Below are positions 1 through 64,000 of a stretch of DNA of 64,000 bases, piece by piece. Origin of the DNA: an uncultured Bacteroidia bacterium. Lineage in GTDB: Bacteria > Bacteroidota > Bacteroidia > Bacteroidales > UBA932. The stretch is taken from positions 1-64,000 of the forward strand of contig CACWOZ010000001.1 of assembly GCA_902762655.1 (NCBI GenBank), written 5' to 3'. Below the pieces are notes generated by a model. It was not told the origin of the DNA. It worked only from the letters and a program-made list of their open reading frames with translations, and made no database searches. How positions within the stretch are numbered: the stretch's first letter is position 1; every line of letters starts with the position of its first letter. Made by a program: the position numbers and the translations under genes.

Positions 1-1
1 C

Positions 2-133
2 CAGTCTCAGCCCGGTGGATTCTCGTCCAACACTCCGGAAGAGCTCGAATTCAGCGTAGCGGCAGGTGATGTGATCATTACCGCTCCTGAGAACGGCCTT
101 CGTTTCTATAAGATTTACTATATCAACGAGTAG
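2..133 (+). CDS. C-terminal end of an exported/surface protein (partial)
   Basis: An open frame runs in from the left edge and stops at TAG 131-133, giving 43 residues ending in NGLRFYKIYYINE. Secreted Bacteroidales polysaccharide-processing or surface proteins often end in a beta-strand of this kind, and the next genes degrade hexuronates, so a pectin-related surface protein is possible. That is inference from context; the visible piece is too short to assign a family. Confidence 0.45.
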   Translation, partial: QSQPGGFSSNTPEELEFSVAAGDVIITAPENGLRFYKIYYINE

Positions 134-142
134 TCTTTATTC

Positions 143-173
143 AAGGGAGCCGGGGGTGAAACCCCGACTCTCT
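143..173 (+). terminator. Hairpin after the leading partial gene
   Basis: AAGGGAG-c-CGGGG and CCCCG-a-CTCTCTT pair around the loop gtgaaa. It has no clear U-run, so it could be a weak terminator or a processing hairpin separating the partial gene from uxaC. Confidence 0.4.
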
Positions 174-198
174 TCCAAGTAACATAACCTGAATCGAT

Positions 199-1614
199 AT
201 GTCATTTATCAACAAAGATTTCATGCTTCAGAGCAAGACTGCCCGGGAGCTTTATCACGAGCATGCCGAGAACATGCCCATCATCGATTACCATTGCCAT
301 CTGGTGCCTCAGCAGATTGCCGAGAACATCCAGTTCCGCGACATCACCCAGCTCTGGCTGGTGGACGGGCACTACGGCGACCATTATAAATGGCGTGCCA
401 TGCGCGCCAACGGTGTCAGCGAAGATTATCTTACCGGAGGAAAGTACAACTCCTGGGAGACCTTCGAAAAGTGGGCTGAAACCGTGCCTTATACTCTCCG
501 TAACCCTCTCTACCACTGGACCCATCTGGAACTCAGCCGCGTTTTCGGAATCGACAAACTCCTGAGCCCCAAGACCGCCCGTGAAATCTTCGAGGAGTGC
601 AACGCGAAACTCGCTACCGAGGAATTCCGCGGCCAGGCCCTCATCCGCAAGTTCAATGTGAAGGTCGTGTGCACTACCGACGATCCCGCCGACGATCTCC
701 GTTGGCACAAGATGATCGCTGAGCACCCCTTTGGCACAAAGGTCGTTCCCGCCTGGAGGCCGGACAAGGCCATGGCGATCGAAGATCCCAAGTCCTACAA
801 GGAGTACCTCGCCAAGCTCGGAGAGGCTGCAGGTATGGAGATCGATTCCTACACCGATCTCATCGAGGCCCTGCAGAAGAGGCACGACTTCTTTGCAGCC
901 AACGGATGCCGTCTTTCCGACCACGGACTCGAGACCTTCTATGCCGCTGACTATAAGCAGATTGAAATCGAAGCCATATTCAAGATGGTGCTCCTCGGCA
1001 AGCGTCCTTCCGAAAATGAATTGAACAAATTCCGCAGCGCCTTCCTGCACGACATGGCAGTTATGGATGCGGAGGCAGGTTGGGCACAGCAGTTCCATGT
1101 CGGCGCAATCCGCAACAACAATTCCAAGATGTTCAACTTGGTAGGCCCCGACACCGGTTTCGATGCCATCCACGACCTGCCCACCGCTGCCGCCGGCCAC
1201 AAGTTCTTCGACCGCCTCGCAGCCGAAGACAAGCTCACCAAGACCATCCTCTACTGCCTCAATCCCAAAGACAATGAGGTTATGATGACTATGGCATATA
1301 CCTTCAACGACGGCACCTTCCCCGGCAAGATGCAGTTCGGCTCCGGCTGGTGGTTCCTCGATCAGGAGGACGGCATGCGCAAGCAACTCAATGCCCTTTC
1401 CGCTCTCGGTCTTCTCAGCCGCTTCGTGGGCATGTTGACCGACAGTCGTTCCTTCATCAGTTATCCCCGTCACGAGTACTTCCGCCGAATCCTCTGCGAT
1501 GTGCTCGGAAAGGATATCGAGGAAGGCCGCCTGCCCGCCTCCGAGATGGATTTCATCGGCAAGATGGTGGAGGATATCTGCTACAACAACGCCGACCGTT
1601 ACTTTGGATTTTAA
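199..1614 (+). CDS. uxaC: Glucuronate/galacturonate isomerase UxaC
   Basis: Cytosolic uronate isomerase converting D-glucuronate to fructuronate and D-galacturonate to tagaturonate. The 471 residues match the usual family length (about 470). The metal-binding N-terminal motif PIIDYHCHLVP is at about residues 27-37, and the family signatures GAIRNNNSKMF (about 302-312) and MLTDSRSFISYPRHEYFRR near the C-terminus are intact. ATG 199 follows 65 bp after the preceding stop. It is the first gene of a tight uxaC-uxaB-uxaA run (28-bp gap, then a 1-bp overlap), so the three are probably one operon under the neighbouring LacI-type regulator. Confidence 0.97.
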   Translation: MSFINKDFMLQSKTARELYHEHAENMPIIDYHCHLVPQQIAENIQFRDITQLWLVDGHYGDHYKWRAMRANGVSEDYLTGGKYNSWETFEKWAETVPYTLRNPLYHWTHLELSRVFGIDKLLSPKTAREIFEECNAKLATEEFRGQALIRKFNVKVVCTTDDPADDLRWHKMIAEHPFGTKVVPAWRPDKAMAIEDPKSYKEYLAKLGEAAGMEIDSYTDLIEALQKRHDFFAANGCRLSDHGLETFYAADYKQIEIEAIFKMVLLGKRPSENELNKFRSAFLHDMAVMDAEAGWAQQFHVGAIRNNNSKMFNLVGPDTGFDAIHDLPTAAAGHKFFDRLAAEDKLTKTILYCLNPKDNEVMMTMAYTFNDGTFPGKMQFGSGWWFLDQEDGMRKQLNALSALGLLSRFVGMLTDSRSFISYPRHEYFRRILCDVLGKDIEEGRLPASEMDFIGKMVEDICYNNADRYFGF

Positions 1615-1642
1615 CAGCAAATAAAGATAAAAGATAATAGAT

Positions 1643-3082
1643 ATGGAAAGACTTAATCGCACCACCGCCCCTCAGGCGAAAACCTACACCGAAAAAGTGA
1701 TTCAGTTCGGCGAAGGAAACTTCCTCCGCGCATTCATCGAATGGATTATCTGGAAAACCAACCAAAAGACCGATTTCAACGCCTCCGTGGTCGTGGTCCA
1801 ACCCATCGACAGGGGAATGGTAGATATGCTCAATGAGCAGGATGGCCTCTACCATCTCAATCTCCAAGGTCTCCTCGATGGCAAACCCGTTGACAGTATC
1901 GACCTCATCGACGTAATATCCCGCGGCATCAATCCCTACCGCGACTTTCAGGATTACCTGAAGCTCGCCGAGCAGCCAGAGATGCGTTTCATCATCTCCA
2001 ATACCACCGAGGCCGGCATCGCTTTCGACCCTGCCTGCAAGTTTACCGACGCTCCCGCAAGTTCCTATCCCGGCAAACTCGTGCAGCTGCTTTATCACCG
2101 CTACGAGTATTTCAAGGGCGATATGAGCAAGGGATTCATCATCTTCCCCTGCGAGCTTATCTTCCTGAACGGCAAGCACTTGAAGGAGTGCATCTACCAG
2201 TACATCGAACTTTGGAAACTCGGTGAGGACTTCAAGAACTGGTTCGAGAAGGCCTGCGGAGTGTACTGCACCCTGGTCGACCGCATCGTTCCCGGATATC
2301 CCCGCGACAATGCCGCCGAACTCTGCGAGCGCGCAGGATACGAGGATCATCTTCTGGACAAGGCCGAGATCTTCCATCTCTGGGTGATTGAGGCCCCGAA
2401 GGAGATAGCAGAAGAATTCCCTGCCGACAAGGCCGGCCTGAACGTGCTCTTCGTGCCCAGTGAGGCTCCTTATCACGAAAGAAAGGTCACGCTGCTGAAC
2501 GGTCCACATACCGTGCTGTCGCCTGTTGGCTATCTCAGCGGCCTGAATACCGTTCGCGAGTGCTGCGAAGACGAGACTATCGGCGCATTCGTGCACAAGG
2601 TTATGTACGAGGAACTTCTTCCTACCTTGAATCTTCCTGAAGAGGAACTCCGCAAGTTCGCCGGCGATGTGCTCGAGCGCTTCAAGAACCCCTTCGTTAA
2701 GCACTTTGTCACCAGCATCATGCTGAACTCCTTCCCCAAATTCAAGACCCGCGACCTTCCCGGGCTGAAGACCTATCTCGAGCGCAAGGGCGAACTGCCC
2801 AAGGGCATAGTGCTCGGCCTAGCCGGCATCTGCACCTACTACAAGGGCGGCAAGAGGGGAGATGATGAGATCGTAGTGAACGATGACGAGGCCATCAAGA
2901 ATCTCCTGCTCGAACTTTGGGCTTCCGGAGATGTTGCGGCCGTCGCAAAGGGCGTGCTGGGTGCCGAGTTCATCTGGGATGAAGACCTGAACTCCGTTCC
3001 CGGGCTTACCGAATTGCTCACCGCCGATCTCGCCCTCATCCAGAAGGAAGGCATGCGTGCGGCAGTAAAATCCATTCTCTGA
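1643..3082 (+). CDS. uxaB: Tagaturonate reductase (altronate oxidoreductase) UxaB
   Basis: NADH-dependent reductase of the mannitol dehydrogenase family that converts tagaturonate to altronate, the second step of galacturonate breakdown. The N-terminal nucleotide-binding segment reads VIQFGEGNFLRAFIEW (about 20-35); the catalytic region contains ERKVTLLNGPHTVLSPVGYL with the conserved K-x-x-x-L-N-x-x-H pattern. Length 479 is normal. Fructuronate reductase (UxuB) is related, but the pairing with uxaA favours UxaB. Its TGA overlaps the ATG of uxaA (TGATG), typical of translational coupling. Confidence 0.94.
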   Translation: MERLNRTTAPQAKTYTEKVIQFGEGNFLRAFIEWIIWKTNQKTDFNASVVVVQPIDRGMVDMLNEQDGLYHLNLQGLLDGKPVDSIDLIDVISRGINPYRDFQDYLKLAEQPEMRFIISNTTEAGIAFDPACKFTDAPASSYPGKLVQLLYHRYEYFKGDMSKGFIIFPCELIFLNGKHLKECIYQYIELWKLGEDFKNWFEKACGVYCTLVDRIVPGYPRDNAAELCERAGYEDHLLDKAEIFHLWVIEAPKEIAEEFPADKAGLNVLFVPSEAPYHERKVTLLNGPHTVLSPVGYLSGLNTVRECCEDETIGAFVHKVMYEELLPTLNLPEEELRKFAGDVLERFKNPFVKHFVTSIMLNSFPKFKTRDLPGLKTYLERKGELPKGIVLGLAGICTYYKGGKRGDDEIVVNDDEAIKNLLLELWASGDVAAVAKGVLGAEFIWDEDLNSVPGLTELLTADLALIQKEGMRAAVKSIL

Positions 3083-4650
3083 TGGATTATTTGAAGATCA
3101 ATCCGGCCGACAATGTGGCCGTTGCGCTCCATCCCCTCCAGAAGGGGATGGCCGCTTTGGGCGTGACCCTGTTGCAGGACGTGCCCCAGGGGCATAAATT
3201 CACCCTCACCGACCTTTCTGCCGGTGATAACGTCATCAAATACGGCTATCCCATAGGTCACGTGACCAAGGATGCTCCTGCGGGAACCTGGATCGACCAT
3301 TCATGCATAAAGACGAATCTGTCCGGTTTGCTGGAATACAAGTACGAACCGGTGCCGGAAGTTGCGGAGTCTTTGTTCCCGAAAACCGGCGAAAACGGGA
3401 ACGAAAGGGTCGAAAATGGGGCGGTTGTTCCCGAAAACCCGCAAAAACGGGAACGGGGTACGGCGACCTTCAAGGGTTTCCGCCGTGCGGACGGTCAGGT
3501 GGGTATACGCAACCAGATATGGGTCATTCCCACGGTCGGTTGCGTGAACGGCATCTGCGAGCAGATCGTGAGCCGCTTCAAGGCGGAGATCTGTCATTCT
3601 GAGCGCAGCGAAGAATCTTCCGTCGACGCCATCGTCACCTTCCCTCACAACTACGGCTGCTCACAGCTGGGCGGCGACCACGAAAACACCCGCAAGGTTC
3701 TCTCCGATATGGTGCACCATCCTAATGCGGGCGGAGTGCTGGTCGTGAGTCTCGGTTGCGAGAACAACCAGCTGGACGCCTTCCGTGAACTCGTCGGCCC
3801 CGTTGACGAGAAACGCGTGAAGATGTTCGCCTGCCAGAAGGTTGAGGATGAAATCGAATACGGCCTGCAGTGCCTGCGCGAGATTTATGCAGCTTGCAAG
3901 GACGATGTCCGCGAGGATATCCCCGTGAGCGAACTCCGCGTGGGTCTGAAGTGTGGGGGATCGGACGGCCTTTCCGGCATCACCGCGAACCCTCTTCTCG
4001 GAGTCTTCTCCGACTGGCTTGTGGTGCAGGGAGGAACTACTGTTCTGACCGAAGTGCCCGAGATGTTCGGTGCCGAGACCATCCTTATGAACCGCTGCCA
4101 GAACAAGTCGACCTTCGACGAAACCGTACATCTCATCAACGATTTCAAGGACTACTTCATGAAGCAGGGGATGCCGGTCTACGAGAATCCTTCGCCCGGC
4201 AACAAGGCCGGAGGTATCTCCACACTGGAAGAGAAGTCGCTTGGCTGCACGCAGAAATGCGGCTCCTCAATTGTCCGCGGCGTGCTCAAATATGCCGACC
4301 GCCTGCAGAAGAAAGGGCTCAATCTGCTGAGCGCTCCCGGCAACGACCTTGTGGCCTCCACCGCCCTGGGTGCATCCGGCTGCCAGATGGTGCTCTTCAC
4401 CACCGGCCGCGGCACTCCCTTCGGGAGTTTCGTGCCCACGATGAAGATTTCCACCAATTCGCAGATTGCCGCACTAAAGCCTACCTGGATCGACTTCAAT
4501 GCAGGAGTGCTGGTTGAGGATACCACTATGGATGAACTCGCGGTTAAATTCCGCGACTACGTGCTTGCCGTTGCATCCGGAGAACCCGTAAACAACGAAA
4601 AGCACGGAAGGCGCGAAATCGCCATCTTCAAGACGGGCGTCACGCTTTAG
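3082..4650 (+). CDS. uxaA: Altronate dehydratase UxaA, carrying repeat-derived insertions
   Basis: Dehydrates D-altronate to 2-keto-3-deoxygluconate. An N-terminal SAF-like domain (about 1-100) is followed by the Fe-dependent dehydratase domain with FPHNYGCSQLG, SLGCENNQLD, KCGGSDGLSG and LGASGCQMVLFTTGRGTP. At 522 residues it is longer than most UxaA (about 490-500). The excess lies in two places: the linker after the SAF domain, where residues of about 95-130 are encoded by two copies of a 28-bp repeat, and a CHSERSEESS segment at about 171-180 encoded by a dispersed 27-bp repeat. All catalytic-domain signatures remain, so it is probably functional. It converges on lacI with a 4-bp stop overlap. 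Confidence 0.93.
   Translation: MDYLKINPADNVAVALHPLQKGMAALGVTLLQDVPQGHKFTLTDLSAGDNVIKYGYPIGHVTKDAPAGTWIDHSCIKTNLSGLLEYKYEPVPEVAESLFPKTGENGNERVENGAVVPENPQKRERGTATFKGFRRADGQVGIRNQIWVIPTVGCVNGICEQIVSRFKAEICHSERSEESSVDAIVTFPHNYGCSQLGGDHENTRKVLSDMVHHPNAGGVLVVSLGCENNQLDAFRELVGPVDEKRVKMFACQKVEDEIEYGLQCLREIYAACKDDVREDIPVSELRVGLKCGGSDGLSGITANPLLGVFSDWLVVQGGTTVLTEVPEMFGAETILMNRCQNKSTFDETVHLINDFKDYFMKQGMPVYENPSPGNKAGGISTLEEKSLGCTQKCGSSIVRGVLKYADRLQKKGLNLLSAPGNDLVASTALGASGCQMVLFTTGRGTPFGSFVPTMKISTNSQIAALKPTWIDFNAGVLVEDTTMDELAVKFRDYVLAVASGEPVNNEKHGRREIAIFKTGVTL
3375..3454 (+). repeat. Paired 28-bp repeat inside uxaA
   Basis: Two direct copies (3375-3402 and 3427-3454) differ at 2 of 28 positions. Each begins GTTCCCG and ends CGGGAAC, so each is a small inverted repeat. 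They lie in frame in the inter-domain linker of uxaA and encode FPKTGENGNE and VPENPQKRERG. Confidence 0.88.
3592..3618 (+). repeat. Dispersed TGTCATTCTGAG...GAAGAATCT repeat in uxaA
   Basis: A 27-bp element starting TGTCATTCTGAG and ending GCGAAGAATCT, with a GAGCGCAGC core, lies in frame in uxaA. The same end motifs recur in inverse orientation at 41247-41282 between two genes. Elements with these ends are familiar as dispersed repeats in bacterial genomes. Confidence 0.75.
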
Positions 4651-5702
4651 TAGTACTCTTCGTTATAGCGCGTGAGGATGTCCATCGAGACGAAGTTGTC
4701 GCGCTTGGCGGGGGCTTTACCGAAGACTATGTAGTCGGACAGGGTGCCGATGGCGTTGTGGATTTGTTCGTCCGGACGCTGGGCGATGAGCGCAGTGACC
4801 GTTCCGTTCTTAAGCCCGGCCAAATTTGCCGCGAGGTTGTCAAATCCAACCACGCGGTAATTTCTTTCCGGATGGCGCTCGAGGAAGGGCGTTACCAGAT
4901 AGATGCGGGAGTTGTACATGGCGATGTGCCGTACATCCGGATGCAGGTTGAAGAACTCTTCGAGTATCCCGTCTATCTCCTCCGGTTTCTTGGGGTCGAT
5001 GAACACGCTGCGCATCTTGCAGGAAGGGAAGTGTTTGGAGATATAATCGATGAAACCTTCGCGACGATAGATGGTAGGGTCAGACTGCCCGTGCTTGTCG
5101 CGCTGTACACGGACAACGGCAACTTCCTGGACGTCTTTATGCGCATCCGTCAGTATTGCTGCGCAAAGATATCCGCTCTGGTAGAGGGGCATTCCGAAAT
5201 ACGCCAGATACCCTCCGCACTCAAGTTTGGTATCGATGTAGACATAAGGAATGCCTTTCTCATGCAGTCTCCTTACGAAGATGAAACTGTCGTCCTTGAA
5301 CATGGGCGCCAGCACCACGCCGGAAGGATTCATCGCCAGGACTTCTTCCGCCGCCTTGTGGAAGGAATCCAGATTATATTGGTCGTAACCTATCCTGTGG
5401 ATCTCGATGCCGAAGGCATGCACGGCCTCGGCTCCCTTCCTGAGTCCGGCCTCGGCAAGCTCCCAAAACTCACCCGCATTGTAGTTAGGAAGCAGAACGG
5501 CTACGGTGCGTTTCTTGTTGTGTGCGAGAAGGGATGCGAACAGGTTCGGCTCATATCCGAGGTCCTGGATAACCTTCATCACCTTGGCGTAACTTTTCTT
5601 GGAAACGCCCTCGCGATTGTGCAGCACGCGGTCAACGGTGCCCTTCGAGAGGCCTGTCAGGCGGGCAATATCTTTTATTGTGATTCTCTGGTTGGAGTCC
5701 AT
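4647..5702 (-). CDS. LacI-family transcriptional regulator of hexuronate genes
   Basis: DNA-binding repressor, 351 residues from the ATG at 5702. The N-terminal helix-turn-helix reads ITIKDIARLTGLSKGTVDR (about 6-24) with the hinge helix near NLFASLLA; the rest is a periplasmic-binding-protein-like effector domain. It sits between uxaCBA (convergent) and kdgKA (divergent), so a uronate or KDG-type effector is likely. A TTG-initiated extension of 7 codons is possible in frame, but a TAnnTTTG box lies just upstream (5721-5728), which favours the ATG. Effector and operator are inferred. Confidence 0.9.
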   Translation of the reverse strand: MDSNQRITIKDIARLTGLSKGTVDRVLHNREGVSKKSYAKVMKVIQDLGYEPNLFASLLAHNKKRTVAVLLPNYNAGEFWELAEAGLRKGAEAVHAFGIEIHRIGYDQYNLDSFHKAAEEVLAMNPSGVVLAPMFKDDSFIFVRRLHEKGIPYVYIDTKLECGGYLAYFGMPLYQSGYLCAAILTDAHKDVQEVAVVRVQRDKHGQSDPTIYRREGFIDYISKHFPSCKMRSVFIDPKKPEEIDGILEEFFNLHPDVRHIAMYNSRIYLVTPFLERHPERNYRVVGFDNLAANLAGLKNGTVTALIAQRPDEQIHNAIGTLSDYIVFGKAPAKRDNFVSMDILTRYNEEYY

Positions 5703-5798
5703 AGTGCTAAAAATGTAACTCAAAGGTAGTTATTTTTATTCGTTACCGTGCACGATTCGCAAATAAATGTTAAATTTGTACAATTTAATAATACAACT
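5703..5798. promoter_or_regulatory. Divergent lacI / kdgK promoter region
   Basis: The minus strand carries TACCTTTG (5721-5728) for the regulator and the plus strand TAAATTTG (5771-5778) for kdgK; both fit the Bacteroidota -7 consensus TAnnTTTG. Between them lies the perfect 8-bp palindrome CGTGCACG (5747-5754), a candidate operator for the LacI-type protein. Operator function is inference. Confidence 0.6.
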
Positions 5799-6833
5799 AT
5801 GCCAAAGATCATCACTTTCGGAGAGATAATGCTCCGGCTTTCAACCCCCGGATACCTCAGAATATCCCAAGCAGACTCATTTAATGTCACTTTCGGCGGC
5901 GGTGAGGCCAATGTTGCCGTATCGCTTGCAAATTATGGCTGCGATGCGCAGTTCGTCACCCGTTTCCCCGACAACGACATTGCCAGGGCCTGCATCGCCG
6001 ACCTTCACAAGCACGGCGTAGGCACGAAACACTGTGTGTTCGGAGGCGACCGTCTGGGAATCTATTATCTCGAGACCGGTGCCGTTGCACGTCCCAGCAA
6101 GGTCATTTACGACCGCGCGCACTCCGCAATATCAGAAATCCAGCCCGGAATGATTGACTGGGACAAGGTACTCGAAGGTGCCGACTGGTTCCACTGGACC
6201 GGCATCACCCCCGCTATCAGCCAGGGTGCTGCAGATGTGTGCCTTGAGGCTGTGAAGGCTGCAAACCGTCTGGGAGTGACCGTTTCCTGCGACCTGAACT
6301 ACCGCAAGAATCTCTGGAAGTATGGCAAGAAGGCAAGTGAAATAATGCCCGAACTCGTAGCCTGCTCCGATATCATCCTCGGCAACGAGGAAGATGCCGA
6401 CAAGGTATTCGGCATCAAGCCCGAGGGCTTCGACGTCACCGCAACCGGCGGGCAGGTAGACCAGAAGCGTTTCCAGAGCGTCGGTGAGCAACTGATGGCC
6501 AAGTTCCCACGCGCAAAGAAGGTCATCATCACCCTTCGCGGGAGCATCAACGCCAACCACAATACCTGGGGCGGTGTGCTTTGGGATGGAAAGACTCTCT
6601 ATCAGTCTCCCCGCTATGATATCACCCACATTGTCGACCGCGTGGGCGGTGGCGATTCCTTCATGGGCGGTCTCATCTATGGCCTGCTCAACTTCGACGA
6701 CCAGAAGGCCCTCAACTTCGCGGTTGCAGCCTCATGTCTCAAGCATACCATCTATGGCGACTACAATCTCGTCACCGTAGCGGAAGTAGAAAACCTTATG
6801 AAAGGCGACGGCTCCGGTCGCGTATCTCGATAG
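5799..6833 (+). CDS. kdgK: 2-keto-3-deoxygluconate kinase (PfkB family)
   Basis: Phosphorylates KDG to KDPG. The PfkB signatures are present: the N-terminal [16 protein letters not shown] (about 32-47) and the C-terminal catalytic/anion-hole motif [13 protein letters not shown] (about 282-294). The 344-residue length is right for KdgK. ATG 5799 is preferred because the -7 box TAAATTTG is 20 bp upstream and would be inside a longer reading. kdgA follows after 4 bp, so the two form an operon that completes the pathway begun by uxaCBA. A broader sugar-kinase role cannot be excluded. Confidence 0.93.
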
Positions 6834-6837
6834 AATT

Positions 6838-7503
6838 ATGGCAAAATACGATAAAATTCAGGTTCTGACCGCCATCAAGGAAACAGGCATAGTGCCCGTT
6901 TTCTACAACGGCAATCTTGAAATCAGCAAGAATGTGCTTAAAGCCTGCTACGAAGGCGGCATCCGCGCATTCGAATTCGCAAACCGCGGCGACTTCGCAC
7001 AGGAAGTCTTCGGCGAACTTGTGAAATACGCAAACAAGGAACTCCCCGGCATGATAGTGGGTATAGGATCCGTAGTCGATCCAGGCACCGCCGCCCTCTA
7101 CATCCAGCTTGGCGCCAACTTCGTGGTGGGGCCTCTCTTCAACCCCGCCATCGCTCCCATCTGTAACCGCAGGAACATCCCCTATGCTCCCGGCTGCGGC
7201 AGCGTAAGTGAGGTGGGTGCAGCCCAGGAAGCCGGATGCGACCTCTGCAAGGTCTTCCCCGGCGACGTCCTCGGCCCCGCATTCGTGAAGGGGCTCCGCG
7301 CTCCCATGCCCTGGAGCAAACTCATGGTGACCGGCGGCGTTAAGCCCACCCGCGAGAACCTCGAAGGCTGGTTCAAGGCCGGCGTCTTCTGCGTCGGAAT
7401 GGGCAGCAACCTCTTCCCCAAGGACGTCATCGCCGCAGGCGAGTGGAGCAAGATCTCCGACCTCTGCCGCGACGCCCTGGCAATAGTCAAGGAAGTAAGA
7501 TAA
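6838..7503 (+). CDS. kdgA: 2-dehydro-3-deoxyphosphogluconate (KDPG) aldolase
   Basis: Class I aldolase cleaving KDPG to pyruvate and glyceraldehyde-3-phosphate, 221 residues. Visible features are the N-terminal [12 protein letters not shown], the Schiff-base lysine region [19 protein letters not shown] (about 132-150) and the phosphate-binding [12 protein letters not shown]. In Eda/KdgA proteins that Lys forms the imine with substrate. It lies 4 bp after kdgK and ends the pathway encoded here. Confidence 0.93.
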
Positions 7504-7547
7504 TTTTTCACTTGATTTTTTCTTTATCTTGCGTTATCTTTATGTAG

Positions 7548-8033
7548 ATGACGCAAGATTTTTCGATATTCCTGGACCTGCGCCCCACCCTTGTGCGTGT
7601 GGCTTATACTTTTTTCCGCAATTGGGAGGATGCGGAAGATGTGGTTCAGGATGTTCTTCTGAAGCTCTTGCAAAGAGGTTTCAAGGAAGGCGACAATATT
7701 GAGGCTCTTGCAGTCAAAGCTGTAAAAAACGCCTGTGTGAGTATCTGGCGGAAACGCCGTGGGCGCAGAGTTGAGGGACTTGGTACTATGCATATCGATA
7801 TCCCCGCTATAGAGCGCTCGGATGCGATGCTCGAAGCCAAAGACACGCAGGTCTCATTGATGAAAGCCATCTCCCTGCTGCCACGTTCGGAAAGGCGCCT
7901 TATCCTGCTATGGCAGTCAGGGATAGAATCAGAAGACATTGCCTTGATTACCGGCATTCCGGTACGATCTGTACGCACAATGCTTTCTTCCGCACGCAGG
8001 AATTTGTTGGACAAAATGGGAAAGGAATTATGA
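7548..8033 (+). CDS. ECF-type RNA polymerase sigma factor
   Basis: 161 residues with a sigma-70 region 2 (ANWEDAEDVVQDVLLKLLQR-like helix; the visible core is FRNWEDAEDVVQDVLLKL at about 23-40) and a region 4 helix-turn-helix (SEDIALITGIPVRSVRTML, about 130-148). Small two-domain sigma factors of this kind respond to envelope signals and are usually held by a membrane anti-sigma partner; the next gene overlaps it by 4 bp (ATGA) and encodes a one-TM protein. A TATCTTTA box at 7536-7543 could be its promoter. The signal is not evident. Confidence 0.9.
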   Translation: MTQDFSIFLDLRPTLVRVAYTFFRNWEDAEDVVQDVLLKLLQRGFKEGDNIEALAVKAVKNACVSIWRKRRGRRVEGLGTMHIDIPAIERSDAMLEAKDTQVSLMKAISLLPRSERRLILLWQSGIESEDIALITGIPVRSVRTMLSSARRNLLDKMGKEL

Positions 8034-8533
8034 AAAAGAGTAAAGAATCAATGGATCCGGACTTCGATATTTTCGAGGTTGATTATTCCGAAGAATTCGA
8101 CCGAATAGTCGCAAAGAGGCGTGCTGTCCGCTGGGTATCTGTGCTTATACCTGCAGTCGCCGCCTGCCTGGCCCTGACACTTTTCCTGTGGCCGGACAAG
8201 CCTGATGCTGCCATTCCTGTCGACTTGCTCGTAGAGACGCCTCCCGAGTCTGTCGATACCGTTTCCATCCCATCCCATCCTGAATCTGATGTGAAAACAC
8301 CGACTCCTTCCGTAAAGAAGAGAACTCCTTCACGTCGGGTTGTCCAGACACCTCCCGCAAGGCCGTCTATAATTGCAGATGCTCCTACTCCCAAGGCTCC
8401 CGAAATAGACTACGATGAGATCCTTGCAGTTGAGGAGGAACTCCGCTTGAATATGATGCGCGAAAGGCTCAATGCCGAAATCGAAGAAAGAACAAAAGAA
8501 TTATCCCAAACCCCAGACGCTTACATTTTATGA
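8030..8533 (+). CDS. Single-TM protein, candidate anti-sigma factor
   Basis: 167 residues. A short acidic cytoplasmic N-terminus (about 1-30) is followed by one membrane segment, VLIPAVAACLALTLFLW (about 38-54). A Pro/Ser/Thr-rich periplasmic stretch and a charged C-terminal helix make up the rest. No zinc-binding HxxxCxxC motif of classical ZAS anti-sigmas is seen. The assignment rests on position, ATGA-coupled behind the sigma gene and ahead of a large exported protein, and on topology. Confidence 0.6.
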   Translation: MKKSKESMDPDFDIFEVDYSEEFDRIVAKRRAVRWVSVLIPAVAACLALTLFLWPDKPDAAIPVDLLVETPPESVDTVSIPSHPESDVKTPTPSVKKRTPSRRVVQTPPARPSIIADAPTPKAPEIDYDEILAVEEELRLNMMRERLNAEIEERTKELSQTPDAYIL

Positions 8534-11112
8534 AAAGGTTATTGATTTTGCTCGCGCTTGCAACAGCCGCCGCTTTTGCACTGGATGCGCAGATATTTCC
8601 CCTTATGGAAGCCCGCAAAGTTTTGCAGGGCACGAAAGGATTTGCCGTTACCGGCCAGGTCACGCAGAAAGAGGTTGATACGAACGATTCAACCTGCCGG
8701 CTCGAAATTGTTTCTTTTGAACTGCCTGCCAAGCGGGCGAAAGCATTCGACAAAGTTGTTGAAGAATACAATCGCGAATCTACATTGTCGGACGGAAGCC
8801 ATTCTTTTGTGGCCGATCTCGGAATACCAGCGGCTGAGCGCGATGCCATTCCCGGAATAAAGGCGGTCAAATTCTATTATTTCCAGGGCAGGCCGTATAT
8901 CAGGACGGGAGACGGCCACAATTTTGTGAGCGTTCGTCGCAATCTCGACAATCCTGCGTACCGCACTACCACCTGCATCGAATGGTGGCCTGAGGACACT
9001 CTGGGCTTTGATGGTGACCGACTGCTATATGGCAAGGTTGCGGGAAGGATCATTACGGTGAAAGGACCTATAGGAGACAAGGCCTATGTGCAGAAGTCTG
9101 AATCTGTAAAGCAGAATAACGACGGTGAATGTTTTGTTGCACTGCAAGAAGTCCTTGAACTTGTGAGAATGTATTCGCTCCGTGAGTCGGCTTTACAGAA
9201 GGAGGCTGTTATCAACAGCATAAACAGGAGAATTGAAACCATAGTGTCGTCTGTCGGGCATAAAGACCATGAGAAGCATATCAAGAATCTTCTATCCGCT
9301 CTGTCGGATCTGCCGTCATATAGATGCGATGTGGTATTCTCTGAAGGCAGCGGCATTCCCGATCGCCTTAATGTCCCTATTTCCAATGCTAGTTTATGTG
9401 ACGTCGCAGGAATCAGGTTTTTCCCGAGGGAAAGCCCGGAGTCTTCAAAGTATGGAGAGCAATCAGCGGACGGACTCTTTGTCATCAAAGCCAGAACGAT
9501 AAAATATGACAAGTCTGCTCCTCCGTTGAAAGTACCCTATTTGTCTAAGCCTTCCAAGAATTACAATCCATACAATGGAAGAACTTTCCCCGTGTATACA
9601 GGTTTTTCGACAATTCCCTTCCCCCCGGAAGATGAGGAGGATGAAGGTTTTGGCAAATGTGCCCTATGGTGTACGGCGGATTCCACTTATCTTGTAACAT
9701 ATTCAAGGGTTCGCAGTAATGCGCATTACTGGCACCATATTCATGATGATAAAACCCTGCGGGACAGATTTACTGGGAAAGAGTATCCGTTACGTTCTAT
9801 CTGGGGAGTTCCTGTTGATACAACTTACTTTATATCGGGGCATACGAATGATATTGTCTGTTTCGTGTCTGTTTATGATGCCTTGCCTCCTACAGCCACT
9901 ACTATAGATATTCTCAATAAAGACGGAAATATCCCGACTCCTAAAGGAGGTACAGGATGGGCTCCAGGCAAATCATGCTATGATATCTCCGTGGCAGATT
10001 TGCAGAAAAACCAGCAGAAAATCATAGGGAAACCCTGGATAATAAACCGTCCTGACAAGGTTCGCCGTTATATCGTCGACGGGAGGGTTGCGACCAGGGA
10101 CGATGCCGACAAGGTATCCGATATAGAAACAATCAAATTATGCAGTGATGGGCAACTGTTTCTCTTCTCCAAAGTGCCGGAAGATGTCAAGACCGTCCCA
10201 TACTATTTCATTTCATATAATTCCGCCCATTACCTTACCATACTTGTGAAAATGCTGCCGGAAGGGACAATTGCGGATGCTTCATATTCTTTGGAAGATA
10301 TAGGCAAGATGCTGAATGTGGGCTTATATACAAACATTAATTTGGAAGTGTTGGAAAGTGACTGCAAAACGAGTGTCGTCGATAGTATCAGATCATATCT
10401 TGACGATAATGAAAACAGATATTTGCTTTTTAGACAATTCAAGACACGGCAAGAAGACCAATTCCCGTTGGGGAAAGTCTGTAGCACACTGTGCCCGGGT
10501 CATAAGGTCGTCACTCATACAGTCCATCTTGATGCAGATAACCATTTTATTTTGGACGGTGAAGACATTATCCCACGTACTCTTTACGGCAGGGTGCTTC
10601 GAATAGTGGAAAGAGAAGGGGAAACGTCTCTTTGTGTGTTCAAAATCAGTTGCGAACCGGAGTCGTCGTTCAATTATTACTGCCAGGTTGTAAAGAATAT
10701 GCAACGGGCACAATCCGAGATACGGTCAAGAATGCAGGAGGTTTTGACACCTGTGCTTGTTGGAAATAGATCCCAGTCCACGCTGATAAATACAGTTTTT
10801 ATTGATTTGGCCCCTATACGTATATGTGAAGAAGCTTATTATGAAGAAGGGAAAAACAACAACCCTTTACTACAATTCCATAAGCAACTCTTAATGGATC
10901 TGTCAGTGACCATAGATGGAGTAAAGCATCCTGAATTGAGGGACTTCGATGCGATATTGGATTATATCAAGAAAGAAGGACGGCTGATAGACAGTGTAAG
11001 GTATTTCTCCAATGGCAAGGAGTTGGATCTTGCAGGAGGGAGGTTGTCATTGTCTGGGGAGGATGAAAAATATGAAGTTGTGATGACAACAGTTCAGAAA
11101 ACTGCCAAATAA
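8530..11112 (+). CDS. Large exported protein of unknown function in a sigma-factor operon
   Basis: 860 residues starting with a clear signal peptide (MKRLLILLALATAAAFALDAQ). The start overlaps the previous stop (ATGA). I do not recognise a family. The first roughly 250 residues are compositionally like the neighbours. From about residue 260 the gene is more AT-rich and the protein richer in Tyr, Asn and Lys, with a segment RRYIVDGRVATRDDADKVSD (about 514-533) that vaguely recalls plug-type sequences. There is no second membrane segment and no lipobox. The operon sigma / anti-sigma-like / exported protein suggests an envelope sensor or the target the sigma factor serves; this is inference. Confidence 0.7.
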   Translation: MKRLLILLALATAAAFALDAQIFPLMEARKVLQGTKGFAVTGQVTQKEVDTNDSTCRLEIVSFELPAKRAKAFDKVVEEYNRESTLSDGSHSFVADLGIPAAERDAIPGIKAVKFYYFQGRPYIRTGDGHNFVSVRRNLDNPAYRTTTCIEWWPEDTLGFDGDRLLYGKVAGRIITVKGPIGDKAYVQKSESVKQNNDGECFVALQEVLELVRMYSLRESALQKEAVINSINRRIETIVSSVGHKDHEKHIKNLLSALSDLPSYRCDVVFSEGSGIPDRLNVPISNASLCDVAGIRFFPRESPESSKYGEQSADGLFVIKARTIKYDKSAPPLKVPYLSKPSKNYNPYNGRTFPVYTGFSTIPFPPEDEEDEGFGKCALWCTADSTYLVTYSRVRSNAHYWHHIHDDKTLRDRFTGKEYPLRSIWGVPVDTTYFISGHTNDIVCFVSVYDALPPTATTIDILNKDGNIPTPKGGTGWAPGKSCYDISVADLQKNQQKIIGKPWIINRPDKVRRYIVDGRVATRDDADKVSDIETIKLCSDGQLFLFSKVPEDVKTVPYYFISYNSAHYLTILVKMLPEGTIADASYSLEDIGKMLNVGLYTNINLEVLESDCKTSVVDSIRSYLDDNENRYLLFRQFKTRQEDQFPLGKVCSTLCPGHKVVTHTVHLDADNHFILDGEDIIPRTLYGRVLRIVEREGETSLCVFKISCEPESSFNYYCQVVKNMQRAQSEIRSRMQEVLTPVLVGNRSQSTLINTVFIDLAPIRICEEAYYEEGKNNNPLLQFHKQLLMDLSVTIDGVKHPELRDFDAILDYIKKEGRLIDSVRYFSNGKELDLAGGRLSLSGEDEKYEVVMTTVQKTAK

Positions 11113-11155
11113 TTACTATATTTAAAAGATTTAGAAAACAATCGTTCAAATATGA
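11106..11155 (+). promoter_or_regulatory. Promoter/leader copy A (duplicated 50-bp block)
   Basis: The block contains TATATTTA (11117-11124) as -7 box and runs into the ATG of the lipoprotein gene at 11152. It matches 48 of 50 positions with 12902-12951 in front of the transporter gene. It also includes the stop codon of the preceding gene. Confidence 0.8.
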
Positions 11156-12888
11156 AACATTCATCCCTGATAGTTTTTGCGGTGCTGTGCACAGCCTGTG
11201 TGTCGCATAGAGTTTGGGAGCAGCCTGCGGTGCTGCATGCCGATAAAAGCATCGAAGTCAGAGCCATTGAATTTCACTCCGATTCCACAGTCGTTCATTT
11301 TACTGCAAGCGGGCGCCCTGGCTCCGCCTTTAGATTAAAGGAGAATGCTTATCTCGTCGGTGACAAGCTCGAAAGGGGACGCGTCATGAAAATGCATGGC
11401 ATAAGTCCTGCCAAATGGACTGCTTACCCCGCAAGCGGAAAAGCGGATTTCAGCGTGTGTTTCTCTCCCGTGCGCGGCGATACGAAAGCGGTGGATTTTA
11501 TAGAACCGGGTGGCTGGATGGTTTATGGAATCCATGATTCGGGCAAGCCCCTCAAGATAAAGAGCGTTGATGATTCCCGTATGGCTGTCCGCGATGAAAA
11601 CCGTTTCTTCATGGAAGGAACCGCCCGCGTGAGCGGAAGATATGAGGGGAGGAAGCGTCCTATGGTAATAAAATACTATGGGGCTAATGCTTTTCAGGAC
11701 ACCAATGTGCAGGCATCTCTGGTAGAGGATGACGGCTCTTTTTCATTCGAAATCCCCGTTGAGCATCCAGTGCTGTCGTATCTGCAAGACGGGCAGGGGC
11801 TGTGGCCATATTTCTATGTCCGTGCAGGGAGTTCTCTTCAGATGACGATAGATTCGCTGGGCACCGTGCATTATCCGTCCGGAACATGTTGCGGGCGTCT
11901 TCTCGAATGGATGTCCAACGCAAAGCCATGGATTGATGGGCACGAGTCCCTGTCCTTTGCCGACTATATCATACGGAGATACCGTTTTTCCAGGGAAGAG
12001 GCACATCTGTTAAAGCATTTTTTCCGGATGAAGGCTGCAACCGATGAACTGTCGCAGCATCTCGGGCACTCAAGGTCGGGAAGTGATGAAGATGCATTGA
12101 AAACCCCTGCCAATTACCCTGCCACGCGGGCTCTGGATCCGGAAGACTGGTCGTATTTCACCTTGGCAGAAGAGGCATATATCCTTGTGAATTATTACAC
12201 CTACTCGCCACTGGTTTACGACTATACGTCAGTCAATCTGGCAAAGTCAATGGCCGAGGCCGACAAGGCGGTATTTGGAACCGACGAGCCCTCAGTTTTC
12301 ATCCAGGCTTCAATAGCCAACAAGCCTGGTGCAAGAATTCTGGTTTCGCAAACTGGAGAGGCTGCCGATTCGCTGCTGAATCTCAGGAAGGCAGAAATCA
12401 CATCGCCCTATTTGCGCCAACGCTTCACATCCTATGCCGACAGGCTCCTTTCCGGAGAGGAAAAATACTACGAAGTCCCTGAGTGCAAAGGAAGCGAAAT
12501 CTTCCGCAAGTTGCTGGAGCCGTTCAAAGGTAAATGGGTGTATATTGATTTCTGGTCAACATCCTGCTATCCCTGCGTGAAGGGTATTGAGGCTTCTGTA
12601 GAACTCCGCAGGCAGATAAAAACTATGGAAGATTTCGAATTGGTATTCATTACCGGCGACAACATTACACCCAAAAAGGCCTACAATGAATATGCTGCCG
12701 CACATCTGTCCGGAGAGAACAGTTATCGCATCCCCGGCGCCCATTATAGCCTTCTCGAGGCCCTGTTCAATTTCTCGACCATGCCTCATAATGAACTGGT
12801 AGCCCCCGACGGCCGCATATTGAATACTCCATACCTGCCCCGCATTGAGGATCACTCCTTCCTGCAAATGCTGGAGGAGATGAAATAA
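11152..12888 (+). CDS. Lipoprotein with C-terminal thioredoxin-like (TlpA/ResA-type) domain
   Basis: 578 residues. A lipoprotein signal with lipobox-like LCTAC (about 13-17) is followed by an all-purpose N-terminal half with no recognised fold. A C-terminal thioredoxin-like domain carries the redox motif CYPC in FWSTSCYPCVKGIEA (about 467-481), and a later cis-Pro region STMPHNEL. Large Bacteroidales proteins with this arrangement are usually periplasmic or outer-membrane-anchored thiol-disulfide proteins; the substrate is unknown. It has its own promoter, a near-identical copy of the one driving the following transporter. Confidence 0.8.
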   Translation: MKHSSLIVFAVLCTACVSHRVWEQPAVLHADKSIEVRAIEFHSDSTVVHFTASGRPGSAFRLKENAYLVGDKLERGRVMKMHGISPAKWTAYPASGKADFSVCFSPVRGDTKAVDFIEPGGWMVYGIHDSGKPLKIKSVDDSRMAVRDENRFFMEGTARVSGRYEGRKRPMVIKYYGANAFQDTNVQASLVEDDGSFSFEIPVEHPVLSYLQDGQGLWPYFYVRAGSSLQMTIDSLGTVHYPSGTCCGRLLEWMSNAKPWIDGHESLSFADYIIRRYRFSREEAHLLKHFFRMKAATDELSQHLGHSRSGSDEDALKTPANYPATRALDPEDWSYFTLAEEAYILVNYYTYSPLVYDYTSVNLAKSMAEADKAVFGTDEPSVFIQASIANKPGARILVSQTGEAADSLLNLRKAEITSPYLRQRFTSYADRLLSGEEKYYEVPECKGSEIFRKLLEPFKGKWVYIDFWSTSCYPCVKGIEASVELRRQIKTMEDFELVFITGDNITPKKAYNEYAAAHLSGENSYRIPGAHYSLLEALFNFSTMPHNELVAPDGRILNTPYLPRIEDHSFLQMLEEMK

Positions 12889-12901
12889 TTTCGTCCACTC
12901 G

Positions 12902-12951
12902 CAAATAATTACTATATTTGAGAGATTTAGAAAACAATCGTTCAAATATGA
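12902..12951 (+). promoter_or_regulatory. Promoter/leader copy B (duplicated 50-bp block)
   Basis: The perfect -7 box TATATTTG (12913-12920) sits 27 bp before the transporter ATG at 12948. 48 of 50 positions match copy A at 11106-11155; the two differences are within or next to the -7 box (A changed to G). Confidence 0.82.
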
Positions 12952-14414
12952 GTAATACACAAGCTAAACTGATGACCAACTGGCGCTGGTGGCTCTGCTC
13001 GCTGTTGTTCGTGGCAACGACGGTGAACTATCTCGACCGCCAGGTGCTGTCCCTTACCTACGAAGAATTCATCAAGCCTGAATTCCACTGGACAGATGCA
13101 AATTACGGCACAATCACCTCCTTCTTCTCCATCTTCTATGCAATCTGCTGCCTTTTCGCAGGCAAGTTCGTAGACTGGATGGGAACCAAGAAGGGCTATC
13201 TCATCGCCATCGGAGTATGGTCGGCAGGCGCATGCCTCCATGCCGCCACCGGCTGGGCGACCGCCCATCTCACCGGTCTTGGCAGTGTCGCTGCACTTCG
13301 TGCAGTCGAAGTAGGGAGCAATGCAGCCCTTGCCATCTCCACCACGGGAGTATATCTCTTCCTGCTCTGCCGCGGCATACTTGCCCTTGGTGAGGCCGGA
13401 AACTTCCCTGCAGCCATCAAGGTGACGGCCGAGTACTTCCCCAAGAAGGACCGTGCGTTTGCAACATCCATCTTCAATGCAGGTGCATCTGTCGGCGCTC
13501 TCGCCGCTCCTCTTACTATACCTCCGCTGGCTCTCAAACTTGGATGGGAATGGGCCTTCATAATCATCGGTGCCCTCGGATTCGTCTGGATGTTCTTCTG
13601 GGCGTTCATGTACGACAAGCCCGAAAAGAGCAAACACGTGAACGAGGCTGAACTTGAATACATACATCAGGATGACGCTGCTGAGGCCGCGGAAAAAGCC
13701 GCTGCTGCCGAAGCCGCCAAGAATGAACCCAATATCTCGCTGATACATAGCTTCAAATACAAGCAGACCTGGAGTTTCATCGCAGGTAAGTTCTTCACCG
13801 ACGGCGTATGGTGGTTCTTCCTCTTCTGGGCTCCGTCCTACTTCAGCAACCAGTTCCATGCTCCAGCCACTTCCGGCCTGGGCCAGGCACTGATATTCAC
13901 CCTATATGCGATCGTTACGGTGGTGTCCATCTTTGGAGGATATCTCCCCAAAGTCTTTGTGGACAAGAAGGGCATGAATCCCTATGCCGGACGAATGCTC
14001 GCCATGCTGATCTTCGCGTTCTTCCCGATCGCGGCCCTCTTTGCCCAGCCTCTTGGAATCCACTTCAACTCTCCATGGTGGCCGGCCATACTCATCGGCC
14101 TTGCGGCTGCGGGACATCAGGCCTGGAGTGCCAACCTCTTCAGCACCGTTGGTGATATGTTCCCCAAGAGCACCATCGCTACCATCACCGGTATCGGCGC
14201 TATGGCAGGCGGCGTGGGTTCGATGATCATCCAGAAGGTCGCGGGCAATCTCTTCACATACGCGGAGAATGCCGGAGCCGCATTCCGTTTTCTCGGATTC
14301 GAGGGCAAACCTGCGGGATATTTCATAATGTTCTGCTTCTGCGGTGTGGCCTACCTCATCGCCTGGGCGATAATGAAGAGCCTCGTGCCCAAGTACAAGC
14401 CTATAGATGTATAG
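12948..14414 (+). CDS. MFS hexuronate transporter, ExuT-like
   Basis: 488 residues, about 12 membrane segments, of the anion:cation symporter branch of the major facilitator superfamily. Family traits are NYLDRQVLS in TM1 (about 26-34), the loop FVDWMGTKKGYL, and RGILALGEAGNFPAAIK (about 146-162) in TM4-5. A long charged central loop (about 235-265) with an Ala/Glu-rich stretch separates the halves. Given uxaCBA and kdgKA nearby, galacturonate/glucuronate import is the likely role. ATG 12948 was chosen because the -7 box lies just upstream; an earlier start would begin inside the promoter. Confidence 0.87.
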   Translation: MSNTQAKLMTNWRWWLCSLLFVATTVNYLDRQVLSLTYEEFIKPEFHWTDANYGTITSFFSIFYAICCLFAGKFVDWMGTKKGYLIAIGVWSAGACLHAATGWATAHLTGLGSVAALRAVEVGSNAALAISTTGVYLFLLCRGILALGEAGNFPAAIKVTAEYFPKKDRAFATSIFNAGASVGALAAPLTIPPLALKLGWEWAFIIIGALGFVWMFFWAFMYDKPEKSKHVNEAELEYIHQDDAAEAAEKAAAAEAAKNEPNISLIHSFKYKQTWSFIAGKFFTDGVWWFFLFWAPSYFSNQFHAPATSGLGQALIFTLYAIVTVVSIFGGYLPKVFVDKKGMNPYAGRMLAMLIFAFFPIAALFAQPLGIHFNSPWWPAILIGLAAAGHQAWSANLFSTVGDMFPKSTIATITGIGAMAGGVGSMIIQKVAGNLFTYAENAGAAFRFLGFEGKPAGYFIMFCFCGVAYLIAWAIMKSLVPKYKPIDV

Positions 14415-14429
14415 CGGTCCTTTCTTTTA

Positions 14430-14523
14430 GAGTATCCGTATGCAAAAACGCCTGTTTTGCATACGGATACTCGTTTTTATCGCCACTTGTATGCAAAACC
14501 GGCCATTTTGCATACAAGTGGCG
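14430..14523. repeat. Twin perfect hairpins sharing a TATGCAAAA core
   Basis: Hairpin 1 (14430-14472) and hairpin 2 (14481-14523) each have perfect 18-bp arms and a 7-nt loop. They are 43 nt long with 8 nt between. The inner nine bases of the arms, TATGCAAAA, are shared; the outer nine differ (GAGTATCCG and CGCCACTTG) but are compensated on the other arm. This looks like a paired REP/BIME-type element rather than two terminators, although it may also end the transporter transcript. Confidence 0.85.
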
Positions 14524-14586
14524 AAAGACAGGCCATAGTTGACCACGTTCCAAGGACAATCCTGGTGAATCAATTGAAAAAATACA

Positions 14587-14594
14587 TATCTTTG
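14587..14594 (+). promoter_or_regulatory. -7 box TATCTTTG for the small-peptide/lipoprotein unit
   Basis: Matches TAnnTTTG and lies 26 bp before the ATG at 14621. No other promoter-like box is closer. Confidence 0.55.
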
Positions 14595-14620
14595 TCTCAA
14601 ACCATACATTTTTAATCGAC

Positions 14621-14677
14621 ATGAAGAAACTGGTAATCTTTATCTTCCTGGGCATAGGCGCCTGGATCCTCTTCTGA
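14621..14677 (+). CDS. 18-residue hydrophobic peptide
   Basis: MKKLVIFIFLGIGAWILF, followed by TGA, 1 bp before the ATG of the next gene. Two lysines then an unbroken hydrophobic run fit a tiny membrane peptide; the -7 box TATCTTTG is 26 bp upstream. It could be a real microprotein or a translated leader coupling ribosomes into the lipoprotein gene. Coding status is unproven. Confidence 0.4.
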   Translation: MKKLVIFIFLGIGAWILF

Positions 14678-14678
14678 T

Positions 14679-15371
14679 ATGAAACGATTCGTTTTAATAG
14701 CAACCGTGTTGCTTTCAGCATCATGCTCGACATTCCATTATGTGTCGGAAGATGCCGCTTCTGTTGACGACATCACGTTGATCCTGCCGTACAGCCGTGT
14801 CTTTTACATAGACAAGGATGGTGAATCCTATGACGAGGAGCAGTCTACCCGGCAGCAGAAGATTCTGACCGGACTCCTTTATGGAATGGGGCTTCCTATC
14901 AAAGATACCTTGAACGTGGTTGGCCTTCCCAACCAGAAGGATCTTGATGAGGAAATATCTTTCCTCCCAGCAATCAATCCTAAAGAAGTGGGTAATCTGA
15001 ATTCGGACGGTCCCGTTGACAAGTTGCTTGAAAAGAATGGAGCCAGATACGGCCTCATCATATTCTCCGAGGGATTTGTCAAAGACAAGGCCCTTTATAG
15101 AAGCGAGGTGGCCAAAACGCTGATTGTAGGTATAGTCGGAGGGCTTGTCGGCGCTGCCATTGGCGGAGCACTCGGAGGAAGCGGAATCGGAATGAGTTAC
15201 GTGGCGACTCCCGGGTGGGCTTATGGATCCAGCCTCTATGCCATGCTGATTGATACGCAGACAGACAAGGTACTGTACTACAACAGAGTCAATCCTGAGG
15301 AGCGGAATCCGATGAAGAGTGAAACTCTTGCGTCCCAACTTGAAAAACTCCTCAAGAAACTTCCCAGGTAG
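14679..15371 (+). CDS. Lipoprotein with glycine-zipper segment, function unknown
   Basis: 230 residues with lipobox LSASC (about 12-16). A mid-protein Gly/Ala-rich stretch, IVGIVGGLVGAAIGGALGG (about 149-167), resembles glycine-zipper membrane or oligomerisation segments. N- and C-terminal parts look like a soluble alpha/beta domain. I do not recognise the family. It lies 1 bp after the 18-residue peptide ORF. Confidence 0.75.
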   Translation: MKRFVLIATVLLSASCSTFHYVSEDAASVDDITLILPYSRVFYIDKDGESYDEEQSTRQQKILTGLLYGMGLPIKDTLNVVGLPNQKDLDEEISFLPAINPKEVGNLNSDGPVDKLLEKNGARYGLIIFSEGFVKDKALYRSEVAKTLIVGIVGGLVGAAIGGALGGSGIGMSYVATPGWAYGSSLYAMLIDTQTDKVLYYNRVNPEERNPMKSETLASQLEKLLKKLPR

Positions 15372-15385
15372 AAACTGTAACATTG

Positions 15386-15423
15386 TTATTTGAGCGCAAA
15401 TTGCTAAATTTGCGCTCAAATAA
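15386..15423. promoter_or_regulatory. Palindrome overlapping the lysS promoter
   Basis: Arms 15386-15402 and 15407-15423 (TTATTTGAGCGCAAATT and its complement, 17 bp, 4-nt centre) contain the -7 box TAAATTTG at 15405-15412. The ATG of lysS is 17 bp downstream. It can serve as an operator, as a terminator for the upstream lipoprotein gene, or as both. Confidence 0.7.
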
Positions 15424-15429
15424 TATATT

Positions 15430-16968
15430 ATGGCAAACATCGAGTACAGCGAACAGGAGCAGATCCGCAGGGAATCGCTCGCGAAATTGAGAGAACTTGG
15501 CATCGATCCTTATCCGGCAGCACTTTATCCGGTAAACGAGACCACCAAAAACATAACTGAGAATTATGATCCCGAGAAGGGCAACTTCGCGGACGTGTGC
15601 ATTGCGGGGCGCATCATGAGCCGCCGCATAATGGGTGCGGCGTCTTTCGGAGAGCTCCAGGACGAGACCGGCCGCATCCAGATTTACGTCAAGCGCGACG
15701 AAATCTGCCCGGGCGAGGACAAGACCATGTACAACACCGTGTGGAAGAAACTCCTCGACATCGGTGACGTGGTGGGAATCAAGGGCTACGCCTTCATCAC
15801 CCAGACCGGCCAGCTCAGCATCCATGCCAAGGAACTCACCCTGCTGAGCAAGTCGCTGCGCGTGCTTCCCATCGTGAAGGAAGTCGACGGAGTGGTGCAC
15901 GACGCTTTCACCGATCCCGAAATGCGCTACCGTCAGCGCTATGTCGACCTCATTGTCAATCCGCAGGTGAAGGACACTTTCATCAAGCGTGCGAAGATCA
16001 TCTCCACCATGCGCGAGTACTTCAATGAGGCCGGCTGCCTCGAGGTTGAGACACCTATCCTCCAGAGCATCCCCGGTGGAGCCACCGCCCGCCCCTTCAT
16101 CACACATCATAACGCGCTGGATATTCCTCTGTATCTGCGTATTGCGAACGAACTCTACCTCAAGCGCCTCATCGTCGGCGGCTTCAGCGGAGTGTACGAA
16201 TTCGCGAAGGACTTCCGCAACGAGGGCATGGACAAGACCCACAACCCCGAGTTTACCTGCATGGAAATCTACGTCGCCTACAAGGATTACATCTGGATGA
16301 TGGAATTCGTGGAGAAGATGCTCGCGAAAGTCTCCATGGCCGTGAACGGCACCACGATGGTGAAGATTGGGGAGAACGAAGTGGACTTCGGAGGAGAATA
16401 CAGGCGCCTTCCCATCCTTGACGCCATCAAGGAGTACGCCGGAGTGGACGTCAGTGGAATGGACGAGGCTGAACTCCGCGCCACCTGCAAGAAACTGAAC
16501 GTGGAGGTGGAGCCCTCCATGGGCAAGGGCAAGCTGATAGATGCCATCTTCGGAGAATATGCCGAGAAGAACCTCATCCAGCCTACCTTCATCATCGATT
16601 ATCCCGTCGAGATGTCGCCTCTTACCAAGCGCCACCGTAACAATCCCGCACTCACCGAACGTTTCGAACTCTTCGTCTGCGGAAAGGAACTTGCCAACGC
16701 ATACTCCGAGCTTAACGATCCTATCGACCAGCTGGAGCGCTTCGAGGAGCAGGCGCGCCTGAAGAGCAAGGGCGACGACGAGGCCATGTTCATCGATTTC
16801 GACTTCGTGCGCGCTCTTGAATACGGCATGCCTCCTACCTCCGGTCTCGGAATGGGTATCGACCGCCTGACCATGTTCATGACCGGCCAGACCGCAATCC
16901 AGGACGTCCTCTTCTTCCCTCAGATGCGTCCGGAAAAAATAGTCAAAGACTCTAAACCGGAAGAATAA
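15430..16968 (+). CDS. lysS: Lysyl-tRNA synthetase, class II
   Basis: Charges tRNA-Lys. The OB-fold anticodon domain (about 55-150) precedes a class II core with motif 1 near [19 protein letters not shown], motif 2 [15 protein letters not shown] (about 258-272) and motif 3 [12 protein letters not shown] (about 474-485). At 512 residues it is shorter than the roughly 575-residue Bacteroides form, which has a C-terminal extension, but matches the usual bacterial length. The promoter sits in a strong palindrome just upstream. Confidence 0.97.
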
Positions 16969-16976
16969 CGGCCTTC

Positions 16977-17038
16977 GCCGCAGATTGCTTTGCTCCGCAG
17001 AAAAAATGCTGCGCAAAGCAATCCTGCGGCTGCGCCGT
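16977..17038. repeat. Imperfect palindrome between lysS and asnA
   Basis: GCCGCAG-ATTGCTTTGC on the left pairs with GCAAAGCAAT-CCTGCGGC on the right around an A-rich loop. About 60 nt, starting 9 bp after the lysS stop. It could terminate lysS but has no U-run; it resembles the other REP-like palindromes of the window. Confidence 0.7.
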
Positions 17039-17060
17039 CTGCCATTCCAGATAATAACCG

Positions 17061-18104
17061 ATGAAACTGCAGATTCCAAATAATTACCGTCCTCTGCTGA
17101 ATCCGCGGCAGACCGAAGGGGCCATCAAGGAGATAAAGGACTTCTTCCAGATGAACCTTGCGTCGGAGCTGCGCCTGCGCCGTGTGACTGCGCCCCTGTT
17201 CGTACAGAGGGGAATGGGTATAAATGACGACCTCAACGGAGTGGAACGCGCAGTGAGTTTCCCCGTGAAGGACATGGGCGGACAGGTCTGCGAGATAGTG
17301 CATTCCCTCGCCAAGTGGAAACGCCTTACCCTGGCGGAGTACGGCATCGAGCCCGGCTATGGCATCTACACCGACATGAACGCCATCCGTGCGGACGAGG
17401 AACTGGACAACGTGCACTCCCTCTATGTGGACCAGTGGGACTGGGAGCGCGTGATGCTCCCCGGGGAGCGGAATCCGGAGTATCTGAAGGACATTGTCCG
17501 CCGCATATGGTCTGCCATAGTGCGCACCGAGTTCATGGTCTGCGAGAAGTACACCGACATCAGGCCCTGCCTGCCGGAAGAGATACATTTCATTCACGCC
17601 GAGCAGCTCCGCCGCCTTTACCCGGACTTGACTCCCAAGCAGAGGGAAGATGCCGTCTGCAAGGAGTACGGGGCCGTTTTCGTGGCCGGCATAGGCTGCG
17701 CCCTGAGAGATGGCCGGAAGCATGACGGACGTTCCGCCGACTACGACGACTGGAGCACTCCGGCCGAGTGGGACGGAGAAATCCTTCCCGGCCTGAACGG
17801 CGACATCCTCGTGTGGAATCCTGTCCTCGGGCACAGTTTCGAACTCTCTTCGATGGGTATCCGTGTCGACAAGGCCGCCCTCCTGCGCCAGCTGAAACTC
17901 GCGGGAGAGGAGTCGAAGGCGGAACTCTATTTCCATCAGGAACTGCTGTCTGGCCGCCTGCCGCAGAGCATAGGCGGAGGCATAGGCCAGAGCCGCCTCT
18001 GCATGTTCTTCCTCCGCAAAGCCCATATCGGCGAGATCCAGGCATCCGTCTGGCCTGCGGATATGATCGCCTCCTGCACAGAAAACAACATTCCCCTGAT
18101 ATGA
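17061..18104 (+). CDS. asnA: Aspartate--ammonia ligase (asparagine synthetase A)
   Basis: ATP-dependent amidation of aspartate with ammonia. The 347 residues resemble a class II tRNA-synthetase core: FVQRGMGINDDLNGVERAV (about 49-67), VHSLYVDQWDWERVM (about 118-132), and the C-terminal SIGGGIGQSRLCMFFL (about 304-319). Length is slightly above the E. coli enzyme (330). Its TGA overlaps the next ATG (ATGA). Confidence 0.96.
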   Translation: MKLQIPNNYRPLLNPRQTEGAIKEIKDFFQMNLASELRLRRVTAPLFVQRGMGINDDLNGVERAVSFPVKDMGGQVCEIVHSLAKWKRLTLAEYGIEPGYGIYTDMNAIRADEELDNVHSLYVDQWDWERVMLPGERNPEYLKDIVRRIWSAIVRTEFMVCEKYTDIRPCLPEEIHFIHAEQLRRLYPDLTPKQREDAVCKEYGAVFVAGIGCALRDGRKHDGRSADYDDWSTPAEWDGEILPGLNGDILVWNPVLGHSFELSSMGIRVDKAALLRQLKLAGEESKAELYFHQELLSGRLPQSIGGGIGQSRLCMFFLRKAHIGEIQASVWPADMIASCTENNIPLI

Positions 18105-19036
18105 AAAAGCTTCTGCTGCTCGGCCTCCTGGCTCTCGCGCTCTGCTCCTGCGGACGCAAGACCATAATCGGCGTGAGCTTTCCCGAAGCGCCGATAGAGA
18201 TTGCCACCAACGAGGAATTCGGGATGGAACTCATCAATATGTACAACATCATCCGTACTCCAGATGGAATGTACAGGATGTATTTCATTGCCAATCCCTC
18301 CGACGGCATCGCCGAACACGAGGACCTGCAGAACCTTTATCTCGCGGAATCCCCCGACGGTTTCCACTATGAGCTGAAAGGTAAGCTGATGGATGCGCTG
18401 GTGGAGCAGTCGGTGTTCATGGTGAAAGACAAGGCCTACCCTTACCGTATGGTCGGCAGTCAGTGGTTCGGCGAGAAGAGTTATGAGCGCGCTGTGTACC
18501 TTTGGAAATCGAAAGATGGTATAGAGTTCACCGACAGGAAAATGCTGTTCCACGAGATGCACGACACCCAGAACGTGATGATTCCGCGTGGCAACCGCCT
18601 GAAACTCTATACAAGGATCACTCAGGAAAGATACAAGAACCGCAGGATGGCTGTCGCCGAATTCAATATGCGCGGGGAGCAGGTAAGCGCCACGGAAATC
18701 CTGGCCGGAGACTTCCTTTACAATACCGCTGCCTGCAAGGTCGACAAACGCTACGACCTCCTTTTCCCTACGTACTACAACACCTACGGGGGCACCTCTG
18801 ACGCCTGTTTCTTCCGCAATTATCTTGTGGACGGGCCCTTTGTACGTGAACTGCCCTGCGAGTTGAACCGCTGGGTGGAGGCTGATGAGCATTGGGTGCT
18901 CGCAAGCCCCGGATTCGTGGAAATTGGCGGCGAAAAGTATCTGGCCTACAACACCCGCACCCGTTCGCACGAAACCAGCGCTACTGGCATGGTCAGCAGA
19001 TTCAAACTGATAAAAGCCGTAATCGAATACGAATGA
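18101..19036 (+). CDS. Lipoprotein with glycosidase-like beta-propeller fold
   Basis: 311 residues; lipobox LALCSC (about 12-17). The repeating pattern of short beta-strands with motifs such as RTPDGMYRMYFIA, LYLAESPDGFHYE, VYLWKSKDGIEF and KLYTRITQERYKNRR resembles five-bladed propeller proteins of the GH32/43/68 superfamily, which often sit beside sugar-processing enzymes. No confident catalytic triad can be placed, so it may only bind glycans. It is coupled by 4-bp overlaps to asnA upstream and the methyltransferase downstream. Confidence 0.65.
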   Translation: MKKLLLLGLLALALCSCGRKTIIGVSFPEAPIEIATNEEFGMELINMYNIIRTPDGMYRMYFIANPSDGIAEHEDLQNLYLAESPDGFHYELKGKLMDALVEQSVFMVKDKAYPYRMVGSQWFGEKSYERAVYLWKSKDGIEFTDRKMLFHEMHDTQNVMIPRGNRLKLYTRITQERYKNRRMAVAEFNMRGEQVSATEILAGDFLYNTAACKVDKRYDLLFPTYYNTYGGTSDACFFRNYLVDGPFVRELPCELNRWVEADEHWVLASPGFVEIGGEKYLAYNTRTRSHETSATGMVSRFKLIKAVIEYE

Positions 19037-19848
19037 CCCCGGAACTGATCACATCTGCCCAGAATCCCAAACTGAAGCGTCTGCTGGCGCTTCAGGAGAA
19101 GTCGCGTCTGCGCCGCGAGGAAGGGCTTTTCGTTGTCGAAGGGCAGCGTGAGTTGGAGCATTGCATCGCCGCGGGCTTCGTTGCCGATTCGGTCTTCATT
19201 TGTCCGGAAATTACTGCTGCAGTATACCAATACCCTGCGGCGAAGGTGTTTCATCTGACAAAAGAGCTATACGAAAAAGCAGCGTACCGGGGGAGTACGG
19301 AAGGGGTAATCGCCGAGGTGAAGGCCCGTACGCTTTCGCTAGAGGATCTGGAACTGAAGGATAATCCGCTGATAATGGTACTCGAGGGCGTGGAGAAACC
19401 CGGGAACCTGGGAGCCGTGCTCCGCAGCGCCGATGCCGCCGGAGCTGATGCCGTGATAGTCTGCGACCCCCTCACCGACCTCTACAACCCCAACCTCATC
19501 CGCGCCAGCATCGGAGCCATCTTCACCGTCCCCACCGTCGCCTGCTCTTCCGAAGAGGCCATCACCTTCCTGAAAGCCCGCGGAATCCGTATCCTGACCG
19601 CCCAGCTGCAGGATTCATCCGTTTATTATGATGTCGATATGACCTGCGGCACCGCCATCGTCATGGGCACCGAATCCACCGGACTTACCCCCGTCTGGCG
19701 CAAAGCTGCCGACGCCCACATCCTCATACCCATGCTCGGCCGTCTGGATTCGCTCAACGTCAGCGTCTCCGCCGCCATCCTTCTCTACGAAGCCGTCCGC
19801 CAGCGGCAGAACACTCCTTCAAGTGTTCCCGGTCCTGCAAAAAAATGA
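19033..19848 (+). CDS. SpoU-family RNA 2'-O-methyltransferase
   Basis: Uses S-adenosylmethionine to methylate rRNA or tRNA ribose. A substrate-binding N-domain (about 1-100) is followed by the SPOUT knot domain with the three motifs: EGVEKPGNLGAVLRSADAAG (about 118-137), VMGTESTGLTP (about 213-223) and IPMLGRLDSLNVSVSAAI (about 236-253). 271 residues from ATG 19033, which overlaps the preceding stop. The target nucleotide cannot be told. Confidence 0.9.
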   Translation: MTPELITSAQNPKLKRLLALQEKSRLRREEGLFVVEGQRELEHCIAAGFVADSVFICPEITAAVYQYPAAKVFHLTKELYEKAAYRGSTEGVIAEVKARTLSLEDLELKDNPLIMVLEGVEKPGNLGAVLRSADAAGADAVIVCDPLTDLYNPNLIRASIGAIFTVPTVACSSEEAITFLKARGIRILTAQLQDSSVYYDVDMTCGTAIVMGTESTGLTPVWRKAADAHILIPMLGRLDSLNVSVSAAILLYEAVRQRQNTPSSVPGPAKK

Positions 19849-19894
19849 CCGATCGGGAGCAACGAATCCAAAGATAAAGCATCTATTCTATACT

Positions 19895-20629
19895 ATGAAG
19901 AAATTCATAATACTCATACTTGTATCTTTTATAACAATACTTGCGCAGGCCCAGAGAATCAACCCCGATAATTTTACCCGCGAGTTGAGCGGAGGGGTGG
20001 GTTTCAGCACGCCTTTTTCGGACTCGTATGGTGCGGATGCAGTATATTGGATGAACTACAGCCATTATCTGGGCAGACATACCGGAATCAGGTTTGGAGC
20101 ACAGTATATGCCTGAAAACATGGATGTTGACGGATTCGTGGGTCTCCCCGTTGCCCTGTCTTTAAGGACCGGCATGCGGCAGACGAGTGATGCCTATGTC
20201 TATGGCGGACTGCTTGCCTTGGATCTGCTTGACGCCTTTATATGGGATGATGGCAACTTTTTCGCCAATGCACTGGCGGTTTTCCTTCTCTCCATGGTCA
20301 ACAGGGCGGAATTCTTCGTAGGCCTCACTCCCGGATACGTCTACGGTGACACGCACCTGCATCAAGGTTACTATTGGGACTTGGACGGCAACAAATACTA
20401 CGAAACCTATGGCATGCGCAAGAACGGTTCCCTGTACTGCTCGGCCGATGCTGGCCTGAATTTCTCATGGCGCATCTGGCGTTTTACCCTTAATATGACC
20501 CCTACGGTGCACTACAACGTCACCGGTAATTATCATAGGTACAGTGCCAACGAGGCAACCATACATCCGCAGGATGCCCCCGTCCGCTGGTTCTTCTCCA
20601 TGAATTTCGGTCTGGGATATCTTTTCTAG
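19895..20629 (+). CDS. Outer-membrane beta-barrel protein (PorT/OmpW-like)
   Basis: 244 residues with a signal peptide (MKKFIILILVSFITILAQAQ) and alternating amphipathic strands ending in an aromatic C-terminal strand (FGLGYLF), typical of a small barrel exported by BAM. ATG 19895 begins the signal peptide. No enzymatic motif. It converges with the DUF4249 gene 3 bp away. Confidence 0.75.
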   Translation: MKKFIILILVSFITILAQAQRINPDNFTRELSGGVGFSTPFSDSYGADAVYWMNYSHYLGRHTGIRFGAQYMPENMDVDGFVGLPVALSLRTGMRQTSDAYVYGGLLALDLLDAFIWDDGNFFANALAVFLLSMVNRAEFFVGLTPGYVYGDTHLHQGYYWDLDGNKYYETYGMRKNGSLYCSADAGLNFSWRIWRFTLNMTPTVHYNVTGNYHRYSANEATIHPQDAPVRWFFSMNFGLGYLF

Positions 20630-20632
20630 ACC

Positions 20633-21463
20633 CTACTCTATCTTTATAGTATAGTAACTGGCACCGTATCCGGCCCAGTAACCGAGCGCGCCCTCCAGGC
20701 CTCCGTCCATATCGGTGTCGAAAAAGTAGGTCGCGTTGGCGTTGATGCCCAGCATCACCTCAAAGTTCTGCCAGAACATGAAGGTGCGGCGGTCGCAGGT
20801 GCAGAACTTGACCGACACTTCGTCGCCCAATTTGATATTGAGCTCGTAAAGCCTTTCGTTGAAGCGTTCTGTGCTCGCGAGCTGCATCTCGGCGTAGCCG
20901 CTGAATACTTCGTCGCTCATATAAGCGAGGGTAGATGGCTGATACTTCCTGTCGATACCCTTTGTCCTGGTGAACGCCCTGTAGTAGTTCGTCTCGTCTG
21001 CGGGATCCGTGAATCCGCACATTATGCAGAACAGGGAATCGCTCAGCGGGAGGGTGTAGATGGTATCGAGGGGTACGGGTTTGGGAATGACGGTGGTTGC
21101 GGAAGCATGGAAATCCTTATAGTCGGCGGTCAGCCTGTATTCGCGTCCGGGCACACCGGTGATTTTCGAAGTGGTGAACACATACGGCGGCATGTACCTG
21201 TCGTCCGGCATCCCCGTGAGCACTACTTCCTGTTCACCGTCGCTCACGGTCACCTTTCCCCAGCGGGCGATGCTCTCGATCATCTCTTTGCGGGAGATGC
21301 TGCCGTCGCGTGCCGGAATGCTCTCGGAGAGCAGCACTACCGGATGCCCGCCGCTGTCGATCCACCCTTCAACCACAAGATGTGATTCGGGGGCAGGACC
21401 GTCGTAGCCGTTGCAGGCTGCGATTCCGAAGCAGGCCAGAAGTATGCAGAGCTTTTTTTTCAT
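20633..21463 (-). CDS. DUF4249-type lipoprotein partnering a TonB receptor
   Basis: 276 residues; lipobox GIAAC (about 13-17). The layout (early VVEGWIDSGGHPVVLLS, Thr/Asp-rich beta strands, TDPADETNYYRA in the middle, CTCDRRTFMFWQ near 222-233) fits DUF4249 proteins, which in Bacteroidota are encoded directly after TonB-dependent receptors. Its ATG coincides with the last base of the receptor gene. Ligand unknown. Confidence 0.78.
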   Translation of the reverse strand: MKKKLCILLACFGIAACNGYDGPAPESHLVVEGWIDSGGHPVVLLSESIPARDGSISRKEMIESIARWGKVTVSDGEQEVVLTGMPDDRYMPPYVFTTSKITGVPGREYRLTADYKDFHASATTVIPKPVPLDTIYTLPLSDSLFCIMCGFTDPADETNYYRAFTRTKGIDRKYQPSTLAYMSDEVFSGYAEMQLASTERFNERLYELNIKLGDEVSVKFCTCDRRTFMFWQNFEVMLGINANATYFFDTDMDGGLEGALGYWAGYGASYYTIKIE

Positions 21464-23472
21464 CAGAATTTGTGGAAATATGCAAGCGAAGGCAGGAATC
21501 TGACTCCGTATGAAGTTGGAAGGAAGTTATATGAGAAGTCTTCTTCGTTGAGATGAACTCCGTATCCGACCGCATTCCTTCGGCCTAGCGCGTTGTACAT
21601 CGAGAAATTGAGTCCGTTGCGCCGTCGGGCATCCTTGTGGAAATACCAGTTCACCGAGATGTCGAGGCGGATGTATGCAGGCAGTCGGGCGGCATTGTGC
21701 TCCCCGTAATTGCAGATCACCCTGTCGCCCAACATGTAGAACGAGTCCGGGCGGGTGTAGGGCGTGCCCGTGCATGCGAAAAAGCATCCGCCGAAGTCGA
21801 ACTTGCCTATGTCGTAGGTGCCGATGATCTTGAGTTCATGCAGGCGCTCGTGATTGGAAGGATAGGTGCCGGGATAGAGGGGATTGTCGAAGTTTCGCAG
21901 CGACCTCCCGAAGGAGTAGGACACCCATCCCGTCAGCGAGCCGGCATTCTTCTGGATCATCATGTTCACACCGTATGCACGCCCGTCGCCTTTCAGAAGA
22001 GAGTTCTCAATGGAGTAGCGGCTGTTCAGTATCTCCATGATTGTGCCGCTGTATTCGAGCTGGTTGTGAAGTTGCTTGTAGTAGGTTTCGGCCGACAGCG
22101 CCCATTCATTCTTTATTCCGAAATCGAGGTTGTACGACAGCGCGTAGTTGACGGCCCACTGCGGCTTTGAGAGTTTGCCCGCGAGTATCCAGAATTCTAT
22201 CGGCAGACCGGTGTTGGTAAATCCTGTCTGGAAGAGAACTTGCCGGCTGATTCCGGTGCGCAGGCTGAGTTTCCCTCCTCTCGGGATGATGAATGCGGCT
22301 TCTGCCTGCGGGGTTATCCCCCAGAAACTCTCGCGTTCGGGGCTCAGGTACCAGCTTCCTCCCAGCCCTGCCTTGAGCTCGGTGTAATAGCCCAGGAACT
22401 TGCTGTATCCTGCGTGGATCTTGGCTTCGAATCCGTCCTGGACCGATTCGGCGGACGTATTGGTAGTGTTGTAGTGGCCCTCTGCCTCAGGATTCTGCGG
22501 AAGCGCCTTGTGATACGCGAGGTCCACCCCCGTTTCCCATCCTTCCAGGGTGGCCGTGGCCCTGTAGCCATAACTCCGGATATACGACGGCATGCTGCCG
22601 GAAGCGTTCGGGATGGCAATGTGGGCTTTGAGGCCGTTCATCGTGCCGTAAAGAGTCTGCTTGAGTGTGACAGCACCAAAAAAGTGGTACCAGTGGACGG
22701 AACCGAGGGCATTGTACCACGACGCCCCCATGTCGGAACTTACCTTGGTATAGTTGAATGCTCCGTCGTCTTTGCCTCCGAACAGGTCGATCCAGATGCG
22801 GTTTTTCGCATCGGGCTTCCACAACCAGGTGATGTTGCTGTCGAAAAAGCCGTATGTCAGCGGCTCGTCGTCGTATTTGAGATAACTTCCGTACAGCAGG
22901 TTGATATAGGATTTGCGCCCGGAGAGGATGAGGGCGGATTTCTTTCCGACCGGGATGTCGAGGGTGCCCTGGAACGACAACAGTCCGGCGGAAAACTCTC
23001 CCTGCGCACGGTTGGGAATTTTGTCCTTGAGGATCATGACGATGCTTCCGCCGAGCCTTGTCGACTGCCCTGCGGAAGTATTGTAATCCATTGATTGATA
23101 GTGCGTAGGGTTGAATACAGAGAAAAATCCCAGAAGGTGCGAGGCCCCATAGACCGGCACTTCCTGGATGGAGAGGAGGGTGTGGGAGTATTCGCTGCCC
23201 TGCATGTATAGGCCTCCGTCCGATTCGGTGTTCACCTGCACGATAGGGAGCAGACGCACGAAGCGGAGCGGATCGGCATTGCCGAGGAAAGATGGAACGG
23301 CGCGGATTTTCTCCACGTTAACCTTGCCGCTCACACCGCCGAGGGTTTCCAGCATGGGCCTCTGGCCTCTGCCGGTCACTATGGCACGCTTGAGGGTGTC
23401 TTTGACATCCTGGGCGCCTGCCGTCACACCGGTCAGCAGTAGGAGAGAGGCTATGAGAGCCCGCCTACTCAT
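21463..23472 (-). CDS. TonB-dependent receptor without carboxypeptidase-like domain
   Basis: 669 residues with a signal peptide (SLLLLTGVTAGAQ). A plug domain follows (about 30-160; FVRLLPIVQV, YMQGSEYSHTLLSIQEVPVYG) and then a 22-strand-type barrel ending SLAYFHKF. It lacks the N-terminal beta-sandwich (CarboxypepD_reg) that SusC-like receptors carry. Middle gene of a three-gene unit: small lipoprotein, receptor, DUF4249 lipoprotein; upstream overlap 8 bp. Substrate unknown. Confidence 0.88.
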   Translation of the reverse strand: MSRRALIASLLLLTGVTAGAQDVKDTLKRAIVTGRGQRPMLETLGGVSGKVNVEKIRAVPSFLGNADPLRFVRLLPIVQVNTESDGGLYMQGSEYSHTLLSIQEVPVYGASHLLGFFSVFNPTHYQSMDYNTSAGQSTRLGGSIVMILKDKIPNRAQGEFSAGLLSFQGTLDIPVGKKSALILSGRKSYINLLYGSYLKYDDEPLTYGFFDSNITWLWKPDAKNRIWIDLFGGKDDGAFNYTKVSSDMGASWYNALGSVHWYHFFGAVTLKQTLYGTMNGLKAHIAIPNASGSMPSYIRSYGYRATATLEGWETGVDLAYHKALPQNPEAEGHYNTTNTSAESVQDGFEAKIHAGYSKFLGYYTELKAGLGGSWYLSPERESFWGITPQAEAAFIIPRGGKLSLRTGISRQVLFQTGFTNTGLPIEFWILAGKLSKPQWAVNYALSYNLDFGIKNEWALSAETYYKQLHNQLEYSGTIMEILNSRYSIENSLLKGDGRAYGVNMMIQKNAGSLTGWVSYSFGRSLRNFDNPLYPGTYPSNHERLHELKIIGTYDIGKFDFGGCFFACTGTPYTRPDSFYMLGDRVICNYGEHNAARLPAYIRLDISVNWYFHKDARRRNGLNFSMYNALGRRNAVGYGVHLNEEDFSYNFLPTSYGVRFLPSLAYFHKF

Positions 23473-23944
23473 AAAAATCTATCAGGAAAGAAGTCCAGGA
23501 AACGGATGTGCCGTCGTCGAAGCGGAAAACGAGGGTTGGGAGCCAGAGTTCGTATTCGGTATAGGGGAGTGGCTCGAGTCCCAGTCGCGCCAGCCGTGTG
23601 TCGCCCTCGAATACTCCGATGGAGAAATCGTTTTCGCTGATGTTTTCGAGGCCATACAGGATTCCGACCGACAAAGATCCCCTGATGGAGAGGCCTGCGA
23701 TGTTGACGTTGAGATTTATAACGCCGTCTTCGCGTGTAAAGGAGGATTCCTTAGCAAGGTAGAAGAGTATTTCGGTAGCAGACATGGTCTGAACTTCGTC
23801 ATAGACGATGTTTACCATCTCGGCAAGATGCTGCTTGGTCTGCTCCTCTTCGGTATAGACGTGCACCGGCGCATCCTTCACCGTGCCGTGGCATGCTGTC
23901 AGGCATAGAAGGATTGCAGCGATGTATTTCAGTCTTTTTAACAT
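23465..23944 (-). CDS. Small lipoprotein, first gene of the TonB/DUF4249 operon
   Basis: 159 residues; lipobox LCLTAC (about 13-18). The rest is mixed alpha/beta with no recognised motif. Its last 8 bp overlap the receptor gene, so co-expression is expected. Family not recognised. Confidence 0.7.
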   Translation of the reverse strand: MLKRLKYIAAILLCLTACHGTVKDAPVHVYTEEEQTKQHLAEMVNIVYDEVQTMSATEILFYLAKESSFTREDGVINLNVNIAGLSIRGSLSVGILYGLENISENDFSIGVFEGDTRLARLGLEPLPYTEYELWLPTLVFRFDDGTSVSWTSFLIDFYE

Positions 23945-23946
23945 CT

Positions 23947-23980
23947 AACAAAAAAACCTGATGAATAGGTCATCAGGTTT
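23947..23980 (-). terminator. Rho-independent terminator of tRNA-Ala
   Basis: On the minus strand AACCTGATGA and TCATCAGGTT pair around a 5-nt loop and are followed by a run of seven T. It starts 6 nt after the tRNA 3' end. Confidence 0.9.
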
Positions 23981-23985
23981 TATTG

Positions 23986-24058
<73 letters not shown>

Positions 24059-24106
24059 AATGGGAATACAAAGATAGTTTATTTTTATAAACCTGCAAAA
24101 AATATT

Positions 24107-24556
24107 TTAGCCCCTCTCCATCTCCCTGCGCATATCTTTTTCTTTGATGGATTGGCGCTTGTCGTATTCTTTCTTGCCCCGTGCGAGGGCGATGTGGAGT
24201 TTGGCGTAGCCGTTGTCTGCAATGTATAGGCGCACGGCGACGATTGTGAGACCTTTGGTCTTGACAGCTAGTGCAAGATGCTTGAGTTCGCGCTTCGTTA
24301 GGAGAAGTTTGCGGTCGCGGGTAGGCTCGTGGCTGTTCCAACTTCCCCAAAAGTAAGTCGCGATATTCATCCCCTTCACGTAGAGCTCCCCGTTCACAAA
24401 GTAGCAGAACGCGTCTTGTAGGGATGCCTTGCCGGCGCGCAGGCTCTTTATTTCAGTGCCGACCAATACGATACCGGCGACGTAAGTTTCGATGAATTCG
24501 TAGTCGAAACTTGCGCGCTTGTTGCGTATCTGTATGGTACTCTTGGCCTTTGGCAT
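24107..24556 (-). CDS. smpB: SsrA-binding protein SmpB
   Basis: Partner of tmRNA in trans-translation rescue of stalled ribosomes. 149 residues with the family core [20 protein letters not shown] (about 12-31), [20 protein letters not shown] and the basic C-terminal tail [22 protein letters not shown] 24556 was chosen; a -7 box (24566-24573, minus strand) is 9 nt upstream, so longer forms would start upstream of the transcript. Confidence 0.96.
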
Positions 24557-24617
24557 AATGGACTGCAAATATAGGAATTTCTGGCGAATTTGCCCGGAAT
24601 TACTATATTTGCAGGTT
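24557..24617. promoter_or_regulatory. Symmetric divergent promoters smpB / miaA
   Basis: TATATTTG boxes face each way (24566-24573 on minus, 24604-24611 on plus) within inverted copies of CTATATTTGCAG and AATT. The gap from box to ATG is 9 nt for smpB and 6 nt for miaA, implying transcripts that begin at or near the start codon. Confidence 0.8.
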
Positions 24618-25520
24618 ATGCCGAAATTCCGAAAACCGCTTCCGGCCGAGTTGCCGGAGCCGGAAATAATAGATGTACGGGCGCTGGCAGCGGAACTTAA
24701 AGCCGGCCGGCTGGATTTGGTCTGTGTGCTGGGGCCGACTGCATCTGGAAAGACCAAATATGCCGTTAGTCTAGCGCGCGAATTTGCCGCATCAGGGCTG
24801 ACGGCAGAAATCATCTCCGCGGACTCTCGTCAGGTATACCGCGGGATGGACATAGGCACGGGAAAGGATCTTTCTGAATATCAGGAGATTCCTTATCATC
24901 TTATAGATATATGCGAGCCGGGCGGCGGATACAATGTCTATCAGTTCAAGGAAGACTTCGGCCGCGCGTTCGAGGAAATCCGCGCCCGCGGGTGCGTGCC
25001 GATACTCTGCGGCGGCACCGGCCTGTATATCAATGCGGTGACCGCCGGATACGACTTCCGTTCTTGCAAGCCGCTCAGTATGCCGGCCGGAGAGTTTGAT
25101 GGTGGCCCGTCCGTTTCGGGCAGTAGCCGTCACGGAAGTTTTTTGAGTGAGGTTGTGCGTGGCGGTAGCGGAGTGACGGCTACTGCCCGAACGGAAGAGA
25201 TACCGCGCACCTACTTTATCGGCACGCTGGTCAGCCGGGAGGTGCGGAATGCCAGGATTGACGCGCGGCTGAAGGCGCGCCTGGAGGAGGGGATGATCGA
25301 GGAAATCCGCGGCCTGCTTGCGGGGGGCGTACCTGCCGAAACCCTTATTGGTTACGGCCTTGAATATAAATTCGTTACACTCTTCCTGCAAGGGCAGTTG
25401 ACAGAGCAGGAACTATTCGAACAACTATCCACAGCCATCCATCAGTTCGCGAAGCGCCAGATGACCTGGTTCCGCGGCATGGAGCGCAGCGGGGTTATAA
25501 TTCATTGGGTAGAGGTTTAA
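24618..25520 (+). CDS. miaA: tRNA dimethylallyltransferase MiaA with a replaced central segment
   Basis: The family transfers dimethylallyl to A37 of tRNAs reading UNN codons. The P-loop [14 protein letters not shown] (about 40-53), [18 protein letters not shown] and [11 protein letters not shown] are normal, as is the C-terminus [15 protein letters not shown]...[16 protein letters not shown], which matches the Bacteroidota type. Between GYDF and [16 protein letters not shown] (about 155-200) the expected helical domain (ELR..LE, N/TDxxKRxIRAIEIE) is missing. About 50 residues encoded by a large inverted repeat stand in its place. 300 residues from ATG 24618. Activity is doubtful; another miaA may exist elsewhere. 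Confidence 0.85.
25112..25193 (+). repeat. Inverted repeat inside miaA
   Basis: Arms 25112-25133 and 25173-25193 are complementary over 21 bp (CGGGCAGTAGCCGTCAC core) with one extra T in the left arm and a 39-nt spacer. It is in frame and lies where the helical domain of MiaA should be encoded. Confidence 0.9.
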
Positions 25521-25532
25521 TACTTTATTATT

Positions 25533-26474
25533 ATGGCAGATACGAAAGAAATATATTTTGCTGGGGGATGCTTTTGGGGAACTGAACATTTCTTCTCCGG
25601 GATTGACGGAGTGGTTTCGGCTGTCAGCGGATATGCGCAGGGGAGTCCGGAGTTTGCCGGCCGCCCTTCCTATGAGCAGGTTTACACTGATACGACCGGC
25701 TTCGCAGAGACGGTCAAAGTTACCTACCGCCCGGATAGGATATCCCTGGGGCTGCTCGCAGAGTTGTTCTTCGATATAATCGATCCCCTCAGCCTGAATC
25801 AGCAGGGGCATGACATCGGTACCCGATACCGCACCGGAATCTACTACTCCGATCCTGCCGATCTGCCTGTGCTACAGGAGGTTTACTCCTCTGTAGAGGC
25901 CCGTCTCGGCCAACCTCTTGAGGTGGAACTCGAGCCGTTGCGGAACTTCTTCGAGGCGGAGGAGAGGCATCAGAAGTATCTCGACAAAAACCCCGACGGA
26001 TATTGTCATCTCCCCCTTAAGACCTTTAAGTATCTGCGTCTGTATCAGGATGTTGCCGCCCTTCTGGGGGATGAGCCGGATTCCGTAGCACGTATGGCCG
26101 AGACCGCCGCTCTCATATATGAACGGATGAAGTTTTTCTGGGTGGGATTCTACGTTGTGCGGGATTTTGCCGGAATAGGTAAGGAGTTGGTTTTAGGCCC
26201 TTTCCAGGGACCGCCCGCCTGCCTTCGCATCGGCTATGGGCGTGGTGTCTGCGGTACGGCCTGGAAAGAGTCACGCACCATCATCGTTCCCGATGTCGAG
26301 GCCTTCCCAGGGCATATTGCCTGTAGTTCCCTCTCCCGCTCGGAAATCGTTGTGCCTGTGATGCCCGCCGCGGAGGGAAAGGTGGCCGCCGTGCTGGACA
26401 TCGACAGCACTTCCCTCGCCGCCTTCGACGACACCGACGCCCTTTGGCTCGAAAAAATCTGCCGACTCCTTTAA
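25533..26474 (+). CDS. msrA: MsrA fused to free methionine-(R)-sulfoxide reductase (GAF)
   Basis: Residues 1-160 are a peptide-methionine (S)-S-oxide reductase with catalytic Cys13 in GGCFWGTEHFF, HDIGTRYRTGIYY and the RHQKYLDKNPDGYC end. Residues about 170-313 are a GAF domain of the fRMsr family: LGPFQGPPACLRIGYGRGVC and FPGHIACSSLSRSEIV. Its three Cys (230, 240, 264) have the same spacing (10 and 24) as the Cys84/94/118 set described for E. coli fRMsr. The fusion would reduce both S- and free R-sulfoxides in the cytosol. 12 bp after miaA, probably cotranscribed. Confidence 0.93.
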   Translation: MADTKEIYFAGGCFWGTEHFFSGIDGVVSAVSGYAQGSPEFAGRPSYEQVYTDTTGFAETVKVTYRPDRISLGLLAELFFDIIDPLSLNQQGHDIGTRYRTGIYYSDPADLPVLQEVYSSVEARLGQPLEVELEPLRNFFEAEERHQKYLDKNPDGYCHLPLKTFKYLRLYQDVAALLGDEPDSVARMAETAALIYERMKFFWVGFYVVRDFAGIGKELVLGPFQGPPACLRIGYGRGVCGTAWKESRTIIVPDVEAFPGHIACSSLSRSEIVVPVMPAAEGKVAAVLDIDSTSLAAFDDTDALWLEKICRLL

Positions 26475-26479
26475 TCGCC

Positions 26480-26580
26480 TTTTTGCCGGGCAGCTATCTT
26501 ACTGATAGTCAATGCTTTGCTAGAAACAAATCGGTGAAAAATGCCGATTTGTTTCCAGGATATCGCTGTGAATCAATTAG
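26480..26580 (-). repeat. REP copy, left of the RAYT region
   Basis: About 101 bp containing GCCGGGCAGCTATCTT and an internal hairpin AAACAAATCGG/CCGATTTGTTT. It is an inverted copy of 28686-28787, with about 80% identity by eye. It ends on the stop codon of the threonine-aldolase-like gene. Confidence 0.88.
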
Positions 26581-27605
26581 TTAAGTGCCCGGCTTAATTC
26601 TTCAATAGCTTCCTCCCTCGTAGCCCAGGATGTAGCAAAGCGGGTGACGGCTCTACCATCCGGGAGCCTCTCCCAAATTTCGAATGCAACTTTTCCCTCC
26701 AATGCGGCCATCTGAGAGGAGGTCAGGATGGGAAACTGCTGGTTGGTTGGCGAATCAATGAAAAATGGTATTCCTTTTTCAGCGAAGAGCGCTTTGACTC
26801 TCATAGCCATCCGGATGGCATTATCGCTGATTCTCAAGTAAAGACCGTTCGTAAAAAGTGTATCGAACTGAATCCCCAGCAACCTGCCTTTTGCCAGAAG
26901 GGCACCGTGCATCTTGATATGAGTAAAAAAGTGGGCGGGAGCATTTCCTCGGGGGAAGACCACCGCCTCACCGCAAAGGGCTCCGACTTTCGTACCACCG
27001 ATGTAGAACACGTCACAGAGACGGGCGATATCCTTCAGGGAGACATCTGCCGCAGGGCTGGCCAGGCCATATCCAAGACGGGCGCCGTCGATGAACAAAG
27101 GCAGGCCGTACTGTTTGCATATCGCACCGATTTCTTCAAGTTCGGCACGCGAATAGATGGTCCCGTATTCCGTTGGGAATGAGATATATACCATACCCGG
27201 CTGAACCATATGCGGATGAGTTTCATCGGCATAGAAAGCCTCCAGCCATGCCTTCAGATCTGCGGCATCCATCTTCCCCTGATGCTGAGGCAAAGTAAGG
27301 ACCTTGTGCCCGCAGAATTCAATGGCTCCTGCCTCATGGACTGCAATATGTCCTGTCTGCACAGCAAGAACGCCTTGATATCCCTTCAGCAAACCGTCGA
27401 TGACAGTACTGTTGGTCTGCGTCCCTCCAACGAGGAAAAAGATGTCGGCGTCAGGGCAGCCTATGGCTTCGCGGATGCGGGTTTTGGCAGATGCGCAGAA
27501 GGAATCTTCCCCATAACCGGGCTCCTGCTGGAAATTGGTCTCGGCCAGGCGCTTAAGGATTTCGGGGTGCGCGCCTTCGGTATAATCACAAGTAAAGGAA
27601 TACAT
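26577..27605 (-). CDS. ltaE: Low-specificity threonine aldolase-like PLP enzyme
   Basis: PLP-dependent cleavage of threonine/allo-threonine to glycine and acetaldehyde is the family reaction. 342 residues; N-terminal SFTCDYTEGAHPEILKRL, the GGTQTN motif (about 60-65), LFIDGARLGYGLASP (about 168-182) and the PLP-lysine region VFYIGGTKVGALCGEAV (about 197-213). ATG 27605 is preferred: a TATTTTTG box (27614-27621) lies 8 nt upstream, so the in-frame extension would precede the transcript. The stop codon lies in the edge of a REP copy. Confidence 0.88.
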   Translation of the reverse strand: MYSFTCDYTEGAHPEILKRLAETNFQQEPGYGEDSFCASAKTRIREAIGCPDADIFFLVGGTQTNSTVIDGLLKGYQGVLAVQTGHIAVHEAGAIEFCGHKVLTLPQHQGKMDAADLKAWLEAFYADETHPHMVQPGMVYISFPTEYGTIYSRAELEEIGAICKQYGLPLFIDGARLGYGLASPAADVSLKDIARLCDVFYIGGTKVGALCGEAVVFPRGNAPAHFFTHIKMHGALLAKGRLLGIQFDTLFTNGLYLRISDNAIRMAMRVKALFAEKGIPFFIDSPTNQQFPILTSSQMAALEGKVAFEIWERLPDGRAVTRFATSWATREEAIEELSRALN

Positions 27606-27613
27606 AGCGCTTG

Positions 27614-27621
27614 CAAAAATA
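27614..27621 (-). promoter_or_regulatory. -7 box TATTTTTG of the threonine-aldolase-like gene
   Basis: Fits TAnnTTTG on the minus strand, 8 nt before the ATG at 27605; suggests a nearly leaderless mRNA. Confidence 0.6.
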
Positions 27622-27761
27622 GCAAATAGCGCGGACACTGCAAATTTCGTCACATAATGCGAAACCGGAAATATAGCCAAACCGCTGATAGGCAAGCATT
27701 TAGATATCGCAATAAATACGCATCGAAAACAATTCGCCACTTTTTATGTTTCTGATTGTTT

Positions 27762-28685
27762 ATGGATGAGTCCTTTCCTATATTGGGGCAAAAAATGACT
27801 GCACATCATCTATTTATGAAGGGGAAGAACTGGTGGGGGCTTTTCTATCGCATTGAAGACTGCATAATGTACTTCACCACATTCAGCGTATTCGCCAGAA
27901 GGATGGAAATGGTCTTTATCGCATTTTCCATAATGTTCAACCACACACACGCCACAACTCTGGACGAAACAAGGCAACGGATCACGCTATTTCAAAGACA
28001 GGTGGGAGTCTCGACTGCGCATACCTACAATAGAGAATACGGCAGAGAAGGACAGCTTTGGCATCATTCCTTTGGCTTTTCCGTCAAACACGGCATAAAA
28101 AGGATACTGGGCAATATTGCGTATGTGTTCAATAACTGTGTTGCCGGAAAAATGAATCGGAGGGCTATGGATAACAGATGGACATTGCTGGCGTATTACA
28201 ACAACAGCCATCCATTTTCCGAGCCCATAATTAAGGAGAAATGTAGCCGTAAAATGGAACGGGCAATGAAACTGGTGGATATATCCTACGATAATGATGA
28301 ACCATTGAATTATGCTACACAGCGAAGATTGTTCTCCGGTTTGAACAAAAAAGAAAAGGCACAGATTATAGATTATTTGATTTCAAGGTATAATTTCCTT
28401 GACTATCGGGCTTTGATCAGCCTTTATGGAAGCTTTGAAACGGCAATCATCGCTATAGATTCCAATGCTGGTGGCGAATACGATCTGAAGGATGATACCG
28501 GCGATCATTCTTGTTATATGAAAATGATTGCCTTGACACACCAAATGTTCCCGAATCTCAGGAAACTGAATGTAGAAATGCTAAGCGATGAACAGAAGAA
28601 TCAACTTGCAACTGCTTTCAGAGCTATTCTGATGGCAAAAGAAGAGAATATTCGGAAATTTCTGCATTTCAGTCCGGGCGCATAA
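27762..28685 (+). CDS. REP-associated tyrosine transposase (Y1 / IS200-like, RAYT family)
   Basis: 307 residues from ATG 27762. The Y1 HUH nuclease fold is indicated by the His-x-His pair in MFNHTHATTL (His61, His63). A candidate catalytic Tyr lies in AHTYNREYGREGQLWHHSF (Tyr89 or Tyr93), and ILGNIAYVFNNCVAGKM corresponds to the 'RYIHLNPV' segment of RAYTs. A C-terminal helical domain (about 160-307) has no known motif. RAYTs are single-domain transposases that process REP hairpins. Its stop abuts a REP copy, and an inverted copy lies 2.2 kb to the left, as expected of this family. Ordinary IS200/IS605 is less likely since no element ends are seen. Confidence 0.82.
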   Translation: MDESFPILGQKMTAHHLFMKGKNWWGLFYRIEDCIMYFTTFSVFARRMEMVFIAFSIMFNHTHATTLDETRQRITLFQRQVGVSTAHTYNREYGREGQLWHHSFGFSVKHGIKRILGNIAYVFNNCVAGKMNRRAMDNRWTLLAYYNNSHPFSEPIIKEKCSRKMERAMKLVDISYDNDEPLNYATQRRLFSGLNKKEKAQIIDYLISRYNFLDYRALISLYGSFETAIIAIDSNAGGEYDLKDDTGDHSCYMKMIALTHQMFPNLRKLNVEMLSDEQKNQLATAFRAILMAKEENIRKFLHFSPGA

Positions 28686-28787
28686 CCGATTGATTTACAG
28701 CAATATACTGAAAACAAATCGGCGAAATTGACCGATTTGTTTTTAGTAAAGTGTTGATTGTCAGCAAGATAGCTGTCCGGCAAAAAG
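28686..28787 (+). repeat. REP copy, right of the RAYT
   Basis: Starts right after the RAYT stop and carries the hairpin AAACAAATCGG/CCGATTTGTTT. The other end reads, on the minus strand, GCCGGACAGCTATCTT. It is inverted relative to 26480-26580 and also separates the RAYT from the convergent metK. Confidence 0.88.
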
Positions 28788-28794
28788 AAGGGGC

Positions 28795-30087
28795 CTACAG
28801 CCCGAAGGCGTGCCGGAGAGGCTCTACGCTGTCAAGTTTCTCCCAGCCGAAGAACTGGATTCCGTTTTTCACGTAGGGTTCGCGACCGAAGTGACCGTAA
28901 GCGGCGGTGGGGGCGTAGATGGGATTCTTGAGACCGAAGCGTTTGATGATGGCAGCTGGACGAAGGTCGAAGAGACTGCGGAGTTTGAATGCTATCTCGG
29001 CATCGCTGCAAACACCTGTGCCATACGAATTAACGTACACGCTTACAGGTTCTGCCACGCCGATGGCATAGGCGAGTTGCACGAGGCATTCGGAGGCTAC
29101 GCCGGCTGCTACCAGGTTCTTTGCCAGATAGCGGGCGGCATAGGCGGCGCTGCGGTCCACCTTCGAGGGATCTTTCCCGGAGAAGGCTCCGCCGCCGTGG
29201 GCTCCGCGTCCGCCGTAAGTATCCACGATTATCTTGCGTCCGGTGAGGCCGGTGTCTCCTGCTGGGCCGCCGATAACGAATTTGCCGGTGGGGTTCACGT
29301 GAAGGATGAAATGGTCGTCGAAGAGGGCGGCGAGCTCCGCCGGCAGGGAGGAGATGAGACGTGGGAGGACAATCTCCCGCACATCCTTTTCGATGCGTGA
29401 GTGCATGGCTTCATCGGTGTCGAATTCGTCGTGCTGGGTACTCAGGACAATGGTATGGACGCGTACGGGTTTGTTGGTCGTGCCGTCAAACTCTACGGAG
29501 AACTGTGCTTTGGCGTCGGGGCGCAGATACGGCATTTCTTCCTCTCCGCGACGGGCGAAGGGCCCATTCGTGTCCCGCAAGGGGAGCCCGGTACGGGCAT
29601 CGCCCGTCCGAAGGCTCTCGCCAGCGTGCCGAATATCTGCCAGCACCTGAAGCAGCCTGTGCGACAGATACAGCGCCAGAGGCATATAATCCGGGGTGTT
29701 CTTGCAGGCATAGCCGAACATCATGCCCTGGTCACCAGCTCCCTGCGACATTTCATCATCACGCACAACACCGCGGTGGATGTCAGCACTTTGTTCGTGG
29801 ATTGTGGAGATTATGCCGCATGAAGATGCATCGAACCCGTATTCCGCCTTGGTGTAACCTATGCGGGAGATGGTGTCGCGCACGACCTTATGTATATCCA
29901 CATATGCGTTCTCGGACGCTACCTCGCCTCCGACAACCACGAGGCCTGCCGTGCAGAAGGTCTCACAAGCCACTTTTGCCTCCGGATCCTGGCGGAGGAA
30001 CTCATCGAGAATAGAATCTGAAATCTGGTCGGCAACCTTGTCAGGATGCCCTTCCGAGACGCTCTCGGACGTAAATAGATAGTTCAT
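28795..30087 (-). CDS. metK: S-adenosylmethionine synthetase with an inserted loop
   Basis: Makes S-adenosylmethionine from methionine and ATP. Signatures are intact: [19 protein letters not shown] (about 6-24), [12 protein letters not shown] (about 116-127), [15 protein letters not shown] (about 299-313). Between LADIRHAGE and [12 protein letters not shown] the usual close spacing (ADIRREGKEMTYLRP in Bacteroides) is broken by about 26 extra residues rich in Arg, Gly and Pro, encoded by a palindromic repeat. The insertion is on a surface-type connection after the nucleotide-binding helix, so activity is probably kept. Confidence 0.95.
29536..29620 (-). repeat. Palindromic element inside metK
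   Basis: About 80 bp in frame with several inverted segments: ACGGGC-gat-GCCCGT and the outer arms GACGGGCGA...TCGCCCGTC. It corresponds exactly to the extra peptide of MetK. Confidence 0.75.
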
Positions 30088-30209
30088 TTTAGCATTTTTT
30101 TAAATTACCGGGGTTGCAAGCAGTCAAATCTTTCCCCATTGCGGCGCAAAGATACGAAAAATTGTATTAACTTCGCAGCGGAAAAAACTTATCTACAATA
30201 ACAAAGTTT

Positions 30210-33200
30210 ATGGAAAAAATCTTCAAGAGACTGTCGCTGAGCTTCTTAGCGATGCTTTTTGTCGTGTCTGCCTTCGCGCAGGTAACGACATCTTCCCTTG
30301 GCGGCCGCATTGTCGATGCGTCCGGCGAACCTCTCCCGGGTGTGGCTATCGTAGCCACTCATGTTCCTTCCGGAACCACCTATGGTGGGGTATCCAATGG
30401 CGAGGGACGTTATACCATCCAGGGTATGCGTACCGGTGGCCCTTACGTTGTTGAGGTCAGTTGCCTCGGATATGCAACTGTCAAGTATTCCGACGTAACC
30501 CTCCAACTCGGTGAGCTTTATGGATTGAATGCAACTTTGAAGGATGACACCCAGATGTTGCAGGAAGTCGTCGTGACAGCTACTCCTACTTCGAAGTTCG
30601 CTGCTGTCGAGAAGACAGGTGCTTCCACCAATATCTCTTCCAGGCAGATGACCGAGCTTCCTACCGTAAGCAGGAGCATGACCGACATTGCAAAGCTTTC
30701 TCCTTACGGAGGAAACGGGATGAATTTCTCCGGTAGCTCAGGCCGTTCCGCAAACTTTACCGTTGACGGTGCAAACTTCAACAATAACTTCGGTCTTTCC
30801 GCTTCCCTCCCCGGCGGTGGAAACCCTATCTCGATAGACGCAATCGAGGAAATCCAGGTTATCGTTTCTCCTTACGACGTCCGTCAGTCCAACTTCATCG
30901 GTGGTGGTATGAACGCTATCACCAAGTCCGGTACCAACACTCTCAAGGGTACTGCCTACGTCTATCATCAGAACGAGAACATTCACGGTAGCCGCGTCGA
31001 CGGTGTCGATCTCGAGAGGACTCCCGAAAGGGAAACCACTTACGGTTTCACCCTCGGCGGACCCATCGTCAAGAACAAGCTCTTCTTCTTCGTGAACGCC
31101 GAGCGCACTCCTAACCCCTCCGAGGTTATCAAATGGCGTACTTCCGAGGACGGCGTAGCAGACGAAGATCGCATGATCTCCCGCGTCAAGACTTCCGAGG
31201 CCGCGACCATGCGCCAGTTCCTCAAGGATAACTACGACTACGATCCCGGTTCCTACAGCAACTACAACAAGGATAACGGAACTACCAAGTTCCTCGGCCG
31301 TATCGACTGGAACATCAACCAGAATCACAAACTGGCTCTGCGTTACACTTACACCACCGCCAACGAGTGGAAAGTTCCTTCCACTTCCCGTGACGTTCCT
31401 ACCCTCGGCAACAACATGGTCAGCAAGGATGGTCTCGTGTTCAGCAACTCGCTGTACAACCAGATGAACAACATCGCCACCTACGGCCTCGACCTGAACA
31501 GCCGTCTTACCGACAACCTCTCCAACCAGCTGCTTATCACCTACTCCGATACTCAGGACGTGCGTGGAAACGACGGTGGATTCTTCCCCTTCGTGGAGAT
31601 TGCTTCCGGAGATCTCGGCGACGAATCCATGCCTTACATGGACTTCGGTACCGAACTCTTCACCTATCGTAACAAGGTTCAGAGTACCGTTCTCAACATC
31701 AAGGACGATATCACCTACTACATGGGCGACCACAAGATTACCGCAGGTCTGAACTACGAGGCCCAGATGGCTCTCAACACCTATATGCGTAACGGTACCG
31801 GTATGTACCAGTTCAAGAGCCTTTCCGACTTCTACGCCGGCAACGCTCCCGTTGCCATGGCATTCGACTGGGGCTTCGACGGTGACGAGTATCCTTCCGC
31901 AAAGGTGCGTTTCGCAATGTTCGGCATCTATGCCCAGGACGAGTGGAGCGTGAACGACAAACTCAAGCTTACCGCTGGTATCCGCTTCGACAATATCTCG
32001 TTCAACAACGACGATATCATGACCAACAACGCCACCAAGGCTATCAACTACGGCGGGCGTCACGTTGATACCGGTCTCTGGCCTAAGAGCAATATCCAGA
32101 TCAGCCCCCGTATCGGCTTCAGCTACGATGTATTCGGCGACCGCAGCCTCAAGATCCGCGGTGGTTCCGGTCTTTTCGCCGGCCGTATCCCTCTCGTGTT
32201 CTTCACCAACATGCCTACCAACGCAGGTATCGTGAAGGGCCGTCTGACCCAGATGAAGGATGCTGCAGTGCTTTCCAAGTTCGTCCAGGGTGGCAAGCTC
32301 GTGACCGACCGTTGGAAGATCCTCGAGATCCTCAACGGAATCGACGCCGACGAGTATCCTACTACCATCACTCCTGAAACCGCTCCCGCTCCCAGCGAGG
32401 TCGCAGGTGTGGACAACAACTTCAAGATGCCTCAGGTGTGGAAGTCCTCCATCGCTTTCGACTGGACTCTTCCCGTAAGCTTCCCTGTCACCATCACTGG
32501 TGAGTACATCTACACCAAGACTCTCAACGCCGTGATGCTGACCAACTACAACATCACCGACGACAACTCCGGCTGGGCTACCTTCAATGGTGCCGACCAG
32601 CGTCATATCTATCCTTCGAACTACAAGTACAACAGGACCGACGCTTACATCCTTACCAACTCCAACGAGGGTTACGGTTCCATCGCAACCATCGAACTCA
32701 AGGCCGAGCCTGTCAAGGGACTTGATTTCATCGCATCTTACACTCACACCGTCAGCAAGGAAATCACCGGTATGCCCGGTTCCAACGCCACTGCCGCCTG
32801 GAAGTACATTCCTTCCGTCGATGGCCCGAACTTCAACATACTGCACAACTCCAGCTACAACCTTCCTGACCGTCTGATGGCTTCCGTCAGCTACACCGAC
32901 AAGGCGCACAACCACTGGAGCCTCCTCTACGAAGGCCTCCGCTACTCCGGCAACAGCTACATCTACGCCAACGACATCAACGGTGACGGTAACAGCTACG
33001 ACCTTATCTACATCCCTAAGGACGACGAGATGGGAATCGGCGCAGATGCCACCTTCCGCTTCGCTTCCCAGGAAGATATGGACAAGTATGTCGAATTCGC
33101 AAAGCAGGATGAGTACCTCAGCTCCCACAAGGGCCAGTATGCCGAGGCTTACGCTGTGAACCAGCCTCTCCGCCACGTCTTCGACTTCCGCTACGCACAC

Positions 33201-33491
33201 GACTTCATCATCAAGACCGGCAACGTGAAGAACACTCTCCAGGTAAGCCTCGATGTTCAGAACGTGGGCAACCTCTTCAACTCCCAGTGGGGTGTTACCA
33301 AGACCTGGAATACCGACGTACAGCACGATACCAACGGAAATGCGAAGATCCTGAAGTATGAGCGTACCGATCCCGACGGAGTTCCCGTGTTCTCCACCAC
33401 CGTCAACAAGGGTGTAAGCACTTGGGACTTCCAACACACTCTCGGAAACTGCTGGTATATGCAGATCGGTCTTAAGTACATGTTCAACTAA
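30210..33491 (+). CDS. Oar-like TonB-dependent receptor with carboxypeptidase-regulatory domain
   Basis: 1093 residues. Signal peptide (SLSFLAMLFVVSAFAQ); N-terminal beta-sandwich GGRIVDASGEPLPGVAIVA...GEGRYTIQGM (about 30-115); plug with DGANFNNNFG and IDAIEEIQVIVSPYDVRQSN (about 210-230); then a long barrel ending in YMQIGLKYMFN. It resembles Oar-type receptors rather than SusC, and no SusD follows. It is 15 bp upstream of an OB-fold/BACON lipoprotein gene, with which it ends at a terminator; it opens the candidate nucleic-acid locus. Confidence 0.9.
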   Translation: MEKIFKRLSLSFLAMLFVVSAFAQVTTSSLGGRIVDASGEPLPGVAIVATHVPSGTTYGGVSNGEGRYTIQGMRTGGPYVVEVSCLGYATVKYSDVTLQLGELYGLNATLKDDTQMLQEVVVTATPTSKFAAVEKTGASTNISSRQMTELPTVSRSMTDIAKLSPYGGNGMNFSGSSGRSANFTVDGANFNNNFGLSASLPGGGNPISIDAIEEIQVIVSPYDVRQSNFIGGGMNAITKSGTNTLKGTAYVYHQNENIHGSRVDGVDLERTPERETTYGFTLGGPIVKNKLFFFVNAERTPNPSEVIKWRTSEDGVADEDRMISRVKTSEAATMRQFLKDNYDYDPGSYSNYNKDNGTTKFLGRIDWNINQNHKLALRYTYTTANEWKVPSTSRDVPTLGNNMVSKDGLVFSNSLYNQMNNIATYGLDLNSRLTDNLSNQLLITYSDTQDVRGNDGGFFPFVEIASGDLGDESMPYMDFGTELFTYRNKVQSTVLNIKDDITYYMGDHKITAGLNYEAQMALNTYMRNGTGMYQFKSLSDFYAGNAPVAMAFDWGFDGDEYPSAKVRFAMFGIYAQDEWSVNDKLKLTAGIRFDNISFNNDDIMTNNATKAINYGGRHVDTGLWPKSNIQISPRIGFSYDVFGDRSLKIRGGSGLFAGRIPLVFFTNMPTNAGIVKGRLTQMKDAAVLSKFVQGGKLVTDRWKILEILNGIDADEYPTTITPETAPAPSEVAGVDNNFKMPQVWKSSIAFDWTLPVSFPVTITGEYIYTKTLNAVMLTNYNITDDNSGWATFNGADQRHIYPSNYKYNRTDAYILTNSNEGYGSIATIELKAEPVKGLDFIASYTHTVSKEITGMPGSNATAAWKYIPSVDGPNFNILHNSSYNLPDRLMASVSYTDKAHNHWSLLYEGLRYSGNSYIYANDINGDGNSYDLIYIPKDDEMGIGADATFRFASQEDMDKYVEFAKQDEYLSSHKGQYAEAYAVNQPLRHVFDFRYAHDFIIKTGNVKNTLQVSLDVQNVGNLFNSQWGVTKTWNTDVQHDTNGNAKILKYERTDPDGVPVFSTTVNKGVSTWDFQHTLGNCWYMQIGLKYMFN

Positions 33492-33506
33492 TAAATCAGG
33501 CTAGTT

Positions 33507-35519
33507 ATGAAATTCAAATATATTATCGCTTCTCTCGCTGCAGCGGTTGCCCTTTTTGCAGGCTGCACCCCTGAGCTTGAGCCTGTGGCTAAAATGAAAG
33601 GCCTGGAAGTCTCCAACGACTATATTACTATCCCTACGGAGGGTACAGCAGTCACTATTACCGTCAAAGGTGAGGAAGACTGGACCGCCGTCATCCCTAA
33701 CGAAAAGGTAGACTGGCTTACCGTCGCCCCTGCTGCCGGCGCCGCCGGACAGGAAGTGACCGTCAGCTTCTCCGCCACCGAATCCACCGCTGCCCGTAAT
33801 GCCGAGGTCAACATCGTGATGGGCAATAAGACCAAGATAATCAACGTCAACCAGGCAGCCCCCAAGGGCGTCGTGGTTCCTCCTTCTACCGTAAAGGAAG
33901 TCTTGGAGGGCCCCGACAAGACCTACAAAGTAACCGGTAAGGTCACCAAGATCACCGGCACCAACTATGGCAACTGGTACATCAACGACGGCACTTCCGA
34001 GACCGACCTCTACATCTATGGTACTTGCGACAAGAAGGGTGCTACCTTCGACAAGACCAAACCCGAGATGGAGGTTCTCAACTGCCCTGCCAACCCCAAT
34101 GCTTGGGATCTCGCAGTTGGTGACGTGGTTACCATCGAAGGCCCCAAGACCGTTTACAACGGCACCGTGGAGCTCGTGGACGTTACCATCGTCAGCATCA
34201 TCCCTTCGCTGATTACCGTCGACAATCTCGAGTTCTCCCTTCCTAAGGAAGAGACCACCGTTACTGCCAAGGTGCAGTACAGCGGAGATAATCTCGACTT
34301 CTCTTCCAACGCAGGCTGGCTCAGCGTAAGCAGCATCTCCCGCGTTGCCGATACCACCTTCGTGAACATTCACGCTAGCGCCAACACCGAGGATACCCGC
34401 AAGGGCGTCATCACCCTCAAGTCCACCAAGGGCGAGGCTGTTACCGAGGTCAACATCGACGTGACCCAGGCTTCCGGTCTCTCCGCATATCCTCTGCCTT
34501 ACAACGATCCTCTTACCGACGGATTCGGTGCATGGGAGGTCGAGGTAGTGACTCCTTTCGAAGGTGTCGAGAACATCTGGACCAACAGCAGTTCCTACGG
34601 AATGGTCGGCAAGGTGACGGGCAAGGGTGTTTCCGAAGCCAGCGTCATCAGCCCCAACATCGACCTTACCGGTGCCAAGAACCCTGTCCTTACTTTCCAG
34701 CACGCCCAGAGGTTTGCAGGCAATGTAGATAACGAGTACACCGTATATGTCACCACCGACAACGGCGCCAGCTGGACCCAGGTCCTCGTTCCCGTCTATT
34801 CCGACGGTAAGAACTGGAGCTATGTCGCTTCCGGACAGATCAGCCTCGCAAGGTTCACCGGCGGCCTCGTTAAGATCAAATTCACCTACAAGAGCACCGC
34901 AGATGCATATGGCACCTGGGAGTTCAAGGACGTGAAGGTCGAGGATGTAGCCGATGCTAGCTACAAGAACATCGCCGAGCTCGACAACGCAGCCGCTGCC
35001 ACCGAGGCCAGCTTCAAGGCCGAGCTTACCGACGCAGTCGTCAGCTATGTCAATGGCAACAATGCATTCATCCAGGATGCTACCGGCGGCATACAGCTCT
35101 ACAAGAGCGGCCACGGCCTCAAGGAAGGTGACGTCATCAGCGGAACAGTTACCGGTAAGATCAAGCTCTACAACGGCTTCGCAGAGCTTACCGACATCAA
35201 TGTCAGCGCTGCTACCGTTACCGCAGGCGAGGCTCCCGCAGCCACCGTGCTCACCATCGACAAGCTCCTTGCCAGCTATCTGCGCCAGCAGAACCGCAAG
35301 GTCAAACTCGAAGGCATAACCATCGATCCCGCTCTTACCACCTCGAACCGCAACACTACCGTAAAGCAGGGCGAGAGCACCATCGCAGGTTATTCCCAGG
35401 TCAAGAACAAGATCGAAATCGCTGCCAATACCGCAGGCGATCTCATCTGCTGGCCTACCCGCTACAATGCAAATCTGCAGGTAGGTATCTGGGATGCTGC
35501 ACACTTCACCGCGAAGTAA
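33507..35519 (+). CDS. Surface lipoprotein with BACON, OB-fold-like and jelly-roll domains
   Basis: 670 residues; lipobox LFAGC (about 17-21). A BACON-like Ig domain (about 35-115; 'WTAVIPNEKVDWLTVAPAAG') comes first. An OB-fold-like module follows (about 125-235; YKVTGKVTKITGTNYGNWYINDG), then a second BACON (about 235-325). Next is a choice-of-anchor-J-like segment (about 335-485; SPNIDLTGAKNPVLTFQHAQ), and a second OB-like module (about 490-590) ends the recognisable parts. OB-type modules of this sort occur beside secreted nucleases in Bacteroidota. Probable receptor partner; nucleic-acid binding is inference. Confidence 0.78.
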   Translation: MKFKYIIASLAAAVALFAGCTPELEPVAKMKGLEVSNDYITIPTEGTAVTITVKGEEDWTAVIPNEKVDWLTVAPAAGAAGQEVTVSFSATESTAARNAEVNIVMGNKTKIINVNQAAPKGVVVPPSTVKEVLEGPDKTYKVTGKVTKITGTNYGNWYINDGTSETDLYIYGTCDKKGATFDKTKPEMEVLNCPANPNAWDLAVGDVVTIEGPKTVYNGTVELVDVTIVSIIPSLITVDNLEFSLPKEETTVTAKVQYSGDNLDFSSNAGWLSVSSISRVADTTFVNIHASANTEDTRKGVITLKSTKGEAVTEVNIDVTQASGLSAYPLPYNDPLTDGFGAWEVEVVTPFEGVENIWTNSSSYGMVGKVTGKGVSEASVISPNIDLTGAKNPVLTFQHAQRFAGNVDNEYTVYVTTDNGASWTQVLVPVYSDGKNWSYVASGQISLARFTGGLVKIKFTYKSTADAYGTWEFKDVKVEDVADASYKNIAELDNAAAATEASFKAELTDAVVSYVNGNNAFIQDATGGIQLYKSGHGLKEGDVISGTVTGKIKLYNGFAELTDINVSAATVTAGEAPAATVLTIDKLLASYLRQQNRKVKLEGITIDPALTTSNRNTTVKQGESTIAGYSQVKNKIEIAANTAGDLICWPTRYNANLQVGIWDAAHFTAK

Positions 35520-35536
35520 TTCAGCGACATACTTTT

Positions 35537-35582
35537 AAGGAATCGGCTGACCGGCGCAAACCATCAGCCGATTCCTTTTTTT
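35537..35582 (+). terminator. Rho-independent terminator
   Basis: AAGGAATCGGCTGA pairs with TCAGCCGATTCCTT (14 bp) around a 13-nt loop, followed by a T-run; ends the first receptor/lipoprotein unit. Confidence 0.95.
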
Positions 35583-35664
35583 GCTTTATTCGGAGGGATT
35601 AATTATACTCGCAGTCCACAAAGGATTGTTTAACAACGAATTAATACAACTAAAACACTTAATC

Positions 35665-36150
35665 ATGAGAATCAGATCCCTTCTGGTCTTTGCAACTGCT
35701 GCTTTGTTCATCCTGAGCGGATGCGAAAAGACCAATGAAAAGCCCAGTCCCGCCGAAATCACTCTAAAAAGCGAGGCTGCCATCGCTGCCGCCAAGGCTG
35801 CCGATCAGCCCGCTCCCACATTCGGAAACGTTTACGTAAAGGGCAAGATTTCCGCAATCCTCTACTCGTTCAGCGCTAGCTACGGCACCGGAACCTTCTG
35901 GATCTCCGACGACGGTAAGGCCAACGGCATCTCCGACGACAAGAAGAAGACCACCGCTCCTGACAAGGATTTCGAATGCTACAGCGTGTACATGTTCGGT
36001 ATCGAAAAACCTTGGACGGAAGGCACTTCACCTCAGCCCGCAGTAGGTGACGAGGTTGTCGTCTGCGGACAGCTCACCATCTACAACGGAACATACGAGA
36101 CTGCCAGCAAGAAGGCTTACGTATATTCCCTGAACGGCAAGACAGAATAA
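35665..36150 (+). CDS. Small OB-fold-like lipoprotein
   Basis: 161 residues from ATG 35665; lipobox ILSGC (about 15-19). One module, PTFGNVYVKGKISAILYSF...FWISDDGK...VGDEVVVCGQLTIYNGTYETA, has the strand order of the OB-like modules in the two large neighbouring lipoproteins (GDKVIICGKVVNYKG). It is flanked by terminators on both sides, so it is a separate transcript. Confidence 0.7.
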   Translation: MRIRSLLVFATAALFILSGCEKTNEKPSPAEITLKSEAAIAAAKAADQPAPTFGNVYVKGKISAILYSFSASYGTGTFWISDDGKANGISDDKKKTTAPDKDFECYSVYMFGIEKPWTEGTSPQPAVGDEVVVCGQLTIYNGTYETASKKAYVYSLNGKTE

Positions 36151-36168
36151 TTCTGCACAGCAATAATT

Positions 36169-36201
36169 AAGCGCAGCTCCTCCGGGGTTGCGCTTTTTTT
36201 G
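36169..36201 (+). terminator. Rho-independent terminator
   Basis: AAGCGCA and TGCGCTT pair and are followed by a run of T; sits about 20 bp after the small lipoprotein gene. Confidence 0.88.
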
Positions 36202-36221
36202 TTTTATTCCAAAGGAATAAT

Positions 36222-36229
36222 TATATTTG
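36222..36229 (+). promoter_or_regulatory. -7 box TATATTTG of the nuclease operon
   Basis: Perfect TAnnTTTG match 48 bp before the ATG at 36278, right after the terminator; likely start of the transcript for the lipoprotein, the two nucleases and perhaps the second receptor set. Confidence 0.75.
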
Positions 36230-36277
36230 AAAGTTTAACCAGTGTTGGATAAATAATAATACAATTAATAACGCATT

Positions 36278-38962
36278 ATGAAATTCAGATCAATTCTGGC
36301 CATTGCGGCCCTCGCCGTATTATCGTTTACGGCTTGCGAAGAAACAGAGAATCTTGGCGAGGCCAAGGTTTCTGTTACTCCTTCGGAAGTATCATTAGAT
36401 GCTACAGGAGAAAAGTCCGAGGTCGTTGCTCTCACTGCGACCCGTGACTGGCACATAGAAAACACCCCTGAATGGGTGGTGGTAAATCCCTCTTCCGGGA
36501 AAGCTTCCACCAGTGAACAGACTGTAACCATTTCAGTCGACCCCAACAAAGGCAATGACCGTGAGGACGATATCATCTTCACTATCGGTCTTGCAAAGGC
36601 TTCTTTACATGTGAAGCAGGCTGGAGAGGCCGGTGAACTTAAGAAAGGCAGCGGCACCCTCGAGGATCCGTACAGCGTGGCAGGTGTAATCGAATACTGC
36701 CAGAGCCTTGGTGCAGATGTACAGAGCCCGGACAATGTCTACATCCAGGGCACCATCGCTTCTGTGTCCACCACATATGAAGCCAGCGGTACTTATGGCA
36801 ATGCCACGTTCTACATTGTAGATAACGAGGGGGATACCGACCAGTTCTATGTATTCCAGACCCTCTATCTCGGCAACCGTAAATGGAAGTCCGGCGACAC
36901 CGATGTGAAGGCCGGCGACAAGGTTATCATCTGTGGCAAGGTCGTAAACTACAAGGGCAATACCCCCGAGACAGTCAGCAAGGGCGGCAGCTTTGTCTAC
37001 TCCCTAAATGGTGTGACCGAGGGTACCGTTGAACCCGAGGATCCCAGCAAGGTGGAGCAGATTACCTGTGCACAGTTTATCGAGAAGGCCGATCCCAACA
37101 CCACCTATCGTCTTGTGGGCAAGGTAACATCTTCTGTCAATGCTACTTACTGTTCGTTCGACATGAACGACGGCACAGCAACGGTTGTTGTCTGGACCGT
37201 GAACAACAAGGACGAGTGGAAAGACAAGGTAAAGAAGGATGGCACTGTTACCGTGCGCGGCAAGTATCTCAAGTATGAGAAGGATGGCAACGTCAAGCAC
37301 GAGATGGTCGATGCCTATATTGAGAAGTTCGAAGAGGGTACCGTTGAACCCGAGGATCCCAGCAAAGTGGAGCAGATTACCTGCGCACAGTTTATCGAGA
37401 AGGCCGATCCCAATACCACCTATCGTCTTGTTGGCAAGGTGACCTCTTCTGTCAATACTACTTACTGTTCGTTCGATATGAACGACGGCACAGCAACGGT
37501 TGTTGTCTGGACCGTCAACAACAAGGATGAGTGGAAGGACAAAGTGAAAAAGGATGGCACCGTCACCGTACGCGGCAAGTATCTCAAGTATGAGAAGGAT
37601 GGCAACGTCAAGCACGAGATGGTGGATGCCTACATCGAGAAGTTCGAAGAAGGTCAGGGCGGCGGACAGGAGGAAGCCGTTACTGGAACTGTGTCCGAAA
37701 CGATTGTTGCAAAGGATGACGATAAAGTCGTGGCGAACGATGCAATCGTTGCCGCTATCTGCACGAAGGGTTTCATTGCAACCGATGGCAAGCAGAATGT
37801 TTATGTTTTCTTGAACAAGGCTCCTGAGGCAAAACTTGGCGACAAGGTAAAGATTGAGGCTACCAAGACAACATATTACGGTTTGCCGGAGTTCAAGGAT
37901 GCCACCATTACCGTTGTGAACAGCGGAAACAGCATCCCTCGCACCGAACTCAAGGATATCACTTCTTCCATCGACAGCTACGCTTCTTCCGATACCGATT
38001 TTCTGACCGCTACCGGAACACTTGACAAAAATACCAACGGTTATTATATCGTGAAGGTCGATGGCGCCACCAGGGCTGTTTCTCCGCAGTATCTTGACGC
38101 TTCTATTGATCCTTCCGCCTTGCTCAACCAGAAAGTGGCTATCACCGGATATTTCAATACAATCCACACCAAGAACAATTATGTTCAGGTGATTGCTACC
38201 GAAATCAAGGCAGCAGACCCCAATGCGAAGTATTGTACAGTAAGCACCAAGGCCATCAGTGCCAAGGCAAGCGATACCGAAGCAACGTTCACAATCAACG
38301 CCAACGCTGCCTGGACTGTTACCAGCGATAATTCCGCATTCACCGTGACCCCTGCTTCCGGTGATGCCAACGCTACTGTAAAAGTGACTTTTGCCGCCAA
38401 CGAGACCGATAAGGCCGTTGTCGCCAACCTCAAGGTCGTTTGCACAGATGCTAAAGTTGAAGAGACCGTAGTGCTCACTCAGGCTGCGAAATCTTCGACT
38501 CCTTCGGGAAAAGCGTTTGTGAAGGTAACCACCGCCCCCAATGATTGGTCTGGGACTTATCTGATTGTAAATGAGGATAATAAAGTTGCATTTGATGGGA
38601 AAGGGACTGCAGATGCTGCAAATCTGAATATTACCGTTGATATTACTGAAGGTTCCATCGCTGCTACTGACGCCGCCCTTGCATCGACAGTCACTGTTGA
38701 GACTATGAACGGAGGATATGCACTCAAAACTGCCAGCGGAAAATACCTCTCCGGTACAAAGGAAAAGAATGCTATCAATTTCGGAACAACTCAGGTATTG
38801 ATGACAATCAGCCTTGATGCCAGCGGGAATGCCGTAATCACCGACAGCGCTGCAGATACATGGATTCTCTATAACGCTGCTTCCGATCAGAAACGTTTCC
38901 GTTTCTACAAGAAATCGTCGACAGCTCCGAAGGCTGTGCAACTTTACAAGCTGTCTGAGTAG
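36278..38962 (+). CDS. Large surface lipoprotein with BACON domains and tandem OB-fold modules
   Basis: 894 residues; lipobox SFTAC (about 16-20). A BACON domain (about 30-115) is followed by an OB-like module (about 120-245) and two almost identical 105-residue OB-like modules (about 248-457; QITCAQFIEKADPNTTYRL...GKYLKYEKDGNVKHEM). Two further OB-like segments (about 460-640) precede a second BACON (about 645-735). A C-terminal domain, about 745-894 (DWSGTYLIVNEDNKVAFDGK...), is of the type found on secreted Bacteroidales nucleases. It is the first gene of the nuclease operon. Role as a nucleic-acid-binding surface protein is inferred. Confidence 0.78.
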   Translation: MKFRSILAIAALAVLSFTACEETENLGEAKVSVTPSEVSLDATGEKSEVVALTATRDWHIENTPEWVVVNPSSGKASTSEQTVTISVDPNKGNDREDDIIFTIGLAKASLHVKQAGEAGELKKGSGTLEDPYSVAGVIEYCQSLGADVQSPDNVYIQGTIASVSTTYEASGTYGNATFYIVDNEGDTDQFYVFQTLYLGNRKWKSGDTDVKAGDKVIICGKVVNYKGNTPETVSKGGSFVYSLNGVTEGTVEPEDPSKVEQITCAQFIEKADPNTTYRLVGKVTSSVNATYCSFDMNDGTATVVVWTVNNKDEWKDKVKKDGTVTVRGKYLKYEKDGNVKHEMVDAYIEKFEEGTVEPEDPSKVEQITCAQFIEKADPNTTYRLVGKVTSSVNTTYCSFDMNDGTATVVVWTVNNKDEWKDKVKKDGTVTVRGKYLKYEKDGNVKHEMVDAYIEKFEEGQGGGQEEAVTGTVSETIVAKDDDKVVANDAIVAAICTKGFIATDGKQNVYVFLNKAPEAKLGDKVKIEATKTTYYGLPEFKDATITVVNSGNSIPRTELKDITSSIDSYASSDTDFLTATGTLDKNTNGYYIVKVDGATRAVSPQYLDASIDPSALLNQKVAITGYFNTIHTKNNYVQVIATEIKAADPNAKYCTVSTKAISAKASDTEATFTINANAAWTVTSDNSAFTVTPASGDANATVKVTFAANETDKAVVANLKVVCTDAKVEETVVLTQAAKSSTPSGKAFVKVTTAPNDWSGTYLIVNEDNKVAFDGKGTADAANLNITVDITEGSIAATDAALASTVTVETMNGGYALKTASGKYLSGTKEKNAINFGTTQVLMTISLDASGNAVITDSAADTWILYNAASDQKRFRFYKKSSTAPKAVQLYKLSE
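37021..37650 (+). repeat. Tandem 315-bp coding duplication
   Basis: Units 37021-37335 and 37336-37650 encode the same 105-residue module; the proteins differ at about one position (SVNATY versus SVNTTY), while many third codon positions differ. Confidence 0.93.
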
Positions 38963-38965
38963 TAT

Positions 38966-40147
38966 ATGTTCCACAGAATCACCATCTCGCTCGCATTGGC
39001 CATCGCGTTTCTAGCCGCGGTGGCCTCTTGCCAGCCTGCCGCAGACCCTGTCGATTACGATGCGACGGTGGTCCCCAAGAACAGCGTCGCCGATAGTGAT
39101 GACGGATTTACTTATGTTGCTGTAACGGCTAAGGGCGAGTGGTCGATCGAACTGCAGTATCCTTCGGAAGGGCCTTCGGACTGGGCAGTTATGGATCCTT
39201 CCAGCGGGAGTGGCAATAAAACCGATGCCCGTATCCGTTACAGTCAGAACGAAGCCGATGAATCCAGGACGGTTACCCTCGTCTTGATTTCCGGTGGCAA
39301 GCAGGTCAATTCTGCAGTATTCACCCAAAACGGGCGGGATCCTCAGCCATCGGTTCCGGACGGATACGATACAACCACCGCCGGCTGGCTGGAACTTCCT
39401 GAGACCAAGGGCGGCGACGGATGTGTGTTCCTACCGCACGATATGGAAGGGAAGAAGTATTTGAACAAAGCCCAAAGTGGCGTGCGAAACTGGTCCTCCT
39501 ACTGGAGTTATGACGAGCACGTGTCCTACTGGGTGGCATATCCCCATAACAATGCGCTGATAGGCAGTGGAGAACGCACGAATGCCTGGGGCGTGTTCGA
39601 TCCGCTTCTGCCATCTTCTATTCAACCCAACTTGAGCAATACCTACGGAGGCGGATGGACCAGGGGACACCAGATTCCTTCTGCCGACAGATATAACGAG
39701 AAGGCCAACCGTTCTACATTCTATCCCACCAACATGACGCCGCAGGAATATAATTTCAATGCCGGGATTTGGGCAAGTCTCGAAGGACAGGTCCGCTCCT
39801 ATGCCGGTAGTTCTGACACGACTTATGTCGTGACAGGCTGCGTCCTGGAGGGCTCGACCCAAAAGAGCGGAAGCAATTCGGGATTTGTCGTAAAGGTGCC
39901 TTCCGCATATTATAAGGCTATCCTGCAAAGAAGCACCAGCAGTGCGGTAGGCCATAACGGATGGCGTGCTGCGGCCTGGTATCTTCCACATGATTCGTCA
40001 ATAGCGAACGGGAGTTATCGCGACTATGTCATTTCGGTGGATGAACTTGAAAAGAAACTCGGCTACGACCTGTTCGTGAATCTCCCTTCGGCGGTCGGCT
40101 CCAAACTGGCCGATGAAATCGAGGCCGATTGTGCCTGGGCAAAATAA
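38966..40147 (+). CDS. DNA/RNA non-specific endonuclease (NUC1 family) lipoprotein
   Basis: 393 residues; lipobox AVASC (about 18-22). A BACON-like domain (about 30-123) precedes the beta-beta-alpha-metal nuclease domain. The catalytic motif is TRGHQIPSADR (about 232-242), with His as general base and Thr where many members have Asp. The metal-ligand Asn and Glu are in NMTPQEYNFNAGIWASLE (about 256-273). Probably surface- or periplasm-exposed, cutting extracellular DNA/RNA. 3 bp after the large OB-fold lipoprotein gene. Confidence 0.88.
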   Translation: MFHRITISLALAIAFLAAVASCQPAADPVDYDATVVPKNSVADSDDGFTYVAVTAKGEWSIELQYPSEGPSDWAVMDPSSGSGNKTDARIRYSQNEADESRTVTLVLISGGKQVNSAVFTQNGRDPQPSVPDGYDTTTAGWLELPETKGGDGCVFLPHDMEGKKYLNKAQSGVRNWSSYWSYDEHVSYWVAYPHNNALIGSGERTNAWGVFDPLLPSSIQPNLSNTYGGGWTRGHQIPSADRYNEKANRSTFYPTNMTPQEYNFNAGIWASLEGQVRSYAGSSDTTYVVTGCVLEGSTQKSGSNSGFVVKVPSAYYKAILQRSTSSAVGHNGWRAAAWYLPHDSSIANGSYRDYVISVDELEKKLGYDLFVNLPSAVGSKLADEIEADCAWAK

Positions 40148-40171
40148 CGTTTGAAAATATAACCTGAAACA

Positions 40172-41248
40172 ATGAAAAGATACATTTACATCCTGATAGC
40201 CGTGCTGCTCGTTGCAGCCCCTTGGAGGGCGGATGCGGCCAGACATCGCAGTTATGTCATCGGATTCTACAACCTGGAGAACCTTTTCGATACGGTTCAC
40301 GATGAGGGCAAGAACGACTACCAGTTCCTTCCCGACGGACAGAACCAGTGGACGGAGGCGAAGTATGCCAAGAAACTCCACAATATGGCGACGGTGATCC
40401 GCGCCATGAAAGAAGACAACGGAGCATGGCATGCCGTGCTGGGTGTTTCCGAGATCGAAAACCGCCATGTGCTGGAAGACCTCGTGTCGCAGCCTGAAAT
40501 CGAGGAAGCCAATTATCAGATTGTCCACTATGACGGTCCCGACCGCCGTGGAGTGGATGTTGCTCTTTTCTACAAGCCGGAAATCTTCAAGCTCATCGCA
40601 AGCGAGAGTCTCCCATTTACTTTTGAGCCTTCGCGCATCGATTGGAGCGAATGGACGCAGGAAGAGAAAGACAACTTCCGCACCCGTGACGTGCTCATGG
40701 TCCGCGGAACTATCGATGGAGAGATGTTCGCGTTCTTCGTCGCCCACCTCCCGTCCCGTCTTGGCGGGAAGGGTGCAGACCTGCGTCCACGCGGAGCAGA
40801 GATCATCTATCAGCGCGCAATGGAACTCCAGAAGGAATTCCCCGGCATCAAGATAGTGGTGATGGGAGACATGAACGACAATCCCACAGACGTCAGCATG
40901 ACCGATTTCATGCGTGGCAAGGAGAAGATAGACGAGGTTACCGATGAAGACTTCTTCTCTCCCTTCCTCAGCATGCTCAAGGCCGGATTCAGTTCGCTTT
41001 ACTATCAAGGCAGCGGTAATATCTACGACATTATTCTCGTGAACAACGCAATTGCCAATGCTCCCAAGGGCACATTCCAGATCCAGCCCATCGTGCAGAA
41101 GAAGTACTACGGCCGTGTGTTCAGCAAACCTTTCATGACGAACCAGAGCGGCCAGTATAAAGGCACGCCGTTCCGCACTTTCAGTAATGGGGCCTTCGTG
41201 GGAGGATACTCCGATCACTATCCCACATATATTGTTATCAAAAAGTAG
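40172..41248 (+). CDS. Secreted endonuclease/exonuclease/phosphatase-family enzyme
   Basis: 358 residues with a signal peptide (IYILIAVLLVAAPWRADA). EEP-fold signatures: FYNLENLFDT (about 31-40; Asn/Glu metal ligands), GVSEIENRHVLEDL (about 91-104), VVMGDMNDNPTD (about 229-240) and the terminal GGYSDHYPTYI with the catalytic His. Members cut nucleic acids or phosphoesters. Position 24 bp after the NUC1 lipoprotein suggests sequential digestion of extracellular nucleic acid. Confidence 0.88.
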   Translation: MKRYIYILIAVLLVAAPWRADAARHRSYVIGFYNLENLFDTVHDEGKNDYQFLPDGQNQWTEAKYAKKLHNMATVIRAMKEDNGAWHAVLGVSEIENRHVLEDLVSQPEIEEANYQIVHYDGPDRRGVDVALFYKPEIFKLIASESLPFTFEPSRIDWSEWTQEEKDNFRTRDVLMVRGTIDGEMFAFFVAHLPSRLGGKGADLRPRGAEIIYQRAMELQKEFPGIKIVVMGDMNDNPTDVSMTDFMRGKEKIDEVTDEDFFSPFLSMLKAGFSSLYYQGSGNIYDIILVNNAIANAPKGTFQIQPIVQKKYYGRVFSKPFMTNQSGQYKGTPFRTFSNGAFVGGYSDHYPTYIVIKK

Positions 41249-41282
41249 ATTCTTCACCGGCTGGTTCCGGCTCAGAATGACA
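41247..41282 (-). repeat. Second copy of the TGTCATTCTGAG dispersed repeat
   Basis: AGATTCTTC...CTCAGAATGACA, the inverse of the copy in uxaA (3592-3618), with a different, longer centre (accggctggttccgg). It overlaps the stop codon of the EEP gene and fills the gap to the next receptor. Confidence 0.75.
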
Positions 41283-41293
41283 AACTATAGAAT

Positions 41294-44191
41294 ATGAAAA
41301 GAATAATACTATTTCTGACAGCCATACTGGCGGGAGTTGCCCTGAGCGCGCAGCCCACCGGCGGCGTCAAGGGTACGGTGATCAACCGCAATGGCAGGCA
41401 GCCTGTCGAGAACGCCAAACTCATTCTCATGCAGGGTGCTGCTCAGATTGCCACTGCCACTTCGGGCGAGGATGGAACCTTCTACATCCCCGGGCTGGAT
41501 AATGGCATGTATACCCTTGTTATAGAGGCTCCTGAATTCCTGGAAACCCAGGTCCAGGTAACCGTGAACGACGGATATGTGAAAAACATGTTCAATCTTT
41601 CGCTCACCGGTATACAAAGAGTCGCAGAAGTCGATGACGACTCCTTTGCCGCCTTCGACATGGATGACTCGGGCTACAACGACAACCCTACCATCCTCTT
41701 CGGCAGCAACGATGTGTTCAATAACATAGCCGGCTACAACTTCAGCTCTGTGCGTTTCCGTGCCCGCGGTTATGCGTCAGAGAGTCAGGATGTATATCTC
41801 GCCGGCATAAAGATGAACGACGCCATCACCGGTTATTCGCCTTTCTCCCTCTGGAGCGGCCTTAACGAAGCTATGCGTTCCAAAGAGACGACGAACGGCA
41901 GCGAAGTGTCGGATTTCGCTTTTGGCGGATATAACGGAGTGACCAACATCTTCGGCAATGCGACAAATGTCCGTAAGGGCCTCCGCGGAAGCGTGCTGAC
42001 CAACAGTACTCTCTACCGTCTGCGCCTTATGGGCTCTTATGCAACCGGTCTGATGGATAACGGCTGGGCCCTTGCATTCAACGTGAGCGCACGTCTCGGC
42101 GGCAACGACTGGATCGATGGCGTATACTATCGCTCCTTCGCATACTACGCCGCGGCCGACAAGGTGTTTAACGATACCCACAAACTCGGATTCGTGTTCT
42201 TTGCCACTCCCGGCCAGCGCGGTGCGCAAAATGCTTCCACACAGGAAGTTTACGACCTGACAGGAGATAATATGTACAACTCCAACTGGGGATACCAGAA
42301 CGGCAAGGTCCGCAACGCCCGCGTGCGTAAGACCAATGAACCGATCGCGATAGTCAAGTACGACTTCACTCCTTCCGACAAGTTCAATGCGAGCGCCACC
42401 GCTCTCTATCGTTTCGGCAAGAACGGTTACACCGCTCTTGACTGGTACGACGCTCAGGATCCACGTCCAGATTACTACCGCAACCTCCCCAGTTATTTCT
42501 ATGATGAGAATCCCGACATGAACCGCAACAACGGCATCAAGTGGGGTTGGGCGAATGAAATTTGGACACACGCGGATATGTATCCCGAACTCACCCATAT
42601 CAACTGGGACCGTTTCTACCATGTCAACCGCATCCAGACGGATGCAAACGGCAAGAACCGTTCGAAGTATATTCAGGAAGAGCGCCATGTGGACCAGCAG
42701 GATCTTAATCTCGCCGGCACATTCAAATATCGTCCTTTTGACAATCTCATTGTGACAGGAGGTTTGAACGCCAGAATCAACAGGACTGAATATTACAAGC
42801 AGGTTGCCGACCTTCTCGGAGGCGACTATTTCGTCAATATCGACAACTTCGCCGAGCGTGATTTTGCGGCGACTCCATACAAACTCCAGAATGATCTGGA
42901 TTACTATATGAAGCACGGTGCCGCACAGACCTTGGTCAAAGGAGACAAGTACGGATACGACTATTACGCGCAGGTCCGCAACTACGGTGGATGGGTGAAC
43001 GGCAAGTTCACGGCCGGTAACTTCAGCGCCAACCTCGGCGGCCGCATAGGCTACGAGAGCTTCTGGCGCGAGGGCCTTATGCGCAAGGGCCTCTTCCCCG
43101 GACTTGATGCAAACGGGAATAAACTCGTGGTGGACGGGGTAACTGTGGAACCTACCTATGAAAACGACGGTTCGGTCGTAACATCGCTTGGTAAGAGCAA
43201 GGTGTCCAGTTTCCTGACCTATGCCGGCAAAGTTGGTTTGAACTATGTCATCGGCGGCTCGCAGAGGGTTTATGCCAATGTGGGCTATTTCAACGACGCT
43301 CCCAAGTTCAACCAGGCCTTCCTCTCTCCCAGGACCCGCAATTCTCTTGTGGATGACCTCAAGACTGTGAAGACCTTCTCTTCCGATATCAACTGGCAGT
43401 ATTCTGCGAACGGAATCAACATACGCACTACGGCATACTTCACCACCATCAAGGATCAGTCCAAGGTTATGAGTGCATATGACGATCTCCAGAATGCCTT
43501 CTCGAACTTCGCCATCAACGGCATCGACCAGCGCAACATGGGTGTCGAGCTCGGGTTCAAGGTTCCGACCTATGTGGTTCCCAACCTTTCCGTGCAGGGC
43601 GTTGTTGCTGCAGGACGCTACATCTACACTTCGAATCCTACCATGACCCAGACTGTGGACAACAGCGCCGAGGTGGTTATGGAGAATGTCGATGTCCCTT
43701 ACTGGAAGAGCACCCTCCTGCCTGACGGTACGGTAAAGCAGCACTTTGTGCCCTCTACTCCGCAACTTGCGGCAAGTCTCGGTCTTGCATACAATCGTAA
43801 CTACTGGTTCATCGATGCCGACCTGGAATACTTCGGAGAGAGTTATCTCGACATGAACCCTCTCTACCGTACCGACACTGCAGTGAATGGCCCCGACAAC
43901 CAGATAACAGCCCGCGAGCTCGAGTACATGACGGAGCAGGAGCGTTTCGATCCTGCCTTCCTCTTGAATTTCTCCGTTGGAAAGAGCTGGTATATCCATT
44001 ACAAATATCAGCTTGGCTTCTCGCTCAATGTAAAGAACTTGCTTAACAATAAGAATGTCAAGACCGGCGGTTACGAACAGACCCGCATGGTAGACAATAC
44101 CGTGAGCAAGAGTCAGTACTATCGTTTCGATTCCAAGTACTTCTATATGGCTGGCACCAATTATATGTTGAACATTTATTTCAGATTCTAA
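41294..44191 (+). CDS. TonB-dependent receptor with carboxypeptidase-regulatory domain
   Basis: 965 residues with a signal peptide (LFLTAILAGVALSAQ). Beta-sandwich GGVKGTVINRNGRQPVENAKL...EDGTFYIPGLDNG (about 22-105), plug-like YNFSSVRFRARGYASES, and a barrel ending in GTNYMLNIYFRF. No plug-typical VDG motif is obvious; the receptor resembles the DUF5689-paired type. It is 4 bp upstream of a DUF5689 lipoprotein gene, its likely lid or partner. Second receptor of the candidate nucleic-acid locus. Confidence 0.88.
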   Translation: MKRIILFLTAILAGVALSAQPTGGVKGTVINRNGRQPVENAKLILMQGAAQIATATSGEDGTFYIPGLDNGMYTLVIEAPEFLETQVQVTVNDGYVKNMFNLSLTGIQRVAEVDDDSFAAFDMDDSGYNDNPTILFGSNDVFNNIAGYNFSSVRFRARGYASESQDVYLAGIKMNDAITGYSPFSLWSGLNEAMRSKETTNGSEVSDFAFGGYNGVTNIFGNATNVRKGLRGSVLTNSTLYRLRLMGSYATGLMDNGWALAFNVSARLGGNDWIDGVYYRSFAYYAAADKVFNDTHKLGFVFFATPGQRGAQNASTQEVYDLTGDNMYNSNWGYQNGKVRNARVRKTNEPIAIVKYDFTPSDKFNASATALYRFGKNGYTALDWYDAQDPRPDYYRNLPSYFYDENPDMNRNNGIKWGWANEIWTHADMYPELTHINWDRFYHVNRIQTDANGKNRSKYIQEERHVDQQDLNLAGTFKYRPFDNLIVTGGLNARINRTEYYKQVADLLGGDYFVNIDNFAERDFAATPYKLQNDLDYYMKHGAAQTLVKGDKYGYDYYAQVRNYGGWVNGKFTAGNFSANLGGRIGYESFWREGLMRKGLFPGLDANGNKLVVDGVTVEPTYENDGSVVTSLGKSKVSSFLTYAGKVGLNYVIGGSQRVYANVGYFNDAPKFNQAFLSPRTRNSLVDDLKTVKTFSSDINWQYSANGINIRTTAYFTTIKDQSKVMSAYDDLQNAFSNFAINGIDQRNMGVELGFKVPTYVVPNLSVQGVVAAGRYIYTSNPTMTQTVDNSAEVVMENVDVPYWKSTLLPDGTVKQHFVPSTPQLAASLGLAYNRNYWFIDADLEYFGESYLDMNPLYRTDTAVNGPDNQITARELEYMTEQERFDPAFLLNFSVGKSWYIHYKYQLGFSLNVKNLLNNKNVKTGGYEQTRMVDNTVSKSQYYRFDSKYFYMAGTNYMLNIYFRF

Positions 44192-44195
44192 GCAT

Positions 44196-45389
44196 ATGAA
44201 AAAGTTTTTGTTCGCAATCGCGGCTGTCGCCGCCCTCGTTTCCTGCCAGAGTCTGAAAGAAGAATGGCAGCCTGTATTCACATTCGGCGGCAACGAACCT
44301 GCCGAGATGAAAATATGGACCGAATCTGATCTTTCGCAGTACGGGTTTACCGGGACCTTTGCCACCATCAAGGAAATGAAGGACCAGTATAACAAGAAGA
44401 CCTCATACGAAAAAAAGAAGACGTCCGGACATACAATCACCGAAAACGTATGGATCAAGGGTCAAGTGGTTTCCGATGACAAATCAGGTAACCTCTACCG
44501 CGAAATCTACATACAGGACGCTACCGGAGGCATCGACCTTAAACTCGGAAAGTCCTCCCTTTACAGCGACTATAAACTTGGTCAGTGGATATATGTCAAG
44601 TGCACAGACCTATGCATCGGCGCATACAACGGCATGCCCCAGCTCGGCCTTGAGCCCGACAATACCACCACAAACGAGTATGAGACCTCCTACATCGATT
44701 CCCAGGCGGTTATAAACAGCCATGTATTCCGTGGGGAGTATGGCACTCCGCTCAGTCCCCGCGTAGTCAGCGAAGCGGAAGTGACGTCCAGCCTCAACGC
44801 AGGATTCGCCGGAGAACTCTGGGGGGTGCTCGTCACCGTCAAGGGTCTGACCTACGGCAATGAAATCTTTGCCCTGGTCTATCCCCATGGCATCCTCGGC
44901 CACAAGAAGGAGAATCCTTACAACCGAGTTTTCCTTTCCGACAATGGCACATGGGGGATCAATACATGGGGCATGAGCAAGGCGAAGTACGTTGAATATA
45001 TCCAGGCTGGCAATTTCGATGATGCCGAGGTAGGCAGCGGTGCTACCAGATATGGCAAAATCACTACCAAACCTATCGATTACAAAGCCCAGATGGGCAA
45101 TGAAGTTATCACTGCATTCGGACCGGACGCCTACATTACCTACAAGGAGATGATGATCAAGTATGCTACGGCCAACTATGTGTCACACTATTTCAAGATG
45201 GGATCTACCGATATCCAGGTGCGCACCAGCGGATACGCCAAGTTCGCCGACAAGGAACTGGACAGCCGTATTCTTGGTGGCTCAGCCATAGATATTACCG
45301 GTATCCTTACCATCTATGACGGCAACGCCCAGATGTCGCTTATCACAGCCCCTGACGATCCCGACAACCCTTCAGTAATAATCAACTAA
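44196..45389 (+). CDS. DUF5689-type OB-fold lipoprotein
   Basis: 397 residues; lipobox ALVSC (about 13-17). The N-terminal module (ENVWIKGQVVSDDKSGNLYREIYIQDATGGIDLKL has this family's strand order; visible cores WIKGQVVSDD and IYIQDATGGIDL at about 89-115) is the DUF5689 signature. A second beta-rich half (about 190-390) ends GILTIYDGNAQMSLI. In Bacteroidota such proteins follow TonB receptors and accompany secreted nucleases, which fits this locus. Ligand inferred only. Confidence 0.82.
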   Translation: MKKFLFAIAAVAALVSCQSLKEEWQPVFTFGGNEPAEMKIWTESDLSQYGFTGTFATIKEMKDQYNKKTSYEKKKTSGHTITENVWIKGQVVSDDKSGNLYREIYIQDATGGIDLKLGKSSLYSDYKLGQWIYVKCTDLCIGAYNGMPQLGLEPDNTTTNEYETSYIDSQAVINSHVFRGEYGTPLSPRVVSEAEVTSSLNAGFAGELWGVLVTVKGLTYGNEIFALVYPHGILGHKKENPYNRVFLSDNGTWGINTWGMSKAKYVEYIQAGNFDDAEVGSGATRYGKITTKPIDYKAQMGNEVITAFGPDAYITYKEMMIKYATANYVSHYFKMGSTDIQVRTSGYAKFADKELDSRILGGSAIDITGILTIYDGNAQMSLITAPDDPDNPSVIIN

Positions 45390-45392
45390 CTT

Positions 45393-47414
45393 ATGAAACG
45401 CACGTTCCCGCTGCTTGCAGCGCTTGTAATGCTTATGGCTTGTAATCACACCAACCCCTTCCTTACGGAATGGGACACTCCCTATGGAATCCCTCCTTTC
45501 GACAAGATTAAAGTTACCGACTATATCCCCGCCATCAAGGCCGGTATAGAGCAGCAGCAGGCAGAAATCGATGCCATCACCGCCAATGCCGAGGCTCCGA
45601 CATTCGAGAACACGATCGTGCCTCTCGAACTCTCCGGCAGCATACTCAGCAAGGTGCAGGGCGTGCTCTACAATGTGGCCGAAACCGACCGCAGCGACGC
45701 CCTCGATGCAGTAGTCGAGGAATCCATACCCATGCTCAGCGACCATGAAGCCAATATATCCTTCAACAAGGCCCTTTATGAACGCATAGCGGCTATCTAT
45801 AATGCCGACCAGAGTGCCCTTACCCGCGAGCAGCAGATGGTGCTGAAGAAGCATTACGACAGTTTCGAGCGCGAAGGTATAGGCCTTCCTGAAGAGCAGC
45901 AGGCACGCCTTCGTGAGATCAATTCCGAGATTGCGGCCAAGACCCAGAAGATAGGAAACAATATCCTCGCGGAGAGCAACGCTTTCAAGGAGAAGTTCGG
46001 ATTCAGCGTGAGTGCATATCCCGACAAGATGACCACCACCGAGGATCGCGAGCTTCGCAGGGCCTACAATGAGGCTTATACGAGCCGTGGACATCACGGC
46101 AACGAGTATGACAACGCTCTGCTCGTGATCGAGGTCCTCCGCCTGCGCCAGGAGAAGGCCAAAATGCTCGGCTTCCCCAACTCTGCGGCCTACACCCTCG
46201 ACAACAAGATGGCGAAGACCCCTGCCACGGTGGACGGCTTCCTCCGCGACATCATGAAGGCCTCCACAGCCAAGGCACGCGAGGAGATTGCCGACATGCA
46301 GAAGGTGATGGATGAAGACATCGCCGCAGGCAAAGTCCCTGCAGGCTCGAAGATAGAACCCTGGGACTGGTGGTATTATGCAGAGAAGGTTCGTAAACTC
46401 AAATACGACCTCGATGACGAGGAGGTGAAACCTTACTTCCAGATGGACTCTGTCCGTAATGGTATCTTCCTAGCCGCCAAGCAGTTATACGGTGTGAATA
46501 TGGAAAAACTCGAAGGAGTCCCTTCGTATAATCCCGACTGCGTGACTACTTGGAAGGTTACGGCGGATGACGGCTCTCTCATTGGTATCTTCACCACCGA
46601 TTATCTGCCTCGCGACAGCAAGCGCGGCGGTGCGTGGATGAACAATATCCGCGAGCAGTATGTGAATGCCGAAGGAGAGGATGTGCGCCCCATCATTGTG
46701 AATGTGGGTAATCTGGCGGAGCATATGAACGTCGACCAGGTGCAGACCGTCTTCCACGAATTCGGCCATGCCCTGCACGGGCTCCTCACCAAGTGCCATT
46801 ATCCTTCCGTAAGCGGCACCAGCGTTACACGCGACTTTGTGGAGATGTTCAGCCAGTTCAACGAGAACTGGGCCTTCCAGCCCGAGTTGCTTGCCAGATA
46901 TGCCCACAACGATGCAAATGAAACCATCCCGGCTGCTCTTGTGGAGAAAATCAACAACTCGCTGAAATTCAATCAGGGATTCATGACCACAGAACTCTGT
47001 GCGGCTTCCATCCTTGACCTCAAGTGGCACGAACTTGCCGACATTCCTGCCGACATCAACTCTACCGAGACAGCCACGGCGTTCATCGATGGATTCGAGG
47101 AGCAGTTGGCCAAGAGCATAGGGCTCAACCCCGAAATAACATACCGCTATCGTACCACTTATTTCAATCATATCTTCTCCAGCGGATACAACACCGGTTA
47201 CTACGGCTATCTATGGAGCGAGGTGCTCGACAAGGATGCTTTCAGCATCTTCGAGGCTTCGCCGGATGGCCCCTTCGACCTTGTGCTCGCGAAGAAGTTC
47301 AAGGAGACATTCCTGGAGCGTGGCGGCAGCGAAGAGCCCATGAAACTCTATGTTGAATTCGCCGGTCGAGAGCCCGATTCACATGCTTTCCTTGAAGGAC
47401 GCGGATTGATTTAA
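45393..47414 (+). CDS. M3-family metallopeptidase (Dcp/oligopeptidase A-like), exported
   Basis: 673 residues. Lipobox-like MLMAC (about 11-15) suggests a lipoprotein. The thermolysin-type zinc motif VFHEFGHALHGLLT (about 453-466; HEFGH) and the downstream Glu ligand in SGTSVTRDFVEMFSQFNENW are intact. Helical N-domain (about 40-230) as in Dcp. Cleaves oligopeptides or C-terminal dipeptides. It is 3 bp after the DUF5689 gene, so it ends this operon. Confidence 0.93.
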   Translation: MKRTFPLLAALVMLMACNHTNPFLTEWDTPYGIPPFDKIKVTDYIPAIKAGIEQQQAEIDAITANAEAPTFENTIVPLELSGSILSKVQGVLYNVAETDRSDALDAVVEESIPMLSDHEANISFNKALYERIAAIYNADQSALTREQQMVLKKHYDSFEREGIGLPEEQQARLREINSEIAAKTQKIGNNILAESNAFKEKFGFSVSAYPDKMTTTEDRELRRAYNEAYTSRGHHGNEYDNALLVIEVLRLRQEKAKMLGFPNSAAYTLDNKMAKTPATVDGFLRDIMKASTAKAREEIADMQKVMDEDIAAGKVPAGSKIEPWDWWYYAEKVRKLKYDLDDEEVKPYFQMDSVRNGIFLAAKQLYGVNMEKLEGVPSYNPDCVTTWKVTADDGSLIGIFTTDYLPRDSKRGGAWMNNIREQYVNAEGEDVRPIIVNVGNLAEHMNVDQVQTVFHEFGHALHGLLTKCHYPSVSGTSVTRDFVEMFSQFNENWAFQPELLARYAHNDANETIPAALVEKINNSLKFNQGFMTTELCAASILDLKWHELADIPADINSTETATAFIDGFEEQLAKSIGLNPEITYRYRTTYFNHIFSSGYNTGYYGYLWSEVLDKDAFSIFEASPDGPFDLVLAKKFKETFLERGGSEEPMKLYVEFAGREPDSHAFLEGRGLI

Positions 47415-47427
47415 TATTATCATAGGC

Positions 47428-47492
47428 ATGCAGGGCAGGTTCTGCTCTGATGAGCATTTTTTCTGCGAAGAAGAGCAGAAGCTGCCCTGCAT
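47428..47492. repeat. Long near-perfect palindrome after the M3 peptidase gene
   Basis: Arms 47428-47448 (ATGCAGGGCAGGTTCTGCTCT) without the last base are within the 20-base display limit: ATGCAGGGCAG...TTCTGCTC pairs with 47472-47492 at 20 of 21 positions. The loop is 23 nt. Could terminate transcription; lacks a terminal U-run and looks like another REP-type element. Confidence 0.82.
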
Positions 47493-47517
47493 CCAAGAAT
47501 AAATTCAATAATTAAAA

Positions 47518-48264
47518 ATGAAAAACATCGTACTAGTACGCCATGGCGAGAGCCAGTGGAACAAAGAGAACAGGTTCACAGGTTGGACAAATGTAGATTT
47601 AAGTGAGAAGGGCCTTCAGGAGGCCCTCGACGCAGGTAAAGCCCTGAAAGAAGCAGGCTTCAAATTCGACATCGCCTACACATCATACCTCAAGAGGGCA
47701 GTCAAGACCCTCAATAATGTGCTGGACGCAATGGATCTCGACTGGATTCCAGTAGAGAAGACCTGGCGCCTTAATGAGAAGCATTACGGTATGCTCCAGG
47801 GGCTTAACAAGGCCGAGACCGCAGCCAAGTACGGCGACGAGCAGGTTCTCATCTGGCGCCGCAGCTACGACGTTGAACCTCTCCCTCTCCCCGAGACCGA
47901 TCCCAACTCCGCAACTCAGGATCCCCGCTACGCCGACGTTCCCGATCAGTACGTTCCCCGCACCGAGGCCCTCAAGCAGTGCATCGAGCGCGTAATGCCT
48001 TTCTGGGAGTGCGAAATCTTCCCCAAGCTCAAGACCGTCGACAACATCATCGTAGTCGCTCACGGCAACAGCCTCCGCGGTGTGGTAAAGCATCTCAAGG
48101 GCATCTCAGACGCCGACATTGTCAAACTCAACATCCCCACGGCTACTCCGTATGTGTTCGAGTTCGACGACAACCTCAACCTCGTCCGCGACTACTACCT
48201 TGCCGACCCTGAGGAACTCGCCGCCAAGCAGGCCGCAGTCGCCAATCAGGGAAAAGCGAAATAG
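47518..48264 (+). CDS. gpmA: 2,3-bisphosphoglycerate-dependent phosphoglycerate mutase
   Basis: Interconverts 3- and 2-phosphoglycerate. 248 residues; the phospho-histidine motif [11 protein letters not shown] (about 5-15), [30 protein letters not shown] (about 88-101) and [14 protein letters not shown] (about 180-193) are all intact. Own position between two hairpins; a bidirectional terminator follows. Confidence 0.97.
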
Positions 48265-48290
48265 CCTGCGCTGATTATCAAGCACTTAAA

Positions 48291-48326
48291 GAAAACCGTC
48301 TGGTGCAAATGTACCAGACGGTTTTC
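48291..48326. terminator. Bidirectional terminator after gpmA
   Basis: GAAAACCGTCTGGT and ACCAGACGGTTTTC pair perfectly (14 bp) around an 8-nt loop; A- and T-tracts lie in the stem ends, so it can act in both directions. Confidence 0.88.
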
Positions 48327-48331
48327 AGTAA

Positions 48332-48570
48332 CTATCTGGTAGTCAGGAGGGTCAGGTGGCCGTTGGGTTCGAAGCGGAGTTCCTGCTCTCCGAGAACCAG
48401 CAGGGCCTCGCCGGCTTTGATGGGGTGCCGCTGATAGAGCCTTTGCCTTTCAGGGCCATTACAATATAGAAACTCCCCGGAACTGATGCCTGCGCGCTAA
48501 GGTCTACGCTGACGGGTTTGGTCAGATCATAGACATCCGTCGTGAAATACCGGCATTTTGCCACTTCTAC
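48332..48570 (-). pseudogene. C-terminal remnant of a second mannose-6-phosphate isomerase
   Basis: Reading leftwards from about 48570: VEVAKCRYFTTDVYDLTKP, VPGSFYIVMALKGKGSISGTP, then after a frameshift IKAGEALLVLGEQELRFEP...LTLLTTR and stop at 48332. This matches the end of the intact ManA (52416-53294: CPYFTTSVFELSETV, INAGEALLVMGENRL, LLTTHL) at roughly half the residues, so it is a diverged paralogue, not a recent copy. Its upstream part is missing and an Rhs tip begins at the break. Confidence 0.85.
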
Positions 48571-48580
48571 TCCGGCGTTC

Positions 48581-49426
48581 CTGCCGGGCTTCGGACTTAT
48601 CAACTGCAACGCCCGCCTCTATGACCCAGCCCTCGGCCGCTTCCTGATGCCCGACCCGCTCATTCAGGACCCTGCGAGCACCCAGAACTTCAACCGCTAC
48701 AGTTACTGCCTCAACAATCCGCTGAAGTATACCGATGAGAGTGGGGAGTATTTTATACTTGACTCTTTTATTGTTGGTTTATTAGGCGGTGGCTGGGAGA
48801 GAGCAAAAATAATGGCGGTTAATGATGCGAAAATATGGCTCGGACTCTTCAATGTTGACAAAAACGATAATCCCCTTCAAGCTGCATGGCACCTTTTCTT
48901 ACGTTTTACGTGGGAGTTGCCGCAAACTGTTGCAGGCTTATTTGTATCACACACATTTAATACATTGAGGTTATACGGTGGAACAGAATCTGTAGACTAT
49001 ATACACGGTGCAACGGTGCTTAGGACACGTAAAGACGGCTTCGGTGGAATAACTATAGGCAGTTTTATTAACGGTGATAGTGATATCAAAGCAGATGATA
49101 CTAATCCTTTATTTCAACACGAATTCGGGCATGTGTTACAAAGCCGGGAACATGGATTAATCTGGCCGTTTTCTTTTGGCATCCCAAGCATCATAAGTGC
49201 ATTTTCGAATTCTTACGAGGATCATAATAAGTTTTATACTGAGCAAGATGCCAATGCCAGAGCTCTGCGATATTTCTATAAAAACAATGAGGAATTCAGA
49301 GACGCAGATTTGTATGGAAAACTGGATGAAAAATGGCATTTTGATGACAATCCGATTAATGGATATAATCTAAAACTATCGTATAATGATGAATCTAATC
49401 AGTCGTCGCTTGACAATTTGATATAA
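48581..49426 (+). pseudogene. Orphan Rhs C-terminal tip 1 with a zincin-like domain
   Basis: Begins in mid-protein with the Rhs core end GFGLINCNARLYDPALGRFL...SYCLNNPLKYTDESGE (48581-48748). No ATG precedes it; an in-frame GTG at 48542 reads through the antisense of the manA remnant. The variable tip (about 225 residues, AT-rich) has a hydrophobic start and the metalloprotease-like pattern FQHEFGHVLQ with a later Glu in YTEQDANARALRYF. As a tip it would be delivered by a full-length Rhs protein after recombination. Likely silent as it stands; a lipoprotein gene (candidate immunity) follows. Confidence 0.75.
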
Positions 49427-49504
49427 AAAACTTAAATTTGTGTTTTATATAAATAATCAAGAAGATGAGGTTGATTCAGTTGATCAAATAAAGGGATGTG
49501 TCTT

Positions 49505-49975
49505 ATGAAATTTATTTCTCGGTTCTTTATATTGTTTGTATTAGTATCTTCGTGTTCTGCTGAAGAAAGACATCACCATGTGCGATTTGTTAACCATTGC
49601 GCTTTTCCAATAAGAGTGTATAATCAATCGGGCACTTCACTAAGGTATGTTGAGTGGATCAGGGATAATAATTCATCATATTATGTTCCCGCGAACTCTG
49701 TAAACGATAATGCATTATCTGCACGACGAGGACGGTATCTTGAAAGGCGTTATGAGGAAGTAGATGCAACCGTCTTTGTTTTGGACGCAAGATACTCTTA
49801 CAATGAGGTTATCAACCGCGAGAGCGATGATGGTATAGTTTTGGTGCGTTACGATGTGTCTTTGCAGGATTTTAAAGATTTGGATTGGGAGATATCTTTC
49901 CCTCCCGACGAGCGCATGAAAGACATCCGTATGTGGCCTTCTTACGAAGAAGTAGTAGCGCGATACAGCAAGTGA
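49505..49975 (+). CDS. Small lipoprotein, candidate immunity to Rhs tip 1
   Basis: 156 residues from ATG 49505 (ATG 49496 is an alternative). Lipobox LVSSC (about 13-17) and a soluble domain containing VRFVNHCAFPIRVYN. The gene is AT-rich like the tip before it and ends at a strong terminator, so tip plus lipoprotein look like one cassette. Immunity is inferred from position only; no family is recognised. Confidence 0.55.
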   Translation: MKFISRFFILFVLVSSCSAEERHHHVRFVNHCAFPIRVYNQSGTSLRYVEWIRDNNSSYYVPANSVNDNALSARRGRYLERRYEEVDATVFVLDARYSYNEVINRESDDGIVLVRYDVSLQDFKDLDWEISFPPDERMKDIRMWPSYEEVVARYSK

Positions 49976-49984
49976 CCTTAACCG

Positions 49985-50017
49985 AACCGCCCGAGCATCT
50001 TTGCCCGGGCGGTTTTT
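49985..50017 (+). terminator. Rho-independent terminator between the two Rhs cassettes
   Basis: AACCGCCCG pairs with CGGGCGGTT around a 12-nt loop and is followed by T5. It overlaps the left end of the second Rhs core. Confidence 0.9.
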
Positions 50018-50021
50018 ACCT

Positions 50022-50960
50022 GGCAACCACGGTTACACGGGCCACGAGCACCTGCCTGGCTTCGGGCTGATCAACTGCAACGCGCGTCTGTACGACCCCG
50101 CCCTTGGCCGCTTCCTGATGCCCGACCCGTTTATCCAGGACCCTGCGAGTACGCAGAACTTCAACCGATACAGCTACTGCCTCAATAATCCTCTGAAATA
50201 TACTGATGAGAGTGGGGAAAAGTTAATTATAAATATCTCTCGAAACGGTATAAAAATAGGGTGGAATTTTATAGAATTAGGTATACCCGTAGGTTTTGGA
50301 TTTACGTATGATTGGTCTGAACCTAAAGGTAAAATAGGTGCTTTTATAAAGTTTGGAATTCACGAAGAATTCAGTATTATGGGAGTCGATCTGGTACAGA
50401 CAATTGATCTTACTGCAAAGGTGTGTGCTACGCATTCATTCAAAGATGGATCAAATACTATCGAAGGAGAGCTTAAAGCTAAATATGGAAGAGGGAATCT
50501 AACGGCTGAGGCTGGTTTAAAAGGGGGAATACAATTTGATAAAGACTGGAAAGTAAAGAAATATATGGGGTCTGCAACTATTACGGGCGGCCTTTCTGAT
50601 TCTTATGTAAACGGGAAAGTGTATGCTTCCTATAATACATCCTATGACATAGGTAGCGATGCATGGGATAACTCTTTCAGCATTGGCCTTAAGGTAAAAA
50701 AAACATACTATGATGGTAGCCCGTTTGAGTACGACGGGATGGCAGATTTTAAGTATACTTATAATATAAATAAAAAACAAGGTGCGTTTGATTTTAATCT
50801 CTCGCTGGGAAATACAGAAGAGGATCGAAGCGTCTTCGATTCTGAGCACTTCAAGTTGATAGAGAAGTATTCTTCAAGAGTTCAAGATGCACAAAAAAGA
50901 GGAAAAAAAGCAACAGAAGAGTATTATAACTATAAAAAGAGAACGAAAAGAGTTTTATAA
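50022..50960 (+). pseudogene. Orphan Rhs C-terminal tip 2 with unknown beta-rich domain
   Basis: The core starts slightly earlier than in tip 1 (GNHGYTGHEHLPGFGLINCN) and the next 54 residues are identical to tip 1 except for one Leu/Phe. No ATG precedes; the only upstream start is a TTG in the terminator. The tip (about 245 residues) is AT-rich, beta-strand-like early (GWNFIELGIPVGFGFTYDW, GRGNLTAEAGLKGGIQFD) and ends in a Lys-rich helix. No toxin family is recognised. Likely a silent recombination donor. Confidence 0.72.
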
Positions 50961-50978
50961 TTTGTATATTGCTAAAAT

Positions 50979-51689
50979 ATGGAAAAAAGATTACATTTTT
51001 TATTAATCACAATTTTGTTTTTGGCATCCTGTTCCCCGAAATTTTATGTAGATCAATTTAAAATGGGTGATTCAGATGGTAAAAGAAGTTTTATTTTCAT
51101 AAGCGGGCGGGATGAAATTCCGGAAAGTGCCCAAAAGTTGGGGACAATGATTGTCGCTCCGCGATATTTGACGACAACAAAAAAGGGGACTTATGACGAA
51201 GTGCTTAGAATTGCAAGAGAGCAAACGATAAAAAGTGGGGGCAATGCTGCTTTTATAGTCTCACATTATCTGCCGGACGTAACCCATGCAACTCATCGTG
51301 TCGTTGTTGACATGCTTCAAATTCCGGATAGTTGTTCCATACACATTAATAAGAAAAATTCTATTCATCCGGAATATGCTTCTGTGTGGTTGTATCGATA
51401 TAATTGGTTCCCTTCGTGCACTTACGATGTACATATTGATGAGGATTGTGTGTATTGGTCTAAAGGAGGAACTATGACAGAAGTCCGTTTTTATGAGTCA
51501 GGTCAACATGAAATATGGGCGAAGACTGAAAAGCGTGTGTCATTGCCAATCAAGGTGGAGGTCGGAAAAGATTATTATATTGAAACAAATGTCTGGAGCG
51601 GTGTCCTTGTGCCGAACCCGTTACTGTTCCAAGTCTCCGAGTTTGCCGGAAGAGAGGCTTGTGCATATATGGAATACGTTGATCACTAA
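50979..51689 (+). CDS. Lipoprotein, candidate immunity to Rhs tip 2
   Basis: 236 residues; lipobox LFLASC (about 13-18). The first half has an alpha/beta look (RSFIFISGRDEIPESAQKL, YDEVLRIAREQTIKSGGN), the second is beta-rich (about 120-236). AT-rich like tip 2 and 18 bp after it. Immunity function is by position only; family not recognised. Confidence 0.55.
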   Translation: MEKRLHFLLITILFLASCSPKFYVDQFKMGDSDGKRSFIFISGRDEIPESAQKLGTMIVAPRYLTTTKKGTYDEVLRIAREQTIKSGGNAAFIVSHYLPDVTHATHRVVVDMLQIPDSCSIHINKKNSIHPEYASVWLYRYNWFPSCTYDVHIDEDCVYWSKGGTMTEVRFYESGQHEIWAKTEKRVSLPIKVEVGKDYYIETNVWSGVLVPNPLLFQVSEFAGREACAYMEYVDH

Positions 51690-51727
51690 TGCTCAGCCAC
51701 TTGCCCGGCACGCACGCTCGTACATCC

Positions 51728-51762
51728 ACACGGACGCCTAAATCAGTGCGTCCGTGTTTTCT
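51728..51762. terminator. Terminator overlapping the end of the AI-2E-family pseudogene
   Basis: ACACGGACGC and GCGTCCGTGT pair around a 10-nt loop, with T4 after it on the plus strand. It encodes the last residues (NTDALI) of the remnant on the other strand. Confidence 0.8.
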
Positions 51763-52411
51763 TTGTCTACGTCCGGAATAAGACGCCTGACCGGTTTGAA
51801 GTTGTAGAAGAAGCGGCTGGCTATCACCCTTATCACCGTGTATGTCGGGATCGCGATGAGCAGCACAATGAAAATCTCTATGATTACTCCTACAAAATAT
51901 CTTGAAAGCAAGCGCTCGATGTCCAGGATTGTCTTTCCCACCTGCGATTCTATCCTGTCCGGAACCAGGGCCCCGACTATGCGTCCGAAGAGTTTTTCGT
52001 CCTTTATGAAGAAGAAGGAGATGAACAGTACCGAAAAGAGCCCTACGGCAATCCCTGCCACTGCGGATGCGACCGTGCCTATCACTCCGGGAATGGCCGA
52101 CAGGTTGGTGAGTTGGGAGAGCTTGTCCACCAGCAGTTTAGTCCCATCGAAGTCCTCTCCTACCCATGGAGTTACGTTGATTATCCATTCGTTGATCCTG
52201 TCGAGCAGATCCCGTCCGGCGCGGCTTTCCATTTGATTCTTATCTTGCGGAGCAAGCCCATGACAGGCTGGCCCACAAGAGACAGCACGAAGGCAATCAG
52301 GAGGTAGGACAGCACTCCGCTGAAGTAGCGGCAGAGCAGGAATGCTATCGCCACGGAGGCCAGGATTATTATCAGCCTGGCAAGTTTGTCGGTGCTGCGC
52401 TCGTTCTCCAT
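51738..52411 (-). pseudogene. AI-2E family transporter (PerM/YdiK type), decayed
   Basis: Two frames: 52181-52411 (TM start, IIILASVAIAFLLCRYFSGV) and 51738-52232 (IINVTPWVGEDF, two TM segments, LSRYFVGVIIEIFIVLLIAI, VIASRFFYNFKPVRRL). Together they cover the ends and part of the middle of a roughly 350-residue, 8-TM protein. About 50 residues plus the frame are lost after RKIRIKWKA. The whole TM5-7 block (about 100 residues) is lost in frame between LLSRYFVGVIIEI and LIAIPTYTVIRV. It therefore cannot form a normal permease. Confidence 0.82.
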
Positions 52412-52415
52412 AAAA

Positions 52416-53294
52416 CTACAGATGTGTCGTTAGCAACTTGACCTTTCCGCAGGATGGCGCCAGGGTGAGTCTGTTTTCTCCCATCACGAGCAAAGCCTCG
52501 CCGGCGTTGATCTGAACGGCGGTGCCGTCGGAACCGGTCACGGATCCGGAACCTTCCAGACCCATCACGATGTAGAAGTTGCCCGGAACTGCCTGGAGGC
52601 CGGAGAGATCCTTTTCGACGGTTTCGCTGAGCTCGAATACGGAAGTGGTAAAATACGGGCAGCTTACGACCTCCATCTCTTCGTTCTCCCTGCGCTCGTA
52701 TTCGGTCTTGTATGAGGGATAGACCTTGTAGTCTATCACATCCTTCGCCTCCTGCGTGTGCAACTGGCGCGGCTTGCCGTCGAGCCCGGGGCGGTTGTAG
52801 TCGAAGATGCGGTAGGTGATGTCGGAGGTCTCCTGGATCTCTGCCAGATAGCATCCTCCGCAAATGGCATGGATGCGCCCTGCGGGCAGGAAGAAAACAT
52901 CTCCCGGAGCAACTTTATGGTCTGCCAGCACCTCGGTGATGCGGCCTTCTTCCACCAGACGAACGTAATCATCCTTCGTAATCTCTTTGCTCAGGCCTGC
53001 GAGCAGATGCGCGCCCGGAGCCGTATCTATCATATACCACATCTCCGTCTTGCCTTTGCAGCCATGGCGCTGCTGCGCTATCTCATCATTGGGGTGCACC
53101 TGGATGCTCAGGTCCTTCTTCGCATCTATGAATTTGATGAGCAGCGGGAACTCCCCACCGTATAGTTCGTTCAGCGTCTTGCCGTCGGCCGGCCCGCCGA
53201 CCACCTTGGTCTCATTGCCCATCACGCCGGACAGCACCCAGTTCTCGGTGCCCCACACCAGCGTCTTCAGTATCGCTTGGAATTTGTAGATCAT
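52416..53294 (-). CDS. manA: Mannose-6-phosphate isomerase, class I
   Basis: Zinc enzyme converting mannose-6-phosphate to fructose-6-phosphate. 292 residues in the short class I form: LLIKFIDAKKDLSIQVHPND (about 50-69) with metal-ligand Gln/His, KTEMWYMIDTAPGAHLLAGL, and FLPAGRIHAICGG (about 141-153). The C-terminal cupin ends INAGEALLVMGENRL. ATG 53294 begins directly at a pair of hairpin repeats. 4 bp upstream of the decayed permease gene. Confidence 0.94.
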   Translation of the reverse strand: MIYKFQAILKTLVWGTENWVLSGVMGNETKVVGGPADGKTLNELYGGEFPLLIKFIDAKKDLSIQVHPNDEIAQQRHGCKGKTEMWYMIDTAPGAHLLAGLSKEITKDDYVRLVEEGRITEVLADHKVAPGDVFFLPAGRIHAICGGCYLAEIQETSDITYRIFDYNRPGLDGKPRQLHTQEAKDVIDYKVYPSYKTEYERRENEEMEVVSCPYFTTSVFELSETVEKDLSGLQAVPGNFYIVMGLEGSGSVTGSDGTAVQINAGEALLVMGENRLTLAPSCGKVKLLTTHL

Positions 53295-53311
53295 TTTTTC
53301 TTCCTTTGTTG

Positions 53312-53396
53312 ACCTTCCCCGTTTCTTGCCATTATTGGGGAAGGTGCCGTTCTTTTTTGTCGACCTTCCCCGTTTCTTGCCAATATTGGGGAAGGT
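53312..53396. repeat. Tandem pair of hairpin repeats upstream of manA
   Basis: Two copies, 51 bp apart, of ACCTTCCCC-GTTTCTTGCC-ATATT-like spacer-GGGGAAGGT: arms 53312-53320/53337-53345 and 53363-53371/53388-53396. Spacers differ by a base or two; the intervening DNA is T-rich. It occupies the whole manA leader region. Confidence 0.9.
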
Positions 53397-53401
53397 CGAG
53401 G

Positions 53402-53836
53402 TTAGCGGCGTGCTGCAAGCCGCAGCAGTATGCGGAGGGCGCGGAGGCCGAGGCTGCCGGCGCCGGACCAGTCAGATGATTCGGCGTCCATCAGGCGCAC
53501 GGCGTTGAGTTCCTTCGCACGCTCGAGCTCGCGGACATCGCGTTCGTCGCTCAGCAGGCGGATGAAGGTGCCGCGGAACATATTCTTGCGGAATAACCAC
53601 AGCACTATAAGCACCAGCAGAAGCGCCCCGCCCACAATGAAGGCGCCCAGGGCGTAGTTGTCCAAGGCCTTCCCGAGAAGGAGGATGCCGCCGAAGGCGA
53701 GCACGGTGAGCACCATCAGGGCTATCGCGATGATGAGTATCCATGCGAGAAGGGTGCCGAGGGCCTGCGAGGCGGTGTCTGTGCCCTTCAGTTTGAGCTG
53801 CTCGATGCGGAGATCGATATAGTCTCTAGGGTTCAT
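53402..53836 (-). CDS. Membrane protein of the holin-X/DUF-type (phage-holin superfamily III-like)
   Basis: 144 residues. An N-terminal amphipathic helix (YIDLRIEQLKLKGTDTAS) is followed by two membrane segments (about 27-52, LLAWILIIAIALMVLTVLAF; about 60-82, AFIVGGALLLVLIVLWLF) and a charged C-tail. This layout fits PF07332-like proteins of envelope stress loci. ATGA overlap with the YtxH-like gene upstream. Confidence 0.65.
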   Translation of the reverse strand: MNPRDYIDLRIEQLKLKGTDTASQALGTLLAWILIIAIALMVLTVLAFGGILLLGKALDNYALGAFIVGGALLLVLIVLWLFRKNMFRGTFIRLLSDERDVRELERAKELNAVRLMDAESSDWSGAGSLGLRALRILLRLAARR

Positions 53837-54090
53837 ACGCTTTCGGGCTCTTCGGCGGGAGCGTCCTTCTTGTTCAGGGCATCTTCGAGTGCGTCGAGAC
53901 CTTTCGACACAGCATCCATGGCACTGTCGGCCAGGTCTCCGGCCTTGTTCTTCGCCTTTTCGGCGAGATCTCCTGCGGCCTGCTTCAGGCGTTCGGCGTC
54001 GTCCTTGCCCTTGTCGGAGAGCAGATAAGCGGTGGCGATGGCGCCGATGGCGGCTCCTGCCAGGAATCCGAAGAAAGAGTTGTTTGCCAT
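53833..54090 (-). CDS. YtxH-like small membrane-anchored protein
   Basis: 85 residues from ATG 54090 (an upstream in-frame ATG at 54108 lies inside rnr). One glycine-rich TM segment (FFGFLAGAAIGAIATAYLLS, about 5-24) followed by a long Lys/Ala/Asp-rich helix (QAAGDLAEKAKNKAGDLADS). This is the YtxH pattern of stress-related proteins. It starts 1 bp after the rnr stop, so it is cotranscribed with rnr. Confidence 0.75.
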   Translation of the reverse strand: MANNSFFGFLAGAAIGAIATAYLLSDKGKDDAERLKQAAGDLAEKAKNKAGDLADSAMDAVSKGLDALEDALNKKDAPAEEPESV

Positions 54091-54091
54091 A

Positions 54092-56155
54092 TTATCTGAG
54101 GTTTTCAATCAATTCAAAATCAAGCAGGCGCTGCTCCAGGTTGGCGTTCTTCACGCGGATGCGCACCTTGTCGCCAAGGCGGAAGACCTTGTGGGTGCGC
54201 TTGCCCACCAGGCGGTAGCGCTCTTCGTCGAACTCGAAGAAGTCGGAACGGATCTCACGCAGGGGCACCATGCCTTCTATCTTCGTAGGTTCTATCTCTA
54301 CATACATTCCCCATTCGGTGACACCGGACACGCGCCCGTCGAATTCCATCCCCACCTTGTCCTGCATATACTCGACGAGTTTGTATTTGATGCTCGTGCG
54401 TTCCGCATCGGCGGCAACCACCTCGCGTTCGGAGGCGTGCTGGCACTCAATCTCGTAGTAGCCCTTGTTCTGGCTTTCCTTTCCGGCGAGATAGAGGCTG
54501 AGCAGGCGGTGCACCATAGTGTCGGGATAGCGGCGGATAGGGGATGTGAAATGGGTGTAGAAGTCGAAGGCGAGGCCGTAGTGGCCGATGTTGTCGGTGC
54601 TGTAGCAGGCCTTGGCCATTGAGCGCAGGGCGATGTCCTCGAAGGCTTCGAGTTCGGGTTTTCCGGCAGCCTGCTTAATGAGGGCGTTGATGCTCTTGGC
54701 TGCAGCGCGACCGTCGAGGGAGTCAGCCATCTTATAGCCAAAACCCTTCGCAAAGCGCTTGAGGCTTTCGAGTTTCTCGGCGTTGGGTACATCGTGGATG
54801 CGGTAGACGAAGGTCTTGGCCTTCTTCGATGCCACGCCGTTCATCTGCCCGTCGGTCGCGATGAACTCCGCCACAGTGCGGTTCGCCAGCAACATAAATT
54901 CTTCTATCAGCCAGTTGGCCTCTTTACTTACCTTCTGGTAGACGTTCACAGGCCGGCCCTGCTCATCTACCTCCACCTTCATCTCCGGACGGTCGAAATC
55001 CACTGCCCCGGCCTTGAAGCGCTTTTCCTTGAGCTTGTGCGCCAGATCGTTGAGGATGGTTATCGCCTCGCAAAGGGTTTGGTCTGCGGGTACATCCCCC
55101 GCAGACCCTGATTCTATGATGTCCTGCGCCTGATCGTAGTCCAGGCGGAAATCCGAATTGATGACCGTCCGGCCAATCCAGCGGCTCTTGATCTCGGCCT
55201 TGGGCGTAATCTCGCAGACCACCGAATAGGTCAGCTTGTCTTCGTGCGGACGCAGCGAACACAGCTTGTTGCACAGCTTCTCAGGCAGCATCGGCACGGT
55301 GCGGTCCACCAGATAAACGCTGGTGCCGCGCTCGCGGGCTTCCTTGTCGACCGCCGTGCCCGGCTTCACATAGTAGGAGACATCCGCAATGTGGATGCCC
55401 ACCTCGTAGTTGCCGTTGCCCAGTTTCTTGAACGACAGGGCGTCGTCGAAGTCCTTGGCATCCGCCGGATCAATTGTGAAGGTAAAGGTGCCGCGGAAGT
55501 CCTTTCGACCTTTCAGGTCAGCGGCGGTAATCTCTTCCGAAATGCTGTCGGCCGCATCCTCCACCTCCTTCTCGAACTTGTAGGGCAGATTGAACTCCGC
55601 CAGGATCGCGTGCATCTCGGTATTGTTCTCGCCGGGCATACCCAACACATCAACAATGTGCCCGATAGGGGAGGAATCCCCGCGGTTCCAGCGGTCTACC
55701 ACCACGGAAACCTTCATCCCGCGCTTTGCGCCGAGCCGGGCCCCTTCTTCGGGATCCACCTCTATGTCGTAAGGCATATTCTTGCTCTGCATCAGCACCC
55801 AGGCCTGGGCCCCGATGGTGTGGTAGATCCCCACAAACTGCTTGCCGCTGCGCTTCACTATCTCTATCACCTCGCCCTCACGCTTGCGCTCGGCTTTTCC
55901 TCCGGCCCTTGAGGCCGCCTTGGCCGCACTCTGCTTGGTAACCGCCACCTTCACGGTGTCACCGTCCAGGGCATTGCGCGTCTTGGACGCCTTTACATAA
56001 ATGTCATCATCCTGCCCGTCAACGATAACGAATATGAAACCCTCGCGGGTCATCTGCACGCGACCTTCATAAACGGGGAAATTCTTTTTTTGTTTACCGG
56101 AACCCTTCCGGCCACTGCGGGAACCATTCCCGCCTTTATTACTGCTTTTTGTCAT
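54092..56155 (-). CDS. rnr: Ribonuclease R
   Basis: Processive 3'-5' exoribonuclease degrading structured RNA. 687 residues: cold-shock domains (about 20-190; REGFIFVIVDGQDDDIYV), the RNB catalytic domain with FTIDPADAKDFDDALSF (about 233-249; the Asp cluster binds Mg2+) and a C-terminal S1 domain (about 600-680; GMEFDGRVSGVTEWGMYVEI). ATG 56155 was chosen; a TTG extension would overlap the -7 box TAAATTTG located 6 nt upstream, so the mRNA is probably leaderless. Confidence 0.96.
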   Translation of the reverse strand: MTKSSNKGGNGSRSGRKGSGKQKKNFPVYEGRVQMTREGFIFVIVDGQDDDIYVKASKTRNALDGDTVKVAVTKQSAAKAASRAGGKAERKREGEVIEIVKRSGKQFVGIYHTIGAQAWVLMQSKNMPYDIEVDPEEGARLGAKRGMKVSVVVDRWNRGDSSPIGHIVDVLGMPGENNTEMHAILAEFNLPYKFEKEVEDAADSISEEITAADLKGRKDFRGTFTFTIDPADAKDFDDALSFKKLGNGNYEVGIHIADVSYYVKPGTAVDKEARERGTSVYLVDRTVPMLPEKLCNKLCSLRPHEDKLTYSVVCEITPKAEIKSRWIGRTVINSDFRLDYDQAQDIIESGSAGDVPADQTLCEAITILNDLAHKLKEKRFKAGAVDFDRPEMKVEVDEQGRPVNVYQKVSKEANWLIEEFMLLANRTVAEFIATDGQMNGVASKKAKTFVYRIHDVPNAEKLESLKRFAKGFGYKMADSLDGRAAAKSINALIKQAAGKPELEAFEDIALRSMAKACYSTDNIGHYGLAFDFYTHFTSPIRRYPDTMVHRLLSLYLAGKESQNKGYYEIECQHASEREVVAADAERTSIKYKLVEYMQDKVGMEFDGRVSGVTEWGMYVEIEPTKIEGMVPLREIRSDFFEFDEERYRLVGKRTHKVFRLGDKVRIRVKNANLEQRLLDFELIENLR

Positions 56156-56161
56156 AACGTA

Positions 56162-56201
56162 CAAATTTACAACAAAAATCTTGCTTTTTTGCTTATCTTT
56201 G
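56162..56201. promoter_or_regulatory. Divergent promoters rnr / metallophosphoesterase
   Basis: Minus-strand TAAATTTG (56162-56169), 6 nt from the rnr ATG; plus-strand TATCTTTG (56194-56201), 28 nt from the phosphoesterase ATG. Confidence 0.75.
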
Positions 56202-56229
56202 TTGAAACAACTAATCTAGATTTATTATT

Positions 56230-57414
56230 ATGAAGAGATTCTTCTGCTTTTTGGCACTATGCCTGACCCTAACCGCTTTCGCGCAGCAGCAAACCCCCGA
56301 AAATGTCCGTCTTATCTGCGGGCCTTACGTCCAGAATCCTACGACTACCGGTTTCACCGTAGTTTGGGAGTCAAATATGGATGCAATCGCGTGGGTGGAA
56401 GTAGCGCCGGACGACGGGACTCATTTCTATAACGAAGACCGTCCCAAGTACTACGACCTGCGCGGTTTCGGCAATCAGGTAATCAGTAATATGCACAAGA
56501 TCCGCATCGACGGGCTCGAACCCGGAACCACATACCGCTACCGCTTGATGATGAAGGGTGTACGCGACTTCAAGGGCCCTGGCGATGTGACCTATACCAA
56601 GGCTTGGGGCAGCAATGTCTATACAAAGAATCCATATACTTTCACTACCGTCAAGACCGATTACGACCAGGTCCGTTTCGATGTCTACAATGATATTCAC
56701 CAGAAAGATTCCATCCTGAATGTCCTGATGAAGGGTTCCAAGATTGATGAGCTTGACTTCGTGGTATTCAACGGCGATATGGTGAGCTCGCTTGCATGGA
56801 AGGAAAAGATACGTGATATGTACCTCCGTACCGGTGCGGAGAACCTGCAGGGTAAGGTGGCCCTCTATAATATGAGGGGCAATCACGAATTCCGGGGTGC
56901 CGCTTCCAAGAACTGGTTCGACTATGCCGATCTCCCCGACGGGAAGCCATACTGGACCGCTTCCTACGGCAAGTTCTTCTTCATCTTCCTGGACACCTGC
57001 GAAGACAAGCCCGATAATGATATCGAATATGGCGGGACTATGCTCTCGGAACCTTTCCTGCAGGAAGAGGCCCGCTGGCTCGAAGAGGTCGTGAATTCCA
57101 AGGAGTGCAAAGAAGCCGACCTACGTGTTGTGATCGGCCATATCAATCCCCAGAAAGGCGCATGGTATGGTCAGAACAACGTCAACAAGTACTTCGTTCC
57201 CATTCTGAACAAGGCGAATGTAAACATCTGGCTGGCAGCACACAAGCACCAGTGGAGGGAAGATAAGCCCGGACAGCTGTCAGACGCAAACTTCCCTGTA
57301 ATCATCAACGACGACTGCGAGCGTCTGGAGGTCACCGTCACCAAGAAGGGTGTCAATCTCAAGTCCTTCGATCCCGACGGAAAACAGACTCATACTTATT
57401 CTACTGTCCGTTGA
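56230..57414 (+). CDS. Secreted metallophosphoesterase with purple-acid-phosphatase N-domain
   Basis: 394 residues; signal peptide (FLALCLTLTAFAQ). A fibronectin-III-like N-domain (about 25-125; GPYVQNPTTTGFTVVWES, LEPGTTYRYRL) precedes a calcineurin-like phosphatase domain with dimetal motifs YNDIHQKD, FNGDMVSSL (about 179-187; GD-type), NMRGNHEF (about 215-222) and GHINPQ, AAHKHQW. It probably removes phosphate from exported or extracellular esters in the periplasm. Substrate unknown. Confidence 0.86.
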   Translation: MKRFFCFLALCLTLTAFAQQQTPENVRLICGPYVQNPTTTGFTVVWESNMDAIAWVEVAPDDGTHFYNEDRPKYYDLRGFGNQVISNMHKIRIDGLEPGTTYRYRLMMKGVRDFKGPGDVTYTKAWGSNVYTKNPYTFTTVKTDYDQVRFDVYNDIHQKDSILNVLMKGSKIDELDFVVFNGDMVSSLAWKEKIRDMYLRTGAENLQGKVALYNMRGNHEFRGAASKNWFDYADLPDGKPYWTASYGKFFFIFLDTCEDKPDNDIEYGGTMLSEPFLQEEARWLEEVVNSKECKEADLRVVIGHINPQKGAWYGQNNVNKYFVPILNKANVNIWLAAHKHQWREDKPGQLSDANFPVIINDDCERLEVTVTKKGVNLKSFDPDGKQTHTYSTVR

Positions 57415-57489
57415 TTACAGTAGGGCTTTTGATATGGACCTCCAGTTTCGCAGACAGATGATTGACGTGGATGTTTTTTGAGGTCAATT

Positions 57490-59013
57490 TCAGAACAGAA
57501 TATCTTTCTTGTATCGCGTAGTCAGAAGGACGGTTCGTGCGATGAGGTGTGCGAAATAAGCTGCGAGCAGCAGATGGATGGCGGTGGCAGGGGCTATGCC
57601 GGAATCTGCTTCGGGCAGGAGCCGGGGGAGAACCGCAAGTCCCGCAAACCAAACCGCAAAGAATGCGGTGACCGCCCATATCATGGAATCTCGGATGGAC
57701 CCGGACGCCGTTGCACCTATGTAAACGCCGTCCCAGGTGAAAGCGGCGCATCCTATTAGCGGCATCACTGACAGCCAGGGGAGGAACTGCCGGCATGCCC
57801 CCACCACGGTCGGGTCGTCGGTCATCAACCGCAGCATCGGCAGCCCGGCCAACAGGTAGAGGGCAATCCAGATGCCTGCGACTCCGAAGCTCCAACGGAA
57901 TGTGCCTCCGACCGCCTTCCGCAGCATCTCCGGATTCCTCTCCCCGATAAAGCGTCCGGTCAAAGCCTCGCCGGCATACGCGAATCCGTCGGTGAAATAG
58001 GAGAAAATCATCAGCAGATTCATCATTATGTTGGCGCAGGCAAGCATTGTCTCCCCGTAGCGGCCGGCGATTATGGTATACCCGAGGTAGATGCCGGTCA
58101 TACACAGGGAGCGTACGAAGAGATCGGTGTTTAGATGGAAGAAATCGCGGACCTTGTGTTCGTTTTGGGCTATTTTTGAGCACGACTCGCTGTTTTTCGA
58201 GGGGGTTGTGCCCGAAATGGGCTGTTTTTGAGCACGGGGGATGGCGATTTCAGGTCGGATTCTGTAACGGAAGCGGCAGATTGCCAGCGCCAGGATGAAC
58301 CCTGTCCACTGCGCGATGACTGTGCCGAGGGCGATCCCCGGGAAGCCCAGGCCCTGCCAGCTGCCGACCCCTAGGGTGAGGATGATGCTGGCGGCGATGT
58401 TGACAAGATTGACGGTGAGGTCTACCAGCATCGAACTACGGCTGTCCTGCATGCCTATGAACCAGCCTTTCAGGGCCATCAGGCTCAGGGTTGCGGGCGC
58501 TGCCCAGATGCGGATGAGGATGTATTGTGCAGCGAGTATCGCGACTCCGGGGGTGACGTCGCTGAACAACAGACTCAGTTTGGACAGCGGCCATCCAAGC
58601 ACCAGTAGTATCGCCGATATGCCCAGTGCCAGTTTCAGGGCCCGCCGCAGAATGGGTATGGCCTGACCGCGCTCATCAGAGCCCACGGCGGAGACCGTGT
58701 CCGAAGGATCTGGAGGTCGAGAGCCGCGGGGTACATTAGGGGCAGCGCCCCTAATAGACAATAGGCTTTTGGCTTGTCCAAAAGCCTGAGCGGTTAAACC
58801 GCCGGTTGACGCGCGGAGAAAGCCGAAGTTCCAATATATGACATTGAGCACCATGGCCCCGACCGAAATGCCGCCGATAAACTCGGCGCTGGAGCCGGCC
58901 GCCGAATGCAGATGCCCTGCCACTGCGGTATCCACCAGCCCTACCAGCGGAACCGTGATGTTCGCCAGTATGCTCGGCAGCGAAAGCCGGAGTATTTCCC
59001 TATTTATTCCCAC
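57490..59013 (-). CDS. MATE-family efflux transporter with two repeat-derived insertions
   Basis: 507 residues, above the roughly 440-450 of relatives (DinF-like branch). TM1 SLPSILANITVPLVGLVDTAV and 11 further segments are recognisable. Insertion 1 after FLRASTGGLTAQAFGQAKS contains SIRGAAPNVPRG and about 30 extra residues. Insertion 2 (RAQKQPISGTTPSKNSESC...) lies in a loop before VRSLCMTGIYLGY. Both are encoded by palindromic or paired repeats. The GTG start overlaps guaA by 10 bp. Substrate unknown; likely Na+ or H+ driven export. Confidence 0.86.
   Translation of the reverse strand: MGINREILRLSLPSILANITVPLVGLVDTAVAGHLHSAAGSSAEFIGGISVGAMVLNVIYWNFGFLRASTGGLTAQAFGQAKSLLSIRGAAPNVPRGSRPPDPSDTVSAVGSDERGQAIPILRRALKLALGISAILLVLGWPLSKLSLLFSDVTPGVAILAAQYILIRIWAAPATLSLMALKGWFIGMQDSRSSMLVDLTVNLVNIAASIILTLGVGSWQGLGFPGIALGTVIAQWTGFILALAICRFRYRIRPEIAIPRAQKQPISGTTPSKNSESCSKIAQNEHKVRDFFHLNTDLFVRSLCMTGIYLGYTIIAGRYGETMLACANIMMNLLMIFSYFTDGFAYAGEALTGRFIGERNPEMLRKAVGGTFRWSFGVAGIWIALYLLAGLPMLRLMTDDPTVVGACRQFLPWLSVMPLIGCAAFTWDGVYIGATASGSIRDSMIWAVTAFFAVWFAGLAVLPRLLPEADSGIAPATAIHLLLAAYFAHLIARTVLLTTRYKKDILF
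58152..58236 (-). repeat. Paired 33-bp direct repeat inside the MATE gene
   Basis: Copies 58152-58184 and 58204-58236 match at 25 of 33 positions and share GGGCT(A/G)TTTTTGAGCACG. In frame in a loop region. Confidence 0.82.
58735..58787 (-). repeat. Two small perfect hairpins inside the MATE gene
   Basis: ATTAGGGGC-agc-GCCCCTAAT (58735-58755, perfect 9-bp arms) and AGGCTTTTGG-cttgt-CCAAAAGCCT (58763-58787, perfect 10-bp arms). The first is the same family, same strand and frame, as 61657-61677 in rsgA. Confidence 0.88.
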
Positions 59014-59987
59014 TCAATAGTTCCGGTAGGTTTCGGGGTAAGGTCGTACAGCACGCGGTTTACCCCTGGAACTTCTGTTATGATGCGCTGGGTGATGTGG
59101 TGCAGCAGTTTGTAAGGGATCTCTTCGATAGTGGCAGTCATGGCATCGCGGGTATTGACGGCACGGATTATCACGGGCCAGTCCCAACTGCGCTTGTTAT
59201 CTTTCACGCCGGTTGACTTGTAATCTGGAACAATTGTAAAGTACTGCCATACCTTGCCCTCCAGACCATTCTTTGCGAACTCCTCGCGGAGGATTGCATC
59301 GCTCTCGCGCAGGGCCTCAAGACGGTCGCGCGTGATCGCTCCCGTGCAGCGTACGCCCAGGCCCGGGCCGGGGAACGGCTGGCGGAACACCATGTTGTCG
59401 GGAAGACCGAGTTCCTTGCCTACTACGCGGACTTCGTCCTTGAATAGCAACTTGATGGGCTCTACCAACTCGAACTGCAGGTCTTCCGGAAGGCCGCCAA
59501 CATTGTGGTGGGATTTGACCGGACCGGACTCGACGATGTCGGGATAGATTGTGCCCTGGGCCAGGAAACTGATGCCATCGAGTTTGCGGGCTTCTTCTTC
59601 GAATACGCGGATGAACTCCGCACCGATGATTTTACGCTTCTGCTCAGGATCGGCCACACCGGCAAGTTTGTCAAGGAAACGGTCGGTGGCATCTACGTAA
59701 ACCAGATTGGCATTTAGTTCATCGCGGAATACACGCACTACCTGCTCCGGCTCACCCTTGCGCAGTAAGCCATGGTTGACATGCACCGAAACCAACTGCT
59801 TGCCCACAGCCTTGATCAGCAAGGCGGCAACTACCGAGGAGTCTACACCTCCGGACAGCGCCAGCAGGACTTTCTTGTCCCCGATCTGGGCGCGGAGATC
59901 TTTAATCTGTTCATCGATGAATTTCTTTGCAAGGGCCGGAGTCGTGATGCGCTCCATGTCGGCCGGACGTACGTTCCCTGTTGTCAT
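59004..59987 (-). CDS. guaA: GMP synthase ATP-pyrophosphatase subunit (no glutaminase domain)
   Basis: Amidates XMP to GMP. 327 residues hold only the synthetase part: PP-loop LLALSGGVDSSVVAALL (about 41-57), KRKIIGAEFIRVFEEEA, the dimerisation domain with PGPGLGVRCTGAITRDRLE and the C-terminal KPTGTIEWE. The roughly 190-residue GATase domain normally fused at the N-terminus is absent and no separate one is in the window. It resembles the split archaeal-type arrangement; the enzyme may use a separate glutaminase or free ammonia. Confidence 0.9.
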   Translation of the reverse strand: MTTGNVRPADMERITTPALAKKFIDEQIKDLRAQIGDKKVLLALSGGVDSSVVAALLIKAVGKQLVSVHVNHGLLRKGEPEQVVRVFRDELNANLVYVDATDRFLDKLAGVADPEQKRKIIGAEFIRVFEEEARKLDGISFLAQGTIYPDIVESGPVKSHHNVGGLPEDLQFELVEPIKLLFKDEVRVVGKELGLPDNMVFRQPFPGPGLGVRCTGAITRDRLEALRESDAILREEFAKNGLEGKVWQYFTIVPDYKSTGVKDNKRSWDWPVIIRAVNTRDAMTATIEEIPYKLLHHITQRIITEVPGVNRVLYDLTPKPTGTIEWE

Positions 59988-60007
59988 GGTGTTTAAAGTT
60001 TGTTTTA

Positions 60008-60015
60008 CAAAAATA
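60008..60015 (-). promoter_or_regulatory. -7 box TATTTTTG of guaA
   Basis: Fits TAnnTTTG, 20 nt before the ATG at 59987 on the minus strand. Confidence 0.55.
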
Positions 60016-60060
60016 AAACTTTTGCCTGATTATCATGCGTGGAGATCGCCGCGAAATCAG

Positions 60061-60519
60061 TCATTGACCTTCCAATATCTGCGTGGCGGCGTTCTTGGTG
60101 TCAACCTTTTCGATGATGCGTTCCAGGATGCCGTTTTCGTCGAAGATGAAGGTGCGGCGGAGGGTGCCGAGGACGGTCTTGCCGTACATCTTCTTCTCGC
60201 CCCAGGCGCCGAAGGCCTGAAGCATCTGGGTGGAGGTGTCGGCCAATAACTTGAACGGCAGTTCATATTTGGCCCGGAACCCGCTGTGGGACTTTGCGCT
60301 ATCCTTGCTTACGCCAACCACGTTGTAGCCGGCGGCGGTCAGCGCGGCATAATTATCCCTGAACGAACAAGCCTCGGCCGTGCAGCCGGAGGTGTTGTCT
60401 TTAGGGTAAAAGTAGACAATGGTCTTTTTCCCATTGCCCGAAAGGTCTTCGCTTTTGACTATATGGCCATCCTGGTCCTGGACCTCGAAAGATGGCATTT
60501 TATCTCCAATTCTTAACAT
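60061..60519 (-). CDS. bcp: Thioredoxin-dependent thiol peroxidase (Bcp/PrxQ)
   Basis: Reduces peroxides. 152 residues: VYFYPKDNTSGCTAEACSFRD (core NTSGCTAEACSFRD at about 42-55) holds the peroxidatic Cys and a second Cys five residues on, the PrxQ/E. coli Bcp pattern. Later GVSKDSAKSHSGFRAKY and TFIFDENG are typical. 4 bp downstream of the TSCPD gene, so the two are cotranscribed. Confidence 0.95.
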   Translation of the reverse strand: MLRIGDKMPSFEVQDQDGHIVKSEDLSGNGKKTIVYFYPKDNTSGCTAEACSFRDNYAALTAAGYNVVGVSKDSAKSHSGFRAKYELPFKLLADTSTQMLQAFGAWGEKKMYGKTVLGTLRRTFIFDENGILERIIEKVDTKNAATQILEGQ

Positions 60520-60523
60520 AATT

Positions 60524-60817
60524 CTATTTACTGAGCATTCTGAGAGCCTTTGCGAGTTGGTCTGGGCAGCTGGTACCGCGGCCGCCGCAGTCGATGCCTT
60601 CGAGGCGGGCGATGACCTCGTCCTTCTTCATTCCGGCGCAGAGAGATGCCACTCCCTGGGTGTTCCCGTGGCAGCCTCCTGTATAACGTACAGAGCGGAC
60701 GGTGTCCCCCTCCAGTTCGATGTCTATCTGCACGGAGCATACCGCCCCGCAAGTCTCAAAAGATGCCCGGCGGATGCCGTCTGCTGTGATATCGGAGAGT
60801 TTTGTTACTTCAAACAT
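60524..60817 (-). CDS. TSCPD-domain protein
   Basis: 97 residues from ATG 60817. Conserved ASFETCGAVCSVQIDIEL, YTGGCHGNTQGVASLCAGM and the family motif CGGRGTSCPDQLAKAL (about 76-91), with five or six Cys that could bind metal. Such small proteins (TIGR03905-like) have no proven function; the domain also occurs in nucleotide-reductase-like proteins. -7 box 4 nt upstream of the ATG. Confidence 0.85.
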   Translation of the reverse strand: MFEVTKLSDITADGIRRASFETCGAVCSVQIDIELEGDTVRSVRYTGGCHGNTQGVASLCAGMKKDEVIARLEGIDCGGRGTSCPDQLAKALRMLSK

Positions 60818-60821
60818 AGTA

Positions 60822-60829
60822 CAAATATA
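60822..60829 (-). promoter_or_regulatory. -7 box TATATTTG of the TSCPD-bcp unit
   Basis: Perfect consensus, 4 nt before the ATG at 60817; the transcript should start at or within the first codons. Confidence 0.75.
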
Positions 60830-60872
60830 GGGAAAAGAATAATATAGGGTTCTTAGTTGCAAAATTATCCAA

Positions 60873-60901
60873 AGGCACCCCCAGATATTGTGTAGGTGCC
60901 T
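60873..60901 (-). terminator. Weak hairpin after dtd
   Basis: AGGCACC and GGTGCCT pair around 15 nt in the 103-bp gap between dtd and the TSCPD promoter. No U-run of note. Confidence 0.35.
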
Positions 60902-60920
60902 GCTATGGCAAGATGCCTGG

Positions 60921-61373
60921 CTAATTCTTCTGTTTCGAGTCTAAGCATATTGTCACCGGGCCGTCGTTGACCAAGGCGACTTTCATATCGGCTCCGAATT
61001 CGCCGGTGCCGACGGGTTTGCCGATCGCGGCGGACATCCTGCGGCAGAACTCCTCATACATCGGGATGGCTTTTTCGTGGCCGGCTGCCTCGATGTAGGA
61101 CGGACGGTTGCCTTTCTTGGTGGATGCCATCAGAGTGAACTGGCTTACCACCAGCACTTCGCCCGCAATATCCAGCACACTACGGTTCATTACGCCGTTT
61201 TCATCGTCGAAGATGCGAAGACCCGCGGTTTTCTTTACCAGATAATCAATATCAGTTATGTCGTCCTCGTGGCCCACGCCAAGCAGTACCAGCAGTCCAG
61301 GCCCGATCTGCGAACGGACAATCCCGTCAATCGTGACGGAAGCGGAAGAAACTCTTTGAATGACGACCCGCAT
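60921..61373 (-). CDS. dtd: D-aminoacyl-tRNA deacylase
   Basis: Hydrolyses D-aminoacyl-tRNA. 150 residues from the ATG at 61373: MRVVIQRVSSASVTIDG start, EVLVVSQFTLMAST (SQFTL motif, about 74-87), NRPSY and the catalytic C-terminal VALVNDGPVTICLDS (GPVT motif). It is about 30 bp downstream of rsgA on the same strand. Confidence 0.96.
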   Translation of the reverse strand: MRVVIQRVSSASVTIDGIVRSQIGPGLLVLLGVGHEDDITDIDYLVKKTAGLRIFDDENGVMNRSVLDIAGEVLVVSQFTLMASTKKGNRPSYIEAAGHEKAIPMYEEFCRRMSAAIGKPVGTGEFGADMKVALVNDGPVTICLDSKQKN

Positions 61374-61401
61374 GACAGAAATACTATCGGAATTAGAAAC
61401 C

Positions 61402-62418
61402 CTATCTGAATTTGCCGTCTTCTTCAAGCATTCCAAGGTAGGAATTGTAGCGTTCGGCGCTGATCTGCCCTGCATCGACCGCGGCCTTAACGGCGCAGCC
61501 CGGTTCATGGGTATGGGTGCAGGGTACGAAACGGCACTCGTCAGCCACCCGCAGCATTTCCGGGAAGTATTTTGCGATTTCCTCCTTTTCCAGATCCACG
61601 AGCCCGAAACCGCGCAGGCCGGGGGAGTCAATCAGGTACCCCGCTGGCTCAGGCACATCAGGGGCAGAGCCACTGATAGGATACATTTCGTACAACGAAG
61701 TTGTATGTTTCCCCTGGAGATGGGCAAGGGAGATTTTGCCGATCTTGGGGTCCAGGGAGGGATCTATGGCCTTGATAAGAGAAGATTTGCCCACGCCGGA
61801 TTCGCCCGAAAACAAACTCAACTTGCCGCCGCAGGCCTCGCGCAAAGAATCAATACCCTCGCCTGTCTTGCAGGAGGTCTCTATCACCCTGTATCCCGCG
61901 CCTTCGTATATCCTGTGAAACTCCGCAAGCGCCTCCGGGGCTTCGTCGCGGTAAAGATCTACTTTGTTCAGGGCAATTACAACAGGTATCTTGTAAACTT
62001 CGCAAGTGACCAGGATACGGTCCAGGAAGGGGAGCTTGATCTCCGGGAAGAAGAGACTGACTGCTATTACCGCCTGGTCGAGATTGGCCGCGATTATGTG
62101 GGACTGGCGGCTTAGATTTGTAGATTTGCGTATCACATAATTCCGCCGCGGCAGAATCTCAGTAATTACAGCGGACGGAATGGCCCCAGTGGAGCATTTC
62201 CCCGTACATGGTTGCGAAGCAACGCGGAGCAGGGGCCCTTTTTCATCCGCTGTGATATATGAAACCCTGTCGCCTACTGCAATGGGATTGGTGGCGGAGG
62301 ATTTTTGCAGGCGCACCTTCCCTCGCAGCACCGCGGGAAATGGCTCCCACCTCGGGAGCTCGCTCAGCAGGTAGTGGCTGCCCGCATTCTTTATCACCGT
62401 CGCAATCCTCTCTTCCAT
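61402..62418 (-). CDS. rsgA: Ribosome small-subunit GTPase RsgA with two inserted segments
   Basis: Circularly permuted GTPase for 30S maturation. 338 residues: OB-fold (about 1-95), G-domain with NKVDLYRDE (G4), FSGESGVGKSSLIKAI (P-loop, about 205-220) and LIDSPGLRGFGL (G3). The zinc finger CRFVPCTHTHEPGCAV follows. Insertions: about 25 residues in the OB-fold (KGPLLRVASQPCTGKC...) encoded by an 86-bp palindrome, and ISGSAPDVPEP between the G2 loop and G3. The core motifs are intact. Confidence 0.95.
   Translation of the reverse strand: MEERIATVIKNAGSHYLLSELPRWEPFPAVLRGKVRLQKSSATNPIAVGDRVSYITADEKGPLLRVASQPCTGKCSTGAIPSAVITEILPRRNYVIRKSTNLSRQSHIIAANLDQAVIAVSLFFPEIKLPFLDRILVTCEVYKIPVVIALNKVDLYRDEAPEALAEFHRIYEGAGYRVIETSCKTGEGIDSLREACGGKLSLFSGESGVGKSSLIKAIDPSLDPKIGKISLAHLQGKHTTSLYEMYPISGSAPDVPEPAGYLIDSPGLRGFGLVDLEKEEIAKYFPEMLRVADECRFVPCTHTHEPGCAVKAAVDAGQISAERYNSYLGMLEEDGKFR
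61657..61677 (-). repeat. Small hairpin inside rsgA, shared with the MATE gene
   Basis: ATCAGGGGC-aga-GCCACTGAT. With flanks it matches the MATE-gene copy (about 58730-58757) at about 23 of 28 positions, in the same orientation and frame, giving ISGSAPDVP versus IRGAAPNVP. Confidence 0.85.
62168..62253 (-). repeat. Long palindromic element in the rsgA OB-fold
   Basis: Outer arms ACAGCGGA/TCCGCTGT, inner GGCCCC/GGGGCC and a central GTTGC-gaa-GCAAC stem: three nested or adjacent inverted repeats over 86 bp, in frame. Confidence 0.8.
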
Positions 62419-62420
62419 AG

Positions 62421-63404
62421 TTATTTCGCCCTTCCCACAAGATTCTCGGCGAAGCGCCGCAGAACCTCATAACGAACCTTGTTGAGTTTTAGTTTTTTGG
62501 CCGCCTTCAGCGCCTCTTCCGTATAACGGCAAACTTCTGCGCGTGCATCTTCATCTACTCCGCACTCTACATATATCTTCTTGATATCAGCGATCTTGCG
62601 TGCCTCCTCCGGCTTGGACACCTGCTCATTGAAACGGGCCAGGAAGGTTTCTCTTGCGGAACCCTGCAACTTCTCGCAGGTGCGGACCGTCAGCCAGCTC
62701 TTCTTGCAGTTGATGATGTCGCCCCCGATGGGCTTGCCGAAAACCTTTTCGTCGCCGAAGGCATCCAGATAATCGTCCGCGACCTGGAAGGCCATGCCGA
62801 GCTGGTAGCCATAATCGTAAAGTGCCTGGCAGGCTTTTTCATCGGCCTGGGCCATGACCCCTCCCATCTTTGCGGAGCATGCGAGCAGTACCGCAGTCTT
62901 GAGGCCTATCATCTTACAGTAATCCTCCATGGGCACCTCCGGCATGCTTTCAAACTCCATATCGTACTGTTGCCCCTCGCATACCTCTGCCGCTGTCTTC
63001 GAGAAGAGCCCCAGCACGGCTTCGAGCCTGTCGGCCGGGGCCTTTGCGATGCGCTTATAGGCGTCTATCTGCATCACGTCTCCGGAGAGGATGGCCGTAT
63101 CCTCATTCCATTTCTTCCAGACGGTTTCCTGCCCGCGGCGCAGCGGTGATCGGTCCATAATGTCATCGTGCAAGAGGGTGAATGTGTGGAAAACCTCCAA
63201 CGCTCCCGCGACCTCCATAAGTCTGGGGGTGAATCTGTCCTTGAAAAGGGAGTAGGCCGTCAGGCAGAGACGTGGGCGGATGCGCTTTCCGCCTATGCCG
63301 ATCATATATCTGAGGGGATCGTAAAGCCCGGCAGGTTCGGCCGGGAACTGTATTTCTTTGAAAAGGCGCTCGATGGCGCCGTCTATATGTGGTTCTGTAA
63401 GCAT
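62421..63404 (-). CDS. Polyprenyl (farnesyl/geranylgeranyl-type) diphosphate synthase
   Basis: Trans-prenyltransferase condensing IPP onto allylic diphosphates. 327 residues: GGKRIRPRLCL (about 38-48), first Asp-rich motif LLHDDIMDRSPLRRG (about 78-92; DDxxD) and second QVADDYLDAFGDE (about 207-219; DDxxD). The residues before the first motif (FHTFTLL) suggest a short product (C15-C20), but length cannot be set by eye. ATG 63404; -7 box 6 nt upstream. Confidence 0.93.
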   Translation of the reverse strand: MLTEPHIDGAIERLFKEIQFPAEPAGLYDPLRYMIGIGGKRIRPRLCLTAYSLFKDRFTPRLMEVAGALEVFHTFTLLHDDIMDRSPLRRGQETVWKKWNEDTAILSGDVMQIDAYKRIAKAPADRLEAVLGLFSKTAAEVCEGQQYDMEFESMPEVPMEDYCKMIGLKTAVLLACSAKMGGVMAQADEKACQALYDYGYQLGMAFQVADDYLDAFGDEKVFGKPIGGDIINCKKSWLTVRTCEKLQGSARETFLARFNEQVSKPEEARKIADIKKIYVECGVDEDARAEVCRYTEEALKAAKKLKLNKVRYEVLRRFAENLVGRAK

Positions 63405-63410
63405 AATGCA

Positions 63411-63437
63411 CAAATATAGCCAATTTTACTATCTTTG
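63411..63437. promoter_or_regulatory. Divergent promoters prenyl synthase / YgjP-like gene
   Basis: Minus-strand TATATTTG (63411-63418), 6 nt from its ATG; plus-strand TATCTTTG (63430-63437), 8 nt from ATG 63446. Both imply nearly leaderless transcripts. Confidence 0.78.
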
Positions 63438-63445
63438 CCAACGCA

Positions 63446-63853
63446 ATGCGAATTACTTTGGGTGACATACTTTCCGGCCGTGTGCGCATAGTGAGAAGAC
63501 GTCGCAGACGCAAATTGCCGGAGACAGCGGAAGTGGAGGGGTTGCGCAGGCAGGCCAAGGCCTATCTGCCTGTCAGATTGGCTGAACTGGCCGCAGAATA
63601 CGGCTTCAGTTATAATCAGGTGCGTATCAAGCACAATGTGAGCAACTGGGGTAGTTGTTCCAGCAAAGGGAATATCAATTTGAATCTCAATTTGATGCGC
63701 CTGCCTTCGGAACTGCGCGACTATGTGATGCTCCACGAACTCTGCCACCTGAAGTATATGAATCACGGCAAAGAGTTCCACGCCCTGCTGGAAAGCGTCT
63801 GCCCCGGGCATAGGGCTCTTCAGCAGCAGATGAAAGAGTACAAACTGGTTTAG
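63446..63853 (+). CDS. Short YgjP-like (DUF45) metallopeptidase
   Basis: 135 residues with the zinc motif MLHELCHLKYMNHGKEFH (about 94-111; HExxH plus a third His) and the preceding WGSCSSKGNINLNLNL typical of the YgjP/SprT-like family. Usual members are about 230 residues; this one lacks most of the N-terminal beta domain but keeps the catalytic part. Arg-rich N-terminus (RVRIVRRRRRRKLPE). Possibly a nucleic-acid-associated protease, as for SprT relatives. Confidence 0.85.
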   Translation: MRITLGDILSGRVRIVRRRRRRKLPETAEVEGLRRQAKAYLPVRLAELAAEYGFSYNQVRIKHNVSNWGSCSSKGNINLNLNLMRLPSELRDYVMLHELCHLKYMNHGKEFHALLESVCPGHRALQQQMKEYKLV

Positions 63854-63857
63854 GGAA

Positions 63858-64000
63858 TCAGTCCAGGCGCCATACACCCTCGAGACAACTGACGTGATGC
63901 TCGGTGATGCCTATCTCGTCCATCCAGCGTCTTGTTTCGAAGGTCTCCAGAGTGCCTGTGTTGATGCCCTTTCCAGAGCGGTCATTGTTCCAAACCCACA
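63858..64000 (-). CDS. C-terminal end of an unidentified protein (partial)
   Basis: An open frame enters from the right edge and stops at 63858. The last 46 or so residues read WVWNNDRSGKGINTGTLET...HHVSCLEGVWRLD. No family recognised from this piece. It converges with the YgjP-like gene, 4 bp apart. Confidence 0.5.
   Translation of the reverse strand, partial: WVWNNDRSGKGINTGTLETFETRRWMDEIGITEHHVSCLEGVWRLD

What the first reader, a model, noticed from the sequence alone, without database searches (positions are those of the whole stretch)
3375..62253. Many short palindromic repeats placed in frame inside conserved genes
At least seven separate insertions in five conserved genes (uxaA x2, miaA, metK, MATE x2, rsgA x2) coincide exactly with extra or replaced peptide segments. 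Each is built of palindromes or paired repeats, of several distinct families. Most leave all catalytic motifs intact and keep the frame. This looks like ongoing spread of REP-like DNA through coding sequence, tolerated as protein loops, and is a possible source of new peptide segments.
Basis: partly seen in the sequence, partly recalled or inferred. Interest (0 to 1): 0.85.

Follow-up and report, generated by a model that had tools for sequence, protein, structure and literature searches.

The report
Mobile palindromes living inside bacterial genes
In a rumen bacterium and its relatives, several families of short, apparently mobile hairpin DNA sit in frame inside loops of everyday enzymes, and three of the families were found almost only inside genes, which gives a natural test of how parasitic DNA can add new pieces to proteins.

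Summary
All eight in-gene elements are present and in frame, with related DNA elsewhere in the genome (for MATE2 and rsgA1 only a short shared module). They are of several kinds. uxaA1 and MATE1 are REP-type twin hairpins (spacing 52 nt); the uxaA1 family flanks a transposase gene (RAYT) elsewhere in the genome. uxaA2 resembles CGTC/TGTC-type REPs. metK, miaA and rsgA2 belong to families without a known transposase, F2, F3 and F1, with 21, 6 and 9 copies in this genome. All 36 copies lie in long reading frames, 35 with a Pfam match. Cores are constant while stem arms differ between copies yet stay complementary, most clearly in F1 (about 78 nt). Empty sites in relatives (FolC, 29 of 29 read) show insertion, and one loop can carry different families in different genomes (IleS, MetG). 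The phenomenon is known in kind (Rickettsia palindromic elements, intragenic REPs). Apparently new are the bias to genes, the constant core with variable complementary arms, and the scale. Cautions: distant F1-like copies in two relatives are partly outside long frames, and half of the twin hairpins also lie in long frames. What moves F1-F3 is unknown.

The parts
3371..3456 (+). uxaA insert 1: twin hairpin (two ~31-nt hairpins 52 nt apart, stem GTTCCCG/CGGGAAC), RAYT/REP type, adds about 24-26 aa
   Evidence: RAYT at G000:C5:112356-113216 flanked by the same twin hairpins
3591..3620 (+). uxaA insert 2: TGTCATTCTGAGCGCAGCGAAGAATCT repeat (peptide CHSERSEES), CGTC/TGTC-REP-like
   Evidence: 13 hits in 1.68 Mb of held sequence; CHSERSEES or CHSERGEES also in IleS of G054 and MetG of G044 and G054
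25112..25194 (+). miaA insert, family F3: conserved core with complementary arms (19 nt exact, ~22 nt with one bulge)
   Evidence: 6 copies in the genome
29530..29640 (-). metK insert, family F2
   Evidence: 21 copies in the genome
58145..58240 (-). MATE insert 1: diverged twin hairpin of the GTTCC group (stem GTGCTC/GGGCAC), spacing 52 nt
58700..58815 (-). MATE insert 2: palindromic module CTATTAGGGGCGCTGCCCCTAATGTACCCC and flanks (peptide SIRGAAPNVPRGS)
61649..61679 (-). rsgA insert 1: diverged copy of the MATE2 module (peptide ISGSAPDVPE)
   Evidence: clearer copies in L032 and L033
62175..62251 (-). rsgA insert 2, family F1 (38-nt core, ~20-nt arms)
   Evidence: shared with L031 and L044
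3082..4650 (+). uxaA, host gene
   Evidence: PF20629 and PF04295
24519..25520 (+). miaA, host gene (start codon uncertain)
   Evidence: PF01715
28795..30087 (-). metK, host gene
57490..59013 (-). MATE transporter, host gene
   Evidence: PF01554
61402..62418 (-). rsgA, host gene
   Evidence: PF03193; model
27756..28685 (+). RAYT-like Y1 transposase gene inside the window (NHTH in place of a canonical HuH motif)
26485..26593 (.). left hairpin of the window RAYT (core GAAACAAATCGG..CCGATTTGTTTC at 26523-26555), about 1.2 kb from the gene
28674..28781 (.). right hairpin of the window RAYT (core 28711-28743), 80% like the left one in inverse orientation
14430..14524 (.). intergenic twin hairpin of the TATGCAAAA family; RAYT flanked by that family on contig C6
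53305..53399 (.). twin hairpin (ACCTTCCCC stem, spacing 51) upstream of the start codon of the gene at 52416-53294

Best explanation
Several families of small non-autonomous hairpin elements have spread through this genome and genus and are kept where they do least harm: in frame, in loops, linkers and tails of proteins. uxaA1 and MATE1 are RAYT/REP elements: a Y1 (HuH-type) transposase is thought to cut and rejoin single-stranded hairpins, and these are copies that landed in genes (RAYT flanked by the uxaA1 family shown; catalysis inferred). F1, F2 and F3 are further palindromic families, moved in trans by an unidentified enzyme (inferred). F1 suits life in genes: about 78 nt (26 codons) and almost free of stop codons in all six frames, although real insertions gain 16 to 29 aa because host residues are often lost as well. 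The arms change from copy to copy but stay Watson-Crick complementary; the likely cause is DNA-level, arm-to-arm templated copying when the hairpin forms in single-stranded DNA (inferred). Insertions that break the frame or hit buried segments are lost by selection (inferred), so the same tolerant loops are filled again and again.
For: RAYT link: 8 RAYT-like genes in the genome; hairpins of one gene-specific family lie on both sides, within ~1.3 kb, of 7 of them. The uxaA1 family lies on both sides of the C5 RAYT. Insertion: empty sites in relatives. Patchy amplification, our own genome counted in: F1 in 8 of 41 genus genomes, in no other of 149 genomes drawn from the order; F2 in 2 of 41, with 21 copies here; F3 in 2 of 41. 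In genes: 36 of 36 F1-F3 copies here lie in stop-to-stop frames of at least 290 aa (for F2, the central part of the element), 35 with a Pfam match. Core and arms: in 12 of 15 G019 copies core identity 1.00, arm identity 0.52, within-copy complementarity 0.97. DNA level: 640 Watson-Crick, 6 G-T, 34 other pairs in 34 copies. Same loop, different families: IleS, MetG. Loop.
Against: No enzyme was found beside F1-F3; one RAYT (C20) has its hairpin on one side only. 83% of random 78-nt stretches lie in frames of 280 aa or more, so the in-gene share alone is a modest excess, and 6 of 12 twin hairpins also lie in frames of 289 aa or more. Of 7 distant F1-like hits in G006, G020 and G049, two have no frame above 120 aa across them and three only 124-175 aa, so gene-boundness may not hold for F1 at large. 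Openness: F1 and F2 cores alone do not clearly beat shuffles (7-49% and 13-16% of shuffles as open), an intergenic RAYT hairpin is open in 5 frames too, F3 in only 3. F2 arms are less regular: longest complementary run 8 nt or less in 10 of 21 copies. Core constancy could reflect selection on, or conversion of, the core. No expression or mobility data; genomes are MAGs.
Confidence: 0.72

Rival explanations
1. All the families, F1-F3 included, are moved by the RAYTs already present; F1-F3 are simply unusual REPs of those enzymes.
For: The genome has 8 RAYT-like genes; hairpin shape fits; 6 of 12 twin hairpins also lie in long frames; RAYT subclass 2.6, mostly Bacteroidetes, has atypical flanking structures (PMC6006769, passages).
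Against: No F1-F3 hairpin was seen among the flanking hairpins of the 8 RAYTs; F1-F3 lack the 51-52-nt twin layout.
Confidence: 0.25
2. The arms are made anew at each insertion as an inverted copy of the target's flank, so the hairpin is partly host DNA.
For: In FolC one arm reads LAAG, much as the host does at that place; arms differ between copies with identical cores.
Against: In RsmH (+29 aa) and prephenate dehydrogenase (+26 aa) the net gain equals about the whole hairpin, so both arms are extra, though the relatives compared are only 61-65% identical; arms keep a weak consensus out to position 20.
Confidence: 0.15
3. The inserts are selected as RNA or protein features (mRNA structure, ribosome bypass, useful peptides) rather than tolerated mobile DNA.
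For: Pairs co-vary; several F3 copies encode a similar peptide, (H/R)GS(F/Y)LSxxxRGGSG or close to it.
Against: G-T pairs are 6 of 40 non-Watson-Crick pairs, no excess over chance; host proteins are unrelated; F1 is read in at least four frames; frame and openness are kept, which bypass would not need.
Confidence: 0.1
4. Ordinary variable loops that happen to look palindromic, or assembly artefacts.
For: Several sites are naturally variable (63-105 aa in the aligned DnaG stretch; MATE loops).
Against: Dispersed copies with near-identical cores, covariation above shuffles, shared sites in independent MAGs.
Confidence: 0.03

Closest known systems
Rickettsia palindromic elements (RPE; Ogata 2000, 2002, known here only through passages of the review PMC10969869)
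   Same: Palindromic elements of several families inserted in frame in unrelated genes, predicted compatible with protein structure
   Different: RPEs are described there as ~150 bp, ten families, nearly half in ORFs; here F1 is ~78 nt, all 36 F1-F3 copies found in this genome are in long frames, and arms vary around a constant core. No sequence comparison with RPEs was made
REP/REPIN elements with RAYT (TnpA-REP) transposases
   Same: Hairpin families flank their own Y1 transposase gene and are dispersed; uxaA1 fits, MATE1 as a diverged member
   Different: Two hairpins in the same orientation, 51-52 nt apart; a GTAG/GTGG foot was not looked for; the RAYTs are diverged, two lacking a canonical HuH
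CGTC/TGTC-tagged REPs (Di Nocera 2013, PMC3733652)
   Same: uxaA2 begins TGTC; CGTC repeats are reported from Bacteroidetes, and RPE-4 and RPE-6 are CGTC elements (passages)
   Different: Membership not tested against the published consensus
Intragenic GTAG/CGTC REPs (PMC3733652, section 15 read)
   Same: REPs inside ORFs, many in DNA synthesis and repair genes, also tRNA genes; two Xanthomonas recB genes hit at about the same site
   Different: Those REPs are mostly intergenic in their genomes; no intact intergenic F1-F3 copy was seen in this genome

Membership tests
REP/RAYT system (uxaA1, MATE1) | Cognate RAYT gene flanked by the same hairpins | tested here: met
   uxaA1 family flanks the C5 RAYT on both sides; MATE1 only as a diverged member of that group
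REP/RAYT system (uxaA1, MATE1) | HuH and Y1 transposase domain | tested here: met
   PF01797 found in 3 proteins, over the cut-off in 2; HuH in 6 of 8, including the C5 gene; NHTH in the window and C7 genes. Catalytic Tyr not verified
REP/RAYT system (uxaA1, MATE1) | 5' GTAG/GTGG tetranucleotide at the hairpin foot | not tested
   subclass 2.6 is reported to lack it (PMC6006769, passages)
REP/RAYT system (F1, F2, F3) | Cognate RAYT flanked by the element | tested here: not met
   none of the 8 RAYT-like genes found in this genome, so F1-F3 are not filed as REPs
Rickettsia palindromic elements (F1, F2, F3) | Palindromic, multi-copy, in frame inside unrelated genes | tested here: met
Rickettsia palindromic elements (F1, F2, F3) | Sequence homology to RPE families | not tested
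   no RPE sequences were fetched
CGTC/TGTC REP (uxaA2) | CGTC or TGTC tag, 8-9 bp stem, 4-5 nt loop, CCA tail | tested here: inconclusive
   begins TGTC; stem, loop and tail not measured against the published consensus

The most novel reading that the evidence does not exclude
F1-F3 are a class of mobile DNA specialised for living inside protein-coding genes: frame-neutral length, (F1, F2) free of stop codons in nearly every frame, practically absent from intergenic DNA of this genome, with a constant mobile core and stems rewritten in register by DNA-level arm-to-arm copying. (Lowered from 0.35 to 0.30 on checking: half of the twin hairpins also lie in long frames, distant F1-like copies partly do not, and core openness alone is not above shuffles.)
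Probability: 0.3. Interest if true: 0.88.

Novelty: new variant of a known kind. Interest (0 to 1): 0.72.

Why it matters
It offers an abundant, partly recent and comparable set of in-frame insertions in housekeeping enzymes (IleS, MetK, MurB, DnaG, DnaX, MutL and others), with empty sites in close relatives. That makes an old question testable: whether selfish palindromes are a steady source of new protein segments. The constant-core, variable-arm stems also point to a little-known way of keeping palindromes complementary.

Tried and rejected
Target-derived arms were my first reading. Net gains in RsmH and prephenate dehydrogenase and the arm consensus argue against it; it stays as a rival. 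The DnaG copy was useless as an empty-site test because the linker is naturally variable. In one search I picked wrong frames for several UxaA relatives; mended, where G003 and G021 stayed unreadable at site 1. In one search my DnaG motif gave one false match, so I aligned instead. My notes contain errors: they say 14 MetK relatives have 32 aa (a recount gives 12), call one host GyrA (Pfam shows MetG), say all 8 RAYTs are flanked on both sides (7 are), and give 147 other genomes for (148). Literature: five searches returned RPE, REP, RAYT or unrelated papers and three returned nothing.

Rows dropped: one search used 12 of 15 G019 F1 copies (left out: two with a 39-nt insert in the core, one with a variant core edge) and 7 of 9 own copies. 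One search used 34 copies (own 9, G019 15, G044 5, G053 3, G005 2 of 3); F1-like hits of G006, G020 and G049 were not used. One search used 21 F1 copies (G019 12, own 9). Two of the four shared sites were paired by eye from peptides, two from alignments. FolC, MetK and IleS were read only in loci returned for the best matches (29 of 59, 29 of 56 and 29 of 37 relatives with a match).
Full report
Setting. The window is the start of contig C1 (G000:C1:1-64000) of a 2.18-Mb, 36-contig genome, 96% complete. RsgA relatives are mostly rumen and gut Bacteroidales MAGs, one of them titled Candidatus Cryptobacteroides.

Observation. All eight in-gene elements exist and the host proteins keep their Pfam domains. 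Seven have similar DNA elsewhere in a 464-kb sample of the genome; rsgA1 is a diverged copy of the MATE2 module. Twin hairpins form 12 clusters in 464 kb, two of them overlapping; in the 204 kb that were also shuffled there are 3 real clusters and none after shuffling.

RAYT/REP twin hairpins. The uxaA1 element matched 7 other places at E below 0.01. A profile of three Y1-transposase-like proteins found 8 RAYT-like genes. Hairpins of one gene-specific family lie on both sides of 7 of the 8, up to about 1.3 kb away; around the C20 gene only one such hairpin was seen, and a different one on the other side. The C5 gene lies between two GTTCC twin hairpins, the family of uxaA1. The C6 gene, with a split frame, has the family of the intergenic element at 14430. 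One RAYT lies in the window at 27756-28685, with its hairpins at 26485-26593 and 28674-28781. MATE1 aligns with the GTTCC group. The FolC frame holds a further twin hairpin. Of 12 twin hairpins examined, 6 lie in stop-to-stop frames of 289 aa or more (one of these upstream of the start codon, two not checked for being genes) and 6 do not.

Families F1, F2, F3. Models built from the rsgA2, metK and miaA groups found 9, 21 and 6 copies in this genome. Counting our own, they occur in 8, 2 and 2 of 41 genus genomes; F1 was found in none of 148 other genomes of an order-wide sample, under strict filters. All 36 copies here lie in frames of at least 290 aa, 35 with a Pfam match; the copy without one is C6:61545. 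For F2 only the central part of the element was required to lie in the frame. By Pfam, hosts include DnaG, DnaX, MutL, UvrD-type helicases, IleS, MetK, MurB, DapF, AroB, PurL-like and TruA-like proteins. Some copies sit at gene ends or borders: C12 at the RnfB/RnfC border, C11:43430 at a C-terminus, C6:57192 between two peptidase domains. Random 78-nt stretches lie in frames of 280 aa or more in 83% of cases, so 36 of 36 is a modest excess by itself; that frames stay open, and that no strong intergenic copy was seen, weighs more. Weak hits in the 464-kb sample (E 0.005 and above) were not followed up. Against this, of 7 distant F1-like hits shown for G006, G020 and G049, two have no frame above 120 aa across them, three have 124-175 aa and two have 479 aa or more.

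Core and arms. In relative G019, 12 of 15 F1 copies compared share an identical 38-nt core, while their 20-nt left arms average 0.52 identity between copies and are 0.97 complementary within a copy. In our genome 7 of 9 copies give 0.94, 0.41 and 0.93. Over 34 copies the arms keep a weak consensus out to position 20, so the element is about 78 nt (26 codons). Pairs are 640 Watson-Crick, 6 G-T and 34 other. Covariation exceeds shuffles for F1 and F3 (six and three sequences). F2 arms are less regular: mean longest complementary run 9.1 within a copy against 5.5 between copies, and 8 or less in 10 of 21. At four sites shared by two lineages the cores are of lineage type; left arms are 0.50 to 0.75 identical, with 24 positions changed on both sides and 5 on one. 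F1 elements are open in 5.48 of 6 frames against 3.32 for shuffles (21 copies); but the F1 and F2 cores alone, though open in 6 of 6, are matched by 7-49% and 13-16% of shuffles, F3 is open in 3 of 6, and one intergenic RAYT hairpin is open in 5.

Empty sites and repeated hits. FolC: 57 aa here, 29-33 aa in 29 of 29 relatives read. IleS: 31 aa in 20 of 23 readable genomes; ours has F2 (57 aa), G019 has F1 with a 39-nt insert in its core (60 aa), G054 has CHSERSEES (32 aa); 7 loci were unreadable. UxaA site 1: of six readable relatives, G019 and G005 have another hairpin (single and twin), G004 and G011 a G-rich segment, G012 and G022 none; the hairpin and the G-rich segment were not tested as dispersed repeats. 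MetG loop: F1 in G019, CHSERGEES in G054, CHSERSEES in G044, a similar-looking repeat in G005 and G053, no recognised repeat in G016, G012, G023 or our own genome (host named). MetK and MiaA. Net gains at F1 sites range from 16 to 29 aa, so host residues are often lost too. In the AlphaFold model of RsgA, insert 1 is a loop with pLDDT below 50 at residues 66-78.

Comparison with print. In-frame palindromic elements are known from Rickettsia (review PMC10969869, passages), and intragenic REPs from several phyla (PMC3733652, section 15 read and passages seen). REPs inserted in frame inside RAYT genes, and Bacteroidetes-rich RAYT subclasses, are in PMC6006769 (passages). I found no paper on gene-bound hairpins with constant cores and variable arms in Bacteroidales, in a library without most subscription journals.

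Judgement. Shown: presence, repetition, empty sites, in-frame placement, RAYT pairing for the uxaA1 family, core/arm contrast. Inferred: the transposition mechanism, arm-to-arm copying, tolerance by selection, translation of the inserts.

Noticed in passing
30079-30143: SAM-II riboswitch upstream of metK.
   Followed up: no
37019-37633: 300-nt tandem duplication, 94% identical.
   Followed up: no
48580-48756 and 50051-50227: 177-nt repeat, 86% identical, in the ORFs 48542-49426 and 50001-50960.
   Followed up: no
48271-48346: Further hairpin with similar copies in L114 and L111.
   Followed up: no
L298:2001-2116 and L299:2001-2116 (G019): A 39-nt insert (13 codons) nested inside the F1 core at two sites, frame kept.
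   Followed up: partly
L034, L066, L077 (RsgA loop 1): Another long hairpin-like insert (peptide TPPSGVRPSGSPHPPFGTVPPLSNRGCYVPQGE in L034) with shared inner and differing outer arms; L035 has what looks like a shortened remnant.
   Followed up: partly
L020, L021 (UxaA site 1): A G-rich segment (GGNAPRPLGVQGD) shared by G004 and G011 at the uxaA1 site; not tested as a repeat.
   Followed up: no
F1/F2 hosts: Many hosts are replication, repair or tRNA-related genes (DnaG, DnaX, UvrA, UvrD-like, MutL, IleS, MetG, TruA-like), echoing the published REP pattern; not tested against gene content.
   Followed up: no
L379 (contig C28, 11.4 kb): One small contig holds a RAYT with its hairpins, an F2 copy, an F3 copy and a weak F3-like hit.
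   Followed up: no
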